This document shows positions 1 to 64,000 of a stretch of DNA of 64,000 bases, in pieces (within the stretch, counting starts at the first letter, position 1; each line of letters begins with the position of its first letter). The notes beneath the pieces were generated by a model. That model ran no database searches and was not told the origin of the DNA. It saw nothing but the letters and a program-made list of their open reading frames with translations. The translations under genes were made by a program, and so were the position numbers. This DNA comes from Psychroserpens sp. NJDZ02 (GTDB lineage Bacteria > Bacteroidota > Bacteroidia > Flavobacteriales > Flavobacteriaceae), in the NCBI RefSeq assembly GCF_004843725.1, contig NZ_CP039451.1:1176501-1240500 (forward strand), given 5' to 3'.

Positions 1-105
1 AAGCTCTTAGATTTTGCACAAAATGTAATAAATAAAACAGATTTAAATAATAGTGAGGTTTTCAGCACTAAATTAAAAGATTACTTTGAAAATGAAAATA
101 TCTAA
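1..105 (+). CDS. C-terminal end of an unidentified protein (partial)
   Basis: An open frame enters from the left edge of the window and ends at a TAA at 103-105. The visible tail has 34 residues, is rich in K, N, D and E, and ends in ENENI. No domain can be recognised from this fragment. Its stop overlaps the ATG of the following GTPase gene (92) by 14 bases, so the two are probably cotranscribed and translationally coupled. Bacterial Ras-like GTPases often sit beside regulators such as roadblock proteins, but this fragment is too short to assign. Confidence 0.6.
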   Translation, partial: KLLDFAQNVINKTDLNNSEVFSTKLKDYFENENI

Positions 106-586
106 AAAAATAGTTCTAATTGGTCATTTTGGTGTAGGAAAATCTTCTTTAATAAGACGATTTGTACAAGACACCTTTAGTGAAGATTATAAAGTAACCA
201 TTGGTGTACATGTCTTAAAAAAGGAAATTACACTACCTAAAACTAATGACGACATTACACTAGTTATTTGGGATTTAGAAGGAAACGATGACATCTCTAA
301 TACAAGACCGTCGTACTTACTTGGTACAAATGGGTTTTTATATGTATTTGATATGACTAGACCAGCAACCTACGAAAAACTAGAATCTGACTTAGATTAT
401 ATTAAAGACCGCTACCCAAAAACACCGATAAAAGTTATTGGTAATAAAAAAGATTTAGTCACAAACGAATTTATTAAGCAAAACAAAGACGTTTTTGGAC
501 GCTTTGTCGATTTTTATACAAGTGCAAAGTCAGGTAAAAATGTTGAGGATGTTTTTACTAAATTAGCGGAAGCCTTAACCAAATAA
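92..586 (+). CDS. Small Ras/Rab-like GTPase
   Basis: The protein has about 164 residues, the size of a bare Ras-superfamily G domain. The P-loop is GHFGVGKSSL near residue 12. The switch II region reads WDLEGNDD, a variant of the usual WDTAGQE that lacks the catalytic Gln. GNKKDL is the guanine-specificity NKxD motif, and TSAKSG is the G5 motif. The frame can be extended to a TTG at 86, but the ATG at 92 is the better start. It overlaps the upstream gene and lies 10 bases before a hybrid histidine kinase, which suggests a cytoplasmic signalling operon. The missing Gln suggests slow or partner-dependent GTP hydrolysis, as in MglA-type GTPases (inference). Confidence 0.85.
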   Translation: MKISKKIVLIGHFGVGKSSLIRRFVQDTFSEDYKVTIGVHVLKKEITLPKTNDDITLVIWDLEGNDDISNTRPSYLLGTNGFLYVFDMTRPATYEKLESDLDYIKDRYPKTPIKVIGNKKDLVTNEFIKQNKDVFGRFVDFYTSAKSGKNVEDVFTKLAEALTK

Positions 587-596
587 GCCAAAACAA

Positions 597-2123
597 ATGC
601 TAGAGCACTACAAAAAAGAATATTGCCAATCTGTAAATCAATACATTGTTATTGATTTAGATGGAACCGTAAAAGAATCTGACGATATTATTTTTACTAA
701 TATAGTTGGTGAAAACATATCAAACATTCACCCCTTTTTTGAAAGTATACATGTTGCGCTTCAAGAAGAAAATCAAAAACACGTTTTCTCTTGTATACAT
801 TTGACCAATCAAAAAAACGAAACAATAATTACAGATATTATTGTAAAAACATTTGATGGCAAAAAACCAGCTCTAGTGGTTATTTTAGACCTAACTGTAC
901 ATTACGATAATTACCAAACAACTGCTCAAGTAAGAAACGAATCTGTAATAAATTCGCAGATTTTAGAACTAAAAAACGAATACCTTCAAGAAAAAGAAGT
1001 GTTTAAAAATGCTTTTATCGCAAACTTTAGTCACGAATTAAGAGATCCGTTAACTGGTGTTTTAACCTTTTCGGACATCCTAAAAAAGACTAATTTAAAT
1101 GACGAACAACTTAATTACTTAAAAGTAATTGACTCGTCTTCAAGCTACCTAAAGCATTTAATTGAGGACATATTAGACATCTCTAAAATTGAAGCCGGAA
1201 AGTTAGAACTTGTTATCGAACCTTTTGATTTAAGAGAATTATTAGAAGACATAGAACACGTTTTTAAAATCAAAGCCGAACAAAAAGGTATAGAACTAAT
1301 TACAAATTTTAATGACAACCTACCAGCAGTAATTGGTGGTGATACGTTAAGACTAAGACAAGTCCTTAGTAATCTTTTAGAAAACGCGATCAAATTTACA
1401 GAGGTGGGAACAGTAACGTTTAACGTCTCATTAAACCAAATAAGAGCGCAAAAAGCCAACATACACTTTCAAATTATAGATACTGGAATAGGTATGGATA
1501 AAGATAATCTAGACGATATTTTTACCAGTTTCACGCAACTTAACACAAGTCAATCCTATAATAAAGGTGCTGGACTAGGATTAGCTATTGCAAAACACTT
1601 AGTTAGTTTAACAAATAGTGTAATTAATGTAGACTCGACTTTAGGAGAAGGTAGTGCCTTTTCCACCAATATTAATTTCAAGTTAGATCATAACTACAAA
1701 TTAGAAACTAAAAAGAAAACCAAGGTTGCAGACAAACCAAAATCTAATAAAAAATACAGTATCCTATTAGTTGAAGATTCTGAAATCACTCAACTCTCTA
1801 TCTTAAAAATCTTAGCGTCTAGAGGTAACTACTTTTTGGATATTGTAACACGCGGAGAAGATGTGATTCCTAGAATAGAAAACTCAGAGTTTGATTTAGT
1901 CCTAATGGATATTAAACTTCCTAACAGTTATGGTGACGAGATCACCAAACTGATACGACAAATGCCAGAGCGCGAACATAAAAAAGTACCTGTAATAGCA
2001 CTAACCGCTAGGGTATTTAAAGACGATTTAAAACGCTATAAAAAAGCGGGAATAAATGACGTCATAAAAAAACCATTTGACGAGGAGACACTAATAACAA
2101 AAATTGAAGAATACCTAAAATAA
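597..2123 (+). CDS. Hybrid sensor histidine kinase/response regulator
   Basis: This is a cytoplasmic hybrid kinase of 508 residues with no membrane segment. Residues 1-105 look like a PAS-type sensor fold, followed by a short coiled segment. The HisKA box NFSHELRDPLTG has the phosphoacceptor His at residue 146. The HATPase has an N box (NLLENAIKF), a G1 box (DTGIGM) and a G2 box (GAGLGLAI). The C-terminal receiver starts at ILLVEDSE, has the phosphoacceptor Asp at residue 438 (LVLMDIKLP), and ends with the conserved Lys in KKPFD. It follows the Ras-like GTPase by 10 bases, so the GTPase may be an input or output partner. A strong hairpin terminator follows the stop. Confidence 0.93.
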   Translation: MLEHYKKEYCQSVNQYIVIDLDGTVKESDDIIFTNIVGENISNIHPFFESIHVALQEENQKHVFSCIHLTNQKNETIITDIIVKTFDGKKPALVVILDLTVHYDNYQTTAQVRNESVINSQILELKNEYLQEKEVFKNAFIANFSHELRDPLTGVLTFSDILKKTNLNDEQLNYLKVIDSSSSYLKHLIEDILDISKIEAGKLELVIEPFDLRELLEDIEHVFKIKAEQKGIELITNFNDNLPAVIGGDTLRLRQVLSNLLENAIKFTEVGTVTFNVSLNQIRAQKANIHFQIIDTGIGMDKDNLDDIFTSFTQLNTSQSYNKGAGLGLAIAKHLVSLTNSVINVDSTLGEGSAFSTNINFKLDHNYKLETKKKTKVADKPKSNKKYSILLVEDSEITQLSILKILASRGNYFLDIVTRGEDVIPRIENSEFDLVLMDIKLPNSYGDEITKLIRQMPEREHKKVPVIALTARVFKDDLKRYKKAGINDVIKKPFDEETLITKIEEYLK

Positions 2124-2125
2124 AA

Positions 2126-2156
2126 AAAAGCGAACTATTAAGTTCGCTTTTTTTAT
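2126..2156 (+). terminator. Intrinsic terminator after the hybrid kinase gene
   Basis: A hairpin with stem AAGCGAACT/AGTTCGCTT is followed by a run of seven T. It starts just after the kinase stop codon. The A-run on the other side means it can also end the convergent TerB-family gene. Confidence 0.85.
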
Positions 2157-2174
2157 ATCATAAAAACAGAAATA

Positions 2175-2606
2175 TTATCTGTTCATTGTTTTAATCTCAT
2201 CAGTAAACGTATCCAAATCAACACCTTCATGTACCAGCTCTAAAGCTTTATGCGTTACATATTGTGCATTGCTAGATTTAAACCCTAAACCAACACATAA
2301 ACGCTCTAAAATAGCCGTTTGCTTAGGACCTTCAATATGATCAGCCCATACCATTCTTGATAAATCGTATAAACGCTCTAAACGTTGATCGTAAGAAGTT
2401 GGTGGATTAATTGGGTGTTCTTTATAATCAACCAATATCTGCTTATACTCCTCTTCACTAATATCTAAATTACGTGCTAAACGATCCAAAAACGCTTTCT
2501 CAGCCTCACTAATCACACCATCACTCATGGCTACACGTACTATTGCAGCAAAATGATCTTCATTACGCTTTTTAAATCCACTATCGAATAAATCTGAAAA
2601 TGACAT
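2175..2606 (-). CDS. TerB-family (tellurite resistance-like) protein
   Basis: The protein has 143 residues from the preferred ATG at 2606; an earlier in-frame ATG at 2633 would add nine residues (MQYKIKQKS) of poor quality. The all-helical TerB signature is present: HFAAIVRVAMSDGVISEAEKAFL, followed by a second acidic helix pair. TerB-like domains bind metal through acidic residues. Despite the name, most members are not shown to act on tellurite and serve as general stress or envelope adaptors. It is convergent with the hybrid kinase gene, and a single cistron appears likely. Confidence 0.8.
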   Translation of the reverse strand: MSFSDLFDSGFKKRNEDHFAAIVRVAMSDGVISEAEKAFLDRLARNLDISEEEYKQILVDYKEHPINPPTSYDQRLERLYDLSRMVWADHIEGPKQTAILERLCVGLGFKSSNAQYVTHKALELVHEGVDLDTFTDEIKTMNR

Positions 2607-2685
2607 ACTTTTTTGTTTAATTTTATACTGCAAATATAGTTAAACCCAACACCTTTTAAAATTAAAAGTTTATTTTTTTGGGCGT

Positions 2686-2745
2686 TTAATTAACACCTTT
2701 TAATAGGTGTTAAATAACAGGCTCTCGCGGCTCGCTCTCTGCGAG
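2686..2745. repeat. Two intergenic palindromes
   Basis: The gap 2607-2868 holds a near-perfect palindrome, TTAACACCT/AGGTGTTAA, at 2689-2713. A GC-rich hairpin with CTCGC/GCGAG arms follows at about 2722-2743, unusually GC-rich for this genome. These may be terminators or dispersed palindromic elements. A TATATTTG box at 2845-2852 could be the -7 element of the mfd promoter, but no clear -33 box is seen. Confidence 0.4.
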
Positions 2746-2868
2746 GAGCTCAAACAAACCACTCCATCCCTAACGCATTTACTAAACAATACTACTAAAA
2801 AGTTAAATTTTGTAAATCTAAAAGCTATTATTTTTTGCATTGCTTATATTTGCATAAACTAAAGTTAA

Positions 2869-5800
2869 GTGAGTAAAAACGTAATCTCGCAGACCTATTT
2901 AAAGTCTTTGCAATTGCAAAAACTTCATACTGCTATAGCCCAAACCCAAAGTAAGACACATTTAAAAGGTTTAGTAGGCTCTTCCCTATCCTACGCTATA
3001 ACACAAACGTTTAAAAATAGTGACCTTCCTTTTTTACTTATTTTTAATGATAAAGAAGAAGCTGCCTTTTACCTCAACGATTTAGAGCAACTCGTAAACA
3101 AAACAGACGTCCTCTTTTATCCAGGGAGCTACCGTAGACCTTATCAAATAGAAGAAACTGATAATGCTAATGTATTGTTACGGTCTGAAGTCTTAAACCG
3201 TATTAACTCGCGTAAAAAACCCGCAATTATAGTTACTTATCCTGATGCGCTATTTGAAAAAGTAGTCACCAGAAAAGAACTAGAACGTAATACCCTAAAA
3301 ATTACAGTAAACGATAGCTTATCAATAGATTTTGTCAACGAAATTCTGTTTGAATACAAATTTAAACGCGTTGATTTTGTTACAGAACCAGGAGAATTTT
3401 CTGTACGTGGTGGAATTGTAGATGTATTTTCTTTCTCTCATGACGAGCCCTATCGTATCGAGTTTTTTGGAGACGAAGTAGACAGTATTAGAACTTTTGA
3501 TGTCGAAACGCAATTATCAACAGAACAGATAAAAAAAATTAGCGTCATTCCCAACGTTGCTAATAAGTTAATGGACGAGTCCAGGCAAAGCTTTTTAAAA
3601 TATATTGCACAAAAAACTGTCGTTTTTGGTAAAAACTTCGATTTGACTTTTGATAGGATTGATGACTTTTTTGATAAAGCAATTGCTGCTTTTGTAAACC
3701 TCAATCCAGACATAAAACACGCAAAACCATCAGAGTTATTCTGTAATGCTGCCGAACTTAAAAAACAACTGTTAGACTTTACCTTAGTAGAGTTTGGTAC
3801 AGATACCGTTTTTAACACTACCGAAACCATACAACACAACACCTCGCCTCAACCTGCTTTTAACAAGCAGTTTAATTTATTAATAGACAATTTAAACAGT
3901 AATCACAATAACGATTACACCAATTATATTGCTTGTGTTAGCGAGCAGCAAGCAAAACGTTTTCATGATATTTTTGACGATGTCGAACAAGATGTACATT
4001 ACCAAACAATAACATTGTCATTATACCAAGGGTTTGTCGACCATGACAATAAATTAGTCGTTTATACAGATCACCAAATTTTTGAACGCTATCATAAATT
4101 TCATGTAAAAAATGGTTACGCTAAAAAGCAAGCCATCACCTTAAAAGACTTAACTAATCTTGATATTGGAGACTATGTAACACATATAGATCATGGAATT
4201 GGAAAATTTGGTGGACTTCAAAAAATAGATGTCGAAGGTAAAAAACAAGAAGCTATAAAATTGGTTTACGGAGAGCGCGACGTCTTATATTTAAGCATAC
4301 ACTCTCTTCATAAAATAACTAAATTTAATGGTAAGGATGGTAAACCACCAAAAGTTTATAAACTAGGTAGTAAAGCTTGGAAAACACTTAAAGAAAAAAC
4401 AAAATCTAGAGTTAAGCACGTTGCTTTCAACTTAATTAAACTATATGCTAAACGTAAACTAGAGAAAGGATACCAATATAAACAGGACAGCTATTTACAA
4501 CACGAATTAGAGGCTTCTTTTATTTATGAAGATACTCCCGACCAAATTACCGCGACAGCAGACATAAAAGTCGATATGGAAAGCGAGCGTCCAATGGATC
4601 GCTTAATTTGTGGTGATGTTGGTTTTGGAAAAACAGAAGTTGCGATACGTGCCGCATTTAAAGCTGTTGATAATGGAAAGCAGGTTGCTATTTTAGTACC
4701 TACAACCATATTAGCGTTTCAACATCATAAAACTTTTTCAGAACGTTTAAAAGACTTTCCTGTAACGGTGGATTATGTCAACCGTTTTAGAACAGCTAAA
4801 CAGAAAAAAGACACCTTAGAAAAGCTAGAAAAAGGACATGTAGATATCATCATAGGTACGCATCAACTAGCAAGTAAAAATGTAAAATTTAAAGACTTAG
4901 GATTATTAATTGTCGACGAAGAGCAAAAGTTTGGAGTTGCCGTTAAAGAAAAGCTAAAAACGCTAAAAGATAATGTAGACGTTTTAACGCTTACAGCCAC
5001 ACCAATACCAAGAACATTACAGTTTAGCTTAATGGCAGCTAGAGATTTATCGGTGATCACCACGCCTCCACCAAATCGTTATCCTATAGAAAGTAATGTT
5101 ATACGATTTACAGAAGAAGCTATTAGGGATGCTGTAAGTTATGAAATAGAACGTGGTGGCCAGATCTTTTTTATTCATAATCGTATAGAAAACATTAAAG
5201 AAGTTGCTGGTATGATACAGCGTTTAGTACCAGATGCAAAAATCGGTATTGGACATGGGCAATTAGAAGGTAAAAAACTAGAAAGCTTAATGCTAGGCTT
5301 TATGGATGGTGATTTTGATGTTTTAGTCAGTACTACCATTATAGAAAGTGGATTAGACGTCCCAAATGCCAATACTATTTTTATCAATAACGCTAATAAT
5401 TTTGGATTAAGTGACTTACACCAAATGCGTGGACGTGTTGGACGAAGTAACAAAAAAGCATTCTGTTATTTTATAACACCAGAATACTCGGCAATGACTG
5501 ATGACGCCAGAAAACGTATCCAAGCATTAGAGCAGTTTACAGAACTAGGTAGTGGTTTTAATATCGCCATGAAAGATTTAGAAATCCGTGGTGCTGGAGA
5601 TTTATTGGGAGGTGAACAAAGTGGTTTTATTAATGAAATCGGTTTTGATACTTACCAAAAAATACTAAACGAAGCGATTGAAGAGCTTAAAGAAAACGAA
5701 TTTAAAGACCTTTACAACGAACCTTTAGAAAACAAAGAATACGTTAAAGATATTACAATAGATACCGATTTTGAGCTACTATTCCCAGACGATTATGTTA

Positions 5801-6207
5801 ATAATATTGCAGAGCGTTTAAACCTTTATACTCAATTAAACAATTTCAAAACTGAAGCGGAATTAGCAGAATTTGAAACACAACTTTCAGACCGTTTTGG
5901 AGAGTTACCAATCCAAGTTATAGACTTAATTAATAGTGTACGCATCAAATGGATCGCGACTAAATTAGGTATGGAAAAAGTAATAATGAAGCAAGGTAAA
6001 CTTATTAGTTACTTTATAAATGACCAACAAAGTAGCTTTTACCAAAGTCCTAATTTCACCAAACTCTTAAAATACGTACAGTCACACCCTCAGGCTTGTA
6101 AAATGAAAGAAAAACAGACTAGAAATGGCTTGCGTTTATTACTTACCTTTGACAACATTAAAACAGTAAAAAAGGCCCTAAACGCCTTAAATCCAATTTT
6201 GGAATAG
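2869..6207 (+). CDS. mfd: Transcription-repair coupling factor Mfd
   Basis: The protein has 1112 residues, the usual size for Mfd. It removes RNA polymerase stalled at DNA lesions and recruits UvrA. The N-terminal UvrB-like module is followed by the RNA polymerase interaction domain (about residues 430-500, GDYVTHIDHGIGKFGGL). The SF2 translocase has Walker A GDVGFGKTE, the DEEQ box (VDEEQKFG), TLTATPIPRT, and the QMRGRVGRS motif. The C-terminal TRCF domain that contacts UvrA runs from about residue 965. Translation starts at a GTG directly after an in-frame TAA, and no nearby ATG gives full length. Confidence 0.97.
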   Translation: MSKNVISQTYLKSLQLQKLHTAIAQTQSKTHLKGLVGSSLSYAITQTFKNSDLPFLLIFNDKEEAAFYLNDLEQLVNKTDVLFYPGSYRRPYQIEETDNANVLLRSEVLNRINSRKKPAIIVTYPDALFEKVVTRKELERNTLKITVNDSLSIDFVNEILFEYKFKRVDFVTEPGEFSVRGGIVDVFSFSHDEPYRIEFFGDEVDSIRTFDVETQLSTEQIKKISVIPNVANKLMDESRQSFLKYIAQKTVVFGKNFDLTFDRIDDFFDKAIAAFVNLNPDIKHAKPSELFCNAAELKKQLLDFTLVEFGTDTVFNTTETIQHNTSPQPAFNKQFNLLIDNLNSNHNNDYTNYIACVSEQQAKRFHDIFDDVEQDVHYQTITLSLYQGFVDHDNKLVVYTDHQIFERYHKFHVKNGYAKKQAITLKDLTNLDIGDYVTHIDHGIGKFGGLQKIDVEGKKQEAIKLVYGERDVLYLSIHSLHKITKFNGKDGKPPKVYKLGSKAWKTLKEKTKSRVKHVAFNLIKLYAKRKLEKGYQYKQDSYLQHELEASFIYEDTPDQITATADIKVDMESERPMDRLICGDVGFGKTEVAIRAAFKAVDNGKQVAILVPTTILAFQHHKTFSERLKDFPVTVDYVNRFRTAKQKKDTLEKLEKGHVDIIIGTHQLASKNVKFKDLGLLIVDEEQKFGVAVKEKLKTLKDNVDVLTLTATPIPRTLQFSLMAARDLSVITTPPPNRYPIESNVIRFTEEAIRDAVSYEIERGGQIFFIHNRIENIKEVAGMIQRLVPDAKIGIGHGQLEGKKLESLMLGFMDGDFDVLVSTTIIESGLDVPNANTIFINNANNFGLSDLHQMRGRVGRSNKKAFCYFITPEYSAMTDDARKRIQALEQFTELGSGFNIAMKDLEIRGAGDLLGGEQSGFINEIGFDTYQKILNEAIEELKENEFKDLYNEPLENKEYVKDITIDTDFELLFPDDYVNNIAERLNLYTQLNNFKTEAELAEFETQLSDRFGELPIQVIDLINSVRIKWIATKLGMEKVIMKQGKLISYFINDQQSSFYQSPNFTKLLKYVQSHPQACKMKEKQTRNGLRLLLTFDNIKTVKKALNALNPILE

Positions 6208-6239
6208 TTTTTGAAATTATAATAGAAAAACCATAAATA

Positions 6240-7610
6240 ATGTATAAAAAAATATTTTTTTTATTAGCTATATTACCCAATTTTATAGCGGCACAAAACA
6301 CAATAAAAGGAACTTTTACTCCAGCAGAACAATTTAAGTTCGCGTTTTTATATCACGTTACAGCTGATACCTCAATTTTTGTGGACAATACCGATATTTC
6401 AGAAGATGGGAGTTTTGTATTCAATCTAAAAAAAAATCAAGCACCAGGAACCTACCGCATTGTTTATGCGCAACCTCAAGATGAGTATAATTTTGACCTG
6501 TTATATAATAATGAGGATATTGAATTGACCTTCGACTTAGAAAAAGGTTTAGAGTTTATAACCTCTGACGAAAACAAACTATGGGACTCATACAACAACA
6601 GCATGTCTATGATTGGTCAGAGCCTAAATGCTTTTTACACTTCCGGAGGAAAAAAACAGAGAGATTTTAAAAAAATTATTGAGATACTTAGTACAACACA
6701 GTCCGAATTTGAAAAAGCAGCCGAAGGCAAATTAGTCCTTAACTTTATAACGGCCAGTCAACCTTATATACCAGAAAATTTAATAGATGCTAAGACCTTT
6801 ACGGAAAATGCTAAAAACAACTATTTTAAGCATATCAATTTTGGTAATCCGATACTTCAAAATTCAAATTTTTTAATTGAAGCGACCTTAAACTATGTAT
6901 TTAATTTTGTTGATAACGAGGACAAAAACGCATCCTACATCACTAATATTAATACAGTAGAAAAAGCTATTGGAAATAATCCTAAAGTAAAGAAAATTCT
7001 ATTAGAAATTTTATGGTCCCAATTTGCAATTGAAGAAAATGAACCTGTAGCTAATCACATTGCAAACGCTTATTTATTAGATATTGCAAAAACAGCAAAT
7101 GACACCGAACTGGTTAATGATCTAAATTACTTCAAAAATGCTTCTGTTGGTAATATCGGGCCTGATTTTGAAATTATTATTTATGATGAAGACGGTGAAG
7201 CTACTACAAAAAAAATGCATGATTTAGAAGAAGCTAACAACTATCTAGTTGTTTTTTGGAGTACGACATGTTCACATTGTTTAGACGAGATACCAGAACT
7301 GCATAAGCTAGTTGAAACTCTAGAAGATAGTCAATTAAAAGTCATAGCAATTGCTTTAGATGAAGACCGCTACAGATGGAAAGACATGACGTATAAATTT
7401 CCAGAATTTTATCATGTTTTTGGCGAAGGAAAATGGGACAACCCCATTGGAGACAATTATAATGTAAAGGCAACCCCAAGTTATTTTGTTTTAGATAAGA
7501 ACAAAAAAATAATCAACAAGCCTTATAATGTTAAAGCGTTTGAGGACTATTTCAAAACCTTACCTCAACCTAAAAAAGAGATCGAAGAAGGACCATCAAA
7601 AAAAGAATAA
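6240..7610 (+). CDS. Secreted TlpA-like thioredoxin-fold protein
   Basis: The protein has 456 residues with a signal peptide (MYKKIFFLLAILPNFIAAQ). The N-terminal half resembles the DUF4369 beta-sandwich common in Bacteroidetes TlpA-like proteins. The C-terminal third is a thioredoxin domain with active site WSTTCSHCLDE (Cys344 and Cys347) and a cis-Pro loop ATPSYFV. It is expected to act as a periplasmic thiol-disulfide reductase, possibly in cytochrome maturation or stress; the substrate is unknown. The C-terminus is highly charged. It starts 33 bases after mfd and ends before a strong hairpin. Confidence 0.87.
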   Translation: MYKKIFFLLAILPNFIAAQNTIKGTFTPAEQFKFAFLYHVTADTSIFVDNTDISEDGSFVFNLKKNQAPGTYRIVYAQPQDEYNFDLLYNNEDIELTFDLEKGLEFITSDENKLWDSYNNSMSMIGQSLNAFYTSGGKKQRDFKKIIEILSTTQSEFEKAAEGKLVLNFITASQPYIPENLIDAKTFTENAKNNYFKHINFGNPILQNSNFLIEATLNYVFNFVDNEDKNASYITNINTVEKAIGNNPKVKKILLEILWSQFAIEENEPVANHIANAYLLDIAKTANDTELVNDLNYFKNASVGNIGPDFEIIIYDEDGEATTKKMHDLEEANNYLVVFWSTTCSHCLDEIPELHKLVETLEDSQLKVIAIALDEDRYRWKDMTYKFPEFYHVFGEGKWDNPIGDNYNVKATPSYFVLDKNKKIINKPYNVKAFEDYFKTLPQPKKEIEEGPSKKE

Positions 7611-7639
7611 GTAACTTCTACTTATTTTAATATTAAAAA

Positions 7640-7680
7640 AAATGACAGTTGATTTAATTAAATCGACTGTCATTTTTTAT
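7640..7680. terminator. Bidirectional terminator between convergent genes
   Basis: A long hairpin, AAATGACAGT.../...ACTGTCATTT, is flanked by an A-run on the left and a T-run on the right. It can serve the TlpA-like gene on + and the DUF3298-like gene on -. Confidence 0.8.
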
Positions 7681-7710
7681 TTTATCCACTTTTTGAAACG
7701 CAGTTGTTTA

Positions 7711-8667
7711 TTAGTTTTTTATTTCATCATAACTTAAAAAATAATCCCCTTCACAAGCTTTCATAACGTGTGGATAAGTCGGCGTTAACAAAACACCTTC
7801 TGCTGTCAAATTCCATCGTTTATAATCCCAAGTGGACTCATCGACAAATTCATCACACTCATCTTGATTCTCGTCAGTTGGATCATAATATTTAGTTTTT
7901 AATACTTGAAAAAAATCAACATCAGGATATAATGTTTCAATACTATCAACCTCTCGAAGTGTTGTTAAGTCAAAAGTATAGCCAATACCTCCACGAAATG
8001 GATGCGCTCCACCACAATAAGCACTGTAGTATTTTGTGAAGCTTATAAAGCGATTATCACTACGATTAATTTCTATTGAAAATTCAAAAGAGTTACAATC
8101 TAACATAGCTTTTGCATCTTTAAGATGTAGTGAATCTAAAATAGGATTAAACATCGCTCTCTGTGCTTTGCTATACCCATTACCCAATCTAAAAAATTGT
8201 GTCTTAGAAAATTTCTCATGAAACCAGATAAGTTGTTTCTCTTGATAAGTACTGACACTATCTTTTTCAAAAGTTAGTCTTGGGATTCTAAAACTAGCAA
8301 TGGGATCTTGTTTTGTTTCGGTTAAAACAACACTATACGCTTGTTTTTTAAGCTGTAATACACCAATTAACTGAGTCTCTTTTTTTTGTAATCTAAACAC
8401 CTCCTTGGCGTCACCAACCTTATCTTCAAAATAGAACCAACCATCAACGACCGTAATAGTATCCTGACTAAAAACACCTCTTAACGGAATACTAATTAGT
8501 TTAGAATCGTAAAAATAAAAGCCATCTACCCTTTGTCCTGAACCATCATTATTTTGATCTTCATCAATATCTAATTCTAAATGAATAGGTAAATCACCAA
8601 CATGACCAACATAAGATTGTGACCACGTTATAATAGGGAAAAGTAGTAAGATGAGTTTCTTTTTCAT
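7711..8667 (-). CDS. Secreted DUF3298/DUF4163-like protein
   Basis: The 318-residue protein has a signal peptide (MKKKLILLLFPIITWSQS). The motif YYSAYCGGAHP in the C-terminal half resembles the signature of the DUF3298/DUF4163 family, exported proteins of unknown role. The N-terminal part is beta-rich and acidic. It is a single gene: the repeat cluster lies upstream and a bidirectional terminator downstream. No enzymatic residues are apparent. Confidence 0.6.
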   Translation of the reverse strand: MKKKLILLLFPIITWSQSYVGHVGDLPIHLELDIDEDQNNDGSGQRVDGFYFYDSKLISIPLRGVFSQDTITVVDGWFYFEDKVGDAKEVFRLQKKETQLIGVLQLKKQAYSVVLTETKQDPIASFRIPRLTFEKDSVSTYQEKQLIWFHEKFSKTQFFRLGNGYSKAQRAMFNPILDSLHLKDAKAMLDCNSFEFSIEINRSDNRFISFTKYYSAYCGGAHPFRGGIGYTFDLTTLREVDSIETLYPDVDFFQVLKTKYYDPTDENQDECDEFVDESTWDYKRWNLTAEGVLLTPTYPHVMKACEGDYFLSYDEIKN

Positions 8668-8699
8668 TAAAATATTTTTTAAACTTAGTTCTTTTTAAT

Positions 8700-9590
8700 T
8701 CTCGGTAGTATTTAATTGTATCGAAATGTCTTCAAAACAATAGTTCTCGATACAAAATGCAGAAAAAGCATTTCACTCCAACTGACGTGACCTGATTACT
8801 CTTACTTCTGTTATCTAGTCTTACTTAATCTAATATAGATTTTAAGTTATTACATCACTACTCAACATAACTAACATGTTAACATAACGATAAACACAAC
8901 GTCACATCGAGTGATTTGTGAGGCACGAGCAAATTGTATCGAGATGTCCTCAAAACAATAGTTCTCGATACAAAATGCAAAAAAAGCATTTCACTCGAAC
9001 TGACGTGACCTGATTACTCTCGCTTCTGTTATCTTTTTCTACTCAATTTGTTCTACTCAATCTAATATAGACTTTGATATATAACTTCACTAATAACCAT
9101 AACTCCAAAACAAACATAACGATAAACATAACGTCACATCGAGTGGTTTGTGAGGCACGAACAAATTGTATCGAGATGTCCTTAAAACAATAGTTCTCGA
9201 TACTAAATGCTGAAAAAGCATTTCACTCGAACTGACGTGACCTGATTACTCTTGCGGTCATTATCCGGTCTTACTGAATCTAACATAAAGCTTAAACTAT
9301 TACAAGACCACAAACACTAACATATCGATAAACACAACGTCACATCGAGTGGTTTGTAAGGCACGAGCAAATTGTATCGAGATGTCCTCAAAACAATAGT
9401 TCTCGATACTAAATGCAAAAAAAGCATTTCACTCGAACTGACGTGACCTGATTACTCTTGCGGTCATTACCCGGTCTTACTGAATCTAATATAAAGCTTA
9501 AACTATTACAAGACCACAAACACTAATACACCGATAAACAAAACGCCACATCAAGTGGTTTGTGAGGCACGAGCAAATTGTATCGCGATA
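8700..9590. repeat. Four-copy tandem repeat of about 205-235 bp
   Basis: The 980 bases between 8668 and 9649 contain no credible gene. They hold about four imperfect tandem units starting near 8717, 8937, 9168 and 9373. Each begins TTGTATCGAGATGTCC, runs into an imperfect hairpin (GTTCTCGATAC ... ACTCGAAC around a poly-A loop), then GACGTGACCTGATTACTC, a variable AT-rich stretch, and GTCACATCGAGTGGTTTG. Units 3 and 4 are the closest pair, so amplification is recent there. A degenerate partial unit follows at 9996-10060. Confidence 0.85.
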
Positions 9591-9649
9591 TTTCACCTCT
9601 TCCATTTATAAGATTACTTCGATCCTCGTAATGACGGTTAAATAAAAAA

Positions 9650-9952
9650 CTAGTCTAACATTTTTACATTATTTGCTTTAAAACGATTATCCATTACTAC
9701 TCCCGTGACCTCAGCTTTTCTAATCACTTCGCAAAAACCAGTCCCTTCAGCGTGCGCATCTCCAAAATCATCAATATCTGCACCATCAACAAAATAGGCT
9801 TTGTCATCAAATCGAACAGCTAGACTACAACCATCCTCAGAAGTTAAGCCAAACTGACACTGACCACAGGAGATTTCAACAACTTTAACTTCCTCTTTTT
9901 TGTTACATGCTAAGCATAAAAACAAGGCAAAAACTAAACTTATATTTTTCAT
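9650..9952 (-). CDS. Small lipoprotein, DUF6370-like
   Basis: The protein has 100 residues with a lipoprotein signal peptide ending LFLCLACNK (lipobox Cys16 or nearby). The mature part has CGQCQFG, a later Cys (GCSLAV), and a conserved FVDGADIDDFGDAHA segment. The cysteine pattern suggests metal binding or a disulfide fold. I recognise it as resembling the DUF6370 family of unknown function. It is isolated between repeats. Confidence 0.6.
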   Translation of the reverse strand: MKNISLVFALFLCLACNKKEEVKVVEISCGQCQFGLTSEDGCSLAVRFDDKAYFVDGADIDDFGDAHAEGTGFCEVIRKAEVTGVVMDNRFKANNVKMLD

Positions 9953-9995
9953 GACTTGTAGGTTTTTATTTTTTTTTGAAATTGTGTTATTCTGT

Positions 9996-10060
9996 TGATT
10001 CTCGATACAAAATACTGAAAAAGCACTTGACTCGAACTGACAAGACCTGATTACTCAGGC
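9996..10060. repeat. Degenerate copy of the 8.7-9.6 kb repeat
   Basis: The stretch has TTCTCGATACAAAATACTG, then CTCGAACTGAC and ACCTGATTACTC. These are the hairpin core and following block of the upstream tandem units, with several substitutions. It lies between the lipoprotein and the end of leuS. Confidence 0.6.
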
Positions 10061-10141
10061 CTGTCTTATTCTATTAATTATCTTAATTGTTATCTCAATA
10101 AAGAGATTGCTTCGTGCCTCGCAATGACGTTTGCCTCCTAA

Positions 10142-13100
10142 TTACCCAACTATATTTACAATCTTACCTGGCACTACAATTATTTTTTTAGGTGTACGTC
10201 CATCCAATTGCGCAATGGTTTTTTCATTAGCCATAACTGCTTTTTCAATTTCGTCTTTAGACATATCCATTGGTAACTCTAACGTAAAACGCATTTTTCC
10301 GTTAAACGAAATTGGATAATTCTTACTACTTTCTACTAAATGACTCGCCTCAAATATCGGAAATGGTGCAGTAGCAATTGAGTCTTGATTACCTAATTGA
10401 CTATATAATTCTTCAGTAATATGTGGTGCATAAGGCGATAATAACACCAATAAAGGCTCTAACACTTCTTTGCTTGTACATTTTTGTGCAGTCAACTCGT
10501 TAACAGCAATCATAAAGGTAGATACAGACGTATTAAAAGAAAAATTCTCAATATCCTCCTGTACTTTTTTAATGGTTTTATGTAATGTTTTTAAGTTGTC
10601 TTTTGTTGGCGCTGCATCATTTACAATTAACCCCGTTTCTCCAATATATAATTTCCATAGCTTTTTAAGGAAACCATGAACGCCTGTAATACCCGCAGTA
10701 TTCCAAGGCTTAGCTTGTTCTAATGGTCCTAAAAACATTTCGTACAAACGTAAACTGTCTGCTCCATATTGCTCGCAAATAGCATCTGGACTAACAACAT
10801 TATACTTGGATTTAGACATCTTTTCGACTTCGCGACCGACTTTATAAACACCATCCTCTAAAATGAATTCAGCATCTTTATAATCTGCTCCAAATTCGGC
10901 ATCATTCTTTAAATCCTCTATATTTAATTCATCTGAAGCATTTACGTATTGTACTTTTACGTGAATTAGTGCAATCTGTATTTCAAATATTTCAATATCA
11001 GACAGTATTGATAAATCTTTTTTTAAGTGAATTTTAAGTTCTTCTAATAATGGATTATTATCATTTTTATGAACTCGTTTATAACTTGAGCCATTTTTTA
11101 GACTTTCAATCATTGTAAAAGGTACATAAACATTAGATCCCATTTCGAATTGCAATGTGCTTTTGTGATATGTCCCTGTATAATGTAGCCTATAAACAAA
11201 AGCACTAGTCCCAAGAATCATTCCTTGATTAATCAACTTTTTGAAAGGCTCATCTACTCCAACAAATTCTCTATCTTTTAAAAACTTAGTCCAAAAACGA
11301 GAGTATAATAAATGTCCTGTGGCATGCTCACTACCACCAATATATAAATCTACATTTTCCCAATAGTTAAGGGCATCTTGACTAGCAAAGTCCTCGCCTC
11401 TTTTGGCTTTTTCTTCCATATAACTAAAGAAATACCAAGAGCTTCCTGCCCAACCCGGCATGGTATTTAGTTCTAAAGGGTAAATCCCGTTATCCTCACC
11501 TTCGACTGCACTCAGGTTGTCATTTGACACCACTGTATTGGTATTAGTATCCCAAGCCCAAACCTCTGCACGACCTAATGGTGGCTCTCCAGTTTCGGTT
11601 GGTAAATATTTTTCTACTTCAGGTAATGTAATTGGTAAATGTGCTTTATCAATCATTTGTGGCATTCCGTTGACGTAGTATACAGGAAAAGGTTCTCCCC
11701 AATACCGTTGTCTAGAAAATACAGCATCACGTAATCTGTAATTTGTTTTCCCTTCACCTTGCCCCATTTGCTCCAAATCGTAAATAGCACGTTTTGATGC
11801 TTTTTTATAGCTCATCCCGTTAAGGAAATCACTGTTTGCGATAACCACATTATCTTTAGACGCAAATGCTTCTTTAGATATAACAGCGTCTTCAAACACA
11901 TTCGGAATCGCGATATCAAAATGCTTAGCAAAATCGTAATCACGTTGATCACCACAAGGGACGGACATTACTGCTCCTGTACCGTAACCTGCTAAAACAT
12001 AATCTCCAATCCAAATTGGAATTGGCTCTTTACTAAAAGGGTGCTCTGCATAAGCCCCTGTAAATGCACCAGAAATGGTTTTTACATCTGCCATACGATC
12101 CCGTTCGCTTCGTTTTGCAGTTGCTAAAATATAAGCATCAACCTCTGCTTTTTGTTCTGGTGTAGTTATGGTTTGCACTAACTCATGCTCTGGAGCCAGT
12201 GTCATAAAACTTACTCCGAAAATGGTGTCAGGTCTTGTTGTGAATACATCAATTTTTAGAGGATGGGATTCCGAAACTAGTTCGGAATGACGTTGCGGTG
12301 CGTCATGCTGAACTTGTTTCAGCATCTCACTAGTCATTTTAACATTAAAAGTCACGGATGCTCCAACAGATTTCCCAATCCAATTACGTTGACTTTCTTT
12401 AAGTGAATCTGTCCAATCTATAGTGTCTAATCCTTGTAGCAAACGTTCTGCGTAAGCAGAAATACGCATACTCCATTGCGTCATTTTTTTTCGCATTACA
12501 GGGTGACCACCACGTTCTGACACACCATTAACTATTTCGTCATTTGCTAAAACGGTTCCTAAAGCAGGACACCAGTTGACTTCCGTTTCAGCTAAATACG
12601 TTAGTCTATATTGTAATAGTATTTCTTGTTGTTTTTTAGAATCAAAAGCATTCCATTGCTCCGCAGTAAACACCTCGATATTATCATCACAAACGGCATT
12701 AACGTTAGCATTTCCTTCAGTAGAAAATTGAGCAACTAATGTAGAAATGTCTTCCGCCTTATTAGAATCGTTATTATACCAAGATTCAAATAATTGAATA
12801 AAAATCCACTGTGTCCATTTGTAATACTCAGGTGTTGATGTACGCACCTCACGACTCCAGTCAAAACTAAAACCAATTTGATCTAATTGTCTTCTGTATG
12901 TTTTTATATTCGTTTCTGTTGTAATTGCAGGATGTTGACCCGTTTGGATCGCATATTGTTCTGCAGGCAAACCAAAACTATCATACCCTTGCGGATGCAA
13001 TACATTAAAACCTTTATGACGTTTGTAACGGGCATAAATATCACTAGCAATATAACCTAATGGATGTCCCACGTGTAATCCCGCTCCAGAAGGATAAGGA

Positions 13101-13216
13101 AACATGTCCAAAACATAATATTTTGGTTTGTCGCTATTATTTGAGGCTTTGAACGTTTGGTTTTCTGCCCAATATTTTTGCCATTTGGCTTCGATGTCGT
13201 TAAAATGGTATTGCAT
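10142..13216 (-). CDS. leuS: Leucyl-tRNA synthetase with an in-frame palindromic repeat
   Basis: A class Ia synthetase of 1024 residues that charges tRNA-Leu. The HIGH motif appears as LHVGH near residue 48 and KMSKS as EKMSKSKYN in the C-terminal third. The CP1 editing domain has TTRPDTIFG, and the WAGSSWYF segment precedes the catalytic core. It is longer than usual. Just before TTRPDTIF there are about 23 extra residues containing MLKQVQHD and RHSELVSES. They are encoded by two palindromes that look like a dispersed intergenic repeat (12264-12332). The rest of the protein looks intact, so it is probably functional. Confidence 0.96.
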   Translation of the reverse strand: MQYHFNDIEAKWQKYWAENQTFKASNNSDKPKYYVLDMFPYPSGAGLHVGHPLGYIASDIYARYKRHKGFNVLHPQGYDSFGLPAEQYAIQTGQHPAITTETNIKTYRRQLDQIGFSFDWSREVRTSTPEYYKWTQWIFIQLFESWYNNDSNKAEDISTLVAQFSTEGNANVNAVCDDNIEVFTAEQWNAFDSKKQQEILLQYRLTYLAETEVNWCPALGTVLANDEIVNGVSERGGHPVMRKKMTQWSMRISAYAERLLQGLDTIDWTDSLKESQRNWIGKSVGASVTFNVKMTSEMLKQVQHDAPQRHSELVSESHPLKIDVFTTRPDTIFGVSFMTLAPEHELVQTITTPEQKAEVDAYILATAKRSERDRMADVKTISGAFTGAYAEHPFSKEPIPIWIGDYVLAGYGTGAVMSVPCGDQRDYDFAKHFDIAIPNVFEDAVISKEAFASKDNVVIANSDFLNGMSYKKASKRAIYDLEQMGQGEGKTNYRLRDAVFSRQRYWGEPFPVYYVNGMPQMIDKAHLPITLPEVEKYLPTETGEPPLGRAEVWAWDTNTNTVVSNDNLSAVEGEDNGIYPLELNTMPGWAGSSWYFFSYMEEKAKRGEDFASQDALNYWENVDLYIGGSEHATGHLLYSRFWTKFLKDREFVGVDEPFKKLINQGMILGTSAFVYRLHYTGTYHKSTLQFEMGSNVYVPFTMIESLKNGSSYKRVHKNDNNPLLEELKIHLKKDLSILSDIEIFEIQIALIHVKVQYVNASDELNIEDLKNDAEFGADYKDAEFILEDGVYKVGREVEKMSKSKYNVVSPDAICEQYGADSLRLYEMFLGPLEQAKPWNTAGITGVHGFLKKLWKLYIGETGLIVNDAAPTKDNLKTLHKTIKKVQEDIENFSFNTSVSTFMIAVNELTAQKCTSKEVLEPLLVLLSPYAPHITEELYSQLGNQDSIATAPFPIFEASHLVESSKNYPISFNGKMRFTLELPMDMSKDEIEKAVMANEKTIAQLDGRTPKKIIVVPGKIVNIVG
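12264..12332. repeat. Palindromic repeat inserted in frame in leuS
   Basis: Two adjacent hairpins lie inside the coding frame: ATTCCGAAAC.../...TTCGGAAT and ATGCTGAAC.../...GTTTCAGCAT. They are joined by a TGACG...CGTCA linker that is itself inverted. Length is about 69 bases, or 23 codons, which keeps the frame open. Elements translating as SEMLKQVQHD / RHSELVSESH are familiar as dispersed repeats in bacterial genomes. Confidence 0.8.
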
Positions 13217-13355
13217 TTTTGTGTTTTTCCGCTTAATTAAGCAACAAATTTAAACTTATTATAAGACTATTAAAAGTTTGACGTTGTAATTATAGATTAT
13301 ATGAATAGGTTTCGTTTTTCTTTTGTATTTTTACATTATAAACTAACATCAATTT

Positions 13356-14231
13356 ATGAGCTCTTCTTTTGAAAGATATCAAAAACGTAGATTAATTTCG
13401 TCTTACTTTTCTGTAGTACTAAGTATTGCTTTAGTCTTATTTTTACTAGGTATACTAGGCCTTTTAGTACTAAACGCTAAAAAGGTTGCAGACTTGTTTA
13501 AAGAACAGGTGACGGTTACTATCTATTTAAAAGATAATGCCAAAGAGGTCGAAGTTAAGCAGCTAGAAAAAAGCTTAGCCTTGGCAGATTACGTAAAATC
13601 GACTGTTTATATCTCTAAAGAGCAAGCTGCCGAGTCTATGAAAGCAGAAAACGGCGAAGATTTTATGGCTTTTTTAGGTTTTAATCCTTTACAGAATAAT
13701 ATTGATGTTAACCTAAAAGCAGACTTTGTAACTGCTGAAAAATTAGAAGAATTAGCAGAAACGGCTCTAGAAAAAGGTTTTGTTGACGAGGTTAGGTACG
13801 ACAAAGACTTGGTCACCTTAATGAATAGTCGCGTTAAGAAAATAAGCTTCTGGGTTTTATTACTAAGTGCCATTTTTACTTTAATCGCAGTGTTACTTAT
13901 TAATAGTTCCATTAGATTATCTGTTTATGCTAAACGATTTACTATTAAAACCATGCAAATGGTGGGTGCAACCAAACGCTTTATACGCCGCCCTTTTGTT
14001 TGGAAAAGCATTAAACTTGGCGTTTTAGGTGCAATTATAGCCTTAATAGGTTTAGGGTTTATTGTATTTTACGTCGACAAAGCTTTTCCTGAATTAAACT
14101 TACGCCAAAGCCCAATATTAATTGGAGGTTTATTTTTAATAATTTTCTTCTTAGGTATTATTATCACCTGGATAAGCACTCATTTTGCCACACAGCGTTT
14201 TTTAAATCTAAAAACAGACCAACTGTACTAA
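13356..14231 (+). CDS. ftsX: Cell-division permease FtsX
   Basis: The protein has 291 residues with the FtsX layout. A cytoplasmic N-terminus (SSSFERYQKRR) is followed by TM1 (residues 16-38), a periplasmic domain (about 45-165) and three TM segments. The conserved TMQMVGATKRFIRRPF loop lies between TM2 and TM3. With the ATPase FtsE, FtsX activates peptidoglycan hydrolases at the septum. ftsE is not adjacent here. The next genes (a small membrane protein, DUF3098, uppP, truB) follow on the same strand, as in other Bacteroidetes. Confidence 0.93.
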   Translation: MSSSFERYQKRRLISSYFSVVLSIALVLFLLGILGLLVLNAKKVADLFKEQVTVTIYLKDNAKEVEVKQLEKSLALADYVKSTVYISKEQAAESMKAENGEDFMAFLGFNPLQNNIDVNLKADFVTAEKLEELAETALEKGFVDEVRYDKDLVTLMNSRVKKISFWVLLLSAIFTLIAVLLINSSIRLSVYAKRFTIKTMQMVGATKRFIRRPFVWKSIKLGVLGAIIALIGLGFIVFYVDKAFPELNLRQSPILIGGLFLIIFFLGIIITWISTHFATQRFLNLKTDQLY

Positions 14232-14361
14232 TTTAACACTGTTTAACTAAATCATTAACACTACTTTACACTGAACCACATTATATTTACATAACCAATA
14301 AAACAATTCGCTATTGACCAATTAATACTCTAACTGATTATTTAATCTAAAACTAACGATT

Positions 14362-14505
14362 ATGAGACGAATCACATTTGTATTTATAGGTATGGTCGCT
14401 ATTGTTGCTTATATAGCAACATCTACACCTAAATTTGAAACTAAAATTGCACAAGTAGAAACCGCAATTGTAAAAAAACAACATGTTAAGTTTATTAGCG
14501 ATTAA
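14362..14505 (+). CDS. 47-residue single-span membrane protein
   Basis: A short ORF beginning MRRITFVFIGMVAIVAYIA encodes one N-terminal membrane segment or signal anchor followed by a charged tail (KKQHVKFISD). An A-rich, AT-rich leader precedes the ATG. It lies 130 bases after ftsX and 43 bases before the DUF3098 gene on the same strand. I do not recognise the family. It supports a small membrane protein in the cell-envelope cluster, though coding is judged only from frame and position. Confidence 0.5.
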   Translation: MRRITFVFIGMVAIVAYIATSTPKFETKIAQVETAIVKKQHVKFISD

Positions 14506-14548
14506 CTTAAAAAGTTTAAATTTGTAATGAATTAACACCGACACAACA

Positions 14549-14809
14549 TTGAGACAAAAAACTGAAAACAATAAACTTATTGTAAGCCAACAACCAATAT
14601 TTGGAAAGCATAATTATAAATTTATGTTTATTGGCCTAGCTATTATTGCTTTAGGCTTTATTTTAATGTCTGGAGGAGGTAGCGATGATCCTAACGTGTT
14701 TAGTGATGCTATTTTTAGCTGGAGACGTATACGTCTTGCACCTGCTTTAGTTATCATTGGATTTGGTGTACAAGTATATGCTATACTGTCAAGACCTAAA
14801 TCAGACTAA
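14549..14809 (+). CDS. DUF3098 membrane protein
   Basis: The protein has 86 residues with two membrane segments: FMFIGLAIIALGFILMSGGG and LAPALVIIGFGVQVYAIL. The central loop SDDPNVFSDAIFSWRRIRLAP is typical of DUF3098, a Bacteroidetes family found between ftsX and uppP. The frame opens after TGA at 528-530, and the likely initiator is the TTG at 14549. Function is unknown; the neighbours suggest a role in envelope growth or division. Confidence 0.8.
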   Translation: MRQKTENNKLIVSQQPIFGKHNYKFMFIGLAIIALGFILMSGGGSDDPNVFSDAIFSWRRIRLAPALVIIGFGVQVYAILSRPKSD

Positions 14810-14886
14810 ACATTTCCGACTTAGTCTTAACTGAGTTTCATTATTAAATTTCAACGTCAAACCACCAATTGGTCATAGTATTTTAA

Positions 14887-14894
14887 TACTTTTG
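14887..14894 (+). promoter_or_regulatory. Bacteroidetes -7 box directly before uppP
   Basis: TACTTTTG fits the TAnnTTTG -7 consensus and ends only four bases before the uppP ATG. A TTGG lies about 15 bases upstream as a weak -33 element. If used, transcription would begin at or next to the start codon, giving a leaderless mRNA. Confidence 0.45.
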
Positions 14895-14898
14895 TCCA

Positions 14899-15693
14899 AT
14901 GGATATTATCGACTCAATTATATTAGGTATTGTACAGGGATTAACCGAGTTTCTTCCCGTATCTTCAAGTGGTCACTTAGAATTAGGTAAAGCTATTTTA
15001 GGTGATAATAGTATACCTGAAGAAAGCCTTTTGTTTACAGTAGTACTTCACTTTGCAACTGCACTAAGTACCATTGTTATTTTTAGAAAAGACATTTTAG
15101 AAATACTAAAAGGGTTATTTTCTTTTAAATGGAATGAAGATACCAAATTTGTTACCAAAATTATAATCTCAATGCTTCCTGCAGTTTTAGTAGGTTTGTT
15201 TTTTGAAGAACAATTAGAACAACTATTTGGAGGTAGCATCCTATTAGTAGGTTGCATGTTATTAGTTACAGCTGTCCTTTTATATTTTGCTGACAAAGCT
15301 AAGAATACAACAAAAAATGTCTCTTTTAAAAATGCTTTTATAATTGGGATTTCTCAAGCCATCGCCATGCTACCAGGTATTTCTAGAAGCGGCGCGACTA
15401 TATCAACCTCTGTGTTACTAGGAAACGATAAAACTAAAGCGGCGCGTTTTTCTTTCTTAATGGTTGTTCCTTTAATTTTCGGAAAAATAGCTAAAGATAT
15501 TTTAGGTGGCGATCTCAACTTTGAAAGTCAAAACATCACTGCAATGTCCGCAGGTTTTATTGCTGCTTTTGTTGCTGGTTTATTTGCTTGCACTTGGATG
15601 ATTAGCTTGGTTAAGAAAAGCAAACTGTCTTATTTTGCTATTTACTGTGCCATTGTTGGAGTAATTGCTATCACTTTTTCTTTTTTAAACTAA
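14899..15693 (+). CDS. uppP: Undecaprenyl-diphosphatase UppP (BacA)
   Basis: An integral membrane enzyme of 264 residues that dephosphorylates undecaprenyl pyrophosphate to recycle the lipid carrier of cell-wall synthesis. Conserved catalytic segments are visible: QGLTEFLPVSSSGHLEL near residues 14-30 and PGISRSGATIS near 160. About seven or eight hydrophobic segments surround them. It ends four bases before truB, so the two are cotranscribed. Confidence 0.96.
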   Translation: MDIIDSIILGIVQGLTEFLPVSSSGHLELGKAILGDNSIPEESLLFTVVLHFATALSTIVIFRKDILEILKGLFSFKWNEDTKFVTKIIISMLPAVLVGLFFEEQLEQLFGGSILLVGCMLLVTAVLLYFADKAKNTTKNVSFKNAFIIGISQAIAMLPGISRSGATISTSVLLGNDKTKAARFSFLMVVPLIFGKIAKDILGGDLNFESQNITAMSAGFIAAFVAGLFACTWMISLVKKSKLSYFAIYCAIVGVIAITFSFLN

Positions 15694-15697
15694 ACAA

Positions 15698-16393
15698 ATG
15701 ACTGGAGACGATTATCAAGCTGGACAAGTATTATTAATAGACAAACCTTTAACCTGGACGTCGTTTCAGGCGGTAAATAAATTACGTTGGGAAATTCGTC
15801 AGGCTTTCAATATTAAAAAAATAAAAGTTGGTCATGCCGGTACTTTAGATCCTTTAGCAACAGGATTATTAGTGATTTGCACAGGTAAAATGACCAAACA
15901 AATCGACTCCTTTCAAGGTCAGATTAAAGAATATACGGGAACTATTGTATTAGGTAGCACAACACCGTCTTACGATTTAGAAACTGAAATTAACGAGACT
16001 TTTGAAACGACTCATATTACAGCGCAACTAATACACGATACGACCCAACGGTTTATTGGAGAGATCGATCAATTTCCACCAATATTTTCCGCCCTTAAAA
16101 AAGAAGGCAAACGGCTATATGAATACGCAAGAGCTGGAGAAACTGTCGACATTAAGTCTAGAAAAATAACTATCGAGCAATTCGAGATTACTAAAATTGA
16201 CGGTCTTAATATAGACTTTAGAGCGGTTTGCAGTAAAGGAACTTATATCCGATCATTAGCAAACGATTTTGGAAAAGCACTAAATTCCGGTGGCCATTTA
16301 TCAGCTTTACGCCGTACTAAAATTGGAGATTTTGATGTTAAAGACGGGCTTTCTATAGAAGATTTTATCCAAAAACTCCCGAAAAAAGATTAA
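15698..16393 (+). CDS. truB: tRNA pseudouridine-55 synthase TruB
   Basis: A 231-residue TruB that converts U55 in the T-loop of tRNAs to pseudouridine. The catalytic motif GHAGTLDPLATGLL holds the nucleophilic Asp. Further conserved pieces are IDKPLTWTSF near the N-terminus, QFPPIFSALKKEGKRLYEYAR, and CSKGTYIRSLANDFG. It lacks a PUA domain, as do short TruB proteins of this phylum. It starts four bases after uppP. Confidence 0.96.
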   Translation: MTGDDYQAGQVLLIDKPLTWTSFQAVNKLRWEIRQAFNIKKIKVGHAGTLDPLATGLLVICTGKMTKQIDSFQGQIKEYTGTIVLGSTTPSYDLETEINETFETTHITAQLIHDTTQRFIGEIDQFPPIFSALKKEGKRLYEYARAGETVDIKSRKITIEQFEITKIDGLNIDFRAVCSKGTYIRSLANDFGKALNSGGHLSALRRTKIGDFDVKDGLSIEDFIQKLPKKD

Positions 16394-16478
16394 TTTACAA
16401 CCTTAACATCATTAATTGACGTATATAACATACTAACACCCTGATGAACACCTTTATATTTATTTGACTCCATCTTAA

Positions 16479-17216
16479 ATGACACTTAACAATTCTCAAA
16501 AAGCGCTAGCTATTACTTTTTTAATTATCGGGACTTTAATCCTGTCATTAATAAATATGACTGCTCTTAAAATGAATACTGACAAACGTGAAACTGGATA
16601 TGAGACTGAAATGGTCGCAGAGGTCATGACTGACGATGTAGAAGAGGCAACAGAAGAAGATCTTGCGCCACAAGAAAATAGCCAATCGACAAACAAAGCC
16701 TTTAATAAATCTGAAAATTTCGAACATTATGCAGATGCCTACAAACCCATTGCGCCTCCGGAAGACTACACCAATCCTAAATTAGAAACTTATAAAAATA
16801 GTATTGAAGAGGACCAATCTTCTGAAAAGACCACTGGTAACTCGTCCATTTCAGAAAAAACGTTAACTGATTTTAATAGTGTTAATGAGATATTAAATAA
16901 ACGTTCTCAAAGTAAAAACTCAAAACAAAGTAACCTTGCAAACACAAATAGTTCGATTTACTACTCTTTAGAAGGAAGATCTGATAGATCTTTACCCATC
17001 CCCATTTATTTATGTGATGCCAAAGGTAAAATAGTAGTAAATATTACTGTAAATAATAACGGTACTGTTGTGAATGCCTCTATCAGTAAATCGTCTACTT
17101 CAAAAAATGCTTGCTTAAAAGAACATGCTTTAGAATACGCAAAAGAAGCAAAGTTTGATAACTCGTCAAAACCTAAACAGACAGGATCTATTACTTTTGA
17201 ATTTAAAGGAAAATAA
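16479..17216 (+). CDS. TonB-like periplasmic protein with one membrane anchor
   Basis: The 245-residue protein has one N-terminal membrane segment (residues 9-28), a long acidic and Asn/Ser-rich linker, and a small C-terminal domain. That domain contains GKIVVNITVNNNGTVVNASISKSSTS and ends SITFEFKGK, with a beta-alpha-beta pattern like TonB C-terminal domains. The linker lacks the Pro-rich repeats of classical TonB but does include APPEDY. It may couple to outer-membrane receptors or be a structural paralogue. Confidence 0.6.
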   Translation: MTLNNSQKALAITFLIIGTLILSLINMTALKMNTDKRETGYETEMVAEVMTDDVEEATEEDLAPQENSQSTNKAFNKSENFEHYADAYKPIAPPEDYTNPKLETYKNSIEEDQSSEKTTGNSSISEKTLTDFNSVNEILNKRSQSKNSKQSNLANTNSSIYYSLEGRSDRSLPIPIYLCDAKGKIVVNITVNNNGTVVNASISKSSTSKNACLKEHALEYAKEAKFDNSSKPKQTGSITFEFKGK

Positions 17217-17392
17217 TTACTATAACTAAGCTTTAAAATCCTCTAAAAACAGATTTCGCGCGTTTTACTATAGGATTAAAATAAAAACTCCCCTTAAATA
17301 AATAAGAGGAGCGTTGATTCCATTTAATTCCGCACCATAAAATTAAAGTCCCTAAACTAAAATTAAATAGATAGATTTAAATCAAATATTGT

Positions 17393-18010
17393 TTACCCCA
17401 ATAAAGGGACCAAATCAGCAATAACCGTTTGTCCTTTATCTTTATTATACCACTTTTGTAAGTCTTCTTTAAACTCTGGTGTCAAACTACCATGTGTTGC
17501 CTTATAATATTTTACCAATGCAGTTGCTGTCGTTGGTCTTGGGCCATAAGTGGCTAAAACCTCATCACTTGTGTTATCCAAAATAATTAACTTAGCAATA
17601 GACCTAGAACCGTTAGTCAAAAACTGGTCCATCAATGCTTCATTTTGATCTCTTAAGACCACTCTAAAGCTAATACCATCATTTAGTGAGGCTATCTTAT
17701 TAATTACCGGCATAACATGCGCAGCATCTCCACACCAACTTTCGGTAATGATGATCCACGTTTGGTTTAATGTCTTACTTTTAATAGAATCTGTTAATCC
17801 TTCATCTATCTTAACCGTTTTATCCCAACGCTTCATGCGTCTATCATTTAACATAGTATAGTTTGCTAAAGCTTCAGTCACTTCGTTTCCTGTGTTAGCA
17901 TTGCTTTCGACTAAAGTCGAAACTAAAGTTCTATAATCAGCATAACTCATACTTCTAGTTAAGCTATCCTGAATAATTTTTTTAATATCTGAGTGTGTTG
18001 TTGTTTCCAT
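17393..18010 (-). CDS. Thioredoxin-family protein with a single active-site cysteine
   Basis: The 205-residue cytoplasmic protein has the thioredoxin-like fold. The active-site region reads ITESWCGDAAHVMP, so the usual CxxC is reduced to CxxA. The cis-Pro region appears as YGPRPTTATAL. Proteins of this thioredoxin-like family are widespread in Bacteroidetes with unknown substrate. Without the resolving Cys it cannot act as a classical dithiol reductase and may act by a monothiol mechanism or bind rather than reduce (inference). Confidence 0.75.
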   Translation of the reverse strand: METTTHSDIKKIIQDSLTRSMSYADYRTLVSTLVESNANTGNEVTEALANYTMLNDRRMKRWDKTVKIDEGLTDSIKSKTLNQTWIIITESWCGDAAHVMPVINKIASLNDGISFRVVLRDQNEALMDQFLTNGSRSIAKLIILDNTSDEVLATYGPRPTTATALVKYYKATHGSLTPEFKEDLQKWYNKDKGQTVIADLVPLLG

Positions 18011-18088
18011 TGTATAAAAATACAGTAACTATTATGATTTTTAAGTTACTGTTGTTACATTAGTAGAGATTATAAAAAAAACCTTACA

Positions 18089-18652
18089 ATGACAAAACAT
18101 AAATGTGGATGGTGTGTTGGAGACCCGCTTTACGAGGCATATCATGATAAAGAATGGGGAAGTCCCGTCTATGATGATGCCACACTTTTCGAGTTTCTAA
18201 TTTTAGAAACCTTTCAAGCAGGCTTGAGTTGGATTACCATTTTACGCAAACGTACTAACTTTTTTGATGCTTTTGATCAATTTAACTATAAAAAAATAGC
18301 AAAATATAATGACACCAAAAAAGCTGAATTACTTCAAAATGCAGGTATTATAAGGAATAAGTTAAAGGTAAATGCAACAATTACCAATGCCCAATTATTT
18401 ATGGACATCCAACAAGAATTTGGAAGTTTTAGTACTTATTTATGGGCCTATGTCAACGAAAAACCCATCAAAAATAAAGTTGAATATTATAAAGACGCTC
18501 CAGCAAACACGCCCTTAAGTGACGCACTAAGTAAAGATTTAAAAAAACGAGGTTTCAAGTTTGTAGGCTCAACCGTTATTTATGCCTTTATGCAAGCTGT
18601 CGGAATGGTTAACGACCATGAAACCGCCTGTTTTAGATATGACCAAGTTTAA
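18089..18652 (+). CDS. tag: DNA-3-methyladenine glycosylase I
   Basis: A 187-residue Tag enzyme that excises 3-methyladenine from alkylated DNA for base-excision repair. Seen are the N-terminal CGWC, YHDKEWG, and the catalytic-pocket segment ETFQAGLSWITILRKR. The C-terminal NDHETACFR, together with the early Cys and His, forms the zinc site. Length matches the family. It ends four bases inside the convergent aat gene. Confidence 0.95.
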   Translation: MTKHKCGWCVGDPLYEAYHDKEWGSPVYDDATLFEFLILETFQAGLSWITILRKRTNFFDAFDQFNYKKIAKYNDTKKAELLQNAGIIRNKLKVNATITNAQLFMDIQQEFGSFSTYLWAYVNEKPIKNKVEYYKDAPANTPLSDALSKDLKKRGFKFVGSTVIYAFMQAVGMVNDHETACFRYDQV

Positions 18653-19275
18653 CCTAAATACTCCAAAAACTGATCGCGAGGCATATCAATTGCCCCTAGA
18701 CTCTCCAAATGATTAGTATACACCTGGCAATCTATAAGTTTGTAATCTGTATTTTGAATAAAACTAATAAAACCTACTTTACTAGCATTACTAACTTTTG
18801 TAAACATACTCTCTCCACAAAAAACACCATTACCTAAATCTACACCATACAAACCACCGACCAACTCTTTATCTAACCAAACCTCTATAGATTTAGCATA
18901 ACCTAATTCATTCAGTGTCGTATATGCTTCTATCATTCCTTTAGTAATCCAAGTATCATCTTGCCCTGGTCTTTTAGATGCGGCGCAAGCTTTAATCACA
19001 GATCCAAAGTCCTTATTAACTGTAACTTCAAAATCAGAATTACGCAACACTTGTCTCATACTTTTAGAGACTTTTAAATCTTCAGGAAACAATACAAATC
19101 TAGGATCAGGAGACCACCATAAAATAGTATTATCGTCTTCAAACCAAGGGAAAATTCCTTTTTTATAAGCTGATAATAAACGTACCGCACTTAGGTCCCC
19201 GCCAACTGCCAACAAACCATCTTCGGTTGCTTTGGACACATCAGGAAAGCTATTGTTGTTATTTAAAAAGTCCAT
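18649..19275 (-). CDS. aat: Leucyl/phenylalanyl-tRNA-protein transferase
   Basis: A 208-residue enzyme that adds Leu or Phe from charged tRNA to N-terminal Lys or Arg of proteins, marking them for ClpS/ClpAP degradation. Family motifs include GLLAVGGDLS, AYKKGIFPWF, WWSPDPRFVLFP, the GLYGVDLGNGVFCGESMF core, and DCQVYTNHLESLGA near the end. It is convergent with tag, overlapping by four bases. Confidence 0.95.
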   Translation of the reverse strand: MDFLNNNNSFPDVSKATEDGLLAVGGDLSAVRLLSAYKKGIFPWFEDDNTILWWSPDPRFVLFPEDLKVSKSMRQVLRNSDFEVTVNKDFGSVIKACAASKRPGQDDTWITKGMIEAYTTLNELGYAKSIEVWLDKELVGGLYGVDLGNGVFCGESMFTKVSNASKVGFISFIQNTDYKLIDCQVYTNHLESLGAIDMPRDQFLEYLG

Positions 19276-19337
19276 GTATAAAATATATTATAAGCTAATG
19301 CATAAATAGAAATCCAAAAGATAAAGGTATAAAATAA

Positions 19338-19372
19338 AAAAACCTCAATAGCTTGATGTATTGAGGTTATAT
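19338..19372 (-). terminator. Intrinsic terminator after the DUF3127 gene
   Basis: An inverted repeat AACCTCAATA.../...TATTGAGGTT is followed on the minus strand by a T-rich tract. It lies just downstream of the DUF3127 gene. Confidence 0.7.
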
Positions 19373-19406
19373 TTATAAGCATTCTGTTTAAACAGAACCG
19401 ATCATA

Positions 19407-19784
19407 CTAGAATGGTAAATCGTCGTGATCTTCAGATTTAACATCTTTAGCAGGCTCAAAAGCTTGTGCTGGTGGCACTTCCGGCATACCTTGAGGTGCT
19501 GCTCCAGCTTGTACTCCTTCAATTCTCCATCCTTGGATCGAGTTAAAATATTTAGTTTCTCCTTGAGGATTAACCCATTCTCTACCACGTAAATTGATGT
19601 TTACTTTAACATCCTGTCCAACTTGGTAATTGTTTAATAAATCACATTTATCTTGAACAAACTCTACTAAAATATGTTGTGGATATTGTTCTTCTGTAGT
19701 TACTACTAATTCTCTTTTTCTAAACCCGTTGCTACCAAAACTTTGTGTTTCTCCTAATAACTTTACTTTCCCTTGTACTTCCAT
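19407..19784 (-). CDS. DUF3127 protein with an SSB-like acidic tail
   Basis: The 125-residue protein has an OB-fold-like body (EVQGKVKLLGETQSFGSNGFRKRELVVTTEE, then a GQDVKVNINLRGREW strand), a Pro/Ala-rich linker and the C-terminal tip DHDDLPF. The tip closely resembles the DDDIPF tail with which SSB recruits repair proteins. DUF3127 is a Bacteroidetes family with no assigned role. Fold and tail suggest a single-strand nucleic-acid-binding protein or SSB paralogue (inference). Confidence 0.82.
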   Translation of the reverse strand: MEVQGKVKLLGETQSFGSNGFRKRELVVTTEEQYPQHILVEFVQDKCDLLNNYQVGQDVKVNINLRGREWVNPQGETKYFNSIQGWRIEGVQAGAAPQGMPEVPPAQAFEPAKDVKSEDHDDLPF

Positions 19785-19829
19785 TTTCTATATAATTATT
19801 AAATATTCGTCTAATTTGGTATCGTTAAT

Positions 19830-20693
19830 TTACGATAATAATACTTTCCAAGCACTTTCCACGTCATTAAAACTTAAAAAGTCTTTTGCTTTTTGATGTT
19901 TTTTATCAGTCGACAAAGAACTTAAATTATGTTGGGTTTTAAAAGCCAAAACGCTTTTTTCCTCAGGGAAGTTTTCAACATTCCCTAAAAGTCCCAAATC
20001 ATTTCCTGTTAAAACAGTACTTTCTCTGATCGCTTTCGGTAAAGCATCAACACCTATTCCTAATGTCGATAGTGGTTTTGGAATTTCGAAAAAACCAGAT
20101 TTAGCACGACTATAATAGCTACCTCCCGCTCTAGATACTAAGTCCAATTTATTTTGGTCAATTGCTCCACTTTTATCTAAAACAGCCTCTGAAACATGCA
20201 TCTTAACTACTTCACAGATTATTAAATTTCCTGCCCCTCCTTCTGTTCCTAACTTTACAATCTCGTTAACCTTGCATTCCATTTGCACAGGACTCTCTGC
20301 TACCCTAAATGGTTTTACTAAATCTGATTTAAGCATTGTTAAACCAGCCTTATCAAACTCGTTGACACCTTCTCCATATTCGGTACTACTTAAAGACATC
20401 TGCTGTACAATGTCATAATTAACAACATTAATTACAACCTCCTTAGTTAACTCTGCATTATGCAATGTATGCTTTGTTGTATTATCTCTAACCCGTCTTG
20501 CTGGCGAAAAAATTAAAATAGGTGGATTGGCGCTAAAAACATTAAAAAAACTAAATGGTGATAAGTTTGGATTACCATCAGCATCTATTGTACTAGCAAA
20601 GGCAATCGGCCTAGGTGCCACAGCACTAAGTAAATACCCATGTAATTTAGCAGTCGAAAATTCTTGAGGAGTAAAAGATAACATAGTTGACAA
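19830..20693 (-). CDS. Flavin reductase-like FMN-binding protein
   Basis: The 287-residue protein has the flavin-reductase-like split-barrel domain over residues 1-190. Conserved pieces include LSAVAPRPIAFASTIDADGNPNLSPFSFFN, NPPILIFSP, and NVVNYDIVQQM. It should bind FMN and reduce or oxidise flavins with NAD(P)H, or act in a monooxygenase pair; the partner is not nearby. The C-terminal 90 residues extend beyond the domain, as in Bacteroidetes homologues. Confidence 0.85.
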   Translation of the reverse strand: MSTMLSFTPQEFSTAKLHGYLLSAVAPRPIAFASTIDADGNPNLSPFSFFNVFSANPPILIFSPARRVRDNTTKHTLHNAELTKEVVINVVNYDIVQQMSLSSTEYGEGVNEFDKAGLTMLKSDLVKPFRVAESPVQMECKVNEIVKLGTEGGAGNLIICEVVKMHVSEAVLDKSGAIDQNKLDLVSRAGGSYYSRAKSGFFEIPKPLSTLGIGVDALPKAIRESTVLTGNDLGLLGNVENFPEEKSVLAFKTQHNLSSLSTDKKHQKAKDFLSFNDVESAWKVLLS

Positions 20694-20805
20694 TTTAATT
20701 TACACAAAAATACATAATCTAAGATCTAACTAAAAGGTAATTACTACTCAACCTCCACAATATTATTAACAGAATTGCATTATATTAACAACAAAAATTA
20801 ACATC

Positions 20806-21957
20806 ATGTTTTTTACAAAACATCGCCAGCTTATCCGCTGGATTATTATTATTGCCTCGTTTGCTATCATCTCCTTAATTTTATGGAATACCTATGTGTT
20901 TTTTCAAAAATTTAAAGCTGAAGAACGTATTAAAATGCAAAATTGGTCTTTTGCTCAAAAAGATATTGCAGAAACCATAGATTTAAATGGTACAATGGGC
21001 AACTTACCTCTTCAAATTTTAGAAAGCAATACGACAACCCCCATGATTATAGAATTTGCTGAAGGCGGTTTAGATCATAGAAATATAGATGAACAAAAAG
21101 CTAAAAAACCAAACTATCTAAAGCAGTTAATAGAACAGTTTAAGAGCGAAAACAGGCCCATTGAAATCAAATATAATAATAAAATCTTATCCACATTATA
21201 TTACGGAAATTCGCCATTATTAAACAAATTAAAATATTACCCTCTAGCGCTTTTATTAATTATAGTACTGTTTGCCGCAGTCGTTTACTTTTTTTACCGC
21301 AGTTCGAAAATAGCAACTCAGAATAAATTATGGTCAGGAATGGCGAAAGAAACCGCCCATCAAATAGGAACCCCTTTATCCTCATTAATGGGTTGGACAG
21401 AGATTTTAAAAATGGAAGATACAAATCCAGAATATATTTTAGAAATTGAAAAAGACATCCATCGTTTACAAACCATAACCGAGCGTTTTAGCAAAATAGG
21501 ATCACTTCCAACTTTAGAAAAGTTAGATATTATAGAAGAAACTCGAGAGGCATATGATTATTTAAAAACACGATCTTCTAAACTGGTAAACTTTAATATT
21601 GAAACCCCAAAACACCCAATTTATGTTAACCTAAACAAACAGTTATATGGTTGGACCATTGAAAATTTAGTAAAAAATGCCATTGATGCTATGAAAGGGA
21701 AAGGTGATTTACAGCTGACTATAAGTCAACTTGAAGAACAAGTAAAGATTACTGTAACAGATACTGGAAAAGGGATTAATAAAAACGAATTTAACACTAT
21801 CTTTGAACCCGGTTATACGACAAAAAAACGTGGCTGGGGACTTGGATTGTCTTTAGCAAAACGAATTGTTGAAGATTTCCACAATGGACGCATCAAAGTT
21901 TTAAACTCTGAGAAAGACAAAGGAACAACTATGCAGATTAGCTTAAAAATAACATAA
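20806..21957 (+). CDS. Membrane sensor histidine kinase
   Basis: The 383-residue kinase has TM1 (residues 10-32), a periplasmic sensor segment to about 145, and TM2 (146-165). The phosphoacceptor box KETAHQIGTPLSSLMGW has His185. The HATPase has ENLVKNAIDAM, DTGKGI and GWGLGLSLAKRI. No receiver domain is present and no cognate regulator gene is adjacent, so the partner lies elsewhere. Its last base directly abuts the ATG of the next zinc-ribbon gene. Confidence 0.92.
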   Translation: MFFTKHRQLIRWIIIIASFAIISLILWNTYVFFQKFKAEERIKMQNWSFAQKDIAETIDLNGTMGNLPLQILESNTTTPMIIEFAEGGLDHRNIDEQKAKKPNYLKQLIEQFKSENRPIEIKYNNKILSTLYYGNSPLLNKLKYYPLALLLIIVLFAAVVYFFYRSSKIATQNKLWSGMAKETAHQIGTPLSSLMGWTEILKMEDTNPEYILEIEKDIHRLQTITERFSKIGSLPTLEKLDIIEETREAYDYLKTRSSKLVNFNIETPKHPIYVNLNKQLYGWTIENLVKNAIDAMKGKGDLQLTISQLEEQVKITVTDTGKGINKNEFNTIFEPGYTTKKRGWGLGLSLAKRIVEDFHNGRIKVLNSEKDKGTTMQISLKIT

Positions 21958-22308
21958 ATGTCAGAAAGATTAATAACAATAAAAACGATTGATTTAAACA
22001 ACAATTGCCCTGAGTGCTTTAGCACTAAAGGCTTACAGTTGACTTTTAAACAACTTTTTATTGAAACTTCTTTTTATAAAAGTATTACTCAGGAAGTAAA
22101 TACAGAAATGAACTGTACCATATGCAATACACCAATATACCCTGCAAGATGGACGGATGCAATTGAGCGTGTTTACGACTATCAAATGAAGGCTTTCCAA
22201 CCTAAAAAACCATCAAAAAAATACAAAAGTCGTTTTTGGGTTTTAATTATTGCGGCGGTTGTTATAGTTGTTGCTGTAGCAGCTTTAATTATTATGACTT
22301 TAACTTAA
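21958..22308 (+). CDS. Zinc-ribbon membrane protein of unknown function
   Basis: The 116-residue protein has two Cys pairs, NCPEC and NCTICN, forming a probable zinc ribbon, and a C-terminal TM (FWVLIIAAVVIVVAVAALII). It starts one base after the histidine kinase stop and may be cotranscribed as an accessory. It overlaps the convergent HIT gene by nine bases. I do not recognise a named family. Confidence 0.65.
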   Translation: MSERLITIKTIDLNNNCPECFSTKGLQLTFKQLFIETSFYKSITQEVNTEMNCTICNTPIYPARWTDAIERVYDYQMKAFQPKKPSKKYKSRFWVLIIAAVVIVVAVAALIIMTLT

Positions 22309-22704
22309 ATCAGTTTTTAAGTTAGCACTAATAGCTTTTGCTAACGTTTCAAACTCTTCTTTTTCCAAAGACACTTTATTAATAAACCTAGCGTCATCCA
22401 TCGAATTTAAAGGAATTAAATGCACGTGTACATGTGGTACTTCTAAACCAATAACACTCATCCCTACACGTTTGCAAGGCACTGCTTTCTCTAAAGCAAT
22501 GGCTACTTGTCTAGAAAATCGCATTAAACCAATGTAAGTTTCCTCGTCTAGATCAAACACTTTATTAACTTCTTTTTTTGGAATACACAGTGTATGTCCT
22601 TTTGCATTTGGATTAACATCTAAAAACGCTAAGAAATATTCTGTTTCTGCTACTTTGTAACACGGGATTTCTCCATTGACTATTTTTGTAAAAATAGAAG
22701 CCAT
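22300..22704 (-). CDS. HIT-family nucleotide hydrolase
   Basis: The 134-residue protein of the HINT/HIT branch has the histidine triad HVHVHLIP near residue 95, with a preceding GLEVP and the N-terminal SIFTKIVNGEIPCYKV segment. These enzymes hydrolyse nucleoside phosphoramidates or related AMP conjugates. It follows greA on the same strand after a hairpin that probably ends the greA transcript, and it is convergent with the zinc-ribbon gene. Confidence 0.93.
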   Translation of the reverse strand: MASIFTKIVNGEIPCYKVAETEYFLAFLDVNPNAKGHTLCIPKKEVNKVFDLDEETYIGLMRFSRQVAIALEKAVPCKRVGMSVIGLEVPHVHVHLIPLNSMDDARFINKVSLEKEEFETLAKAISANLKTDLS

Positions 22705-22733
22705 ATTTGTTTCGGTTTAAAAACTAAAGATAA

Positions 22734-22786
22734 AAAAAGATTCCTGCTAAACTGAAATTTATATCAGAATAAACAGGAATCTTTAA
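22734..22786 (-). terminator. Intrinsic terminator after greA
   Basis: A long inverted repeat AAAGATTCCTG.../...CAGGAATCTTT is followed by a T-run on the minus strand. It sits between greA and the HIT gene. Confidence 0.75.
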
Positions 22787-22838
22787 ATTATTATATTATT
22801 CATTATTTCCGCTATAGCGAAAATTTAAAATAGGGCTA

Positions 22839-23312
22839 TTATCTACTAATTTCAATAATATCAAATTTTATTGTCCCATTTGGCACTTGTATTTCAGCAA
22901 CATCACCAACAGTTTTACCCAACAACCCTTGACCAATTGGACTATTTACAGATATTTTCCCAGAAGCCAAATCCGCTTCACCATCTGCAACTAACGTATA
23001 GTTCATTTCCATACCATTAGTTTGGTTTTTGATTTTCACTTTAGATAATACTAGTATTTTTGATGCATCCATCTGTGACTCGTCAATAACACGCGCACCA
23101 GCCATTTGATCTTCTAATTTAGAAATACGCATTTCTAGCATACCTTGTGCCTCTTTAGCTGCATCGTATTCCGCATTTTCACTCAAATCACCTTTATCTC
23201 TTGCTTCCGCAATAGCTCTGGATGCTTTAACACGTTCGACATCTTTAAGCTGCTTTAACTCTGCACGCAACTTTTTTAATCCTTCTGCTGTATAATAAGA
23301 TACTTTACTCAT
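22839..23312 (-). CDS. greA: Transcription elongation factor GreA
   Basis: A 157-residue Gre factor that enters the RNA polymerase secondary channel and stimulates cleavage of backtracked RNA. The N-terminal coiled coil (residues 1-75) has the acidic tip DLSENAEYDAAKEAQ. The C-terminal FKBP-like domain carries SPIGQGLLGKTVGDVAEI. Length is standard. No operon partner is obvious. Confidence 0.96.
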   Translation of the reverse strand: MSKVSYYTAEGLKKLRAELKQLKDVERVKASRAIAEARDKGDLSENAEYDAAKEAQGMLEMRISKLEDQMAGARVIDESQMDASKILVLSKVKIKNQTNGMEMNYTLVADGEADLASGKISVNSPIGQGLLGKTVGDVAEIQVPNGTIKFDIIEISR

Positions 23313-23465
23313 ATTTATTTCGTTTAAATAAAAAGACGCTAAAACAATTTAGCGCTAAACACAAAAATCTCGTCGACACGAGATTTAGTGTTACAAATAT
23401 ACAAAATAATTAATTCAACATTGTAATTGTTGTAAATTGCATTTCTAAAAACTATTAAACTTTAT

Positions 23466-23909
23466 ATGTTAAAGCCTTTATTCACACTTATTTTCTGTTC
23501 TATTTTAGTTTTGTCTTGTCAAAAAAATGATGATGACAACACCAATAACTTTATCCCCAATATCGCTTTTGACACTTTAAACTCGATAAACACAACATTA
23601 CCGCAGTATAACGATCTACAATTTCCTAGTGGCCATTTGGTATTAAATGGGTTTGGTTATAATGGTATTGTTATATATAGTGCAGGAAACAACCAATATA
23701 GCGCATTTGAAATTACAGACCCTAATCATGCACCTTCCAACTGCTCATCACTAAACGTAGAAGGCATTTCTGCCACCTGTAATTGTGAAGACGGCAATAG
23801 TTATAACATTGTAAATGGAGTTCCGTTTGATGGCACTAATGGTCAATTTAGTTTAAAACCCTATTTTGTAGAAGTTAACGGAAACGTTATTAGAGTGTTT
23901 AATAACTAA
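23466..23909 (+). CDS. Lipoprotein with a degenerate Rieske-like fold
   Basis: The 147-residue lipoprotein has signal and lipobox ILVLSCQKN. The order of strands (VLNGFGYNGIVIYSAGN, YSAFEITDPNHAPSNC, ATCNCEDGNSYNIVNGVPFDG) resembles Rieske-like lipoproteins of Bacteroidetes. The CxH...CxxH ligands are not complete: a single H precedes SNC and the second pair is CNC. It probably does not hold a normal 2Fe-2S cluster. It is convergent with the TonB receptor gene. Confidence 0.6.
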   Translation: MLKPLFTLIFCSILVLSCQKNDDDNTNNFIPNIAFDTLNSINTTLPQYNDLQFPSGHLVLNGFGYNGIVIYSAGNNQYSAFEITDPNHAPSNCSSLNVEGISATCNCEDGNSYNIVNGVPFDGTNGQFSLKPYFVEVNGNVIRVFNN

Positions 23910-23941
23910 AAAAAGCACCTCCAAAAAAGAGATGCTTTTAA
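23909..23941. terminator. Hairpin between convergent genes
   Basis: AAAAGCACCTC and GAGATGCTTTT form an imperfect stem with A- and T-runs outside. It lies between the stops of the lipoprotein and TonB-receptor genes and can act in both directions. Confidence 0.6.
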
Positions 23942-23962
23942 CGGTTGATTAAAAATTAGTGA

Positions 23963-26218
23963 TTAAAATTTTAAGGTTACACCTGCTAAAAAGTTAGTAG
24001 TTGCTTGTGGGTAATAAAAATTTTCTGTGATTGGTGTATCCGTTGAATTTTCAGGTCTGTAATAATAACTATACGTATAACCATTAGAAACGTATTTGTT
24101 ATTAAAAACATTATTAATTAAAACGTTAAATGCGATTTCTTTAATCCATGTTGGTTTAATGCTATATGACACATTTAAATTGTTTACAAAATAACCATCC
24201 ATATTTTTACTCTCACTTGATGTATTATCTAAATATTGCTGTCCTACGTACTTAGATAGCAAAGCGATGTTAGCGTTTTTAATTGGCGAGTATGTCAATG
24301 TACTACCAAATATTACGTTTGGAGAAAATGATATATCTGTATCCTCAAACGTTGTCACTACTGCCTCATAAGATACTGTATCATATGTACTAGGATCGTA
24401 CTGTGTGTCATAAACAATATAGTCAAACGCTTTAATTTTATTTTGACTAAAAGTTGCGTTGGCATCTATTCTAAATTGATCAGATAATTTATATCCTGTT
24501 TGTATCTCTATCCCTGCTCTGTAACTATCAGCAACATTTTGTCTAATTGGGTCACCAACATCGTCTAAATCGCCTGTTAACACTAATTGATCTTTATAAT
24601 CCATGTAGTATAAATTAGCGTTTAAGTAAAAATTAGCGTTTTGCAGTTTATACCCAACCTCAAAATCATGTAATTGTTCTGACACAGGTGTGATTGGATT
24701 TTTAGTTAAATCATCACGATTTGGCTCTCTGTTACCCACAGCATAAGACCCATAAACATTACTATTGTTATTAATCCTATACGTTAATCCCATTTTTGGA
24801 TTAAAAAAATTATATGTTTCCTTTACATTAATATCTAGTAAATCTGAGCTTGTTCCAACGGACTCATAATCTACCGTTCTGTATTGTAAATCCAATAACG
24901 CAAATAAATTTGAATTGATATTGTACTCTGCTTTTAAGTAAGTATTAAAATCTTCCTTATCTCCATAACTAAAATAGTAATTGCTTCTTACTGGTATTGG
25001 TGTTTCAAATGAATCCCAAATAACTTCGCCAAAATGATCACCTTTATAAGAATTATAACCACCACCCAAATATAAATTCAACTCATCCTTTTTGTAATTA
25101 AACGAATACACTATTGCAGTAAAATTATTATCTAACCAACGTCTTCTAATAACATCGCCTTCGTCTGAAGCATTAGCATTGTTTGGAAAATAGTCTCCTA
25201 ATTCTTCATCATCTTTATATTGCTCAAAATAGCCTTTACCTCTTGTGAAATTTCCAGAAATATTCCCTGAAAACATCGCGTTAAATTGGTGTGAAGCATG
25301 CAATTGGTAATGTGTTTGTTGATAGCTATCAATCTCGTTATCGTAAGTATAAAAGTTATATGTTCTTCCTGAGTTTAATAAATTTTCGGCTTCTGCATCA
25401 CTTGAATAATTTCTATCAATAAATGCCTGAACACCTTCTAAATCACCATTAACAACAGCTTCAGGAGTCCCGTACCAAGACTGATAAGTTTCTTCTTTAC
25501 CTCCAAAAACGATAGCCTTAATAGATGTGTTTTTGTTAACAAAACCAGCTTCAGCATAATAACTATTTAAGTCTGCTCTAGCTCTATCAATATATCCGTC
25601 ACTTTGTATATTAGATAGTCTGGCTTCTGCATAAAAATTATTTTTAATTCCCGAACCTATACTAATATTATGCTTTCTAGTACCAAAACTACCGACTACA
25701 TTAGTTGTTGTAGCATAACCTTCTGTAGATGGATTAAGTGTTTTTAAGTTTAAACTTGCACCAAAGGCACCAGATCCATTAGTAGATGTTCCAACACCAC
25801 GTTGTAATTGAATATCCTCTACAGAACTAACAAAGTCAGGCATGTTAACCCAAAACGTACCTTGACTTTCTTGATCATTATAAGGTATTCCGTTGATAGT
25901 AACATTAACACGTGTTGCATCACTACCTCTTACTCTAATCCCTGTATAACCGACACCTCCACCAGCATCACTCGTGGTAACGACTGATGGTAATTGATCT
26001 AATAATACTGGTAAATCTTGACCAAGATTGATTGACTCTAACTCTTCTTTTGTAATATTGGAAAAAGCAACAGGCGTTTTATCTTTTGCCCTAGTAGCAG
26101 ACAATAGGACCTCATCTAGTGTTGTGATTTTTGTGGAATCCACTTCAATATTGTTTTGTTGCGCTTTAGCACCAACAGATAATACCAAGAATGTTAAAAA
26201 AAGAAATAAATTTTTCAC
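23963..26218 (-). CDS. TonB-dependent outer-membrane receptor, TPP-riboswitch controlled
   Basis: The 751-residue receptor has a signal peptide, a TonB-box-like region ITTLDEVLLSATRA, and the plug domain (RVRGSDATRVNVTINGIPYNDQESQG near residue 110). A beta-barrel rich in aromatic girdles ends in LAGVTLKF with the terminal Phe. The mRNA leader carries a TPP riboswitch (26335-26424). A TPP-repressed receptor in this phylum is expected to import thiamine or its precursors across the outer membrane. Transport inward may use the PnuC-type protein at 29 kb (inference). Confidence 0.9.
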   Translation of the reverse strand: MKNLFLFLTFLVLSVGAKAQQNNIEVDSTKITTLDEVLLSATRAKDKTPVAFSNITKEELESINLGQDLPVLLDQLPSVVTTSDAGGGVGYTGIRVRGSDATRVNVTINGIPYNDQESQGTFWVNMPDFVSSVEDIQLQRGVGTSTNGSGAFGASLNLKTLNPSTEGYATTTNVVGSFGTRKHNISIGSGIKNNFYAEARLSNIQSDGYIDRARADLNSYYAEAGFVNKNTSIKAIVFGGKEETYQSWYGTPEAVVNGDLEGVQAFIDRNYSSDAEAENLLNSGRTYNFYTYDNEIDSYQQTHYQLHASHQFNAMFSGNISGNFTRGKGYFEQYKDDEELGDYFPNNANASDEGDVIRRRWLDNNFTAIVYSFNYKKDELNLYLGGGYNSYKGDHFGEVIWDSFETPIPVRSNYYFSYGDKEDFNTYLKAEYNINSNLFALLDLQYRTVDYESVGTSSDLLDINVKETYNFFNPKMGLTYRINNNSNVYGSYAVGNREPNRDDLTKNPITPVSEQLHDFEVGYKLQNANFYLNANLYYMDYKDQLVLTGDLDDVGDPIRQNVADSYRAGIEIQTGYKLSDQFRIDANATFSQNKIKAFDYIVYDTQYDPSTYDTVSYEAVVTTFEDTDISFSPNVIFGSTLTYSPIKNANIALLSKYVGQQYLDNTSSESKNMDGYFVNNLNVSYSIKPTWIKEIAFNVLINNVFNNKYVSNGYTYSYYYRPENSTDTPITENFYYPQATTNFLAGVTLKF

Positions 26219-26334
26219 TACGATTATATGTTAATCGAACAAAAAGAGGTAATTATTCTTTACTATTAAAATTAAATAAATTTTGTATTATACTTAGATT
26301 TACTTAGCACACTACAAGAACACAATAAATGTGT

Positions 26335-26424
26335 TTCAAATTCCTAAACAGCATTACCTGTTCTAGGTTCAATGGGTATGATCTCAGCCGATATAGGCAC
26401 CCCTTTTTTGAGAACGGTACAAAG
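26335..26424 (-). ncRNA. TPP riboswitch (THI element)
   Basis: Read on the minus strand, the leader holds GGGGTGCC (26396-26403), CTGAGAT (26381-26387), ATACCC, and then TGAACCTAGAACAGG-TAATGCTG (26350-26372). This is the ordered conserved core of the TPP riboswitch, with GGTGCC/GGC and ACAGGTAATGCTG as binding elements. It lies about 115 bases before the TonB receptor start. TPP should reduce expression of that gene. Confidence 0.93.
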
Positions 26425-26535
26425 GTAGATTAGAATTTTTGATTTATGAAATATGTCTTTGATATTTTTTTAATATAATAAAACATCAAATAATTTAATA
26501 TTGCAAAAAACCGATTACCCACAACTAAAATTAAG

Positions 26536-26943
26536 TTAATCAAAGTTTGGTTTTCTACGATTTAACTTACGCTCTGCATTAAACTTCTTATTTTTTAAGC
26601 GTTTTCTTATGACTGCTCTTGGAATCTTAGTTGGTTTTCGCTTAGCCTGAACTTTTAAAGCTCCTTCTAAAATAGAAAATGCGCGTTTAATTGCAATACT
26701 TTTATTTTTAAGTTGACTTCTGCTTTCTCCACACTGTAATATTAAAACAAAGTCCTTAGTTAACCTATTTGCCAGTTTTACTTGAATTAATTCTTTTTGA
26801 TCATCACTTAATCCTAAAGACGCCATTACAGCAAAACTTAGTTCTATTTTTGTAGCGACCTTGTTTACATGTTGACCACCACTGCCAGAACTTCTAATAC
26901 CTTTTAACTTAAATTCTTTTTCTAAAGCTAATTTATTTAACAT
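26536..26943 (-). CDS. arfB: Peptidyl-tRNA hydrolase ArfB (ribosome rescue)
   Basis: The 135-residue protein has the release-factor catalytic motif SSGSGGQHVNKV and a basic C-terminal tail (RKRLKNKKFNAERKLNRRKP) that reaches into the empty mRNA channel. This is the layout of ArfB/YaeJ, which frees ribosomes stalled without a stop codon. It begins one base after the end of the DUF4301 gene and is likely in the same operon. Confidence 0.93.
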   Translation of the reverse strand: MLNKLALEKEFKLKGIRSSGSGGQHVNKVATKIELSFAVMASLGLSDDQKELIQVKLANRLTKDFVLILQCGESRSQLKNKSIAIKRAFSILEGALKVQAKRKPTKIPRAVIRKRLKNKKFNAERKLNRRKPNFD

Positions 26944-26944
26944 T

Positions 26945-28498
26945 TTAAGAGACTTGGTGTGTTGATTTTAATAAATCATTGACTGTTTTAACAGGATTAA
27001 AAGTAACTAATGGCACCTCAACAAAAATAGTATTCCAATTAGACATACTACCATTCCAAAGTCCTGGTAATTCCAAAGCTTTAATTTCTTTATCTACTTT
27101 TGTTTTCATAGTAATAAAAGCCGTTTGCGGATCTACAAACTTCTGTAAATCATAAACCTCTCCTTTATAATTTTTAATACTGCATACTAAATCAACAGGA
27201 TTAAAATGTGTTGCCTTTTTAAGTATATTTTTCTGAATTTTAGATTTTTTATTTATCTGTGCAGACTCTACAATCTGTAGCGATAGATTTGCGCCTTCAT
27301 CTTTCACCCAAAAAGGACCACCTCCAGGTTCACCTTCGTTTTGTACCATTCCACAAATACGAATTGGTCTATCTAACTTACTTTTTAAATACTCGATTTG
27401 ATATTGTTTAGAATATTTTTCAAACTCTGGAGAGATGACCACATTCATTTTAGTAATTAAAAACTCTGCTATTTCAACTATGTCAGTATCCAATAACACT
27501 TTTTTATCTAAATTTTTAGCATATTTAAAAGCTTCTTCTTTTATTTCTATTAGTAGACCAGCAAGCATTTTTTTTGACTTTGCAACTTCTATTTCATATT
27601 CATAAACAACAACGTTATCAATGTTTTTTATAAAAATTATATCGCCATCAAGCGCGTTTAAATTCTCAAGTAAAGCACCATGCCCTGATGGTCTAAAATA
27701 TAATTGACCATTATCTTCTCTTACAATCTCATTCTTATATGTTACAGCAATAGTATCCGTTGACTCCTTTTGATATGAAAATGAAATATCAAATATTGTA
27801 TTTGTTTTTTGCTCTACGATTTTCTGTATTCGTTTAAACTCTTCGTCAAATTCAACTTTATGTTTGTCAGAAATCGTAAAATGAAGTACAGCCTTACTTT
27901 TCGTTTCAGCATACAAGGCTGCTTCAAATAAATGCTCTTCAAAAGCACTTGCTAAATGATTCTTATACCTATGAAACGGCAGTAATCCTTTAGGAAAATC
28001 ACTAAAACCTAACTGATCCTCCCCCAAAACAGCCTCTATAAAAGCAAATAACTTCTGATCGTTACTAGATTTGTTATCAATCTTACTATTCTCTTCTAGA
28101 TATTGAATTACTAGTTTATAAAATGGCAACTTCTCTAAACCTATAAAAAACAGAGATAATTCTGACGCCTTATTTTTATTAATATAGGCATTTATACTTT
28201 GTTTTTTGGGGTTATAAGCATTCAAAAATTCAAATAAAAATTTAAACATTCTAGTCGCTGCTCCGGACGCGGGTACAAATTTGACAATATCCAACTCCTC
28301 TTTTTTAGAGTCATAACTGGTAATTAATTCTGATGCTCTTTCATAAGAAAATTGAAAAATTCCGTCATTAATAGTTGCTGCTCTTTCTAAATTAATAAAA
28401 GGCAACCCTGTTTTTAATAGCTCTAACTGTTGCTCTACTTTTTTAAGCGTTAATCCTTTTTGATTAATAAAATCCGTGTCTGTTTGGTTAAACTGCAT
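26945..28498 (-). CDS. DUF4301 family protein
   Basis: The 517-residue cytoplasmic protein has FVPASGAATRMFKFL near residue 95, resembling the nucleotide-binding loop of nucleotidyltransferases. A later segment is RICGMVQNEGEPGGGPFWV. It fits the DUF4301 family, common in Bacteroidetes, of unproven function but probably sugar-nucleotide-transferase-like. It overlaps the NadR-like kinase gene by 11 bases and abuts arfB, so all belong to one operon. Confidence 0.8.
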   Translation of the reverse strand: MQFNQTDTDFINQKGLTLKKVEQQLELLKTGLPFINLERAATINDGIFQFSYERASELITSYDSKKEELDIVKFVPASGAATRMFKFLFEFLNAYNPKKQSINAYINKNKASELSLFFIGLEKLPFYKLVIQYLEENSKIDNKSSNDQKLFAFIEAVLGEDQLGFSDFPKGLLPFHRYKNHLASAFEEHLFEAALYAETKSKAVLHFTISDKHKVEFDEEFKRIQKIVEQKTNTIFDISFSYQKESTDTIAVTYKNEIVREDNGQLYFRPSGHGALLENLNALDGDIIFIKNIDNVVVYEYEIEVAKSKKMLAGLLIEIKEEAFKYAKNLDKKVLLDTDIVEIAEFLITKMNVVISPEFEKYSKQYQIEYLKSKLDRPIRICGMVQNEGEPGGGPFWVKDEGANLSLQIVESAQINKKSKIQKNILKKATHFNPVDLVCSIKNYKGEVYDLQKFVDPQTAFITMKTKVDKEIKALELPGLWNGSMSNWNTIFVEVPLVTFNPVKTVNDLLKSTHQVS

Positions 28499-29066
28499 CG
28501 TTATATTTTGCTAATAATAAATCTATATGTTTGATTGCTAATTGCAATCTTGACTTTTTATCACCTTTTAATAAAACATATGGTTTTTTATATTTTATCA
28601 ACGCTGATTCAAATGCCTTAAACATAGTTTCTCGTTCTTCTGGCTTATCGCGAAGGTCATCCGCTTCCCATGGTGTATCAATATACGTTAAAAAGTATAA
28701 GTCATAGATGTTTTCTAATGCATATTTTTCAAGTAAAGGATCACACATGCCAGAATAATAAACTTCAGAATAGACTTTATATTCCAATAAATCTGTATCA
28801 CAAATCAACACAGAATCTGTTTTTTTAGCCCACTTGTTTTCCAATGCCATTTGCCCTCTAGCTATGGGTAATAAATCCTTAGGCTCGCAAATTCCCCGTT
28901 CATTATCCCATTTATTTTGAAGATAATCTCTTGCGTATTCTGGCACCCAAACCGAATGATAATGTAATGCTAATTGTTTTGACAATGTTGTTTTCCCTGT
29001 AGATTCAGGTCCAAACAATACTATTTTTATACAATTTGCAGGTTGTTGCGTAAGTGTTTTTTCCAT
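28488..29066 (-). CDS. NadR-like P-loop kinase (AAA_28 type)
   Basis: The 192-residue kinase has Walker A GPESTGKTTLS near residue 19, then VPEYARDYLQ and a VLICDTDLLEYKVYSE segment, the pattern of the NadR ribosylnicotinamide-kinase domain. It overlaps the PnuC-type transporter gene by 40 bases. In the classic pair, PnuC imports nicotinamide riboside and this kinase traps it as NMN. Here a thiamine-binding-type gene is also present, so the vitamin could be thiamine. Confidence 0.82.
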   Translation of the reverse strand: MEKTLTQQPANCIKIVLFGPESTGKTTLSKQLALHYHSVWVPEYARDYLQNKWDNERGICEPKDLLPIARGQMALENKWAKKTDSVLICDTDLLEYKVYSEVYYSGMCDPLLEKYALENIYDLYFLTYIDTPWEADDLRDKPEERETMFKAFESALIKYKKPYVLLKGDKKSRLQLAIKHIDLLLAKYNDAV

Positions 29067-29659
29067 GCTAAATATCCATAAATGGCAATTATTGTAAACC
29101 CTAAATATTGGAAAGATGTAAATGTAAACCCTTTATAAAAATACAAAGGCACTGAGATAATATCACCGATTATCCAAAAAATCCAATTTTCGATCTTACG
29201 TCTCGCCATTAACCACATACCAACAAAAAAGATAGCAGTTGTAATGGTGTCCGCGTAAGCCACCCAACTAGTCCATTTATCAAACCATTGGTAAACAAAA
29301 TATACAAAAAACAACGTCCCTATAAATATAACAACACTCGCTTTTTTTTCTTTTTGTGTTGTTCTAGCTATTGGTGTAACATCACTTTTATCTACTTGCC
29401 TTGTCCAAATATACCAACCATAAACACTCATAATAAAATAATAGGCATTTATCATCATATCACCTAACAATCCCCATTTTAGCAAAAGATAGACAAAAAT
29501 AATGGTACTAATCATACCTGTTGGAAATACCCAAATTTTATTCTCTTTAGAATACCAAACAGATAAAAATCCAAAAATGACTGCGATAATTTCTAGAATA
29601 ATATCTACAGTGTCATACTCGAAATATTGCTCAAAAAAGAAATTAAAAATGTGGCTCAT
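29027..29659 (-). CDS. PnuC-family vitamin transporter (PnuC or PnuT)
   Basis: The 210-residue membrane protein has about seven TM segments and the PnuC signature: WVFPTGMIS, NAYYFIMSVYGWYIW, and NWIFWIIGDIISVPLYFYKG. PnuC proteins import nicotinamide riboside by facilitated diffusion, while PnuT paralogues import thiamine. It overlaps the thiamine-binding-like gene by 17 bases and the NadR-like kinase by 40. The pocket residues alone do not let me choose the substrate. Confidence 0.88.
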   Translation of the reverse strand: MSHIFNFFFEQYFEYDTVDIILEIIAVIFGFLSVWYSKENKIWVFPTGMISTIIFVYLLLKWGLLGDMMINAYYFIMSVYGWYIWTRQVDKSDVTPIARTTQKEKKASVVIFIGTLFFVYFVYQWFDKWTSWVAYADTITTAIFFVGMWLMARRKIENWIFWIIGDIISVPLYFYKGFTFTSFQYLGFTIIAIYGYLAWKKHLRNNLQIV

Positions 29660-29903
29660 ACGTGCTTCTGTCCGTTTTAATAACCTTCATTGTTAGCACA
29701 CAAATGTCTTGATTTTCAAAAGACGCCTTAATTTTCTCATTTAGAAAAGGCATTAGTTGATCAAACTCACCAAATATCTGTGTACTTAACGGGTTTTCTA
29801 AAACCGTAAATTGTGACGCTCTTAAAGCTTTAATAAAATCAATGACGTGTTGCTCAAAATCGTCACTTAAAGGAGACAAAGTTAAGTCTACTGAAATATT
29901 CAT
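29643..29903 (-). CDS. Thiamine-binding-type YkoF/MTH1187-like protein
   Basis: The 86-residue single-domain protein has the ferredoxin-like pattern of the thiamine-binding protein family: NISVDLTLSPLSDDFEQHVIDFIKALR, then a strand with PLSTQIFGEFDQLM, and CVLTMKVIKTDRS. Homologues bind hydroxymethylpyrimidine or thiamine. It directly precedes the PnuC-type gene in the same operon, arguing that the transporter handles a thiamine-like compound. Confidence 0.72.
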   Translation of the reverse strand: MNISVDLTLSPLSDDFEQHVIDFIKALRASQFTVLENPLSTQIFGEFDQLMPFLNEKIKASFENQDICVLTMKVIKTDRSTYEPHF

Positions 29904-29905
29904 AA

Positions 29906-30628
29906 TTATAGTTTTAATTCGTTAAAAAAATCAATGTTTTTTTCAAAAGCCGTACCAATTACAACAAGGTCTGCTCCTGCTTTATAAGCATCATCTAACT
30001 GCTGCTTACTTCTTATACCACCACCAACAATTAACGGAATGACTAGATCTTGTTTCACAAATTTAATCATTTGCAAAGGGACTGGATACAAAGCACCGCT
30101 TCCCGCTTCCAAATAAATCAACTTTTTACCCAATAACTCCCCAGCTTTTGCTGTATCTGCCACTAAACTCTGCAATGCTGTTGGTATTGGCAACGTGTTG
30201 GTGACTCTTTGAACAGCTGTTTCTCTTCCGTTTTCAATTAAAATATACCCCGTTGGAATCACCTCTAAATTTGTGTTTTTCAAAACGGATACTGCCTCAA
30301 TTTGCTTTTCTATCAAATACTTTGGATTACGTCCAGAAATTAATGACAAAAATAAAATAGCGTCGGCATCTTTTGAAATTTGTGTCACATCTCCGGGGAA
30401 TAATACTATTGGTAATTTTGTTAATGGTTTTAAAGCTGATACTAATTTTTGCGTCACCTCTACTTCCACCGTACTTCCGCCTACAAAAATATGCGTAATT
30501 ATAGACTCTTCAATTTTATTGGCAAATTGCGATATTAAATTAAGATCAAACTTATCAGGATCTATTAAAATTGCTAATAGTTTTTTTTTTGTCGCTTTCG
30601 CGGAAAGTATGTCGTTGTAAACCGTCAT
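29906..30628 (-). CDS. Geranylgeranylglyceryl/heptaprenylglyceryl phosphate synthase
   Basis: The TIM-barrel protein (240 residues from the ATG at 30628) belongs to the PcrB/GGGPS family. Seen are LLAILIDPDKFD near the N-terminus, FVGGSTV, and IPLIVGGGIRSKQQLDDAYKAGADLVVIGTAFEK at the C-terminus. It joins a polyprenyl diphosphate to glycerol-1-phosphate. Bacteroidetes members of this family are widespread although their lipid product is unclear. An in-frame ATG at 30649 exists, but the start at 30628 shares one base with the stop of the upstream PPTase gene (TAATG). Confidence 0.9.
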   Translation of the reverse strand: MTVYNDILSAKATKKKLLAILIDPDKFDLNLISQFANKIEESIITHIFVGGSTVEVEVTQKLVSALKPLTKLPIVLFPGDVTQISKDADAILFLSLISGRNPKYLIEKQIEAVSVLKNTNLEVIPTGYILIENGRETAVQRVTNTLPIPTALQSLVADTAKAGELLGKKLIYLEAGSGALYPVPLQMIKFVKQDLVIPLIVGGGIRSKQQLDDAYKAGADLVVIGTAFEKNIDFFNELKL

Positions 30629-31254
30629 TATTCTATAACATAAGCACATGTAAACCCTTCAAACTCCAAATAGTTTGCAGTGTATCTTTTCTTTAATCCT
30701 TCATAATCTATCCAACATACAGTCTGAGTATCCTTCATCGTAAATGGAATCACTAAAAAATGTTCTCTAAATAACATCCCTGGAGTTGCAAATAATTTGT
30801 ACAAGGATTCTTTAATTCCCCATATAACAGTTAGCCTACTAATATAGTCTGAAGCATATTTGTCTAGATAAGCAAACTCATAATCCACAAACTTCTTTGC
30901 GATAACAGCAATTTTATCACGCTGACGCTCTATATCTATACCCACTTCATTATCACTTATAATGACACCAGAAAACGTAAAACTATGGGTAATAGAGATC
31001 TGTTTTCCATCTTTTAAATGCGGCTTACCATTCGCATCGTAAAACAAATCTTGATCGCTATAGCCAAATGCTTTTAATAAGTGACGTACGCTTAAAAATC
31101 CGCGTTGGTGTAGCTCGCTTTTCATACCTAAAACACGAGTTAAGCTCTCTGGTTTTAAATCTAAACCCTTGATTAAATGATCGTAAGACTCGTCAATCTT
31201 CCAGATTTTAACAGTAGTTTGTGAATTAGGAGTAATGGTTTTATATAGAGGCAT
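30628..31254 (-). CDS. 4'-phosphopantetheinyl transferase superfamily protein
   Basis: The 208-residue Sfp-type enzyme has VGIDIERQRDK and WGIKESLYKLF, the magnesium- and CoA-binding motifs. It transfers phosphopantetheine from CoA to carrier-protein serines. Its stop overlaps the start of the GGGPS gene by one base, so the two are translationally coupled. It could activate fatty-acid, polyketide or siderophore carrier proteins; no such cluster is in the window. Confidence 0.88.
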   Translation of the reverse strand: MPLYKTITPNSQTTVKIWKIDESYDHLIKGLDLKPESLTRVLGMKSELHQRGFLSVRHLLKAFGYSDQDLFYDANGKPHLKDGKQISITHSFTFSGVIISDNEVGIDIERQRDKIAVIAKKFVDYEFAYLDKYASDYISRLTVIWGIKESLYKLFATPGMLFREHFLVIPFTMKDTQTVCWIDYEGLKKRYTANYLEFEGFTCAYVIE

Positions 31255-31272
31255 TTAATATTCTAAAATCTA

Positions 31273-31290
31273 TTAGTTATCTTTGCATCG
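31273..31290 (+). promoter_or_regulatory. Candidate ahcY promoter -7 box
   Basis: TATCTTTG (31278-31285) fits the Bacteroidetes -7 consensus about 100 bases before ahcY. A TTTA lies near the -33 position. A small hairpin, TCGCCTGAGGCGA, follows. Confidence 0.45.
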
Positions 31291-31386
31291 CCTGAGGCGA
31301 ATTATCAGTTTTTGTTAAGCGAATTTAACCATTTTAACTACTAATTCCCAAAGGTGTTTCATTTATAAAAAAAAGAGATAAATAAT

Positions 31387-32703
31387 ATGAGTACAAAAAA
31401 CGTTGCTTACGTACCTAATAAGGTAAAGGACATGTCGCTTGCGGCTTGGGGAAGAAAAGAAATTATTTTAGCTGAAGCAGAGATGCCAGGTTTAATGAGT
31501 TTACGTGAAGAGTATAAAAACGAGCAGCCTTTAAAAGGAGCACGTATTGCTGGATGTTTACACATGACGATACAAACTGCTGTTTTAATTGAAACATTAC
31601 AAGCTTTAGGAGCAGAAGTGACTTGGAGTTCTTGTAACATTTTCTCTACACAAGATCAAGCTGCTGCTGCTATCGCAGATGCAGGAACTGCTGTGTACGC
31701 TTGGAAAGATATGACTGAAGAAGAATTTGACTGGTGTATTGAACAAACCTTATTTTTTGGTGAAGATCGTAAGCCATTAAATATGATTTTAGATGATGGT
31801 GGAGATTTGACTAACATGGTATTAGACAAATACCCAGAATTATCTGCAGGAATCAAAGGATTATCTGAAGAAACTACAACTGGAGTACATAGATTATACG
31901 AGCGTGTTAAAAATGGTACATTAACAATGCCAGCTATTAACGTAAACGACTCTGTAACTAAATCTAAATTTGACAACAAATACGGATGTAAAGAATCTGC
32001 TGTAGATGCTATACGTCGTGCTACAGATATTATGTTAGCAGGTAAACGTGTTACTGTTTGTGGTTATGGTGATGTTGGTAAAGGTACTGCTGCCTCTTTT
32101 AAAGGTGCTGGTAGTATTGTAACCGTAACAGAAATTGACCCAATTTGTGCTTTACAAGCTGCAATGGACGGTTTTGAAGTAAAAAAACTGGAAACTGTTG
32201 TTGGTAATAGTGATATTGTAATTACTACTACAGGAAACAAAGACATTGTACGTGCAGAGCATTTTGAAGCAATGAAAGACAAAGTAATCGTTTGTAACAT
32301 CGGTCACTTTGATAACGAAATCCAAGTCGGTTGGTTAAACGAAAAGCATGGTAATACAAAAGATACTATCAAGCCTCAAGTTGACAAATACACCATTGAC
32401 GGAAAAGATATTATTCTTTTAGCAGAAGGACGTTTAGTAAACTTAGGTTGTGCAACAGGACACCCTAGTTTTGTAATGAGTAACTCATTTACTAACCAAA
32501 CGTTAGCACAAATCGAACTTTGGAAAAACAGCGCAGCATACAAAAATGACGTATACATGTTACCAAAATATTTAGATGAAAAAGTGGCAAAATTACATTT
32601 AGAAAAAATTGGTGTTGAGTTAACAGAACTTGCAGAATACCAAGCTGATTATATTGGTGTAAAGGTTGAAGGACCATACAAGCCAGAACATTACCGTTAC
32701 TAA
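31387..32703 (+). CDS. ahcY: Adenosylhomocysteinase
   Basis: The 438-residue enzyme hydrolyses S-adenosylhomocysteine to adenosine and homocysteine, clearing the product inhibitor of methyltransferases. Seen are [18 protein letters not shown], the Rossmann loop [17 protein letters not shown], and a TEID segment that binds NAD. The family's C-terminal dimer tail reads [10 protein letters not shown]. Length matches. An intrinsic terminator follows at 32769. Confidence 0.98.
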
Positions 32704-32768
32704 TTACAATACTATTGCATAGCGCTTTTTAGCCACATGTAATTTTATTAATTAAAACTTATAGTACT

Positions 32769-32802
32769 AAAAATCCCAAGCAGCAATGTTTGGGATTTTT
32801 AC
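32769..32802 (+). terminator. Intrinsic terminator after ahcY
   Basis: AAAAATCCCAA.../...TTGGGATTTTT forms a hairpin ending in a T-run. The rest of 32704-32997 is AT-rich and I see no gene in it. Confidence 0.85.
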
Positions 32803-32997
32803 TTTTTTTGGCAATTTGTTTTTCGCAAAAAAAGCAAAAACCAACCACGCTTTCCGCTATATCTTTTTTAAGAAAAATAAAAAAGGATGCCGCATCAATC
32901 GTTATCGCAGAAGTAGAAACGAAAAGAATCCTATCACAAGAAACAGCTACGTTATAAATTATAAATATTTATCTTCAACGCTTTAAATACAATTTTT

Positions 32998-33462
32998 ATG
33001 AGTTTACACACTGTAAATAAGACACTAGACAAATTATAGTTAGCTATTAAAAACCATACTATTTCTAATCCAAAAGTATCAAAAAGCAATGTCGCTTGGC
33101 ATATAGACCATAGCCTAAAGGTTATTAATAATGTTTGTATTGCGCTTCAAAAATCTGACCCCAGTTTATATAAAAGCGATTTTAGTCTTTTAGGAAAGCT
33201 ATTGTTTGCACTCGGCTTCTTTCCAAGAGGAAAAGCTAAAGCGCCAGAACATGTTAAACCACCAGAAGTAATTACTAAAGAAGCTATAATTTCGCAAATG
33301 CAACTCGCAAAAACTAATGTTAGTACTATTGCAAGTCTAGATAAGAACGCTTTTTTTAAACACCCACTATTTGGTCATATTAACAAAAAAAGAGTCTCTC
33401 GTTTTCTTGTAATGCACACCAACCATCATATAAAGATTATAAATGATATTGTAAATAAGTAG
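32998..33462 (+). pseudogene. DUF1569/DinB-like gene broken by an in-frame TAG
   Basis: A 155-codon frame starts MSLHTVNKTLDKL, then meets TAG at 33037-33039, and continues uninterrupted to the final TAG. The remainder reads LAIKNHTISNPKVSKSNVAWHIDH and ends VSRFLVMHTNHHIKIINDI, which matches the DUF1569 DinB-like family with its His residues. A single base change would restore the gene. It may be a pseudogene, or translation could restart at a later ATG (33298) to give an incomplete protein. Confidence 0.75.
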
Positions 33463-34230
33463 TCAATATCCCGTTACTAATAATTTTCTTGCTCCACGGA
33501 TACCACATTTCTGATACTTATGATATGCTTGTGCTGCACGTTCTCTGATCTGTAAATCCGATTCATTTAAAATCCATCCATCGATACTCGATTTTAAAGT
33601 ATAGGCCTCAGGCGCCATTAAACCAGTAGTCCAAACTAATGGATTAGCTTTGGTCAATTTTAGGTACGCTTTAAAATAGGTTTTACTTACACAAGCTAAA
33701 ATGATAGTATCCTTTGTACTTGTGTCTTTACCTTCAAAATCACCTTCTACATCAAACTCCATTAAACCATCATGACCAACATAGGCTAACAAATCAGCAT
33801 CACCTCCAAAGCATAACTCTGTTTGATTACTGCTTATTTTCAAACTATTATTACCTGCATTAGATTCTAAAAAATTAATAGTTGCCTGTTGTATATACTT
33901 TCCGTTATAGGCATCCGCCAACAAATAGGTATTTGTTGTTTTATGCTTAAACAATACCCGTTCTACAATAAGGTCTGTTGGATTTACCACAGTAGTTAAT
34001 ACTTCCCAATCCTGACTCTTCTTAAAGTAAGCCTTAACACCATACATTGCTCCCCAATACAAATTATTTCTGGCATCTTGCCCATTTCCTAATTTAGCCG
34101 GAACAGGAACAATACCTTGATTAGCATTATCGCAAAGCGCTACAAACACATGAATAGTTTTAGGGGTTTGTTCTATTTTAGAGTAACATAAAAAAGGAAG
34201 AACAATTAAGAATAGCAGTAGGTTTTTCAT
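33463..34230 (-). CDS. Secreted conserved protein of unknown function
   Basis: The protein has 255 residues from the ATG at 34230 (signal peptide MKNLLLFLIVLPFLCYS); an earlier in-frame ATG at 34269 would add 13 residues. Conserved features are HVFVALCDNANQGIVPVPAKLGNGQDARNN and LAYVGHDGLMEFD. The pattern of invariant-looking Cys, Gly and Asp suggests an exported enzyme-like fold, but I recognise no named family. It is convergent with the DUF1569 remnant, the stops being adjacent. Confidence 0.65.
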   Translation of the reverse strand: MKNLLLFLIVLPFLCYSKIEQTPKTIHVFVALCDNANQGIVPVPAKLGNGQDARNNLYWGAMYGVKAYFKKSQDWEVLTTVVNPTDLIVERVLFKHKTTNTYLLADAYNGKYIQQATINFLESNAGNNSLKISSNQTELCFGGDADLLAYVGHDGLMEFDVEGDFEGKDTSTKDTIILACVSKTYFKAYLKLTKANPLVWTTGLMAPEAYTLKSSIDGWILNESDLQIRERAAQAYHKYQKCGIRGARKLLVTGY

Positions 34231-34266
34231 GATAACATAACGAAAAACAATTAGTTTTATTACAAA

Positions 34267-34300
34267 CAAAAAACCCTCTCCAAAAGGAAAGGGTTTTTAT
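34267..34300 (-). terminator. Intrinsic terminator after rpmA
   Basis: AAACCCTCTCC.../...GGAAAGGGTTT hairpin with flanking A- and T-runs, just downstream of rpmA on the minus strand. Confidence 0.75.
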
Positions 34301-34321
34301 AATTTATAGGAAATAAAATTA

Positions 34322-34582
34322 TTAAGCTAAAAAAGGCTCAATAGAAACATAAGACTTATCGTCTCTTTTCTTTGTAAATTTTACTAAACCATCTACTCTA
34401 GCATGTAAAGTATGATCTTTTCCTTGGTATACGTTTTCACCTGGGTGATGCGTATTACCACGTTGTCTTATGATAATGTTTCCAGCCATAGCAGCTTGTC
34501 CTCCAAAAATCTTAACGCCTAAACGTTTTGATTCGGATTCTCTACCATTCTTCGAACTACCAACCCCTTTTTTGTGAGCCAT
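34322..34582 (-). CDS. rpmA: 50S ribosomal protein L27
   Basis: The 86-residue protein has [24 protein letters not shown], the L27 N-terminus that reaches the peptidyl transferase centre, followed by [17 protein letters not shown]. It begins right after its start without the propeptide seen in Firmicutes. It follows rplU by 42 bases in the usual rplU-rpmA operon. Confidence 0.98.
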
Positions 34583-34624
34583 GATCTTAAGTTTTTAATT
34601 GTTATACTTAAAGTGATTTAGCAA

Positions 34625-35284
34625 TTACGCTTTACCACCATCTAATTCGTCTTGCCATTTTTTCAACTCATCCCACTTACCATCAGCTGCTAATTGAGCT
34701 TGTGCTGGCCATGTGTCAGTTACGTGATTACCACGTACACCTGCGATGATTTCAGAAATTTTAGCTGCATCAGTTTTAGCTAATTCAGCAAAAGTAGCGA
34801 TTCCTGCTTCCACTAATGTTTCAGCGATTTTTGGTCCAATACCTTCAACTTTTTTCAAGTCGTCAGCTTTTCCAGTTGCTTTAGCAGCCTTCTTAGGTGC
34901 AGCTTTAGCTTCTACTTTTTTACTTTCTTTTTTCGGAGCAGCTTTCTCAGCTTTCGCTGCTGGCTTAGCTCCTGAAGCTACTATATTTTCAATAATAATT
35001 TCAGTTAAGGCTTGTCTGTGTCCGTTTTTCTTACGGTAACCTTTTCTTCTTTTCTTCTTGAAAACAATAACTTTATCACCTTGAAGGTGCTTTAAGACTT
35101 TTGCACTTACTTGTGCTCCGCCTATAGCTGGGGCGCCTACAGTTATGTTAGAACCATCTGCAATTAAAAGGACATTGTCAAAAGACACTGCTTCTCCTTC
35201 TTCTGTTGCTAAACGGTTAACAAAAACTTTTTGGTCTTTTTCAACTTTAAATTGATGCCCTGCTATCTCTACAATTGCGTACAT
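34625..35284 (-). CDS. rplU: 50S ribosomal protein L21 with C-terminal HhH extension
   Basis: The first 105 residues are standard L21 (MYAIVEIAGHQFKV ... KKKRRKGYRKKNGHRQALT). They are followed by a Lys/Ala-rich linker and a helix-hairpin-helix-like domain, KVEGIGPKIAETLVEAGIATFAELA, ending at residue 219. The L21 body is twice the normal length because of this tail, as seen in other Bacteroidetes. The tail may bind rRNA or DNA. A strong promoter lies upstream. Confidence 0.96.
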   Translation of the reverse strand: MYAIVEIAGHQFKVEKDQKVFVNRLATEEGEAVSFDNVLLIADGSNITVGAPAIGGAQVSAKVLKHLQGDKVIVFKKKRRKGYRKKNGHRQALTEIIIENIVASGAKPAAKAEKAAPKKESKKVEAKAAPKKAAKATGKADDLKKVEGIGPKIAETLVEAGIATFAELAKTDAAKISEIIAGVRGNHVTDTWPAQAQLAADGKWDELKKWQDELDGGKA

Positions 35285-35346
35285 AGCGTAACGTTTTTAT
35301 TAATTAATTTATATAAAATAATCTCATTTTCCTGAGAAAACGGATG

Positions 35347-35377
35347 CAAATATACTTCTAATTAATTAATATACAAA
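35347..35377 (-). promoter_or_regulatory. Bacteroidetes sigma-A promoter of rplU-rpmA
   Basis: On the minus strand, TTTG (35374-35377) is followed by 19 bases and then TATATTTG (35347-35354). This is an exact fit to the TTTG-N19-TAnnTTTG consensus. It sits about 65 bases before the rplU ATG. Confidence 0.8.
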
Positions 35378-35451
35378 CGTTTTGTGTACTTACTAGCAAT
35401 ATTTTTTATCCATAAAACATTCAACGTAATAAAACGCATAATATTAATGAC

Positions 35452-35943
35452 TTAAGCCACCTTCTTTAAGATAATTTCTCCATCTCTTTTTCCTTCAGCA
35501 TTGGGCGTGTTTCGGCTATCTTTAAACAATTGCATAAACGTTAAAGTCAGCACAACCGTTGTGCTAAAGCCCATTATTGCAACTACAAAACTAACCATTC
35601 CTGCACCTACATTATATTGTCCTTCAAAAACCTCTAATAACTGTGCTAAAAACAAAGGATTAACTTCGGTGGCGTACAACAGAAAAAAAGCGGTAAAAAT
35701 AAAAGTCGCAACAAATCCAGCAATTACCCCCTGCTTAAAACCATTACCGTATGTAAATTGCCTACCAACTTTTAATTTGTAATATTTAATAACTTCATAA
35801 ATACCAAAAGCAGTAATCAACCCATTACCTAAACTAAAAATAGCGTTGGTGTGGAGATTAAACAATGCTAAAAATAAAAAGTAAGCTATCAAAAAAGCAC
35901 TTATAACTATTCCAAAACGTATTGGAAGTGTAACATTTTTCAT
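35452..35943 (-). CDS. DUF4199 membrane protein
   Basis: The 163-residue protein has four membrane segments (residues 9-30, 35-50, 73-93, 113-137). The pattern FTYGNGFKQGVIAGFVATFIF fits DUF4199, a Bacteroidetes integral membrane family of unknown function. It is a single gene with the divergent M16 peptidase operon to the right. Confidence 0.75.
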   Translation of the reverse strand: MKNVTLPIRFGIVISAFLIAYFLFLALFNLHTNAIFSLGNGLITAFGIYEVIKYYKLKVGRQFTYGNGFKQGVIAGFVATFIFTAFFLLYATEVNPLFLAQLLEVFEGQYNVGAGMVSFVVAIMGFSTTVVLTLTFMQLFKDSRNTPNAEGKRDGEIILKKVA

Positions 35944-36059
35944 ATTATCTAAATTTTATTGGTTAATAATCCTTTTAAATTTCGTAAAAACAAAACAAAG
36001 TTTTTATAATTTGATGTTAATTTTTAGCACTTTAGCCATCAAAAACTAGTTTCTATTGC

Positions 36060-36067
36060 TATTTTTG
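36060..36067 (+). promoter_or_regulatory. Candidate -7 box for the M16 peptidase operon
   Basis: TATTTTTG fits the TAnnTTTG consensus 70 bases upstream of the first peptidase ATG. The -33 element is weak. Confidence 0.4.
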
Positions 36068-36137
36068 TAATAACTGTTGTAACAAAACCTTGCAACGGTA
36101 TACTAATACTTAAACTGATAAATTAAATAATCAAAAC

Positions 36138-37472
36138 ATGAAAAAAAGTTTATTCTCATTAGCTGCTTTGCTTTTAGCCGGTTTTTCCGCTACCGCACAA
36201 GAAGTTAAATACGAAGAGTTTGATTTAGATAACGGTTTACACGTTATCTTACATCAAGACAATTCCGCACCAGTAGTAACTGTAGGCGTAATGTATGACG
36301 TTGGAGGTAAAGATTTAGGAGGTACTCCTGAGACAGGACTAAGAACCGGATTTGCTCACTTTTTCGAGCACCTTTTATTTGAAGGCACACAAAATATTGA
36401 TCGCGGTGAGTGGTTTAAAATAGTAGCCTCTAACGGAGGAAGTAATAATGCGAACACCTCTTTAGACCGTACTTATTATTACGAAGTGTTTCCATCAAAC
36501 AATTTAGAATTAGGATTATGGATGGAATCAGAACGTATGCTGCATCCTGTTATCGATCAAATTGGGGTCGACACACAAAACGAAGTTGTTAAAGAAGAAA
36601 AAAGATTGCGTTATGATAACTCACCTTACGGACAATTTTTATTTGCTGTAAGCGATAATTTATTTTCAAAGCACCCTTACAAAAATAAAAATATTGGTGA
36701 GATGTCTGACTTAGACGACTCTACTTTAGAAGAATTTCAAGCCTATTTCAAAAAATGGTACAGACCTAATAATGCTGCTTTAGTTATTGCTGGAGACATT
36801 GATGTAACAGAAGCTAAACGACTAGCTAAACTTTATTTTAAAGACATTCCAAGTGGAGAAGTACCGGTTAGAAACTTCCCTAAAGAAGACCCTATTACCG
36901 AAGCTAAAGATGCTAAATTTTACGATCCAAACATACAGATACCTGCGATTATAACAGGATACAGAACTCCTGGTTTTGCAGAGCATGACTCATATATTCT
37001 AAATATGATCTCGACATATTTAAGTGATGGTAAATCGTCTAAACTATACAAAAAACTAGTAGATGACAAAAAAATGGCATTGCAAGCAGGTGCTTTTATC
37101 ATACCACAACAAGATTATGGTATTTATGCGATTTATGGATTACCATTAGGTGAAACCTCTTTAGAAACTTTACTTGCAGAAATGGACGAAGAAGTTGTAA
37201 AGCTTCAAACAGAATTAATTTCTGAAAAAGATTTCGAGAAACTTCAAAACAAATTTGAAAATCAATTTGTAAATTCAAATTCAAGTGTTGAAGGTATCGC
37301 TGTATCATTAGCGACAAACTATATGTTATACAAGGATATTGATTTAATAAATTCTGAAATTAATATTTACAGAACAGCAACAAGAGAAGACATTCAAGCA
37401 GTTGCTAAAAAGTATTTAAACCCAAATCAACGTGTTGTTTTAGAGTACTTACCTAAACAAGACGAAAACTAA
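36138..37472 (+). CDS. M16 zinc peptidase, catalytic subunit
   Basis: The 444-residue periplasmic protein has signal peptide MKKSLFSLAALLLAGFSATAQ. The zinc motif is HFFEHLLFEG (HxxEH), and the distal Glu is in NEVVKEEKRLRYD. These define an active M16 protease of the PqqL/mitochondrial-processing type. It is followed 19 bases later by a second M16 protein without the motif, so the pair likely forms a heterodimer. Confidence 0.92.
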   Translation: MKKSLFSLAALLLAGFSATAQEVKYEEFDLDNGLHVILHQDNSAPVVTVGVMYDVGGKDLGGTPETGLRTGFAHFFEHLLFEGTQNIDRGEWFKIVASNGGSNNANTSLDRTYYYEVFPSNNLELGLWMESERMLHPVIDQIGVDTQNEVVKEEKRLRYDNSPYGQFLFAVSDNLFSKHPYKNKNIGEMSDLDDSTLEEFQAYFKKWYRPNNAALVIAGDIDVTEAKRLAKLYFKDIPSGEVPVRNFPKEDPITEAKDAKFYDPNIQIPAIITGYRTPGFAEHDSYILNMISTYLSDGKSSKLYKKLVDDKKMALQAGAFIIPQQDYGIYAIYGLPLGETSLETLLAEMDEEVVKLQTELISEKDFEKLQNKFENQFVNSNSSVEGIAVSLATNYMLYKDIDLINSEINIYRTATREDIQAVAKKYLNPNQRVVLEYLPKQDEN

Positions 37473-37491
37473 AAAGAAATTTTAAATAGAT

Positions 37492-39564
37492 ATGAAAACA
37501 AAAATAACAGCCTTAATAGCGGTATTGTTTATATCAATTTCGGCATCAGCCCAAATTGACAGATCTAAACAACCAAAACCAGGTCCAGCTCCAGCAATTA
37601 CACTGGAAATACCTGGAGAATTTGAATTAAAAAATGGACTTAAAGTCCTAATCGTAGAAAACCATAAATTACCAAGAGTATCTTACTCTTTAACCATAGA
37701 CAACCAACCTATTACAGAAGGTGACAAAGCAGGAACATCTGCAATGTTAGGCGCTATGTTAGGTAACGGAACAACGTCTATAACTAAAGATGTATTTAAC
37801 GAAGAAATCGACTTTCTAGGTGCTAGACTTGGTTTTAGTTCTGACGGCGCTTACGCTAGTGGCTTATCAAAATATTCAGACCGTATTTTAGAGCTAATGG
37901 CAGATGCTGCTATTAACCCTTTATTTTCAGCTGAAGAATTTGAAAAAGAAAAAGCTCGTGTTTTAGAAGGACTAAAAAACGACAAAAAAAGTGTTGATGC
38001 GGTAGCAAGTCGCGTTGGAGGTGCCTTATCTTATGGATCAAAACACCCATATGGAGAGTTTATTACAGAAGAAACAATAAACAATATTACATTAGATAAT
38101 GTCCGTGCTTTTTACCAAAAATACTTTAATCCTAATAATGCTTATTTAGTAATTATTGGTGATGTAGATTTTAAAACGGTTGAAAAGCAAGTAAAAAAGA
38201 ATTTCAAAAAATGGGACGAAGGGATTGACTTTACGACAAACTTAGTAACGCCTAACCCTAATGTTGCAAGTACACAAATTGACTTTGTGGACATGCCAAA
38301 TGCGGTACAATCAAACGTTACTTTAACTAACAATGTTAAGTTAGAAATGAACAACCCTGACTACCACGCTGTATTAATTGCAAACAAAATTTTAGGTGGT
38401 GGATTTAGTAGTTATTTAAACATGAATTTACGTGAAGCTAACGGTTGGACTTATGGTGCACGCTCAGGCATAGGAACATCACGTTATGGCGCCTCTAGAT
38501 TTACTGCTAGTACAGCTGTTAGAAACATGGTTACAGACAGTACTGTTATAGAAACTTTAAAAGAAATTAACAGAATTAAAAACGAACCTGTAACTGCAGA
38601 AGCATTAACAAATGCAAAAGCTAAATATGTTGGTGATTTTGTTTTAGCCCTAGAAAGCCCTCAAACAATTGCTAGATATGCTTTAAACATCAAGTTAAAC
38701 AAACTACCAGGTGATTTTTACAAAACGTATTTAGCTAAAATAAATGCAGTAACAGCAGCGGACGTGCAACGCGTTGCTAACAAATATTTCAAACCAGAAA
38801 ACGCGAGAATAATCATTATTGGAAAAGGTAGTGAAGTAATCTCTGGATTAGAAAAAACAGGAATTCCTATCAAGTATTACGACAAGTTTGCTAATCCGGT
38901 TGCTAAGCCAGAATTTTCAAAACCTATCCCTGATGGTGTCACTGCTAAATCTGTTTTAGATAGCTATATCACTGCAATTGGAGGTGTTAACAACATCAAC
39001 AATGTAAATACTGTAAAAATGGATGGTGATTTTGTTGTCCAAGGCGCTCCAGCATTAACTGTAGAAATAAAGAAAACTAAAGATAATAAAGAGTCCATGG
39101 AAGTTGCTATGCAAGGTATGGTAATGATGAAGTCTAAATGGAATGGAACTACTGGATATGGAGAACAAGGCGGTCAAAAAACCACATTATCAGATACTGA
39201 AATAACTGATAAAAAGTCTGACCTTGGTATGTTCCCAGAAACTAAATACGACATCACTAATGTAACCTTAGAAAGCATTGTAGATATTGATGGTGCAGAC
39301 AGCTACAAAGTAAAAGTAATGACAGGAGACGATAGCTCTTACCGTTATTATGATGTTGCAACAAACTTATTAGTACAAGAAGAAAGCACCTCTGAAGCTC
39401 AAGGTCAAAAAATAACAACAACAGTTAAATATGACAACTATTCTGAAGTAAACGGTGTTAAATTCCCTTACGCTCAAACAATCATAGCTGGGCCACAAAC
39501 CATGTCTATGAATATTAAAATCGTAAAAGTAAACGAAGGAGTTACAGATGCAGATTTTAATTAA
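37492..39564 (+). CDS. M16 peptidase-like subunit lacking the zinc motif, with C-terminal domain
   Basis: The 690-residue protein has a signal peptide. The M16 fold covers residues 40-450, but the HxxEH position reads MLGAMLGNG, so the zinc ligands are missing. The pattern matches the inactive partner of bacterial M16 pairs. After residue 485 comes a beta-rich region (LDSYITAIGGVNNINNVNTV) resembling the outer-membrane-lipoprotein-sorting or LolA-like fold. It probably shapes the chamber and binds substrate. Confidence 0.88.
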   Translation: MKTKITALIAVLFISISASAQIDRSKQPKPGPAPAITLEIPGEFELKNGLKVLIVENHKLPRVSYSLTIDNQPITEGDKAGTSAMLGAMLGNGTTSITKDVFNEEIDFLGARLGFSSDGAYASGLSKYSDRILELMADAAINPLFSAEEFEKEKARVLEGLKNDKKSVDAVASRVGGALSYGSKHPYGEFITEETINNITLDNVRAFYQKYFNPNNAYLVIIGDVDFKTVEKQVKKNFKKWDEGIDFTTNLVTPNPNVASTQIDFVDMPNAVQSNVTLTNNVKLEMNNPDYHAVLIANKILGGGFSSYLNMNLREANGWTYGARSGIGTSRYGASRFTASTAVRNMVTDSTVIETLKEINRIKNEPVTAEALTNAKAKYVGDFVLALESPQTIARYALNIKLNKLPGDFYKTYLAKINAVTAADVQRVANKYFKPENARIIIIGKGSEVISGLEKTGIPIKYYDKFANPVAKPEFSKPIPDGVTAKSVLDSYITAIGGVNNINNVNTVKMDGDFVVQGAPALTVEIKKTKDNKESMEVAMQGMVMMKSKWNGTTGYGEQGGQKTTLSDTEITDKKSDLGMFPETKYDITNVTLESIVDIDGADSYKVKVMTGDDSSYRYYDVATNLLVQEESTSEAQGQKITTTVKYDNYSEVNGVKFPYAQTIIAGPQTMSMNIKIVKVNEGVTDADFN

Positions 39565-39585
39565 GATCTATTACAATTAATAAAA

Positions 39586-39618
39586 AAATCCGAAGCTTAA
39601 TTGCTTCGGATTTTTTTT
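39586..39618. terminator. Bidirectional terminator
   Basis: AAATCCGAAGC.../...GCTTCGGATTT hairpin with A-run and T-run outside. It ends the M16 operon and overlaps the last codons of the convergent EamA gene. Confidence 0.8.
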
Positions 39619-40493
39619 GTCTTCCTATTTGCTAAATACACCCCAACTAAGATAATAAACGTACCAAAACCCTGTGCCAAACTAAAACTTTCGCCATCCA
39701 ATAAACCCCACGTTAAAGCAACAATTGGCATAACATAAGTTACAGAAGATGCAAAAACAGGTGTCGATAGCTGTACTAACGTATTAAATAACACTTTAGC
39801 CAAAGCTGTCCCGAAAAAAGCAAGAATAACAACATACCCTATCGCTTTACTAAAAACAGGATTATCAAAATTATCAATATTAAAAAAATCAGTAAAAATT
39901 AAAACCAATACTGCAGGAATAAAAATAACTACATAATTACCCACTGCAATAGCTAATGGTTTGACGTCTTGTAAATAGCGCTTAATAATGTTGACATTAA
40001 TCGCATACATTAAAGTAGAAGCAATTACAAAACCTGCATATAAATAATTTTGATCAGGGTTTAAATCTGCTCCTTCCAAAATTAAAATTGATGTCCCTAC
40101 AAACCCAATAATTACTCCGATAACTTGCCTTGTACTACTAGCAATTTTAAAAATCGCGGCACCAAGTAAGACCGTATTCAAAGGTACCAAACTGTTCAAG
40201 ACAGATACAACAGCACTATCTATTTCTGTTTCTGCAATTGCAAAGAAAAAAGCAGGAATAAACGATCCAAAAACACCAGATATGGCGATCCATTTCCAAT
40301 GCGCTTTCTTTATACTTGTTATCTTATTATAACCAACAGCAAATAAAAACAAACCAGTCATCACTGTACGTAAAGCACCTAATTGATAAGCACTTAACCC
40401 TAACAAAGCCTTTTTAATTAAAATAAAAGACGTCCCCCATATCAAGGACAAAACCACTAAATACACCCATTTTTTAGTATTGTTACTCCGCAT
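39597..40493 (-). CDS. EamA/DMT-superfamily transporter
   Basis: The 298-residue protein has ten predicted membrane segments in two EamA repeats. Conserved pieces are LIWGTSFILIKKAL near the start and VYLANRKTKK at the end. It is a drug/metabolite exporter of unknown substrate, a single gene. Its 3' end lies in the shared terminator region. Confidence 0.87.
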   Translation of the reverse strand: MRSNNTKKWVYLVVLSLIWGTSFILIKKALLGLSAYQLGALRTVMTGLFLFAVGYNKITSIKKAHWKWIAISGVFGSFIPAFFFAIAETEIDSAVVSVLNSLVPLNTVLLGAAIFKIASSTRQVIGVIIGFVGTSILILEGADLNPDQNYLYAGFVIASTLMYAINVNIIKRYLQDVKPLAIAVGNYVVIFIPAVLVLIFTDFFNIDNFDNPVFSKAIGYVVILAFFGTALAKVLFNTLVQLSTPVFASSVTYVMPIVALTWGLLDGESFSLAQGFGTFIILVGVYLANRKTKKIRSN

Positions 40494-40550
40494 AGCATTG
40501 TTTTAGGGTACAAAAATCGATTTTTAAAGGCAATAAAGCATATAAATTAG

Positions 40551-40558
40551 TAGTTTTG
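40551..40558 (+). promoter_or_regulatory. Candidate -7 box for the HMA lipoprotein gene
   Basis: TAGTTTTG matches TAnnTTTG, 34 bases before the ATG at 40592. Confidence 0.45.
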
Positions 40559-40591
40559 TATCTATAATATTATAAATTAATACCATACAAA

Positions 40592-40996
40592 ATGAAATCA
40601 TTTAAACACATACTAGCACTAGCTTTAGTAAGCGTTTTTGCCCTTAGTTGTAAAAACGATGCTACACCAGAAGTTAAAACTGCTCCAGCAGCAACTAGCA
40701 AAACAGAAGTAGTCGCAAAAAAAACCATTAACCCTAATGCTAAATTGGCTAAAGCCGAATTTAAAATTGAAGGGATGACCTGCGCCATGGGTTGTGCAAA
40801 AACTATCGAGAAGAAAATGGCTAAAATGGAAGGCGTAAAATCTGCAACTGTAGACTTTGAACGCGAATTAGCTATGGTAGAATATGACGAAGCTATAGTC
40901 ACACCTGCCTCTTTAGAAACTACAGTAACAAACGTAGCCGACACTTACAAAGTAAAAGATATGCATACTGTAGACGCTTTTACACCTGCAAAATAA
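40592..40996 (+). CDS. Lipoprotein with heavy-metal-associated (HMA) domain
   Basis: The 134-residue lipoprotein has lipobox FALSCKND and an HMA domain with metal-binding motif GMTCAMGCAKT. Canonical HMA has GMTCxxC; here the spacing is C-A-M-G-C. It should bind copper or another soft metal in the periplasm. The C-terminal end is acidic. A hairpin terminator follows at 41086. Confidence 0.87.
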   Translation: MKSFKHILALALVSVFALSCKNDATPEVKTAPAATSKTEVVAKKTINPNAKLAKAEFKIEGMTCAMGCAKTIEKKMAKMEGVKSATVDFERELAMVEYDEAIVTPASLETTVTNVADTYKVKDMHTVDAFTPAK

Positions 40997-41085
40997 CAAC
41001 TAAGCACTATACATCAAGTAAATTGTAGTAAAACAGGTTGTACAGACCCAATGCTAACATTTATAAACACAAAAAACAACTAATT

Positions 41086-41116
41086 AAAAAGCATCGCATA
41101 GTCGATGCTTTTTTTT
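41086..41116 (+). terminator. Intrinsic terminator before the integron
   Basis: AAAGCATCGC.../...GTCGATGCTTT hairpin plus eight T. It insulates the core genes from the recombinase gene that follows. Confidence 0.85.
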
Positions 41117-41160
41117 GTGCCAATTTATTTTATTATTTTTAGTAAAATAAATCAAACAAC

Positions 41161-42342
41161 ATGTCCAAGCTTCCAGAGATAACACTATCGCGTATCTACT
41201 TCAAAAAAACGCATCAAATAAAAATAAGTTTTAAATACAACGATCAATTAAAAACTATTTTAAACGCTATACCCAAAGCCTACTGGAGTCAAACATTAAA
41301 CAGCTGGTACATTAAAAATAATCCAGAAAACTTAAAATTATTGTTTTCAGAATTTGAAGATTTAACCGCAATAAATGCTAAAGATGTATTTGACACTAGT
41401 ATGCCACTACATCAATATCCTGATAAAAGAATTAGAAAGATAAGCAAAGACAATAGGCTGATCTTAAATAATTTTTATAAATACTTAAAAGGAAAAAGAT
41501 ACAGTGTAAGCACAATTAACACCTACACACAATTAATAGCCGATTTTATAGAATATCATAACGAGAAAGATACTGAGGCACTAACCAATCGGGATGTAGA
41601 GCTATTTATCGAAACCATTTACATAAAAAGGAATTATAGCATCAGCACACAACGTCAATTTATAAGCGCCCTAAAACTGTTTATTGTATTTTATCCTAGA
41701 ATACAAATTAACGAGATAACATTAGCAAGACCAAAAAAATCTAAAAAATTGCCTGTAATATTATCCTATCAAGAAATGATACTATTATTACAAAACACAA
41801 AAAACATAAAACACCGTATAATCCTAGCCATTTTATATTCGGGAGGATTGAGGATAAGCGAACTAATAAATTTAAAAATAGAACACTTACACATCCAAAG
41901 ACATCAAATATTAATCAAAGACGCCAAAGGACGCAAGGATCGATTTGTGAGTATAGCAAAAAGCATACTCCCGTTATTAGAAAACTACTTGGTGACCTAT
42001 AAACCAAAACTCTATTTAATAGAAGGTCCAAAAAGAGGAAAATACACAGCTAGCAGTGTTCGTAAATTTTTACACAAATCAAGCAAACTTGCCAAAATCA
42101 ACTACATTGTAACACCTCACACATTAAGACACAGCTATGCCACACACTTACTAGAGCAAGGTGTAGGTTTACGCCATATACAAGAATTATTAGGACATAG
42201 CAGACCCGAAACTACCATGATCTACACTCATGTAGCCAGAAAAGATTTATTAGATATAAAAAGCCCGTTAGATAATGCTGTAGAATTATTAAGGAAAAAC
42301 CAAAATCAGGAACAAAAGTTCCACATATCCCGTAATAATTAG
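41161..42342 (+). CDS. XerD-like tyrosine recombinase, probable integron integrase
   Basis: The 393-residue recombinase has an N-terminal extra domain of about 85 residues (RIYFKKTHQIKISFKYND...WYIKNN), a core-binding domain (95-180) and a catalytic domain. Active-site residues are Arg231 (SGGLRISEL), Lys256 (DAKGRKDR), His320 and Arg323 (HTLRHSYATHLL), His346 (LLGHSRPE) and Tyr355. The C-terminus TTMIYTHV ... IKSPLD matches IntI proteins, but the IntI-specific insertion between patches II and III is absent. The gene lies 34 bases before an attI-like junction and reads in the same direction as the cassettes. The role in cassette exchange is inferred from the array. Confidence 0.85.
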   Translation: MSKLPEITLSRIYFKKTHQIKISFKYNDQLKTILNAIPKAYWSQTLNSWYIKNNPENLKLLFSEFEDLTAINAKDVFDTSMPLHQYPDKRIRKISKDNRLILNNFYKYLKGKRYSVSTINTYTQLIADFIEYHNEKDTEALTNRDVELFIETIYIKRNYSISTQRQFISALKLFIVFYPRIQINEITLARPKKSKKLPVILSYQEMILLLQNTKNIKHRIILAILYSGGLRISELINLKIEHLHIQRHQILIKDAKGRKDRFVSIAKSILPLLENYLVTYKPKLYLIEGPKRGKYTASSVRKFLHKSSKLAKINYIVTPHTLRHSYATHLLEQGVGLRHIQELLGHSRPETTMIYTHVARKDLLDIKSPLDNAVELLRKNQNQEQKFHISRNN

Positions 42343-42365
42343 GGGATATTTAGTACTTTAGTCAC

Positions 42366-42390
42366 CATATAACTAGTTAGGTGCAAGCTG
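42366..42390. other. Probable attI site of the cassette array
   Basis: GTTAGGTGC starts at 42376, just after the recombinase gene. Its TTAGGTGC is the left end of cassette 1 and is the exact reverse complement of GCACCTAA at the cassette's right end (45250-45257). The G/TT at 42376/42377 would be the crossover point. No second integrase-binding site is obvious upstream. Confidence 0.65.
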
Positions 42391-42510
42391 AAAAAACCAC
42401 CGCATATTTTAGCACTTTCGTTTTTTGCCAACACATATTTCCTTCGCTTTAAAAAACAAAAGAGCTAAAATTTCCCAACGCTTAAATTATAGATTTCTGA
42501 AAAATAACAT

Positions 42511-42548
42511 TACATTTGACCAAATTAAGTCAAGTCAATAATTGATAC
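42511..42548 (+). promoter_or_regulatory. Promoter and possible C-box of the R-M cassette
   Basis: TACATTTG (42511-42518) fits the -7 consensus. Directly after it GAC, GTC, GTC and GAT blocks occur with regular spacing (42518-42546), like the paired half-sites to which restriction controller proteins bind. The controller gene starts at 42550. Autoregulation is inferred. Confidence 0.45.
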
Positions 42549-42549
42549 A

Positions 42550-42852
42550 ATGACATTAGGACAAAAAATTAAAGAATTAAGGGAACGCAATCAAATGCTT
42601 CAAAGAGAATTAGCTTCGAAACTTGAAGTTGGAGATGGATATTTGAGTAAAATTGAACGTGACCAGAAAATTATTAAAAGAGAACATTTAAAGACATTGA
42701 GTAGTATTTTTAAATATCCTTTAAGAGAACTTGAAGCACTTTGGATTGCAACAAAAATCTATGACATTGTTAAATATGAAGAAACAGGACTAGAAGCTTT
42801 ACGTGTTGCAGAAGAACAAATAAATTATAATAAGACATATGCCAAAATATAA
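42550..42852 (+). CDS. XRE-type controller (C) protein of the R-M system
   Basis: The 100-residue protein is a helix-turn-helix regulator: LGQKIKELRERNQML...LASKLEVGDGYLSKIERDQK. A gene of this type directly before a restriction enzyme gene is typical of C proteins, which delay nuclease expression until methylation is established. It overlaps the nuclease gene by 14 bases. It is the first gene of cassette 1. Confidence 0.82.
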   Translation: MTLGQKIKELRERNQMLQRELASKLEVGDGYLSKIERDQKIIKREHLKTLSSIFKYPLRELEALWIATKIYDIVKYEETGLEALRVAEEQINYNKTYAKI

Positions 42853-43867
42853 TAGAACAATTGAAGAGCTTGAAAAACAAGCAGCCTTATGGTGGCCAGA
42901 AAAATTGAAAGAAAAAAATGCTTTGGCAAATGTTCTACCATTATTGTTAGAAACACAAGACGATTTCCTTAATATTATTAGCTTAAGCAAAAAGGAGCCT
43001 CTTCAGGTATTTGAACTTATCAAAGTTGCTAAATTTCCAGGTAACTTATTTTTAAAACATCTGGTAGTATTATCTGATTATGGTGGAGAACCAATCCAAA
43101 GGTTAGGTAGGTCTTTTACTGATATTTTCCCAAAGGATAAAGAAGAGAACTACTTCTTTGATTTTGTTTGGAAAGCAAAGAAATACAAATACATATTTGA
43201 AACTTTCCCTATTAAAGGTCTGAGTAACAAAAAATTCGGAATTGATGGAGATTCGCTTTCTACAGAAAGAGAACTAGACTCAATGACCAAAGATTTAATC
43301 GCAATACTTCTTTTTGCTTCAACCTCTGATCTTGCAGAACAAGGTGGTCTTGACAGTTGTGAAATTGGAACGTTGCTTGGTAATGAAGTCGAATTAAAAA
43401 ACTTCGTAAAACAAAGATATATTCTTGTAAGTAGAATAACAGGTGGAGCGACAGCAAACAGTCTAGGTCAACTTGCACAATCCGAAATTGTTGATTTCCT
43501 AAATAACGATTTAGGAAAAGGTTATGAAATTACAAGTAATGGAACAATTCACCTTTCTGGATATGATAAAAAAGGAGGAATGCCATTTGACATTGTCGTA
43601 TCAAAAAGAAAAAAGCTAGTTGGAATTGAAGTTAGTTTTCAAGTAACAACTAATAGCACAATTGAAAGGAAAGCAGGTCAAGCAGCAGACCGCTTTAACT
43701 TAATGCATAACGATGGATATAAAATCGGATATGTTTTAGACGGAGCAGGAAACTTCCAACGTTCTTCTGCCTTATCTACTATTTGTACTCATAGCGATTG
43801 TACTGTTGCATATACTCAAGTAGAGTTTAAAGTTTTATCAAATTGGATTAAAAAAGAACTAAAATGA
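42839..43867 (+). CDS. Probable type II restriction endonuclease
   Basis: The 342-residue protein lies between a C protein and a cytosine methyltransferase gene. A PD-(D/E)xK-like core is visible near residue 250: MPFDIVVSKRKKLVGIEVSFQ, with D, E and a following S or Q in place of K. The subsequent STIERKAGQAADRFNLM helix is typical of nuclease folds. Recognition sequence is not deducible. It ends four bases into the methyltransferase gene, so they are coupled. Confidence 0.78.
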   Translation: MPKYNRTIEELEKQAALWWPEKLKEKNALANVLPLLLETQDDFLNIISLSKKEPLQVFELIKVAKFPGNLFLKHLVVLSDYGGEPIQRLGRSFTDIFPKDKEENYFFDFVWKAKKYKYIFETFPIKGLSNKKFGIDGDSLSTERELDSMTKDLIAILLFASTSDLAEQGGLDSCEIGTLLGNEVELKNFVKQRYILVSRITGGATANSLGQLAQSEIVDFLNNDLGKGYEITSNGTIHLSGYDKKGGMPFDIVVSKRKKLVGIEVSFQVTTNSTIERKAGQAADRFNLMHNDGYKIGYVLDGAGNFQRSSALSTICTHSDCTVAYTQVEFKVLSNWIKKELK

Positions 43868-45267
43868 TAAAATTTATAGATTTATTCGCAGGAACTGGAG
43901 GAATTAGACTTGGTTTTGAACAAGCTTGTAAAAAACACGAAATTGAAACAGAATGCGTTTATTCGTCTGAAATAGACAAAAACGCTTGTAAATCTTACGA
44001 GTTGAATTTTGGACACAATCCATATTCTGATATAACAAAAGTAGAAACTCTACCTAATTTTGATTTTATGCTTGCTGGTTTTCCTTGTCAATCATTTTCT
44101 TATGCAGGAAAACAAAGAGGATTTGGAGACACAAGAGGAACTCTATTCTTTGACGTTGAAAGACTTTTAAAAAAGTATAAGCCCAAAGGTTTCATACTTG
44201 AAAATGTTAGAGGACTTACAACGCACGATAAAGGAAGAACTTTTAAAACTATAATCAATTCTTTAGAAGCTATTGGTTATAACGTTGAGTATCGATTAAT
44301 GAATACTAGTAATTTTAACGTACCTCAAAACAGAGTAAGAATATATATTGTTGGAGTTTTAGAACAACCTTTTCAAATAAAACTTAATTCAGACACAGGT
44401 GCTGTTGATTCTCATAATTTCAAAGCTAGAAATGGTCAGCAAAGCCTATTTGAAACTATTGTGAGTAACAAAGTTATTTCAGATTTATTAGAACCAAATC
44501 CACATAAAAAATATTATTGTTCGAAAGAATTTACTAAACAATTAAAATCTGTTATTGGTAAAGATTTGTCTAAATTAAATGGATACAGACTAATAGATAC
44601 AAGAAATGGAAATTCATTACATTCTTGGGAACTTGGAATAAAAGGAAAATGTAATAAAGACGAAATAAATTTTATGAACCTTCTTATTGCGAATAGAAGA
44701 AAAAAAATATTTGGAACTCATCAAGATGGTAAAGCGTTAACACAAGAACAAATTAAAACCTTTTATAAAAAAGATAATTTCAAAGAAGTAACAGAATTAT
44801 TACTTGATAAAGGCTACTTAAGTAATTATGACAATAAATATAATCCTGTTTGTGGAAATATGTCATTTGAAGTTTTTAAATTCCTTGACCCAAATAGTAT
44901 TTCCATAACTCTAACGGCTTCAGATACTAATCGTTTAGGAATAGTTCAAAATGGAAAGGCTAGAAGATTAACTACAAGAGAATGTGCAAGACTTCAAGGT
45001 TTTCCTGAATCTTATAAGCTTTTAGAAAATGACAATGCTGTATACAAACAAATGGGAAATGCAGTTAGTGTTCCAGTAATTGAAGCTTTGACAAATGATT
45101 TGTTAGAGAATAATAAAGGAATATTAGAAAGAAAAGCCAACGCTAAAAGCCATACACTTTTACAATTCGCTGAAGCCACCACACAAACCAAAATTGCAAA
45201 AGAGTATGCCTTTGCCAACGCTAGCAAGTTTATGGAGAAAAAAAAGCCAGCACCTAACAATGTATAA
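43864..45267 (+). CDS. DNA (cytosine-5) methyltransferase
   Basis: The 467-residue 5mC methyltransferase has motif I DLFAGTGGIRLGF, motif IV GFPCQSFSYAG with catalytic Cys75, motif VI ENVRGL, motif VIII FNVPQNRVRIYIVG, and motifs IX-X TTRECARLQGFPE and QMGNAVSVPV. The target-recognition region spans about residues 190-330. The last 50 residues (KANAKSHTLLQFAEATTQTK...) go beyond motif X, and the final PAPNNV codons lie in the R'' box of attC1. Protection of the host against the linked nuclease is expected. Confidence 0.95.
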   Translation: MIKFIDLFAGTGGIRLGFEQACKKHEIETECVYSSEIDKNACKSYELNFGHNPYSDITKVETLPNFDFMLAGFPCQSFSYAGKQRGFGDTRGTLFFDVERLLKKYKPKGFILENVRGLTTHDKGRTFKTIINSLEAIGYNVEYRLMNTSNFNVPQNRVRIYIVGVLEQPFQIKLNSDTGAVDSHNFKARNGQQSLFETIVSNKVISDLLEPNPHKKYYCSKEFTKQLKSVIGKDLSKLNGYRLIDTRNGNSLHSWELGIKGKCNKDEINFMNLLIANRRKKIFGTHQDGKALTQEQIKTFYKKDNFKEVTELLLDKGYLSNYDNKYNPVCGNMSFEVFKFLDPNSISITLTASDTNRLGIVQNGKARRLTTRECARLQGFPESYKLLENDNAVYKQMGNAVSVPVIEALTNDLLENNKGILERKANAKSHTLLQFAEATTQTKIAKEYAFANASKFMEKKKPAPNNV

Positions 45268-45443
45268 AAAACATAGGGCTTTTGTGTTAAATCCAAAGTC
45301 CTGTGCTTATTTACAAAGTCCGCTAAATATAAAATTTGGCATTTAAACGAAAAATAAAGCAAAATATTTATATTTTGCTAAGTGTTAAAACCGAAAGTCA
45401 GTGCTTATCCTCTGCCCTACGTGTTTTATACTAAACGTTAGCT
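45250..45443. other. attC1 (intact, long, about 190 bp)
   Basis: The R'' box GCACCTAAC (45250-45258) is followed by GTATAAAA...GGGC. Near the right end GCCC...TTTTATAC lies before GTTAGC (45437). These outer arms pair over many bases, with an AT-rich centre. The R'' overlaps the last codons of the methyltransferase gene. It contains no intron or IS. Confidence 0.75.
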
Positions 45444-45465
45444 GTAATTTAAAAAAACTCATATA

Positions 45466-46461
45466 ATGAAAAATAACATTTTATTTCTATTTCTATTAAT
45501 TACGATAATCAGTTGTAAGGAAAAAAACGCAAAATCATCAACTAATGAATCAATTCCTAAAGAAACAACTAACGAAAAAATTTACAATGGAACAGGAAAC
45601 GTAACCCAAGGATTAGCGGAAACACAAATTAAAAGTCTTATTTCTTGTAATCGAGGAGGTAGCAGAATTTCAGGAGTTGGAGAAATAAAAGATGATTTAG
45701 GAAATAGTTGGACAGTTCCCGGAATTAATCATTTCAACGAATCGACCAAAGCTTCTGATTTATATAATGAATGTAACTCTATAACACCAAATAATCTTTC
45801 AGAAATAGATATGAATTCCGTTCCTGTCTTTGAGATAGATTCGGACGGAGAAATCATTACAGGCTATCTTTTTGCGGATAATTATTTTGAACTTTACATT
45901 AACGGAAAATTAATAGCAGTTGACCCAGTACCTTTTACACCATTTAATTCAAACATTGTAAAATTCAAAGTAAAAAAACCTTATACAATTGCAGTAAAAC
46001 TAATAGATTGGGAAGAACATTTAGGTTTAGGTTCAGAAAATAATAGAGGAAAAGATTTTCATCCTGGAGATGGAGGTTTTATAGCCAGCTTTAGTGATGG
46101 GACTATTACAAATAGCAAATGGAAAGCACAAACTTTTTATACTGCACCTATTAGTGATTTAAGTTGTTTAAGTGAAATTGGAGAAAAAAGAATCTCTTCA
46201 AATTGCAGTACAGATGGAGTTGATAATGGAACAGCATTTTACGGTATTCATTGGAAAATTCCAGAAAATAGTTTTGACGTTACTTTCAATGACAGCCAAT
46301 GGCCAAATGCGACCACATATACTGAAGATGAAATAGGAGTAAATAATAAAAAAGCATATATGAACTTCATAGAAAAATTTAGTGGAAAAGGTGCTGAATT
46401 TATTTGGTCTACTAATGTCGTTTTGGATAATGAAGTCATTGTTCGTTACAAAGTGGAATAA
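45466..46461 (+). CDS. Cassette 2: lipoprotein of unknown function
   Basis: The 331-residue protein has a lipoprotein signal (MKNNILFLFLLITIISCKEK) followed by a Ser/Asn/Thr-rich stretch and a beta-rich body with SRISGVGEIKDDLG and HPGDGGFIASFSDG. I recognise no named domain. It is the only gene between attC1 and the first intron, starting 28 bases into the cassette. Codon use resembles the AT-rich array and not the core genes. Confidence 0.65.
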   Translation: MKNNILFLFLLITIISCKEKNAKSSTNESIPKETTNEKIYNGTGNVTQGLAETQIKSLISCNRGGSRISGVGEIKDDLGNSWTVPGINHFNESTKASDLYNECNSITPNNLSEIDMNSVPVFEIDSDGEIITGYLFADNYFELYINGKLIAVDPVPFTPFNSNIVKFKVKKPYTIAVKLIDWEEHLGLGSENNRGKDFHPGDGGFIASFSDGTITNSKWKAQTFYTAPISDLSCLSEIGEKRISSNCSTDGVDNGTAFYGIHWKIPENSFDVTFNDSQWPNATTYTEDEIGVNNKKAYMNFIEKFSGKGAEFIWSTNVVLDNEVIVRYKVE

Positions 46462-46473
46462 AAACTACAGCTA

Positions 46474-48327
46474 ATCGAGTAGACGGCTCCGACTAAAATA
46501 GCCGGAGTGCGCCTCTCACACCACCGCACGTACGGGTCTCGTATACGGCGGTTCACCAAATTGAAGTTTGCGTATTATTAATATAATCTAACAAAGGTTT
46601 ATACCCTTTTCGTTTAAGCCTAGAAGTTGTGATAGTAGTCTTTAAAATAGGACTTTGAGCTACTGCCCAACCTCCCATTCTTGTTCTACTCCAAGCATAA
46701 GCTTGCCCTGCCTCTATACCTAATTGAATCAAGTTTTTACGCTTACGTTCTAGTTTCTTCCAATCGTGCCAAATACAATAGCGTAATCGATTTCTTAACC
46801 ATTCATCTAGCTTTTTACTTTTTGCATAGATGTTTGTTAAGCGATAATTAGTCATCCAGCCTCGGCAGACTTGGTTAAGCCGTTCAAGACGTTCTAACAA
46901 CGACATCGGTTTGGTTTTCTTGGTGATACTTTTTAGATTACGTTTAAACTTTGCCCAACTGTTCTTAGCTACCACTAATGCATATTGTCCTTTCACTCCC
47001 TTTTTATAAATGGGCACAAAACCATGTCCGAGTAACTCAAAATTTACAGGTCTACGCAGGCCACTTTTGGCTTTATTTATAGGTAATTTAAGTCTGTCTC
47101 TTAAAAAGACAAACAGTTTGTTTCCTATTTGTTTCGCCTCGCTTTTACTTTTAGCGTAAACACTAAAATCATCAGCATATCGCACATAACGCAAGCCCAT
47201 ACTTTTCATTTCTTTGTCCAATACATCTAACATAATATTAGATAATAAGGGACTTATTGGACTGCCTTGCGGGATTCCTTTTCTGCGCTTTTTGAGTCTT
47301 CCATTTATTAAAATGGGAACTCTTAGCCATTTTCGGATTAACCGTAAGGTGGTTGGACATTTTACCTTGTGGTAAATAAGTTGTAGTAAAATACAGTGGT
47401 CTACTTGATCAAAGAATCCTTTTAAATCAATATCTACAATATCTTGGTAACCTGAATTGATATACGTTTGAGCCTGCAGTACTGCTTTTTGGATGTTCTT
47501 TTGTGGGCGGAAGCCGTAACTAACAGGTTCAAAATCATACTCAAAATGAACCATTAATTGCTGACTTACCGCCTGTTGTAGCCATCTATCTACTACCGTG
47601 GGTATTCCTAAAAGTCTAGTTTTACCTTGTCCTTTTGGAATGCTTACCCCTAATATTGGTTTTGGAGTATAGCGGTTTTCTCGAATAGTGGATAGTAGTA
47701 TTGAACGGTTTTCTAATATATATTTAGAAAGCTTCGTTGTTTTCATACCATCTACACCGCTCGCACCTTTATTGCGCTCCACTTGTCGTGTTGCTTTATA
47801 AAGGTTTGGTGCTGATAATACATTTTCAATCATAGGGTTAATAATACGTGTACTCCTGTTGCTCTAAAACTAGGCTAGCTAAGCATCCTAATCGAATGAC
47901 AACGTAATTTAATGTTCAGTCCTTCCTTACTTGTGAGACCTATGGGGGTTTCCCAACTCGTGTCCTGTAAGTACTATGACTTCTGCTGACTTCTCCAAAT
48001 AGTCAACTCGTAACTTTGGAGACCTCCCCAGGTAATGGCATCTTCTTTCACTCAATCACTGCCGTATCTACATAATTACCCTTTTGGTACTGTTTGGGCG
48101 TTACAATGATGTGCTTGCTTACCCGAATAACTATGCCTCTGTATACGATTTCTGTTCGTCAGTACCGAGTTTTGTAGTTCCGCTTCCTTCAGATGTAACC
48201 TCGCGGTTACCACCCTTGCGACTTACTAATGCTTCAAGACGTTACTCCTGCGCATAAGGGACTTGCACCCTCTAGATTAATTATTTACCTTTAGGTAAAT
48301 TAAAAGATGCCCATGCTGGGCACACAC
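46474..48327 (-). mobile_element. Group II intron 1 (encodes RT), in attC2
   Basis: Read on the minus strand, the element starts GTGTGTGCCCAGCATGGGC, a GUGYG-type 5' end. It ends with domains V/VI (AACCGCCGTATACG..., CTCCGGC/GTCGGAG hairpin) and CTCGAT. It is 1854 bases long, and the RT gene occupies domain IV. It interrupts the R'' box of attC2: removing it joins CAGCTA to ACAGTATAT, restoring AGCTAAC, which pairs with TTAGCTG at the start of cassette 2. The intron reads antisense to the cassettes, like IIC-attC introns of class 1 integrons. Confidence 0.9.
46553..47833 (-). CDS. Group II intron reverse transcriptase/maturase
   Basis: The 426-residue protein has RT motifs: GASGVDGM, RLLGIPTVVDRWLQQAV, YGFRP, VDIDLKGFFD, KRRKGIPQGSPISPLLSN and the catalytic YADD in VRYADDFSVY. 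The maturase region (GWMTNYRLTN) is followed by a short Trp-rich tail (YAWSRTRMGGWAVAQSPIL). No C-terminal HNH endonuclease is present, as in IIC introns, so target priming would need a nicked or single-stranded site such as a folded attC. It could also act on the four ORF-less introns in the array. Confidence 0.94.
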   Translation of the reverse strand: MIENVLSAPNLYKATRQVERNKGASGVDGMKTTKLSKYILENRSILLSTIRENRYTPKPILGVSIPKGQGKTRLLGIPTVVDRWLQQAVSQQLMVHFEYDFEPVSYGFRPQKNIQKAVLQAQTYINSGYQDIVDIDLKGFFDQVDHCILLQLIYHKVKCPTTLRLIRKWLRVPILINGRLKKRRKGIPQGSPISPLLSNIMLDVLDKEMKSMGLRYVRYADDFSVYAKSKSEAKQIGNKLFVFLRDRLKLPINKAKSGLRRPVNFELLGHGFVPIYKKGVKGQYALVVAKNSWAKFKRNLKSITKKTKPMSLLERLERLNQVCRGWMTNYRLTNIYAKSKKLDEWLRNRLRYCIWHDWKKLERKRKNLIQLGIEAGQAYAWSRTRMGGWAVAQSPILKTTITTSRLKRKGYKPLLDYINNTQTSIW

Positions 48328-48455
48328 ACAGTATATAATTTATAGCTAGCTTCTCGCCTACTTACGAAAGTCCTCGCGGACTTTCTTGGTCGGTAATTAT
48401 TTACTAAATTAGTTGCTTAAAACACGCAACAAACCATATACAACAACGTTGGCGT
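48328..48455. other. attC2, right part (left fragment at 46466-46473)
   Basis: The left fragment CTACAGCTA lies at 46465-46473 before the intron. The right fragment has GTATATAATT, then internal hairpin GAAAGTCC/GGACTTTC, ATATAC, and the core GTTGGCG (48448). Reconstituted length is about 130 bases. L'' (GTATAT) pairs with L' (ATATAC). Confidence 0.75.
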
Positions 48456-48471
48456 GCATTAAAAAAAAAAT

Positions 48472-49470
48472 ATGGAAATAAAAGATTTAGCAGGACTTAG
48501 TGAACCTCTCAAAAAACTAATCGAAGTAGTTTCTCAAGGATTAGGAGCATTATCAAAGCCTTATCTAATTAGAAAAACAGCTGATGCAAAAGCATATGAA
48601 ATAAAAGCTATTTCTGATGCCATCAAGGATAATCACGGAAACCTCAAAGAAATTGGATATTCAGAAGAAAAACTAAGCTTAATGTCACTTGATTCTGAGT
48701 CTATTAAGAATGAATTAGCAATTGAAGAACGCACTAAAAATAGAATTGAATATAAGGAACAGAAAAGACAAAAGAACATTGAAAACATCACACAAAATGC
48801 AGTTAAAAATTTAGAAGCAGAAACAAATGTTTCGGAAGAACCAGTTGATGAAGATTGGACAACAAGGTTTTTCAACTATGCTGAAGATGTTTCAAATGAT
48901 GAAATGCAAGATTTATGGGGACGAATTTTAGCAGGAGAAATTAAGCAGCCCAACTCATTCTCTTTAAGAACGTTGGAGTTAATCAGGAATCTAACAAAAA
49001 TAGAAGCCCAAGTATTTACAAAAGCAGCTAATTTTGTAATTAGCTCTTGGAATAGTCCATTTTTATTCAAAGGAAAAAATGAAGATTCTTTAGCTAATTA
49101 TGGATTTTCATTTGAAGACCAATTATTACTTACTGAAATAGGAATTATACAAGCTGAAACAAATATTTCTAGACGATTAAGCAAACAAGACAATGACTCT
49201 ATTCTTTATTTTGAATCTGGAAATAAAATTATCAAGACATCGAAAAAAGCAAATACACCTGAGCACCGAATTTCTATATTGAGGTTTTCAAAAATTGGTG
49301 TTGAATTGTTGAAATTAATAACTCCCACTGTGAATGATGATTATTTGAAAGAATTTTGTTTATCATTAGAAACCGTGAAAATAGATACAGAATATGCGTT
49401 TATTTTGTCAAAAAACAATGGACAAATTCAACATACAGAACCTTGGGTGAAATATAAAAAAGAAGAATAA
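48472..49470 (+). CDS. Cassette 3: DUF2806 protein
   Basis: The 332-residue cytoplasmic protein has an N-terminal amphipathic part (LAGLSEPLKKLIEVVSQGLGALSKP), a long charged coiled-coil region, and the DUF2806 core DEDWTTRFFNYAEDVSNDEMQDLWGRILAGE. The family is widespread in mobile regions with no known biochemical function. The gene is alone in its cassette, starting 23 bases after the core site. Confidence 0.78.
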   Translation: MEIKDLAGLSEPLKKLIEVVSQGLGALSKPYLIRKTADAKAYEIKAISDAIKDNHGNLKEIGYSEEKLSLMSLDSESIKNELAIEERTKNRIEYKEQKRQKNIENITQNAVKNLEAETNVSEEPVDEDWTTRFFNYAEDVSNDEMQDLWGRILAGEIKQPNSFSLRTLELIRNLTKIEAQVFTKAANFVISSWNSPFLFKGKNEDSLANYGFSFEDQLLLTEIGIIQAETNISRRLSKQDNDSILYFESGNKIIKTSKKANTPEHRISILRFSKIGVELLKLITPTVNDDYLKEFCLSLETVKIDTEYAFILSKNNGQIQHTEPWVKYKKEE

Positions 49471-49471
49471 C

Positions 49472-49669
49472 GACACGCCAACAATGGCTATAATTAATTC
49501 GGATTTTGGTGCTTAACCCAAAGTGAAGTGCCTTGAATTAAGTCCGCAAAATTTTCAATTTTGCGTGACTATTGAAATAAAGATAAAATTAAAAATTTGG
49601 CTAAGTGCAAGTCCGAAAGTTAACTGCTTTTAATTCCCGAACTAACCATAGCCGAGACGTTGGCAGTAA
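49472..49669. other. attC3 (intact, long, about 195 bp)
   Basis: GACACGCCAAC (49472-49482) pairs with GTTGGCGTGC at the left end of cassette 3. TGGCTAT and ATAGCC are the inner L boxes. AATTCGG and CCGAAC lie further in. The core is GTTGGCAG (49659). Uninterrupted by intron or IS. Confidence 0.75.
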
Positions 49670-49691
49670 TTTGAGAAAAACGCAAAGCCAT

Positions 49692-50423
49692 ATGAACATA
49701 AGATTTTTATTAATCATAATTCTGTCATTTTCATCACACTTTTGCAATGGACAAGAAGATATTCCGAAAGAACTGAAATTCTCATTTGAATATCTTGATG
49801 AAAATTGGGATTCTAAAGAAATAGAAATTTTTAAAAACATTACGGAAATCGATTCTACAACGCCAAGGAATTACCATCACGGAATAGGAAGATACTTAAG
49901 AAATAATTTATTGAGACATCACGAACAGTCCGAAAATTTAACAAATTTCTTTCATTCTATAGAAATTCATCATTATGACGATATGTCTTCTATAATTTTG
50001 ACTTCGTACCACAGATATCTGAATAAACAAGATATAGAATTACAAGTACAAGTAGACAAAAAAGTGGAATATTGGAAGCCAATAAGTGAGTGTAACAAGA
50101 ATCAGAAATTAAAAGCAGTCGAACTTTATCGTAAATACAAAGTTGGAGACACTTTAAGTATCAAAATGCCAGTTAATGAGAATAATAGTGTTATAGACTA
50201 CCCTTGTTCAAATGGAAATTTAGAATGGGAATTCGATGAATTAATTGACCTTTCTATTACAGGAATAATAACCGATAAATATTTCATTAACAGCGAAACT
50301 AATGTATTTTTTACGTTTAAAATATTAAGTAAAAATCACTTGGACACAAGAATTATGATGGAAGAAGTTAATGTTGGAGATAAATTTAAAGTCGGATTAT
50401 CAACGGCTTGGAAAATAGAATAA
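49692..50423 (+). CDS. Cassette 4: secreted DUF6794-like protein
   Basis: The 243-residue protein starts at ATG 49692; the longer reading from 49605 would begin inside attC3. It has signal peptide MNIRFLLIIILSFSSHFCNGQ. The N-terminal region IPKELKFSFEYLDENWDSKEIEIFKN and DDMSSIILTSYHRYLNKQD resembles the DUF6794 domain. The C-terminal part is beta-rich and unknown. Its cassette is closed by attC4, which carries an IS. Confidence 0.65.
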   Translation: MNIRFLLIIILSFSSHFCNGQEDIPKELKFSFEYLDENWDSKEIEIFKNITEIDSTTPRNYHHGIGRYLRNNLLRHHEQSENLTNFFHSIEIHHYDDMSSIILTSYHRYLNKQDIELQVQVDKKVEYWKPISECNKNQKLKAVELYRKYKVGDTLSIKMPVNENNSVIDYPCSNGNLEWEFDELIDLSITGIITDKYFINSETNVFFTFKILSKNHLDTRIMMEEVNVGDKFKVGLSTAWKIE

Positions 50424-50472
50424 AAACTACTGCCAACACCGGTAACCGTTGCACAACCCCTTAAAAAACATA

Positions 50473-50510
50473 AAAACAGCTTAAAATCTTTGATTTTAAG
50501 CTGTTTTTAA
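50473..50510 (-). terminator. Terminator of the IS transposase gene
   Basis: AAAACAGCTTAAAATC.../...GATTTTAAGCTGTTTT hairpin with flanking A/T runs, between the transposase stop and the left IS end. Confidence 0.75.
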
Positions 50511-50531
50511 TTTTGACTCTCCGTATTTTCT

Positions 50532-52091
50532 CTAAAATGCAAGTGGCTTAAAACATTGCATTCGAAGGCTTATTAGGTGGTTTTTGATGCTTTTAATAAA
50601 AGCAAGTAGTCCCGCTATACTTTCTGGCAGGTTTTTCATATATTTTAAATACTTTTTAAGATTATAGGCTGTTGCGGATAGATGCATACACTTATTAGCT
50701 TGTTTAATCCCAAGGGTATTTACTTTTCCCATGCCTAAAAACTGAGTTAGTGTACCAAAAACAGGCTCTACCGTGCTTTGTCGTTTTCCTTTCATATAGC
50801 TTCCTTTTTTACTATCAACTCGTACTATATTCCGCATGTATTCTGCGCGGTAATACGTTACGGAAAATGACTTTTCTTGTGCCGTTTTGCTTAAGCAAGC
50901 GCTTCGTATTGGGCAATCTATACAAAGTTTTTTTGAACCTCTATAGGCCTTCTTTTTGGTGTTGCTCTTCTTTTCGTAAAACACCTTTTTAAAGGGGATA
51001 ATCTTACCTTGAGGGCAGGTGTAGTGATCTTCTTTTTCATTATAAATAAATTCATCTGGTCCTCCTTTAAAGGTGCCGTGTGGCGGAATGTAACTGGTAA
51101 TATCCTGCTTTTCTAAAAAAGCATAATTCTCGCCACTACTGTAACCGGTATCCGCGAGACAGTTGTCTATGGTAAGACCAGATTGCCATAAGCGTCTTTT
51201 TACTCGCAATACAATATCTGGTAAATGCTGACTGTCTTTGCCATCGGCATGATAGGCCTTGATGTCACTTATTACATGATGTGCGGCATCTACCGTGAGC
51301 TGACTTGAATAGTTTAGTTTTCTTGCTTTTCCTGGTTTTACACTTATACGAGCATCGGGATCGGTTGGACTGTAATGCGTTTTATTACTAGTATAACGCG
51401 AGCCTTTATTTCCTGCTCCAGGACGATGGTTTTGATCTTTTGACCATTTTTTGTTTCGGCTTTTTATCGCTTGTAATTCCTGACGGCTTGCTGATAATTC
51501 TTGTTGCGATTTTGGGGCTTTATTAACTTTGGCTGATCGAAGTGGCACTGCTTTATCTCTATTGCTTATATGTCGTACGGCGTGTAAATGAGCTTCTAGA
51601 TCTTCTTCTGGCACTTTAAGTTCTAAGCTATCCATCGAAGCATTTGCTTTTACAGGTGCGGCGTCTATAACTTGGGTGTGGCCACTTACCATTTGCATGT
51701 CTACGCACATTTTGAAAACATGAGTAAATAGACTTTCAAAAACTGACTCTGGATACAGTTGATGTGTTCTACTTAACGTAGAATGCCATGGTAATTCTTC
51801 ATCGATATCATAGCCAAGAAAATAAAGAATATCCAGTCGAAGACTACAATGTAATACCAGTTTTCTGTCGCTAGTGATATTCTCTAAATACCCCACTAAA
51901 CAGAATTTGAAAAACACCACGGGATCTAAACTTTTTTGTCCACAGTTTCCGTAATAGATTTTTGTTTGATTCCGTAGAAATTCTAAGTCTAAAATTTCTG
52001 ATAATCGTCTATAAAAATTGTCTTGGGGAACCCGACGACTCAACTGGAAATTGTTGAATAATTTCTCCTGATATATTTTTGTGCCTTGCAT
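50532..52091 (-). CDS. IS1182-family DDE transposase
   Basis: The 519-residue transposase has the N-terminal DUF772-type helix (DPVVFFKFCLVGYLENITSDRKL), DDE segments (TQVIDAAPVKANAS, TIDNCLADTGYSSGE, STVEPVFGTLTQFLGM), and the zinc-like C-x2-C region CIDCPIRSAC. These match the IS1182 family. It is intact and probably active. It reads antisense to the cassettes. Confidence 0.93.
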   Translation of the reverse strand: MQGTKIYQEKLFNNFQLSRRVPQDNFYRRLSEILDLEFLRNQTKIYYGNCGQKSLDPVVFFKFCLVGYLENITSDRKLVLHCSLRLDILYFLGYDIDEELPWHSTLSRTHQLYPESVFESLFTHVFKMCVDMQMVSGHTQVIDAAPVKANASMDSLELKVPEEDLEAHLHAVRHISNRDKAVPLRSAKVNKAPKSQQELSASRQELQAIKSRNKKWSKDQNHRPGAGNKGSRYTSNKTHYSPTDPDARISVKPGKARKLNYSSQLTVDAAHHVISDIKAYHADGKDSQHLPDIVLRVKRRLWQSGLTIDNCLADTGYSSGENYAFLEKQDITSYIPPHGTFKGGPDEFIYNEKEDHYTCPQGKIIPFKKVFYEKKSNTKKKAYRGSKKLCIDCPIRSACLSKTAQEKSFSVTYYRAEYMRNIVRVDSKKGSYMKGKRQSTVEPVFGTLTQFLGMGKVNTLGIKQANKCMHLSATAYNLKKYLKYMKNLPESIAGLLAFIKSIKNHLISLRMQCFKPLAF

Positions 52092-52142
52092 AACTAAATA
52101 TACGAAATTTCTATATCTTTAACAACACGTTGTGCAACAGGC

Positions 52143-52271
52143 ACACCGTGTATAATTCATTGCTAGTTCTAGCCTACTTGGAAATTCCTTCGGAATTTCC
52201 TCTGGTTCGTTTTAGTTTACTAATTTAGTTGCTGAAACACGCAACGAAATCATACACAAACACGTTGTGCA
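52143..52271. other. attC4, right part (left fragment at 50428-50441)
   Basis: ACTGCCAAC (50429-50437) pairs with TTGGCAGT at the left end of cassette 4. The right part holds ACACCGTGTATAATT, a GGAAATTCC/GGAATTTCC hairpin, ATACAC and the core GTTGTGC (52264). Without the IS it would be about 135 bases. Confidence 0.72.
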
Positions 52272-52300
52272 TAATGTCTCACTCAGACCAAAAAACCTAA

Positions 52301-53164
52301 ATGAAAAAAGAATTAAATAATAAATACGAAATTAGGTTAGATTTTAAAAGAGAAACTGAAAATCCAAGTAGACTTTTTAGAGCTTTTACTGAAATGATTG
52401 ATGGTGTAAATAATTTAGACCATTTGATAGCGGAAACGGTTAATAGTTCTGTAAAATCTAAAATAGTTTTAGATGATATTGAAAAAGGTTCAATAATTGG
52501 TAGATTTTGGAGTGCTTTGACAATTAATGAAGATAGTAAAATTGATAACTCACCAGAGAATGAAGAAATTGAAGAATACATTGAGGAATCTCGCGCTGAA
52601 ACTTTAAAGTTCATTTCAGAGAAAAAATCATCTGTTGAAGACCTTAAAGAATTAGCTAATAACTTAAAAAAAATTGCTGAAGAAAAATCATTAGCAGATT
52701 CTTTTAATTATGCGGAACACGATATTCTAAAATTAGCAAAAACTATAAATAAAATTAATGAATCTACAGAAGAGCTTAACGAAAAAGAGTCTTTTGAATT
52801 GAAATCTGAAAATAGAGAAATAAAGAATATTAAATCCGGAACAGAAAAAATTGATATTGATGCTGTTGAAAACGCACTAACTGAAAATGAAATAGTGAAT
52901 GAAACAGAAATGATATATTTAATAAAAAAACCAGACTTCTTAGGAGATTCTGCTTGGTCTTTCAAACACGGAAATAAATCAGCTTCTATAAAAATTTCTC
53001 ATTTAGAATGGTTAGAAAAATTTCATTCAGGAAAAATAATAGTAGTTCCTGGAGATTCATTAAAAGTAAAAGTTAAACAAACCTCGAAATATAATACAAA
53101 TGGTTATTTGATATCAGATAAGTTAGAAATCATTAAAGTATTAGACGTAATTCATAACAATTAA
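52301..53164 (+). CDS. Cassette 5, gene 1: unknown cytoplasmic protein
   Basis: The 287-residue protein begins with a conserved-looking alpha/beta motif (YEIRLDFKRETENPSRLFRAFTEMIDGVNNLDHLIAETV) followed by VLDDIEKGSIIGRFW. The middle is charged and helical, and the C-terminal 80 residues are beta-rich. I do not recognise a family. Its stop and the next ATG share one base (TAATG), so the pair is translationally coupled and probably works together. Confidence 0.7.
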   Translation: MKKELNNKYEIRLDFKRETENPSRLFRAFTEMIDGVNNLDHLIAETVNSSVKSKIVLDDIEKGSIIGRFWSALTINEDSKIDNSPENEEIEEYIEESRAETLKFISEKKSSVEDLKELANNLKKIAEEKSLADSFNYAEHDILKLAKTINKINESTEELNEKESFELKSENREIKNIKSGTEKIDIDAVENALTENEIVNETEMIYLIKKPDFLGDSAWSFKHGNKSASIKISHLEWLEKFHSGKIIVVPGDSLKVKVKQTSKYNTNGYLISDKLEIIKVLDVIHNN

Positions 53165-53571
53165 TGAAAGTAGACAAAACTATAACATATATTCTATCAT
53201 CTGAATTTCTATTTACATTGTTACCCATTGTTATTTTAGTGATGGTTCGACTATTTCAAAATGACTTTCAATCAATTTTTTATAATACAGAATGGTCAGT
53301 AATAGCAATAATATTATTTGGACAATCCGTTGTGAAATTTTCATCAGGTATTTCTAATACAAATGAACAAGTAAGGTGGCAATTTGTTGCTTTAATTATT
53401 TCATTAATAATTATCTTTGGTTTGGTACCTTCTGTAATAATATTGATTTTAAACTTAATTAATACCGAAATACATTTTGGAATGTACATTGCTCAATTTA
53501 TTATATTTTTAATAAGCTGTTTTGTCTTTTTTATAGTTGGTTCTATTGGACAAAAAATGTTAGACGAATAA
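53164..53571 (+). CDS. Cassette 5, gene 2: small membrane protein
   Basis: The 135-residue protein has four membrane segments (ILSSEFLFTLLPIVILVMVR, WSVIAIILFGQSVVKF, FVALIISLIIIFGLVPSVIILIL, AQFIIFLISCFVFFIVGSIG). It is coupled to the preceding cytoplasmic protein. A sensor plus membrane effector pair would fit a defence role, but this is inference only. Confidence 0.7.
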   Translation: MKVDKTITYILSSEFLFTLLPIVILVMVRLFQNDFQSIFYNTEWSVIAIILFGQSVVKFSSGISNTNEQVRWQFVALIISLIIIFGLVPSVIILILNLINTEIHFGMYIAQFIIFLISCFVFFIVGSIGQKMLDE

Positions 53572-53585
53572 AAACACTATGCACA

Positions 53586-54229
53586 ATCGAGTAGACGGCT
53601 CCGACTAAAATAGCCGGAGTGCGCCTCTCACACCACCGTACATAAGTAACTGCGTTGGTCCTTTCGTCTCTATTGCTACCAGCAATAGCACTCAGGAACA
53701 TATACGGCGGTTCGTAAATCATCACGCCAAAGCTCTTTTCACCCTTGACACTATCTTCTAATTTAGGCATAGGCTACCACTAGTGCTCCTATGCGAATTT
53801 TGAAGAGAATTACGTTCAGTCCTTCCTTACTTGTGAGACCTTCTGAGGTATTGCCTCAACTCGTTTCCTGTAAGTACTATGACTTCTGCTGACTTCTCCA
53901 TATAGTCAACTCGTAACTTTGGAGACCTCCCCAGGTAATGGCATCCTCTTTCACTCAATCACTGCCGTATCTACATAATTACCCTTTTGTTACTGTTTGG
54001 GCGTTACAATGATGTGCTTGCTTACCCGAATAACTATGCCTCTGTATACGATTTCTGTTCGTCAGTACCGAGTTTTGTAGTCTCGCTTCCTTCAGATAAA
54101 ACCTCACGGTTTTCACCCTTGCGACTTACTAATGCTTCAAGACGTTACTCCTGCGCATAAGGGACTTGCACCCTCTAGATTAATTATCTACCTTTAGGTA
54201 AATAAAAGATGCCCATGCTGGGCACACAC
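53586..54229 (-). mobile_element. ORF-less group II intron 2, in attC5
   Basis: The element has 644 bases on the minus strand, starting GTGTGTGCCCAGCATGGGC and ending CTCGAT as intron 1 does. Domain IV is a short hairpin (GCATAGG/CCTATGC) with no RT. Removal joins TGCACA to ACCGTATAT, restoring GCACAAC. Domain V carries a 60-base apical insertion at 53641-53700 in place of the 13-base loop of introns 1, 3 and 5. Mobility and splicing would need the intron 1 maturase. Confidence 0.87.
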
Positions 54230-54357
54230 ACCGTATATAATTTATTGCTGGCTTCTCGCCTACTTACGAAAGTCCTCGCGGACTTTCTTGGTTGGTAATT
54301 ATTTACTAAATTAGTTGCTTGAAACACGCAACAAACCATATACAACAACGTTACCAC
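54230..54357. other. attC5, right part (left fragment at 53576-53585)
   Basis: Almost identical to attC2: GTATATAATT, GAAAGTCC/GGACTTTC hairpin, ATATAC. The core is GTTACCAC (54350). The left fragment CTATGCACA pairs with TTGTGCATA at the start of cassette 5. Confidence 0.75.
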
Positions 54358-54372
54358 ACATTTGAAAAAATA

Positions 54373-55029
54373 TTGAGAACAACAATAACAATATTGCTAA
54401 TTTTAATTTCGGGTCTTATCTACGCACAAGGAAACGGTCTTTATAAATTTCAATCCGAAAACAACAAGTATGGTTTTATGGACAAAAATGGAAATATTAA
54501 AATAAAGCCAGAATACATATTTGTAAATGACTTCGATGGAGGTATTTGTAAAGTTTCAAAAGAAATCATTGAAGGAAGTTATAAGTGGATTGTTATTGAC
54601 ACATTAGGAAAAATTAAAGATTCAAGAACAAAAAAAACTTTCAACTCGCTTAAATATAGTAGTTCGAAAACAAAAGGTATGACAGAATTCAAATCTGATA
54701 AGTTCTTTCCTTTCCAAAAAAATCAACTATTAGGTTTTAAAGACGAACAAAACAAAGTAATAATTGAACCTAAATTTTATAAGATAGATAAATTTCAAAA
54801 CGGAGTTTGCGCTGTAAGAATAAACAAAGTGGAATTTGAATTTGAATTTGCAAATGATTATTTCTTTGATGCGCTCATTGACGAAAACGGAAAAATTTTA
54901 ATCGAAATCGAAATGCATAGTTATATGGGTTTTCAAGGAGATTTAATTGAATTCTATGGTGGACCACACTTTATGGGTGGAGTATATTATCTGAATAAAA
55001 ACGGAAAGAAAATTAACCCAACGGAATAA
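54373..55029 (+). CDS. Cassette 6: secreted WG-repeat protein
   Basis: The 218-residue protein starts at TTG 54373, 23 bases into the cassette; the longer frame to 54319 would start inside attC5. The signal peptide is MRTTITILLILISGLIYAQ. WG-repeat units are visible (YGFMDKNGNIKIKPEYIFVNDFDGGICKV; GFKDEQNKVIIEPKFYKIDKF). WG proteins form beta-sheet repeats and often bind protein or carbohydrate. Function is unknown. Confidence 0.72.
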   Translation: MRTTITILLILISGLIYAQGNGLYKFQSENNKYGFMDKNGNIKIKPEYIFVNDFDGGICKVSKEIIEGSYKWIVIDTLGKIKDSRTKKTFNSLKYSSSKTKGMTEFKSDKFFPFQKNQLLGFKDEQNKVIIEPKFYKIDKFQNGVCAVRINKVEFEFEFANDYFFDALIDENGKILIEIEMHSYMGFQGDLIEFYGGPHFMGGVYYLNKNGKKINPTE

Positions 55030-55042
55030 AAAACGTGAGGTA

Positions 55043-55639
55043 ATCGAGTAGACGGCTCCGACTAAAATAGCCGGAGTGCGCCTCTCACACCACCGTACAT
55101 ACGGGTCTCGTATACGGCGGTTCGTAAATCATCACGCCAAAGCTCTTTTCACCCTTGACACTATCTTCTAATTTAGGCATAGGCTACCACTAGTGCTCCT
55201 ATGCGAATTTTGAAGAGAATTACGTTCAGTCCTTCCTTACTTGTGAGACCTTCTGAGGTATTGCCTCAACTCGTTTCCTGTAAGTACTATGACTTCTGCT
55301 GACTTCTCCATATAGTCAACTCGTAACTTTGGAGACCTCCCCAGGTAATGGCATCCTCTTTCACTCAATCACTGCCGTATCTACATAATTACCCTTTTGT
55401 TACTGTTTGGGCGTTACAATGATGTGCTTGCTTACCCGAATAACTATGCCTCTGTATACGATTTCTGTTCGTCAGTACCGAGTTTTGTAGTCTCGCTTCC
55501 TTCAGATAAAACCTCACGGTTTTCACCCTTGAGACTTACTAATGCTTCAAGACGTTACTCCTGCGCATAAGGGACTTGCACCCTCTAGATTAATTATCTA
55601 CCTTTAGGTAAATAAAAGATGCCCATGCTGGGCACACAC
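55043..55639 (-). mobile_element. ORF-less group II intron 3, in attC6
   Basis: The element has 597 bases with the same ends, hairpins and core as intron 2 but without the domain V insertion. Removal joins GAGGTA to AACGTGTAT, giving GGTAAACG, one base off the GGTAAC expected from TTACC at the start of cassette 6. Either attC6 mutated or the junction base varied. Confidence 0.85.
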
Positions 55640-55766
55640 AACGTGTATATTTAATTGCTGGTTCTGTGTGTACTCGGAAAATCCTACGGATTTTCCTCTG
55701 GTTCGTTTTCTTTTACTAATTTAGTTGCTAGCCAACGCAACTAACCATACACGAAGCCGTTAGCAA
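55640..55766. other. attC6, right part (left fragment at 55034-55042)
   Basis: CGTGTATATTT and CATACACG pair as L boxes. A GGAAAATCC/GGATTTTCC hairpin is central. The core is GTTAGC (55759). Confidence 0.7.
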
Positions 55767-55786
55767 AAAGCGAAAAACCAATCTTT

Positions 55787-56218
55787 ATGAAAATAAAATT
55801 TAAGAAAAAAAGATTAATTGCGAATCTAATACTCGGAATAGTTTGGATTGGACTCGGAACTTTTAATGTTCTGGAAGATGACAATTTGCGTTGGTCTGAT
55901 TATGGATATTTGGTTATAGGAATTTTATATGTCGGACATTATTTATACGATTTGACAAATCAATACCTGACAGTTGAAAACGGAACTATTCGGAAAAACG
56001 GACTTTATGGTTTCGGAAAAAAAATAAACCTGAACGAAATTAATTGGATTAAAAAGTTTGCTGGAGATTATACTTTGAAAACAGAAACGAAGGAATTAAA
56101 AATCAATACGGAATTGATTGACGAGAACTCGCTTATTGAATTGAATAGTATTTTAGGAAAACTGAATTTACCATCTGATAAAACGCCATTTGCTAATCGA
56201 GTAGACGGCTCCGACTAA
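55787..56218 (+). CDS. Cassette 7: small membrane protein with PH-like tail
   Basis: The 143-residue protein has two membrane helices (residues 11-27 and 38-56) followed by a soluble beta-rich part (YLTVENGTIRKNGLYGFGKKINLNEINW), like bacterial PH-domain membrane proteins. The final seven residues, NRVDGSD, are encoded across the junction and inside intron 4, as the frame runs into the intron and stops there. The original C-terminus is lost or was shorter. Confidence 0.65.
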   Translation: MKIKFKKKRLIANLILGIVWIGLGTFNVLEDDNLRWSDYGYLVIGILYVGHYLYDLTNQYLTVENGTIRKNGLYGFGKKINLNEINWIKKFAGDYTLKTETKELKINTELIDENSLIELNSILGKLNLPSDKTPFANRVDGSD

Positions 56219-56839
56219 AATAGCCGGAGTGCGCCTCTCACACCACAGTACATAAGTAACTGCGTTGGTCCTTTCGTCTCTATTGCTACCAGCAATAGCA
56301 CTCAGGAACATATACGGCGGTTCGTAAATCATCACGCCAAAGCTCTTTTCACCCTTGACACTATCTTCTAATTTAGGCATAGGCTACCACTAGTGCTCCT
56401 ATGCGAATTTTGAAGAGAATTGCGTTCAGTCCTTCCTTACTTGTGAGACCTTCTGAGGTATTGCCTCAACTCGTTTCCTGTAAGTACTATGACTTCTGCT
56501 GACTTCTCCATATAGTCAACTCGTAACTTTGGAGACCTCCCCAGGTAATGGCATCCTCTTTCACTCAATCACTGCCGTATCTACATAATTACCCTTTTGT
56601 TACTGTTTGGGCGTTACAATGATGTGCTTGCTTACCCGAATAACTATGCCTCTGTATACGATTTCTGTTCGTCAGTACCGAGTTTTGTAGTCTCGCTTCC
56701 TTCAGATAAAACCTCACGGTTTTCACCCTTGCGACTTACTAATGCTTCAAGACGTTACTCCTGCGCATAAGGGACTTGCACCCTCTAGATTAATTATCTA
56801 CCTTTAGGTAAATAAAAGATGCCCATGCTGGGCACACAC
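56196..56839 (-). mobile_element. ORF-less group II intron 4, in attC7
   Basis: The element has 644 bases, near-identical to intron 2, including the domain V insertion (56251-56311). One visible difference is CACCACAGTAC in place of CACCACCGTAC in the domain V stem. Removal joins TGCTA to ATCGTATAA. The start of cassette 7 is TTAGCAAA, which pairs with TTTGCTAA at the end. Confidence 0.86.
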
Positions 56840-56965
56840 ATCGTATAAAAATAATTGCGGTTTAGTGCTTAACCAAAGGTCGTTGCGTGTTTGTAACGTC
56901 TGATTTTCCTTCGGAAAATCCTCGCATACAAACCCGCAACTATTCTTATACATAAACGTTGTGTG
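56840..56965. other. attC7, right part (left fragment at 56188-56195)
   Basis: CGTATAAAAATAATTGCGG pairs with CGCAACTATTCTTATAC as L boxes. GATTTTCC/GGAAAATC is the internal hairpin. The core is GTTGTGTGC (56958). Confidence 0.7.
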
Positions 56966-56976
56966 CAACCTGAAAA

Positions 56977-58077
56977 ATGATAAACGTAATAGTTTTAGAT
57001 ACAAATATCCTTCGCGGATTAGGACCAAATTTTTTTGATAAAATTGATTATATCAGTTTGCAAGAATATTGCTACTCTTCAGCATCCGAAATAATAATTC
57101 CTAATGCAGTCTTACTTGAATATTTAGACTATTACAAAAGAGAAATTATTCAAAAAAATCTCAATGAAATTGAGCAATCTTATTCAAAATTATTCAAATT
57201 AGAAAAGTTCGGTAAAGCCTTAAAACCAAACTTGAATAATTATGCCAAAGAACAATTAGAGTTTATTGAAAACAAATTAACCGAAAATAGATTACGCCCA
57301 TTTTTAAATCCATTTCTATCTGAAAATGAATTGTTGGAATTTTTAATAGAAAACAAACAAGAGATTAAAAAAGACAATACTAGAGATTTTATTATTTGGT
57401 CGAATACAATGGAGATTGGAGAAAAATACTCTGACGAACAGGTAGCGCTAATTTCGAACGATAAAATCTTTAAAGAAAATAAGTTTTTTGAAAAAATAAG
57501 AGTAAAAAGAAAAATTGAAAATTTAAAAATTTTCGATTCAATTGCTAGTTTTTTAAGTATTTATGGCTTCAAATCGGAAAATCTAAATAAAGAATTAATA
57601 ACAAAATCAATTCCAATTTCAACAATTAAAAAGGAATTAAAAAAAGACAAAAACTCGATTCCGAGCCACATAAGCAAATATTATTATCATTCTCGAAAAA
57701 ATTTCAAATTGGAAGAATTTGAGATACAGCAATTGGAAATTGAAGAATATTACGCTCATAAGGAAACTAAAACAGGCATAATAAAAGTAATTGTTCACGT
57801 AAACGTCAAAGTAAAGATGGTGTTTGAACCAGAGAAAGATTTAGAGAAATTAAGTGAGTATCTAAATAACGTGGATAATAAGAAAGATTTTTATCCAAAT
57901 TCATTTGACAAAGATGGTCGCCCAATTTTTGACGATTGGATACTTTTTCATTTTGGATTAGAATTTAATGAAACGGAACAAAAAATAGAAAAGACTGAAT
58001 TTTATGATTTTTTCCCTGAAGATGCTAATTTCAGAAGAATGAAGGCAGCACACAATCGAGTAGACGGCTCCGACTAA
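56977..58077 (+). CDS. Cassette 8: PIN-domain protein (DUF4935-like)
   Basis: The 366-residue protein has an N-terminal PIN fold: INVIVLDTNILRGLG with the first acidic residue Asp8, IIPNAVLLEYLDYYK with Glu, and DFIIWSNTMEIG and VALISNDKIF further on. PIN domains are RNases, and this DUF4935-type is expected to cleave RNA. The C-terminal half is unknown. The last residues NRVDGSD come from intron 5, so the tail is intron-derived. Confidence 0.78.
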   Translation: MINVIVLDTNILRGLGPNFFDKIDYISLQEYCYSSASEIIIPNAVLLEYLDYYKREIIQKNLNEIEQSYSKLFKLEKFGKALKPNLNNYAKEQLEFIENKLTENRLRPFLNPFLSENELLEFLIENKQEIKKDNTRDFIIWSNTMEIGEKYSDEQVALISNDKIFKENKFFEKIRVKRKIENLKIFDSIASFLSIYGFKSENLNKELITKSIPISTIKKELKKDKNSIPSHISKYYYHSRKNFKLEEFEIQQLEIEEYYAHKETKTGIIKVIVHVNVKVKMVFEPEKDLEKLSEYLNNVDNKKDFYPNSFDKDGRPIFDDWILFHFGLEFNETEQKIEKTEFYDFFPEDANFRRMKAAHNRVDGSD

Positions 58078-58724
58078 AATAGCCGGAGTGCGCCTCTCAC
58101 ACCACCGTACATACGGGTCTCGTATACGGCGGTTCGTAAATCATCACGCCAAAGCTCTTTTCACCCTTGGCACTATCTTCTAATTTAGGCATAGGCTACC
58201 ACTAGTGCTCCTATGCGAATTTTGAAGAGAATTACGTTCAGTCCTTCCTTACTTGTGAGACCGTCGGAGGTATTGCCTCAACTCGTTTCCTGTAAGTACT
58301 ATGACTTCTGCTGACTTCTCCATATAGTCAACTCGTAACTTTGGAGACCTCCCCAGGTAATGGCATCCTCTTTCACTCAATCACTGCCGTATCTACATAG
58401 TTACCCTTTTGTTACTGTTTGGGCGTTACAAAGGTGTGCTTGCTTACCCGAATAACTATGCCTCTGTATACGATTTCTGTTTAGTTTATGCTGAGCGTAG
58501 ACGAAGGGTCAGTACCGCCTTCTGTAGTGGTATTTGCTCATTAATCAATCACAAATAGCCTTCAGATGTAACCTCGCGATTACCTCCCTTGCGACTTACT
58601 AATGGTTCAATAAGCCTGTCCTGAGCGTAGCCGAAGGATTACTCCTGCGCATAAGGGACTTGCACCCTCTAGATTAATTATTTACCTTTAGGTAAATTAA
58701 AAGATGCCCATGCTGGGCACACAC
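58055..58724 (-). mobile_element. ORF-less group II intron 5, in attC8
   Basis: The element has 670 bases with the same ends and domain V as introns 1 and 3. Compared with the others it has two short insertions holding CTGAGCGTAG...CGAAGG (58489-58508 and 58615-58638), plus a replaced stretch near 58509-58555. Removal joins CACACA to ACCGTGTAT, restoring CACAAC, which pairs with TTGTGTGC at the start of cassette 8. Its folding may be impaired. Confidence 0.84.
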
Positions 58725-58850
58725 ACCGTGTATAATTAATGGCTGGTTTTAGCTTACTTACAAAAGTCCTTACAGACTTTCTATCTGTGATTTATTTGCT
58801 AACTTTAGTACTTAAATAACGCAACTAATCTTTTACAATCACGTTGGCAT
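58725..58850. other. attC8, right part; end of the array (left fragment at 58047-58054)
   Basis: CCGTGTATAATT is the left inner box. The right inner box, TTTTACAATCACG, is more degenerate than in the other sites. The core is GTTGGCATT (58843). The stop of the next gene begins 15 bases later, so this is the distal boundary of the array. Confidence 0.65.
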
Positions 58851-58860
58851 TAATGGTTTT

Positions 58861-61800
58861 TTATTCAGGTAAATAAATAATAAACTCGGTTCCCTGTCCC
58901 AATTCACTTTCAATTTCAATTGACCCTCCTAGCTTTCCAATTAGTGTTTTAACTATTGCTAAGCCTAATCCGTGGGAGCTTTCCCCATCAGTTGGTCGTG
59001 CAGAGAGTTTTTGAAACATTTTAAATACTAATTTTTGATCAGCTTCAGATATCCCTGGTCCAGAGTCTTTGAAAGATATGGCTATTAGACCATTGCTAGA
59101 GTTTACGGATAAATCAATTGCACTTCCTTTGTTTGAAAACTTAATAGCGTTGGTCATTAAGTTATCAAAAATACGAGCTATCAATTTTTTGTCCGTATGA
59201 ATTATTAATGATTCTTTACTAATGTGTTTTCTAAGGGTTTGCTCTTTTTCTTTTAACCTAAAGATGTAACCTTTCTCCCATTCTTCTATAAATTCAGAAA
59301 GATTGAAATCTTCAGATTCAATTCTTTTTTCTGGATGATTTACATCACTCATAAAAAGTAAATCCGTAATTAAGCTATTACCGGTTTTGACAGATTCATT
59401 AATATACTCAATATATGTTTTTTGTTCTTCATCTAAATTTTCATTATCTTCTAATAATTGACTAAGACCATAAATGTTATTGAGAGGGCCACGAAGGTCA
59501 TGAGCAATAATACCTAGGATTCCGTCTTTTTCTCTATGCAATTCTTCCAATTCATTGTTATTCTCTACTAATTCTTTTGTTTGTTTGGAGACTTCTTTTT
59601 GTAGTTTTGCCTCTCTGATTTTCAATCCTTTTACCCGTAAAGAATAGATGCTAAAAATAGACCCAATTACTATTAAAATGCTAAGTATTCTAAACCATAG
59701 TGTTTTCCACCAAGGCGGTTTTATGTTAATCGTTAATGCTGTTTCTTTTTCATTCCAAACACCCTCATCATTGGAGCCTTTTATTTTTAAAACGTATGTT
59801 TTTGGGTCTAGATTTGTAAACGTTAGATCATGTTTACTACCATGCTGAATCCATTCGTCATTAAATCCTTCTAAATTGTATTGGTATTTATTCATTTTAG
59901 AATTAGTAAATTCTAATGCTGAAAATTCAAAGGTTAAATTGTTTTGATTGTACTCTAAATCTATCTCGTTTAATTCTGAAATATTTTGATCAAATGAAGT
60001 CGATTGATTGTTTATCTTTATATCAGTAAATACAACTTCAGGAGGATATGTATTAGTTTTCATATCATTTGGATTAAACATCGTGAATCCAGTGGTCCCG
60101 CCGACTAATAAAGCCCCATTTATTCCTTGAGAATGACCTCCCATATCTAGAATATTATTTCCGGGTATTGCAATATTTTTGAATTGCATACTAAGTGGAT
60201 TAATTCGGGACAGCCCATTAGGAGTTGTTAGCCAAATATTACCGTCACTGCCCGATAGGATGCCATATATAATATCACTAGGAGGGCCATCATTTATTCC
60301 ATATTTTTCAAATTTTTCAGATTTGGGATCAAATATCGCTAAGCCACTTCTGGTACCAATCCATATTTTATTATCACTATCACGGAACAGAGAACGGATT
60401 TTATTACCAATAATACAATTACCACAACCTTCTTTATACTCCCATAATTTAAATTTAAACGTATCCGTATTAAGAAGAATCAACCCTCTATTACTACCAA
60501 TCCATACTTCTGATTCTGACTCTCTTAATACACAGTTTACGTATAAATTAAGTAAGGTTTTGTTTTTATCGTTTTTTGGATATACGGTTTTAAATTTGGT
60601 TGTAACGGTATTGTATGATAGGATGCCTGTCCCTATGGTGCCTAACCATAAAGTACCAACTTCGGGTTCGTAAATAATCTCAATATGTCTTATTTTATTG
60701 GCTAAAGGATTATTTAAAAAATCCTTTGCTAGCATAAAGCGATCTTGTTTTTGATTATAACGATAAAGTGCGCCACCCTGAGTACCTACCCATAAATCAT
60801 TATTTTTGGAACGGTAAATTGCCCTGATTTTAGGCTTTTTAGCATCTGCTTTGTAATTAAAGTCTTTTATGTAATTTTTATATAAATTGGAAGTAGGGTT
60901 AAATCGACTCAGGCCATTACTGGTTCCTATCCATATGGTACCGTCTGCATCTTGTAGCATTGCTCTTACGTCGTTATTGACTAACGAGTTGGTGTTTTTT
61001 TCGTCATTTTCCCAATGTTTAAAGACCAGATTTTTTAAATTAAACTTGTTCATCCCATCTCCTCTAGTCGCTATCCAAATGTTTTTTGACTTATCAACAA
61101 GTACATCTTGTACTAAATTATTACCGATTTTATAATCGGAATTCTCATCAGACTTATAAACAGATATCTTTTTTGTGTCTAATCTATAATGTATTAAGCC
61201 ATTACCGTTTGTGCATAACCAGATACCTCCCTGATTATCCTTGTAAAGATTCCATATGTAAACATCCTCTATAAAACGTCTATCGTTGTTGTTGTCTAAT
61301 GCTATTTTTTCATAAGCTTCTGTCAATGTATTTAATAGAATTACGCCATTGTCTGTACCAACCCATAGTATTCCTTTATAAAAAACTAGATCATGTATAA
61401 AATTAGAGGGTAATCGATGCTCACCTGAGTATTTTAAATGTGGTTTGGTAAATTTAGCACTTGCAGGAGTAAAGTAATAAAGACCATAAAACTCATCTCC
61501 GATCCAAAGGTTTCCTTTATTGTCCTCCACGATACTTTTTATGGAGTATTTACAGGTTTGACATTTATTAGGTTGCAACCAACTTTTAAAAGTCATTGTA
61601 GAGCGATCCAGTAAATTCAAACCGTTTTTTGTGCCCACCCAAAACCTTGACTGACTATCTTCGTAAATCTGGAGTATTACATCATTACTGATTGAAGTTA
61701 AATCTTTTTTTTTATGTTTAAACCGAGTTATAACACCTGTAGTTGTGTTGTAAAGGTTTAATCCACCACCGCTTGTTCCAATCCAAATATTTCCATGAGA

Positions 61801-62088
61801 GTCCTCTAATAGACTAGTGATTAAATTATCTGAAATTGTATTGCTATTATTAGCATCATATTTGAACACTTTAGATTGATACCCATCATATCGATTCAAT
61901 CCATTGTTAGTACCTATCCAAATAAACCCTTTTGAATCCTGAATAACAATATTGGGGTAATTAGAAGATAGACCATTGTCGGTCCCTATTTTTTCTAAAT
62001 ACCGAGCATTTGACTGAGGATAAAGGTTTGGTATTATAAATAAATAGAATATTGAGAAAAAAAAAAGTCTAGCTAAGGGATGCTGCAT
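58861..62088 (-). CDS. Beta-propeller membrane sensor histidine kinase
   Basis: The 1075-residue protein has a signal sequence and about 14 two-component propeller (Reg_prop) repeats of the type IWIGTNNGLNRYD over residues 30-680. A Y_Y_Y domain follows (YQYNLEGFNDEWIQHGS), then a TM (WFRILSILIVIGSIFSIYSL), a coiled coil, and HisKA with IIAHDLRGPLNN (His863). The HATPase has NLMTNAIKF, DSGPGIS and SHGLGLAIV. No receiver or AraC domain is present. Such sensors often bind glycans. The stop lies at the array edge. Confidence 0.93.
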   Translation of the reverse strand: MQHPLARLFFFSIFYLFIIPNLYPQSNARYLEKIGTDNGLSSNYPNIVIQDSKGFIWIGTNNGLNRYDGYQSKVFKYDANNSNTISDNLITSLLEDSHGNIWIGTSGGGLNLYNTTTGVITRFKHKKKDLTSISNDVILQIYEDSQSRFWVGTKNGLNLLDRSTMTFKSWLQPNKCQTCKYSIKSIVEDNKGNLWIGDEFYGLYYFTPASAKFTKPHLKYSGEHRLPSNFIHDLVFYKGILWVGTDNGVILLNTLTEAYEKIALDNNNDRRFIEDVYIWNLYKDNQGGIWLCTNGNGLIHYRLDTKKISVYKSDENSDYKIGNNLVQDVLVDKSKNIWIATRGDGMNKFNLKNLVFKHWENDEKNTNSLVNNDVRAMLQDADGTIWIGTSNGLSRFNPTSNLYKNYIKDFNYKADAKKPKIRAIYRSKNNDLWVGTQGGALYRYNQKQDRFMLAKDFLNNPLANKIRHIEIIYEPEVGTLWLGTIGTGILSYNTVTTKFKTVYPKNDKNKTLLNLYVNCVLRESESEVWIGSNRGLILLNTDTFKFKLWEYKEGCGNCIIGNKIRSLFRDSDNKIWIGTRSGLAIFDPKSEKFEKYGINDGPPSDIIYGILSGSDGNIWLTTPNGLSRINPLSMQFKNIAIPGNNILDMGGHSQGINGALLVGGTTGFTMFNPNDMKTNTYPPEVVFTDIKINNQSTSFDQNISELNEIDLEYNQNNLTFEFSALEFTNSKMNKYQYNLEGFNDEWIQHGSKHDLTFTNLDPKTYVLKIKGSNDEGVWNEKETALTINIKPPWWKTLWFRILSILIVIGSIFSIYSLRVKGLKIREAKLQKEVSKQTKELVENNNELEELHREKDGILGIIAHDLRGPLNNIYGLSQLLEDNENLDEEQKTYIEYINESVKTGNSLITDLLFMSDVNHPEKRIESEDFNLSEFIEEWEKGYIFRLKEKEQTLRKHISKESLIIHTDKKLIARIFDNLMTNAIKFSNKGSAIDLSVNSSNGLIAISFKDSGPGISEADQKLVFKMFQKLSARPTDGESSHGLGLAIVKTLIGKLGGSIEIESELGQGTEFIIYLPE

Positions 62089-62571
62089 TTATCAATTGTT
62101 TTTACTTTACCAAAGTAGTGAAATATTAACAAAATAAACAGTAAAAATTATTTTAAGAACTGTATCGTAATTGCTGTGTCCTGAAATAGGACTGCTGCTA
62201 CATTTTATTTAGCCTGTTTACTTATAGTTCCGATTTAGTGTTTTATGATAAAAACACAAACGCAACCTTTTACCTCCCTAAGGATTACAGGTTCTTTTTA
62301 CAACTTGTTTTGAGGGCCTGATTAGTATAGGCTTGGTCAGTAGGGAAGATTCTGTTTGTCCATTATGTTTAAAATCACACAGTCTTTATGCAGAATGGGG
62401 CATCAACCATAACAACAAATACAGAAAAAAAACACACTATCTCATACAACCGAATGATATTACATTTATATTTAGGCCATAATAAACAAAATAAAGGTTA
62501 TAAATTATAAGTAAAAACTAAATTTTAATCTGTACCTGTATTTCTTTTCAAATCCTAAAAAACAAAACAAA
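62089..62571. other. Intergenic region, 483 bases
   Basis: AT-rich spacer between the divergent sensor kinase and beta-helix genes, so it holds both promoters. I see no gene, no repeat shared with other parts of the window, and no clear TTTG/TAnnTTTG pair. The segment TTGTTTTGAGGGCCTG...GGGAAGATTCTG near 62300-62350 is locally more GC-rich. Confidence 0.5.
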
Positions 62572-64000
62572 ATGAACATATCTAAATGCTATTTATCCTT
62601 TCTTTTAATTGTACTATCAAGTTTTGGTTTAAACGCCACCAACTATTATGTTTCAAATTCTGGCGCTGATTCAGATACAGGCTTAAGTTTGGGTAATGCG
62701 TTTTTAACACTTCAACATGCTGCAGACCTTGTAATCGCAGGAGACACTGTATTTGTAGAAGACGGTACTTATGTTGGTTTTGATTTAAGAAACGTAAATG
62801 GTACAGCAGCAAGTCCTATTATTTTTATAGGATTAGGAGACAATGTCTTAATAAACCAAAGTGGCCCAATCAGAAATGATGGGATTAACATCGAAAACGC
62901 TGACTACGTTATAATTGATAACTTTATTGTAAATGATATGCCTGGAAATGGTAACGGTATACGAGTGGTGGTTTCTAATAATTGTACTGTTAGAAATTGT
63001 GCTTGTGATAATAATGCTGAACGAGGTATATTTACTGGATTTACCGACGATATTTTAATTGAATATAATGTTTGTACCAACTCAATCGATGAGCACGGAA
63101 TTTATGTATCCAATAGCTCTGACAGACCCATAATTAGGTTTAACGAATGTTATGGTAATAATAACACTGGAATCCATTTAAATGGAGACGCTTCAGCTGG
63201 AGGCGACGGTATAATTAGTGATGCTTTAATCTATGGTAACCTTATCCATGATAACAATAGGTCTGCTGGAATAAACATGGATGGATTACAAAACCCAACA
63301 ATCTATAACAACCTTATTTACAATAACCACTCAGCGCAAGGTATTGCACTTTTTCAACAAGATGGCGCGATTGCGACCAACGGTGCTAAAATTTATAATA
63401 ATACAATTATCGTTCCTTCTGATGGACGATGGGGAATACTTGTGCAAAATGGCGCAAACATCAATACCGAAATTTATAATAACATTATCATTAATCAACA
63501 TGCCTGGAGAGGCTGTATTGCTCTAAATGATACTGCCATGTTTACTAGCGACAACAATATCCTTAATGATAAAATGAGTGATAATGGGGATGGATCTGCA
63601 ATTAGCCTAGCCGCATGGCAAGCACTAGGTCTTGACACCAACTCACTATTGGCCGATCCCATAAACTCAATATTTGTTAACCCATCATCAAATAATTTTA
63701 ATCTACTAGCAGACTCTCAAGCGATTGATGCGGGCACCAACCTAGTAAGCACAATCGTTACGGATGATATTAATGGCGCTTCAAGACCAATGGGAGTAGG
63801 TTATGATATAGGCGCTTTTGAATTGGGCACAACACTTTCTATCAACAACGATGCACTCCTAGCTGAAGCTATTCTCGTTTACCCTAATCCAACTAATGGC
63901 ATATTACATACTGATATTAAAAATTTAGATCGCATCACCGTATATGATATAACAGGACGTTATATAAAAACAATAACACCAGAATCAACGATTGATTTAT
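62572..64000 (+). CDS. Secreted parallel beta-helix protein with T9SS signal (partial)
   Basis: The frame starts at ATG 62572 and runs off the window (476 codons seen). It begins with signal peptide ISKCYLSFLLIVLSSFGLNA, then ATNYYVSNSGADSDTG, typical of right-handed beta-helix polysaccharide lyases and related proteins. Repeated coils occur (YIIDNFIVND, NNCTVRNC, NECYGNNNTGIHLNGD, NNLIYNNHS). Near the visible end LVYPNPTNGILHTDI is a T9SS type-A sorting domain start. It could be a lyase or a carbohydrate-binding adhesin; the catalytic residues cannot be assigned. Confidence 0.82.
   Translation, partial: MNISKCYLSFLLIVLSSFGLNATNYYVSNSGADSDTGLSLGNAFLTLQHAADLVIAGDTVFVEDGTYVGFDLRNVNGTAASPIIFIGLGDNVLINQSGPIRNDGINIENADYVIIDNFIVNDMPGNGNGIRVVVSNNCTVRNCACDNNAERGIFTGFTDDILIEYNVCTNSIDEHGIYVSNSSDRPIIRFNECYGNNNTGIHLNGDASAGGDGIISDALIYGNLIHDNNRSAGINMDGLQNPTIYNNLIYNNHSAQGIALFQQDGAIATNGAKIYNNTIIVPSDGRWGILVQNGANINTEIYNNIIINQHAWRGCIALNDTAMFTSDNNILNDKMSDNGDGSAISLAAWQALGLDTNSLLADPINSIFVNPSSNNFNLLADSQAIDAGTNLVSTIVTDDINGASRPMGVGYDIGAFELGTTLSINNDALLAEAILVYPNPTNGILHTDIKNLDRITVYDITGRYIKTITPESTIDL

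What the first reader, a model, noticed from the sequence alone, without database searches (positions are those of the whole stretch)
41161..58850. Integron-like cassette array run by a XerD-like recombinase in a flavobacterium
A tyrosine recombinase gene is followed by eight consecutive modules with one or more unrelated genes each, all in the same direction, separated by attC-like imperfect palindromes. The recombinase ends TTMIYTHV...IKSPLD like IntI but lacks the IntI-specific insertion between patches II and III. It has an extra N-terminal domain and points toward the cassettes instead of away from them. Integrons are described mainly in Proteobacteria, with intI divergent from the cassettes; same-direction arrangements are rare. 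Seen directly: gene order, boxes, motifs. Inference: that this recombinase moves these cassettes.
Basis: partly seen in the sequence, partly recalled or inferred. Interest (0 to 1): 0.95.

Follow-up and report, generated by a model that had tools for sequence, protein, structure and literature searches.

The report
Flavobacterial integron without IntI integrase
This flavobacterial chromosome carries a gene-capture array whose cassettes and insertion site look like those of an integron, but the recombinase beside them, which likely moves them, lacks the helix considered essential for integron integrases, and five of the array's recombination sites are each interrupted by a group II intron.

Summary
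Nine units (42377-58843) follow an attI motif found in 44 of 47 type-1 loci (window included). Units obey the cassette rule: each start is complementary to its own R'' (139 units: 5.3 of 7; shuffled 2.6).

Covariance models built only from this genome's attC sites find sites downstream of the same recombinase across Flavobacteriaceae and none upstream; R1 finds none in 1.06 Mb of controls. Three same-genus genomes with 3.5 kb or more downstream share flank and recombinase but no cassette.

The recombinase lacks the IntI I2 insertion, has an N-terminal domain most like XPB-DRD/HARP (modest scores) and forms a clade apart from IntI (joint clade not rejected). Most attC sites lack extrahelical bases and carry conserved G·T wobbles that make the bottom-strand hairpin the stabler one.

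Genome-wide: 128 attC matches in 20 clusters, 39 introns with both ends (33 ORF-less).

Recombination is inferred, not shown. Best filed as an integron variant with a non-IntI integrase.

The parts
41161..42342 (+). XerA/XerD-like tyrosine recombinase, 393 aa: N-terminal XPB-DRD/HARP-like domain (about residues 6-64), SAM-like core-binding domain, catalytic domain without the I2 insertion
42354..42378 (+). attI: TACTTTAGTCACCATATAACTAGTT; crossover G|TT between 42376 and 42377 (inferred)
   Evidence: Core motif, one mismatch allowed, in 44 of 54 loci examined (44 of 47 type-1, window included); conservation stops at GTT in the 11 loci aligned
42377..45437 (+). Cassette 1: HTH controller 42550-42852, BanI-like restriction enzyme 42839-43867, C5-cytosine methylase 43864-45267 (a predicted whole type II R-M system in one cassette)
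   Evidence: start GTTAGGTGC is complementary to R'' GCACCTAAC
45250..45446 (+). attC1 (long type, uninterrupted)
   Evidence: R2, 179 bits; this site is one of the 13 that built R2
45438..48448 (+). Cassette 2: protein of unknown function 45466-46461, attC2 split by intron 1
46474..48325 (-). Group IIC intron 1, 1852 nt, with IEP (RT + maturase, 46553-47833)
48326..48454 (+). attC2, right part (L'' to R'), short type
48449..49659 (+). Cassette 3: DUF2806 protein 48472-49470
49474..49668 (+). attC3 (long type, uninterrupted)
   Evidence: R2, 171 bits; one of the 13 that built R2
49660..50448 (+). Cassette 4: DUF6794 protein 49692-50423
50431..50456 (+). attC4, reduced: R'' and R' with almost nothing between
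   Evidence: read directly; not found by the models
50449..52264 (+). Cassette 5: IS1182-like transposase 50532-52091 on the minus strand
52132..52275 (+). attC5 (short type, uninterrupted)
   Evidence: R1, 112 bits; not among the sites that built R1
52265..54350 (+). Cassette 6: LAPAL-family protein 52301-53164 and a small predicted protein 53164-53571; attC6 split by intron 2
53586..54227 (-). ORF-less group IIC intron 2, 642 nt, extended domain V loop
54228..54356 (+). attC6, right part
54351..55759 (+). Cassette 7: WG-repeat protein (ORF 54319-55029; a start codon inside the cassette is likely); attC7 split by intron 3
55043..55637 (-). ORF-less group IIC intron 3, 595 nt
55638..55765 (+). 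attC7, right part
55760..56958 (+). Cassette 8: 55787-56218 (last codons and stop supplied by intron 4); attC8 split by intron 4
56196..56837 (-). ORF-less group IIC intron 4, 642 nt, extended domain V loop
56838..56964 (+). attC8, right part
56959..58843 (+). Cassette 9: PIN-domain protein 56977-58077 (end supplied by intron 5); attC9 split by intron 5
58055..58722 (-). ORF-less group IIC intron 5, 668 nt, with REP-like inserts
58723..58849 (+). attC9, right part; end of the array
   Evidence: R1, 114 bits

Best explanation
By its sequence features this is a sedentary chromosomal integron of the Flavobacteriaceae in which a XerA-like tyrosine recombinase without the IntI-specific I2 helix likely captures and excises gene cassettes at an attI site next to its gene, using attC sites whose bottom strand is predicted to fold into the stabler hairpin.

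Shown by sequence: the recombinase, a conserved attI whose conservation ends at G|TT, cassettes that each carry their own complementary start and R'', attC stems with compensatory changes, and different cassettes at the same locus in relatives.

Inferred: that crossover takes place at G|TT of R' on the folded bottom strand; that G·T wobbles, instead of extrahelical bases, mark the bottom strand; that the N-terminal XPB-DRD/HARP-like domain, which would be a structure-reading DNA-binding fold, does the work that I2 does in IntI; and that cassettes are read from promoters upstream, since the recombinase and the cassettes point the same way.

A group IIC retroelement has spread into the attC sites. 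The intron-encoded proteins likely act in trans on the many ORF-less copies, which would insert by reverse splicing at TGT|T of the bottom strand.
For: (1) Cassette rule: in 139 consecutive-attC units from 36 loci, the start is complementary to the unit's own R'' at 5.32 of 7 positions. Shuffled pairings give 2.59 (sd 0.12, maximum 2.96 of 2000) and the next unit's start gives 2.57.

(2) attI: the core motif (one mismatch allowed) is found in 44 of 54 loci examined, being 44 of 47 type-1 (window included) and 0 of 7 type-2. In the 11 loci aligned, conservation stops at GTT.

(3) Linkage: models R1 and R2, built only from this genome, gave 186 and 103 rows in 54 loci, none upstream of the recombinase. 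R1 gave 0 in 66 control loci, 1.06 Mb.

(4) Same site, different cargo: five same-genus genomes share the upstream genes and the recombinase. In the three with 3.5 kb or more downstream (G202, G204, G206) no cassette protein of the window matches over 40% of its length; the other two hold only 131 and about 725 bp downstream.

(5) Own genome: 128 attC matches in 20 clusters, one copy of this recombinase and no IntI over the TIGR02249 cut-off.

(6) Strand: the bottom hairpin is the stabler in 52 of 54 own sites and 144 of 147 relatives' sites. Extrahelical-type bulges occur in 2 of 52, 2 of 147 and 0 of 13 sites, against 12 of 14 canonical attC under the same method. A finder that uses no model points the same way on few sites: 2 of 13 against 9 of 10.

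(7) Introns: 39 of 40 intron starts abut an attC match. The IEP is nearest to GsI-IIC RT.
Against: No recombination was observed. Cassette exchange is inferred from species representatives, not strains.

Mesonia aestuariivivens (L095) has the recombinase with 10 kb downstream but neither attC nor attI. In two of the five same-genus genomes the recombinase is broken: an in-frame stop in G202 and two overlapping pieces in G204.

The absence of extrahelical bases is not universal: 8 of 114 sites in a set that included weak matches have such a bulge, 5 of them in L170, and another attC class has a bulged T on the opposite arm. Two or more G·T wobbles are present in only 18 of the 48 weak matches, though at least one is in all 114. 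The models that picked the sites were built from sites that carry these wobbles, so there is selection bias, and two model-free finders returned too few sites to settle it (13 sites; 4 to 6). In the class-defining study, loss of extrahelical bases cut attI x attC integration only about 6-fold (PMC2727003, passages), so they are not an absolute need for capture even in IntI systems.

41 of 139 units fail the cassette rule at 6 of 7, probably in part because introns cut R'' and missed sites join units. Five of the 44 attI motifs lie 156-226 bp after the stop codon and some may be chance.

Confidence: 0.85

Rival explanations
1. The attC arrays are CALIN-like remnants moved in the past by a true IntI supplied from elsewhere; the adjacent recombinase is a bystander (for example a Xer-type or island integrase).
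For: PMC7790495 (part 1 of 10 read) states that I2 is necessary for cassette capture and found in no other protein. Most attC clusters in this genome (19 of 20) are not next to the recombinase.
Against: Arrays begin right after this recombinase in many genera, with the attI motif in 44 of 54 loci. No IntI passes the TIGR02249 cut-off in this genome. Most sites lack the extrahelical bases that IntI needs for attC x attC exchange (PMC2727003 passages).
Confidence: 0.08
2. The cell's own XerC/XerD recombine the cassettes, as in other Xer-dependent elements, and the adjacent recombinase only assists.
For: The genome holds two further Xer-like recombinases (35% and 32% identity), and the core AACnAGTT of attI resembles a Xer core site (my reading; the comparison is recalled).
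Against: attI adjoins the gene of this recombinase in 44 of 54 loci; the two Xer-like genes at 0.556 and 3.374 Mb lie outside the 20 attC clusters.
Confidence: 0.05
3. Static repeat region: gene units separated by repeats spread by the group II introns or by homologous recombination among repeats, with no site-specific recombinase at work.
For: Introns and an IS element sit in many sites and could drive rearrangement.
Against: Relatives without a detected intron, such as G068 (L153), have arrays of the same kind (only 3 intron candidates were scored per genome). The cassette rule and the sharp attI boundary are not expected from repeat recombination.
Confidence: 0.02

Closest known systems
Integron with IntI integrase (class 1-3 and sedentary chromosomal integrons, e.g. 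the Vibrio cholerae superintegron)
   Same: attI beside the recombinase gene, cassettes in one direction, R''/R' boxes RYYYAAC and GTTRRRY, crossover at G|TT inferred, cassette start complementary to its own R'', bottom-strand hairpin.
   Different: Integrase lacks I2 and lies outside the IntI clade; attC mostly without extrahelical bases and with conserved G·T wobbles; recombinase points toward the cassettes; added N-terminal domain.
Treponema-type reversed integron
   Different: Treponema genes are described as intI; the present recombinase has no IntI insertion. I did not align Treponema IntI.
XerA/XerC/XerD
   Same: Best PDB sequence matches are the archaeal XerC-like recombinase 4a8e and XerA 5hxy; the NCBIfam best hit is recomb_XerA_Arch, 203 bits against a cut-off of 220.
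   Different: Extra N-terminal domain, a linked attI and cassette array; the genome has two other Xer-like proteins.
Integron-like subgroup of tyrosine recombinases (PMC8138268)
   Different: In the passages read they are not described as running cassette arrays; I could not check which sequences were meant.
Group IIC-attC introns (e.g. S.ma.I2)
   Same: Insert in R'' of the attC bottom strand at TTGT/T, opposite to the cassette genes (PMC7923331 part 1 of 7); IEP of IIC type without an endonuclease domain.
   Different: Here 33 of 39 copies with both ends are ORF-less and nearly all of those share one domain IV segment, in the Flavobacteriaceae; PMC4424553 calls ORF-less introns rare in bacteria (passages).

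Membership tests
Integron (element) | attC sites with R''/R' boxes and foldable bottom strand between cassettes | tested here: met
   17-pair consensus helix over 20 short sites, 5 pairs with double compensatory changes
Integron (element) | attI next to the recombinase gene, conserved up to the crossover | tested here: met
   44 of 54 loci examined; misses are L079, L086, L095 and all 7 type-2 loci
Integron (element) | Cassettes exchanged as units: own start complementary to own R''; variable content at one locus | tested here: met
   139 units, 98 at 6 or 7 of 7; 5 same-genus genomes, 3 of them with 3.5 kb or more downstream
Integron (element) | Site-specific recombination of cassettes by the linked recombinase | not testable with these tools
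   needs a recombination assay
IntI integron integrase | IntI-specific additional domain (I2) between the conserved boxes | tested here: not met
   63-68 aa against 106-107 in 14 of 15 rows grouped as IntI after that measurement (87 in L149)
IntI integron integrase | Falls inside the IntI clade | tested here: inconclusive
   separate clades, each 100/100 (IntI 100/100, Bacteroidota 99/94); a joint clade is not rejected (AU p 0.296)
IntI integron integrase | Partner attC sites carry extrahelical bases on the R''-L'' arm | tested here: not met
   2 of 52 own, 2 of 147 relatives' strong sites, 8 of 114 when weak sites of 17 loci are included (5 in L170); canonical control 12 of 14
Group IIC intron | IEP nearest to IIC reverse transcriptases, no endonuclease domain | tested here: met
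   best PDB match GsI-IIC RT 307 bits, 7uim 298 bits; LtrA 122 bits
Group IIC-attC intron | Insertion in the attC bottom strand at TTGT/T | tested here: met
   39 of 39 copies with both ends have T first in the 3' exon, 37 with TGT and 2 with TCT last in the 5' exon; in other genera mostly the same, with exceptions such as L236 and L162
Group IIC-attC intron | Belongs to the described IIC-attC lineage by phylogeny | not tested
   no named IIC-attC IEP was at hand

The most novel reading that the evidence does not exclude
Bacteroidota run a second, separately evolved class of integron. Its recombinase, a XerA-like enzyme with an N-terminal XPB-DRD/HARP-like domain, recombines single-stranded attC hairpins without the I2 helix and without extrahelical bases, and picks the bottom strand by conserved G·T wobbles and the asymmetric spacer. 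The I2 helix would then not be the only route to single-strand cassette recombination, and surveys that define integrons by I2 would have missed a family-wide gene-capture system.
Probability: 0.45. Interest if true: 0.95.

Novelty: new variant of a known kind. Interest (0 to 1): 0.88.

Why it matters
The I2 helix and the extrahelical bases of attC are regarded as the innovation that made integrons possible: PMC7790495 (part 1 read) says that I2 is necessary for capture and found in no other protein, and PMC2727003 (passages) that attC x attC exchange fails without extrahelical bases. A natural system that lacks I2 and mostly lacks those bases makes that view directly testable. It also gives the Flavobacteriaceae a widespread gene-capture machine: 91 of 199 family genomes (the own one and the second subfamily included) have a recombinase match at E 1e-60, while PMC9024848 (passages) names only Salinibacter ruber for a complete integron in Bacteroidetes proper. 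Tools that require the IntI insertion would list its arrays as orphan clusters. The intron load (39 of 128 attC matches) is a fine natural experiment on ORF-less ribozymes that are likely mobilised in trans.

Tried and rejected
Model-free attC finders were too strict for these AT-rich sites. One search gave 13 sites in 25 loci (extrahelical-type bulge in 2; two wobbles five pairs apart in 7) against 10 canonical sites (bulge in 9, such wobbles in 0), with 2 upstream and 1 opposite-strand hits as background. One search gave 4 to 6 sites (no bulge; wobbles in 3 to 5) and no canonical site. They agree with the wobble claim but are too few to settle it. The generic finder served for the canonical controls only: 14 of its sites in 5 of 16 loci were used, the weaker ones left out by eye.

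A clean rule that arrays follow the replication direction was rejected: cluster strands are mixed in the positive-skew half. For intron occupancy, 36 of 93 sites in one orientation and 3 of 35 in the other hold an intron (Fisher p 0.001). The sites are not independent, the skew came from sampled stretches, and the 3.84-3.87 Mb cluster lies near the switch, so this is exploratory.

Nesting of the recombinase inside IntI was not found, but common origin is not excluded. The 546-nt intron at 2.97 Mb looks like an internally deleted full-length copy, not the common ORF-less type. The HARP Pfam match is in 1 of 13 family members only (E 6.5e-5 on the domain alone; 7.8e-4 on the whole protein).

Literature: ten searches of the open PMC library, terms on Bacteroidetes/Bacteroidota, Flavobacteri-, Winogradskyella, integron-like, attC and group IIC-attC. 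No listed title or abstract start describes such integrons in Flavobacteriaceae; the lists were cut (20 of 32, 20 of 29, 10 of 193, 12 of 26). Preprints and most subscription papers are not held.

Full report
WHAT IS THERE. The recombinase ORF is 41161-42342 (+). It is followed by nine units that end at 58843. I read the unit limits from the recombination boxes: each unit begins at TTRRRY after a G and ends with an attC whose R'' is complementary to the unit's own start. Examples: GTTAGGTGC at 42376 with GCACCTAAC at 45250, GTTAGCTGTA with TACAGCTAA(C), GTTGGCGTG with CACGCCAAC; units 7 to 9 match less fully. Cassette 1 is a predicted complete BanI-like type II restriction-modification system with an HTH controller. 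The others encode a protein of unknown function, a DUF2806 protein, a DUF6794 protein, an IS1182-like transposase, a LAPAL-family protein with a small partner, a WG-repeat protein, a small protein without a family match and a PIN-domain protein.

Five of the nine attC sites are split by group II introns on the minus strand. One carries a reverse transcriptase/maturase (46553-47833, TIGR04416) closest in the PDB to GsI-IIC RT (307 bits) and without an endonuclease domain in Pfam. The other four are ORF-less, 595-668 nt. All sit at one place in R'', between RYYYA and AC of the top strand. Searching the own genome (one contig, 4,319,537 bp) with an ORF-less probe gave 40 matches (40 of 69 candidates scored). 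In the stretches fetched, 39 copies have both ends: 6 long ones (1851-1855 nt; one search lists 6 intact protein genes) and 33 ORF-less (453-716 nt). Nearly all ORF-less copies share one domain IV segment, so they likely stem from one deletion derivative moved in trans (inferred). The IEP occurs in 11 of 199 family genomes, the own one included, at E 1e-70; the one-contig genome G125 holds 19 matches, 13 of them at 93-94% identity. Introns of other genera also mostly sit in attC-like sites (exceptions such as L236). G204 of the same genus has 17 intron matches but no close IEP, the best being 31% identical.

IS IT MORE THAN CHANCE. I built covariance models from attC sites of this genome only: R1 from 20 short sites and R2 from 13 long ones. 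RNAalifold gives 17 contiguous pairs for the short type, 5 with double changes. Genome-wide, R1 and R2 find 84 and 68 matches at E 0.01 (150 candidates scored in each search). The union is 128 in 20 clusters, and 39 of 40 intron starts abut one of them. R1 finds 0 matches at E 0.1 in 66 control loci, 46 of them from outside the Flavobacteriaceae and 20 from this genome (1.06 Mb); R2 was not run on the controls.

LINK TO THE RECOMBINASE. In 54 loci around relatives of the recombinase (20 from unnamed family genomes, 34 named), R1 and R2 gave 186 and 103 rows at E 0.1. None lies upstream of the recombinase, and apart from weak mirror matches on the opposite strand all have the orientation in which cassettes follow the recombinase. 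In the same-genus set one weak match (L203, E 0.067) has the other orientation. Of the 34 named loci (L073-L106), 19 have at least one site. Of the 15 without, 14 hold at most 1343 bp of downstream DNA, and the fifteenth, Mesonia aestuariivivens L095, holds 10 kb and is a true negative. L083 has one weak match only (E 0.01). Of the 20 unnamed loci, 18 have sites; L158 and L159 end within about 220 bp. L155 repeats L074. Many drafts break just downstream of the recombinase, as repeats would cause.

FIXED SITE, CHANGING CARGO. Five same-genus genomes (G199, G201, G202, G204, G206) keep the neighbours (M16 peptidase, EamA, metal-binding protein) and the recombinase in order, with recombinase identity 59-92%. 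In G204 it matches in two overlapping pieces and in G202 it has an in-frame stop, so it is broken in two of the five. tblastn of the window's proteins against these stretches, listing hits over 40% of a protein's length, finds no cassette protein; the only hits past the recombinase are the IS transposase and the gene at 62572-64002 beyond the window array, met in G204. Only G202 (3.5 kb), G206 (10 kb) and G204 (about 36 kb) hold enough downstream DNA to count; the nearest relative, G201, has 131 bp and G199 about 725 bp. Outside the genus the only other cargo hits were a 29% partial methylase match in L155 and the IS in L157.

attI. After the stop codon, 11 aligned loci share TAYnTTWRTC..CATATAAYnAGTT, and conservation ends at GTT. 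Searching 54 loci for the core, one mismatch allowed, gave 44 hits: 44 of 47 type-1 loci, the window included (misses L079, L086, L095), and 0 of 7 type-2 loci. Five hits lie 156-226 bp after the stop codon and could be chance. Five of the type-2 loci show instead a palindrome before the GTT (read by eye).

CASSETTE RULE. For 139 pairs of consecutive sites in 36 loci, the seven bases after GTT match the complement of the seven before AAC of the same unit at 5.32 positions on average (98 of 139 at 6 or 7). Shuffles give 2.59, sd 0.12, and the start of the next unit gives 2.57. This is the mark of units that travel with their own start and end. It is the strongest sequence evidence for site-specific cassette movement.

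attC WITHOUT EXTRAHELICAL BASES. With one method, 12 of 14 canonical attC sites beside proteobacterial IntI show a one- or two-base bulge on the R''-L'' arm; in the site-by-site print-out these are mostly the known G and T. This occurs in 2 of 52 own short sites (two of 54 were too short to test), 0 of 13 long ones and 2 of 147 strong sites of relatives. Instead two G·T pairs stand in a helix whose neighbours covary: 52 of 54 and 134 of 147 at the first position, 49 of 54 and 146 of 147 at the second. On the top strand these would be A·C mismatches; the bottom hairpin is the stabler in 52 of 54 and 144 of 147. Limits: the models were trained on sites with these wobbles. In a wider set of 114 sites from 17 loci, which adds 48 weak matches, at least one such G·T is in 114, two or more in 75, and 8 have an extrahelical-type bulge, 5 of them in L170. 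The rule is therefore strong in the main class and not universal.

MECHANISM. [quoted passage not shown] The crossover place is inferred from the attI boundary and the cassette rule; strand, chemistry and domain roles are inferred too. Papers used: PMC7790495 part 1 of 10 (I2 necessary for capture and docking extrahelical bases), PMC2727003 passages (extrahelical bases; attC x attC fails without them, attI x attC falls about 6-fold), PMC9668308 passages (archaeal integrons have the IntI domain), PMC3607928 one passage (Treponema intI points toward the cassettes), PMC7923331 part 1 of 7 and a few passages (group IIC-attC, TTGT/T), PMC4424553 and PMC8919778 passages (ORF-less introns rare in bacteria; lagging-strand bias), PMC8138268 passages (insertion not fully conserved in the integron-like subgroup).

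NOVELTY. As an element it meets the sequence tests for an integron that I ran, with the misses told above. As an enzyme it fails the defining IntI feature. I file it as a new variant of a known kind, with the bolder reading (a second, separately evolved integron class) left open.

Noticed in passing
window 53586-54227, 56196-56837; own genome copies near 49352, 394023, 984191, 3858419 (C1): ORF-less introns with about 47 extra bases in the apical loop of catalytic domain V, present at several different attC sites, so the variant seems to have kept moving although that loop is normally short.
   Followed up: partly
window 56218 and 58077: Two cassette genes read into the antisense end of the intron, which supplies the same last residues (NRVDGSD) and the stop codon.
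   Followed up: no
window 50532-52091; L204 7268-8824 and 13523-15061; L157 9078-10619: IS1182-like transposases repeatedly lie close beside an attC match, as if the insertion sequence targets attC or travels as a cassette.
   Followed up: partly
L102, L105, L106, L206, L207 just after the recombinase: A second subfamily of the recombinase (34-37% identity) has attC arrays but a different attI, a palindrome followed by the crossover GTT.
   Followed up: partly
own genome, 20 attC clusters: Introns are commoner in attC sites of one orientation relative to GC skew (36 of 93 against 3 of 35), as expected of lagging-strand insertion; exploratory.
   Followed up: partly
L161, L206, L076, L153, L102, L164: The same attC class with a bulged T on the R'-L' arm occurs in loci from several genera, a hint that cassettes are exchanged between genera.
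   Followed up: no
L204 15824-17000; L209 3486-4610: In same-genus genomes G204 and G202 the recombinase is broken (two overlapping pieces, and an in-frame stop), so some arrays of this genus may be frozen.
   Followed up: partly
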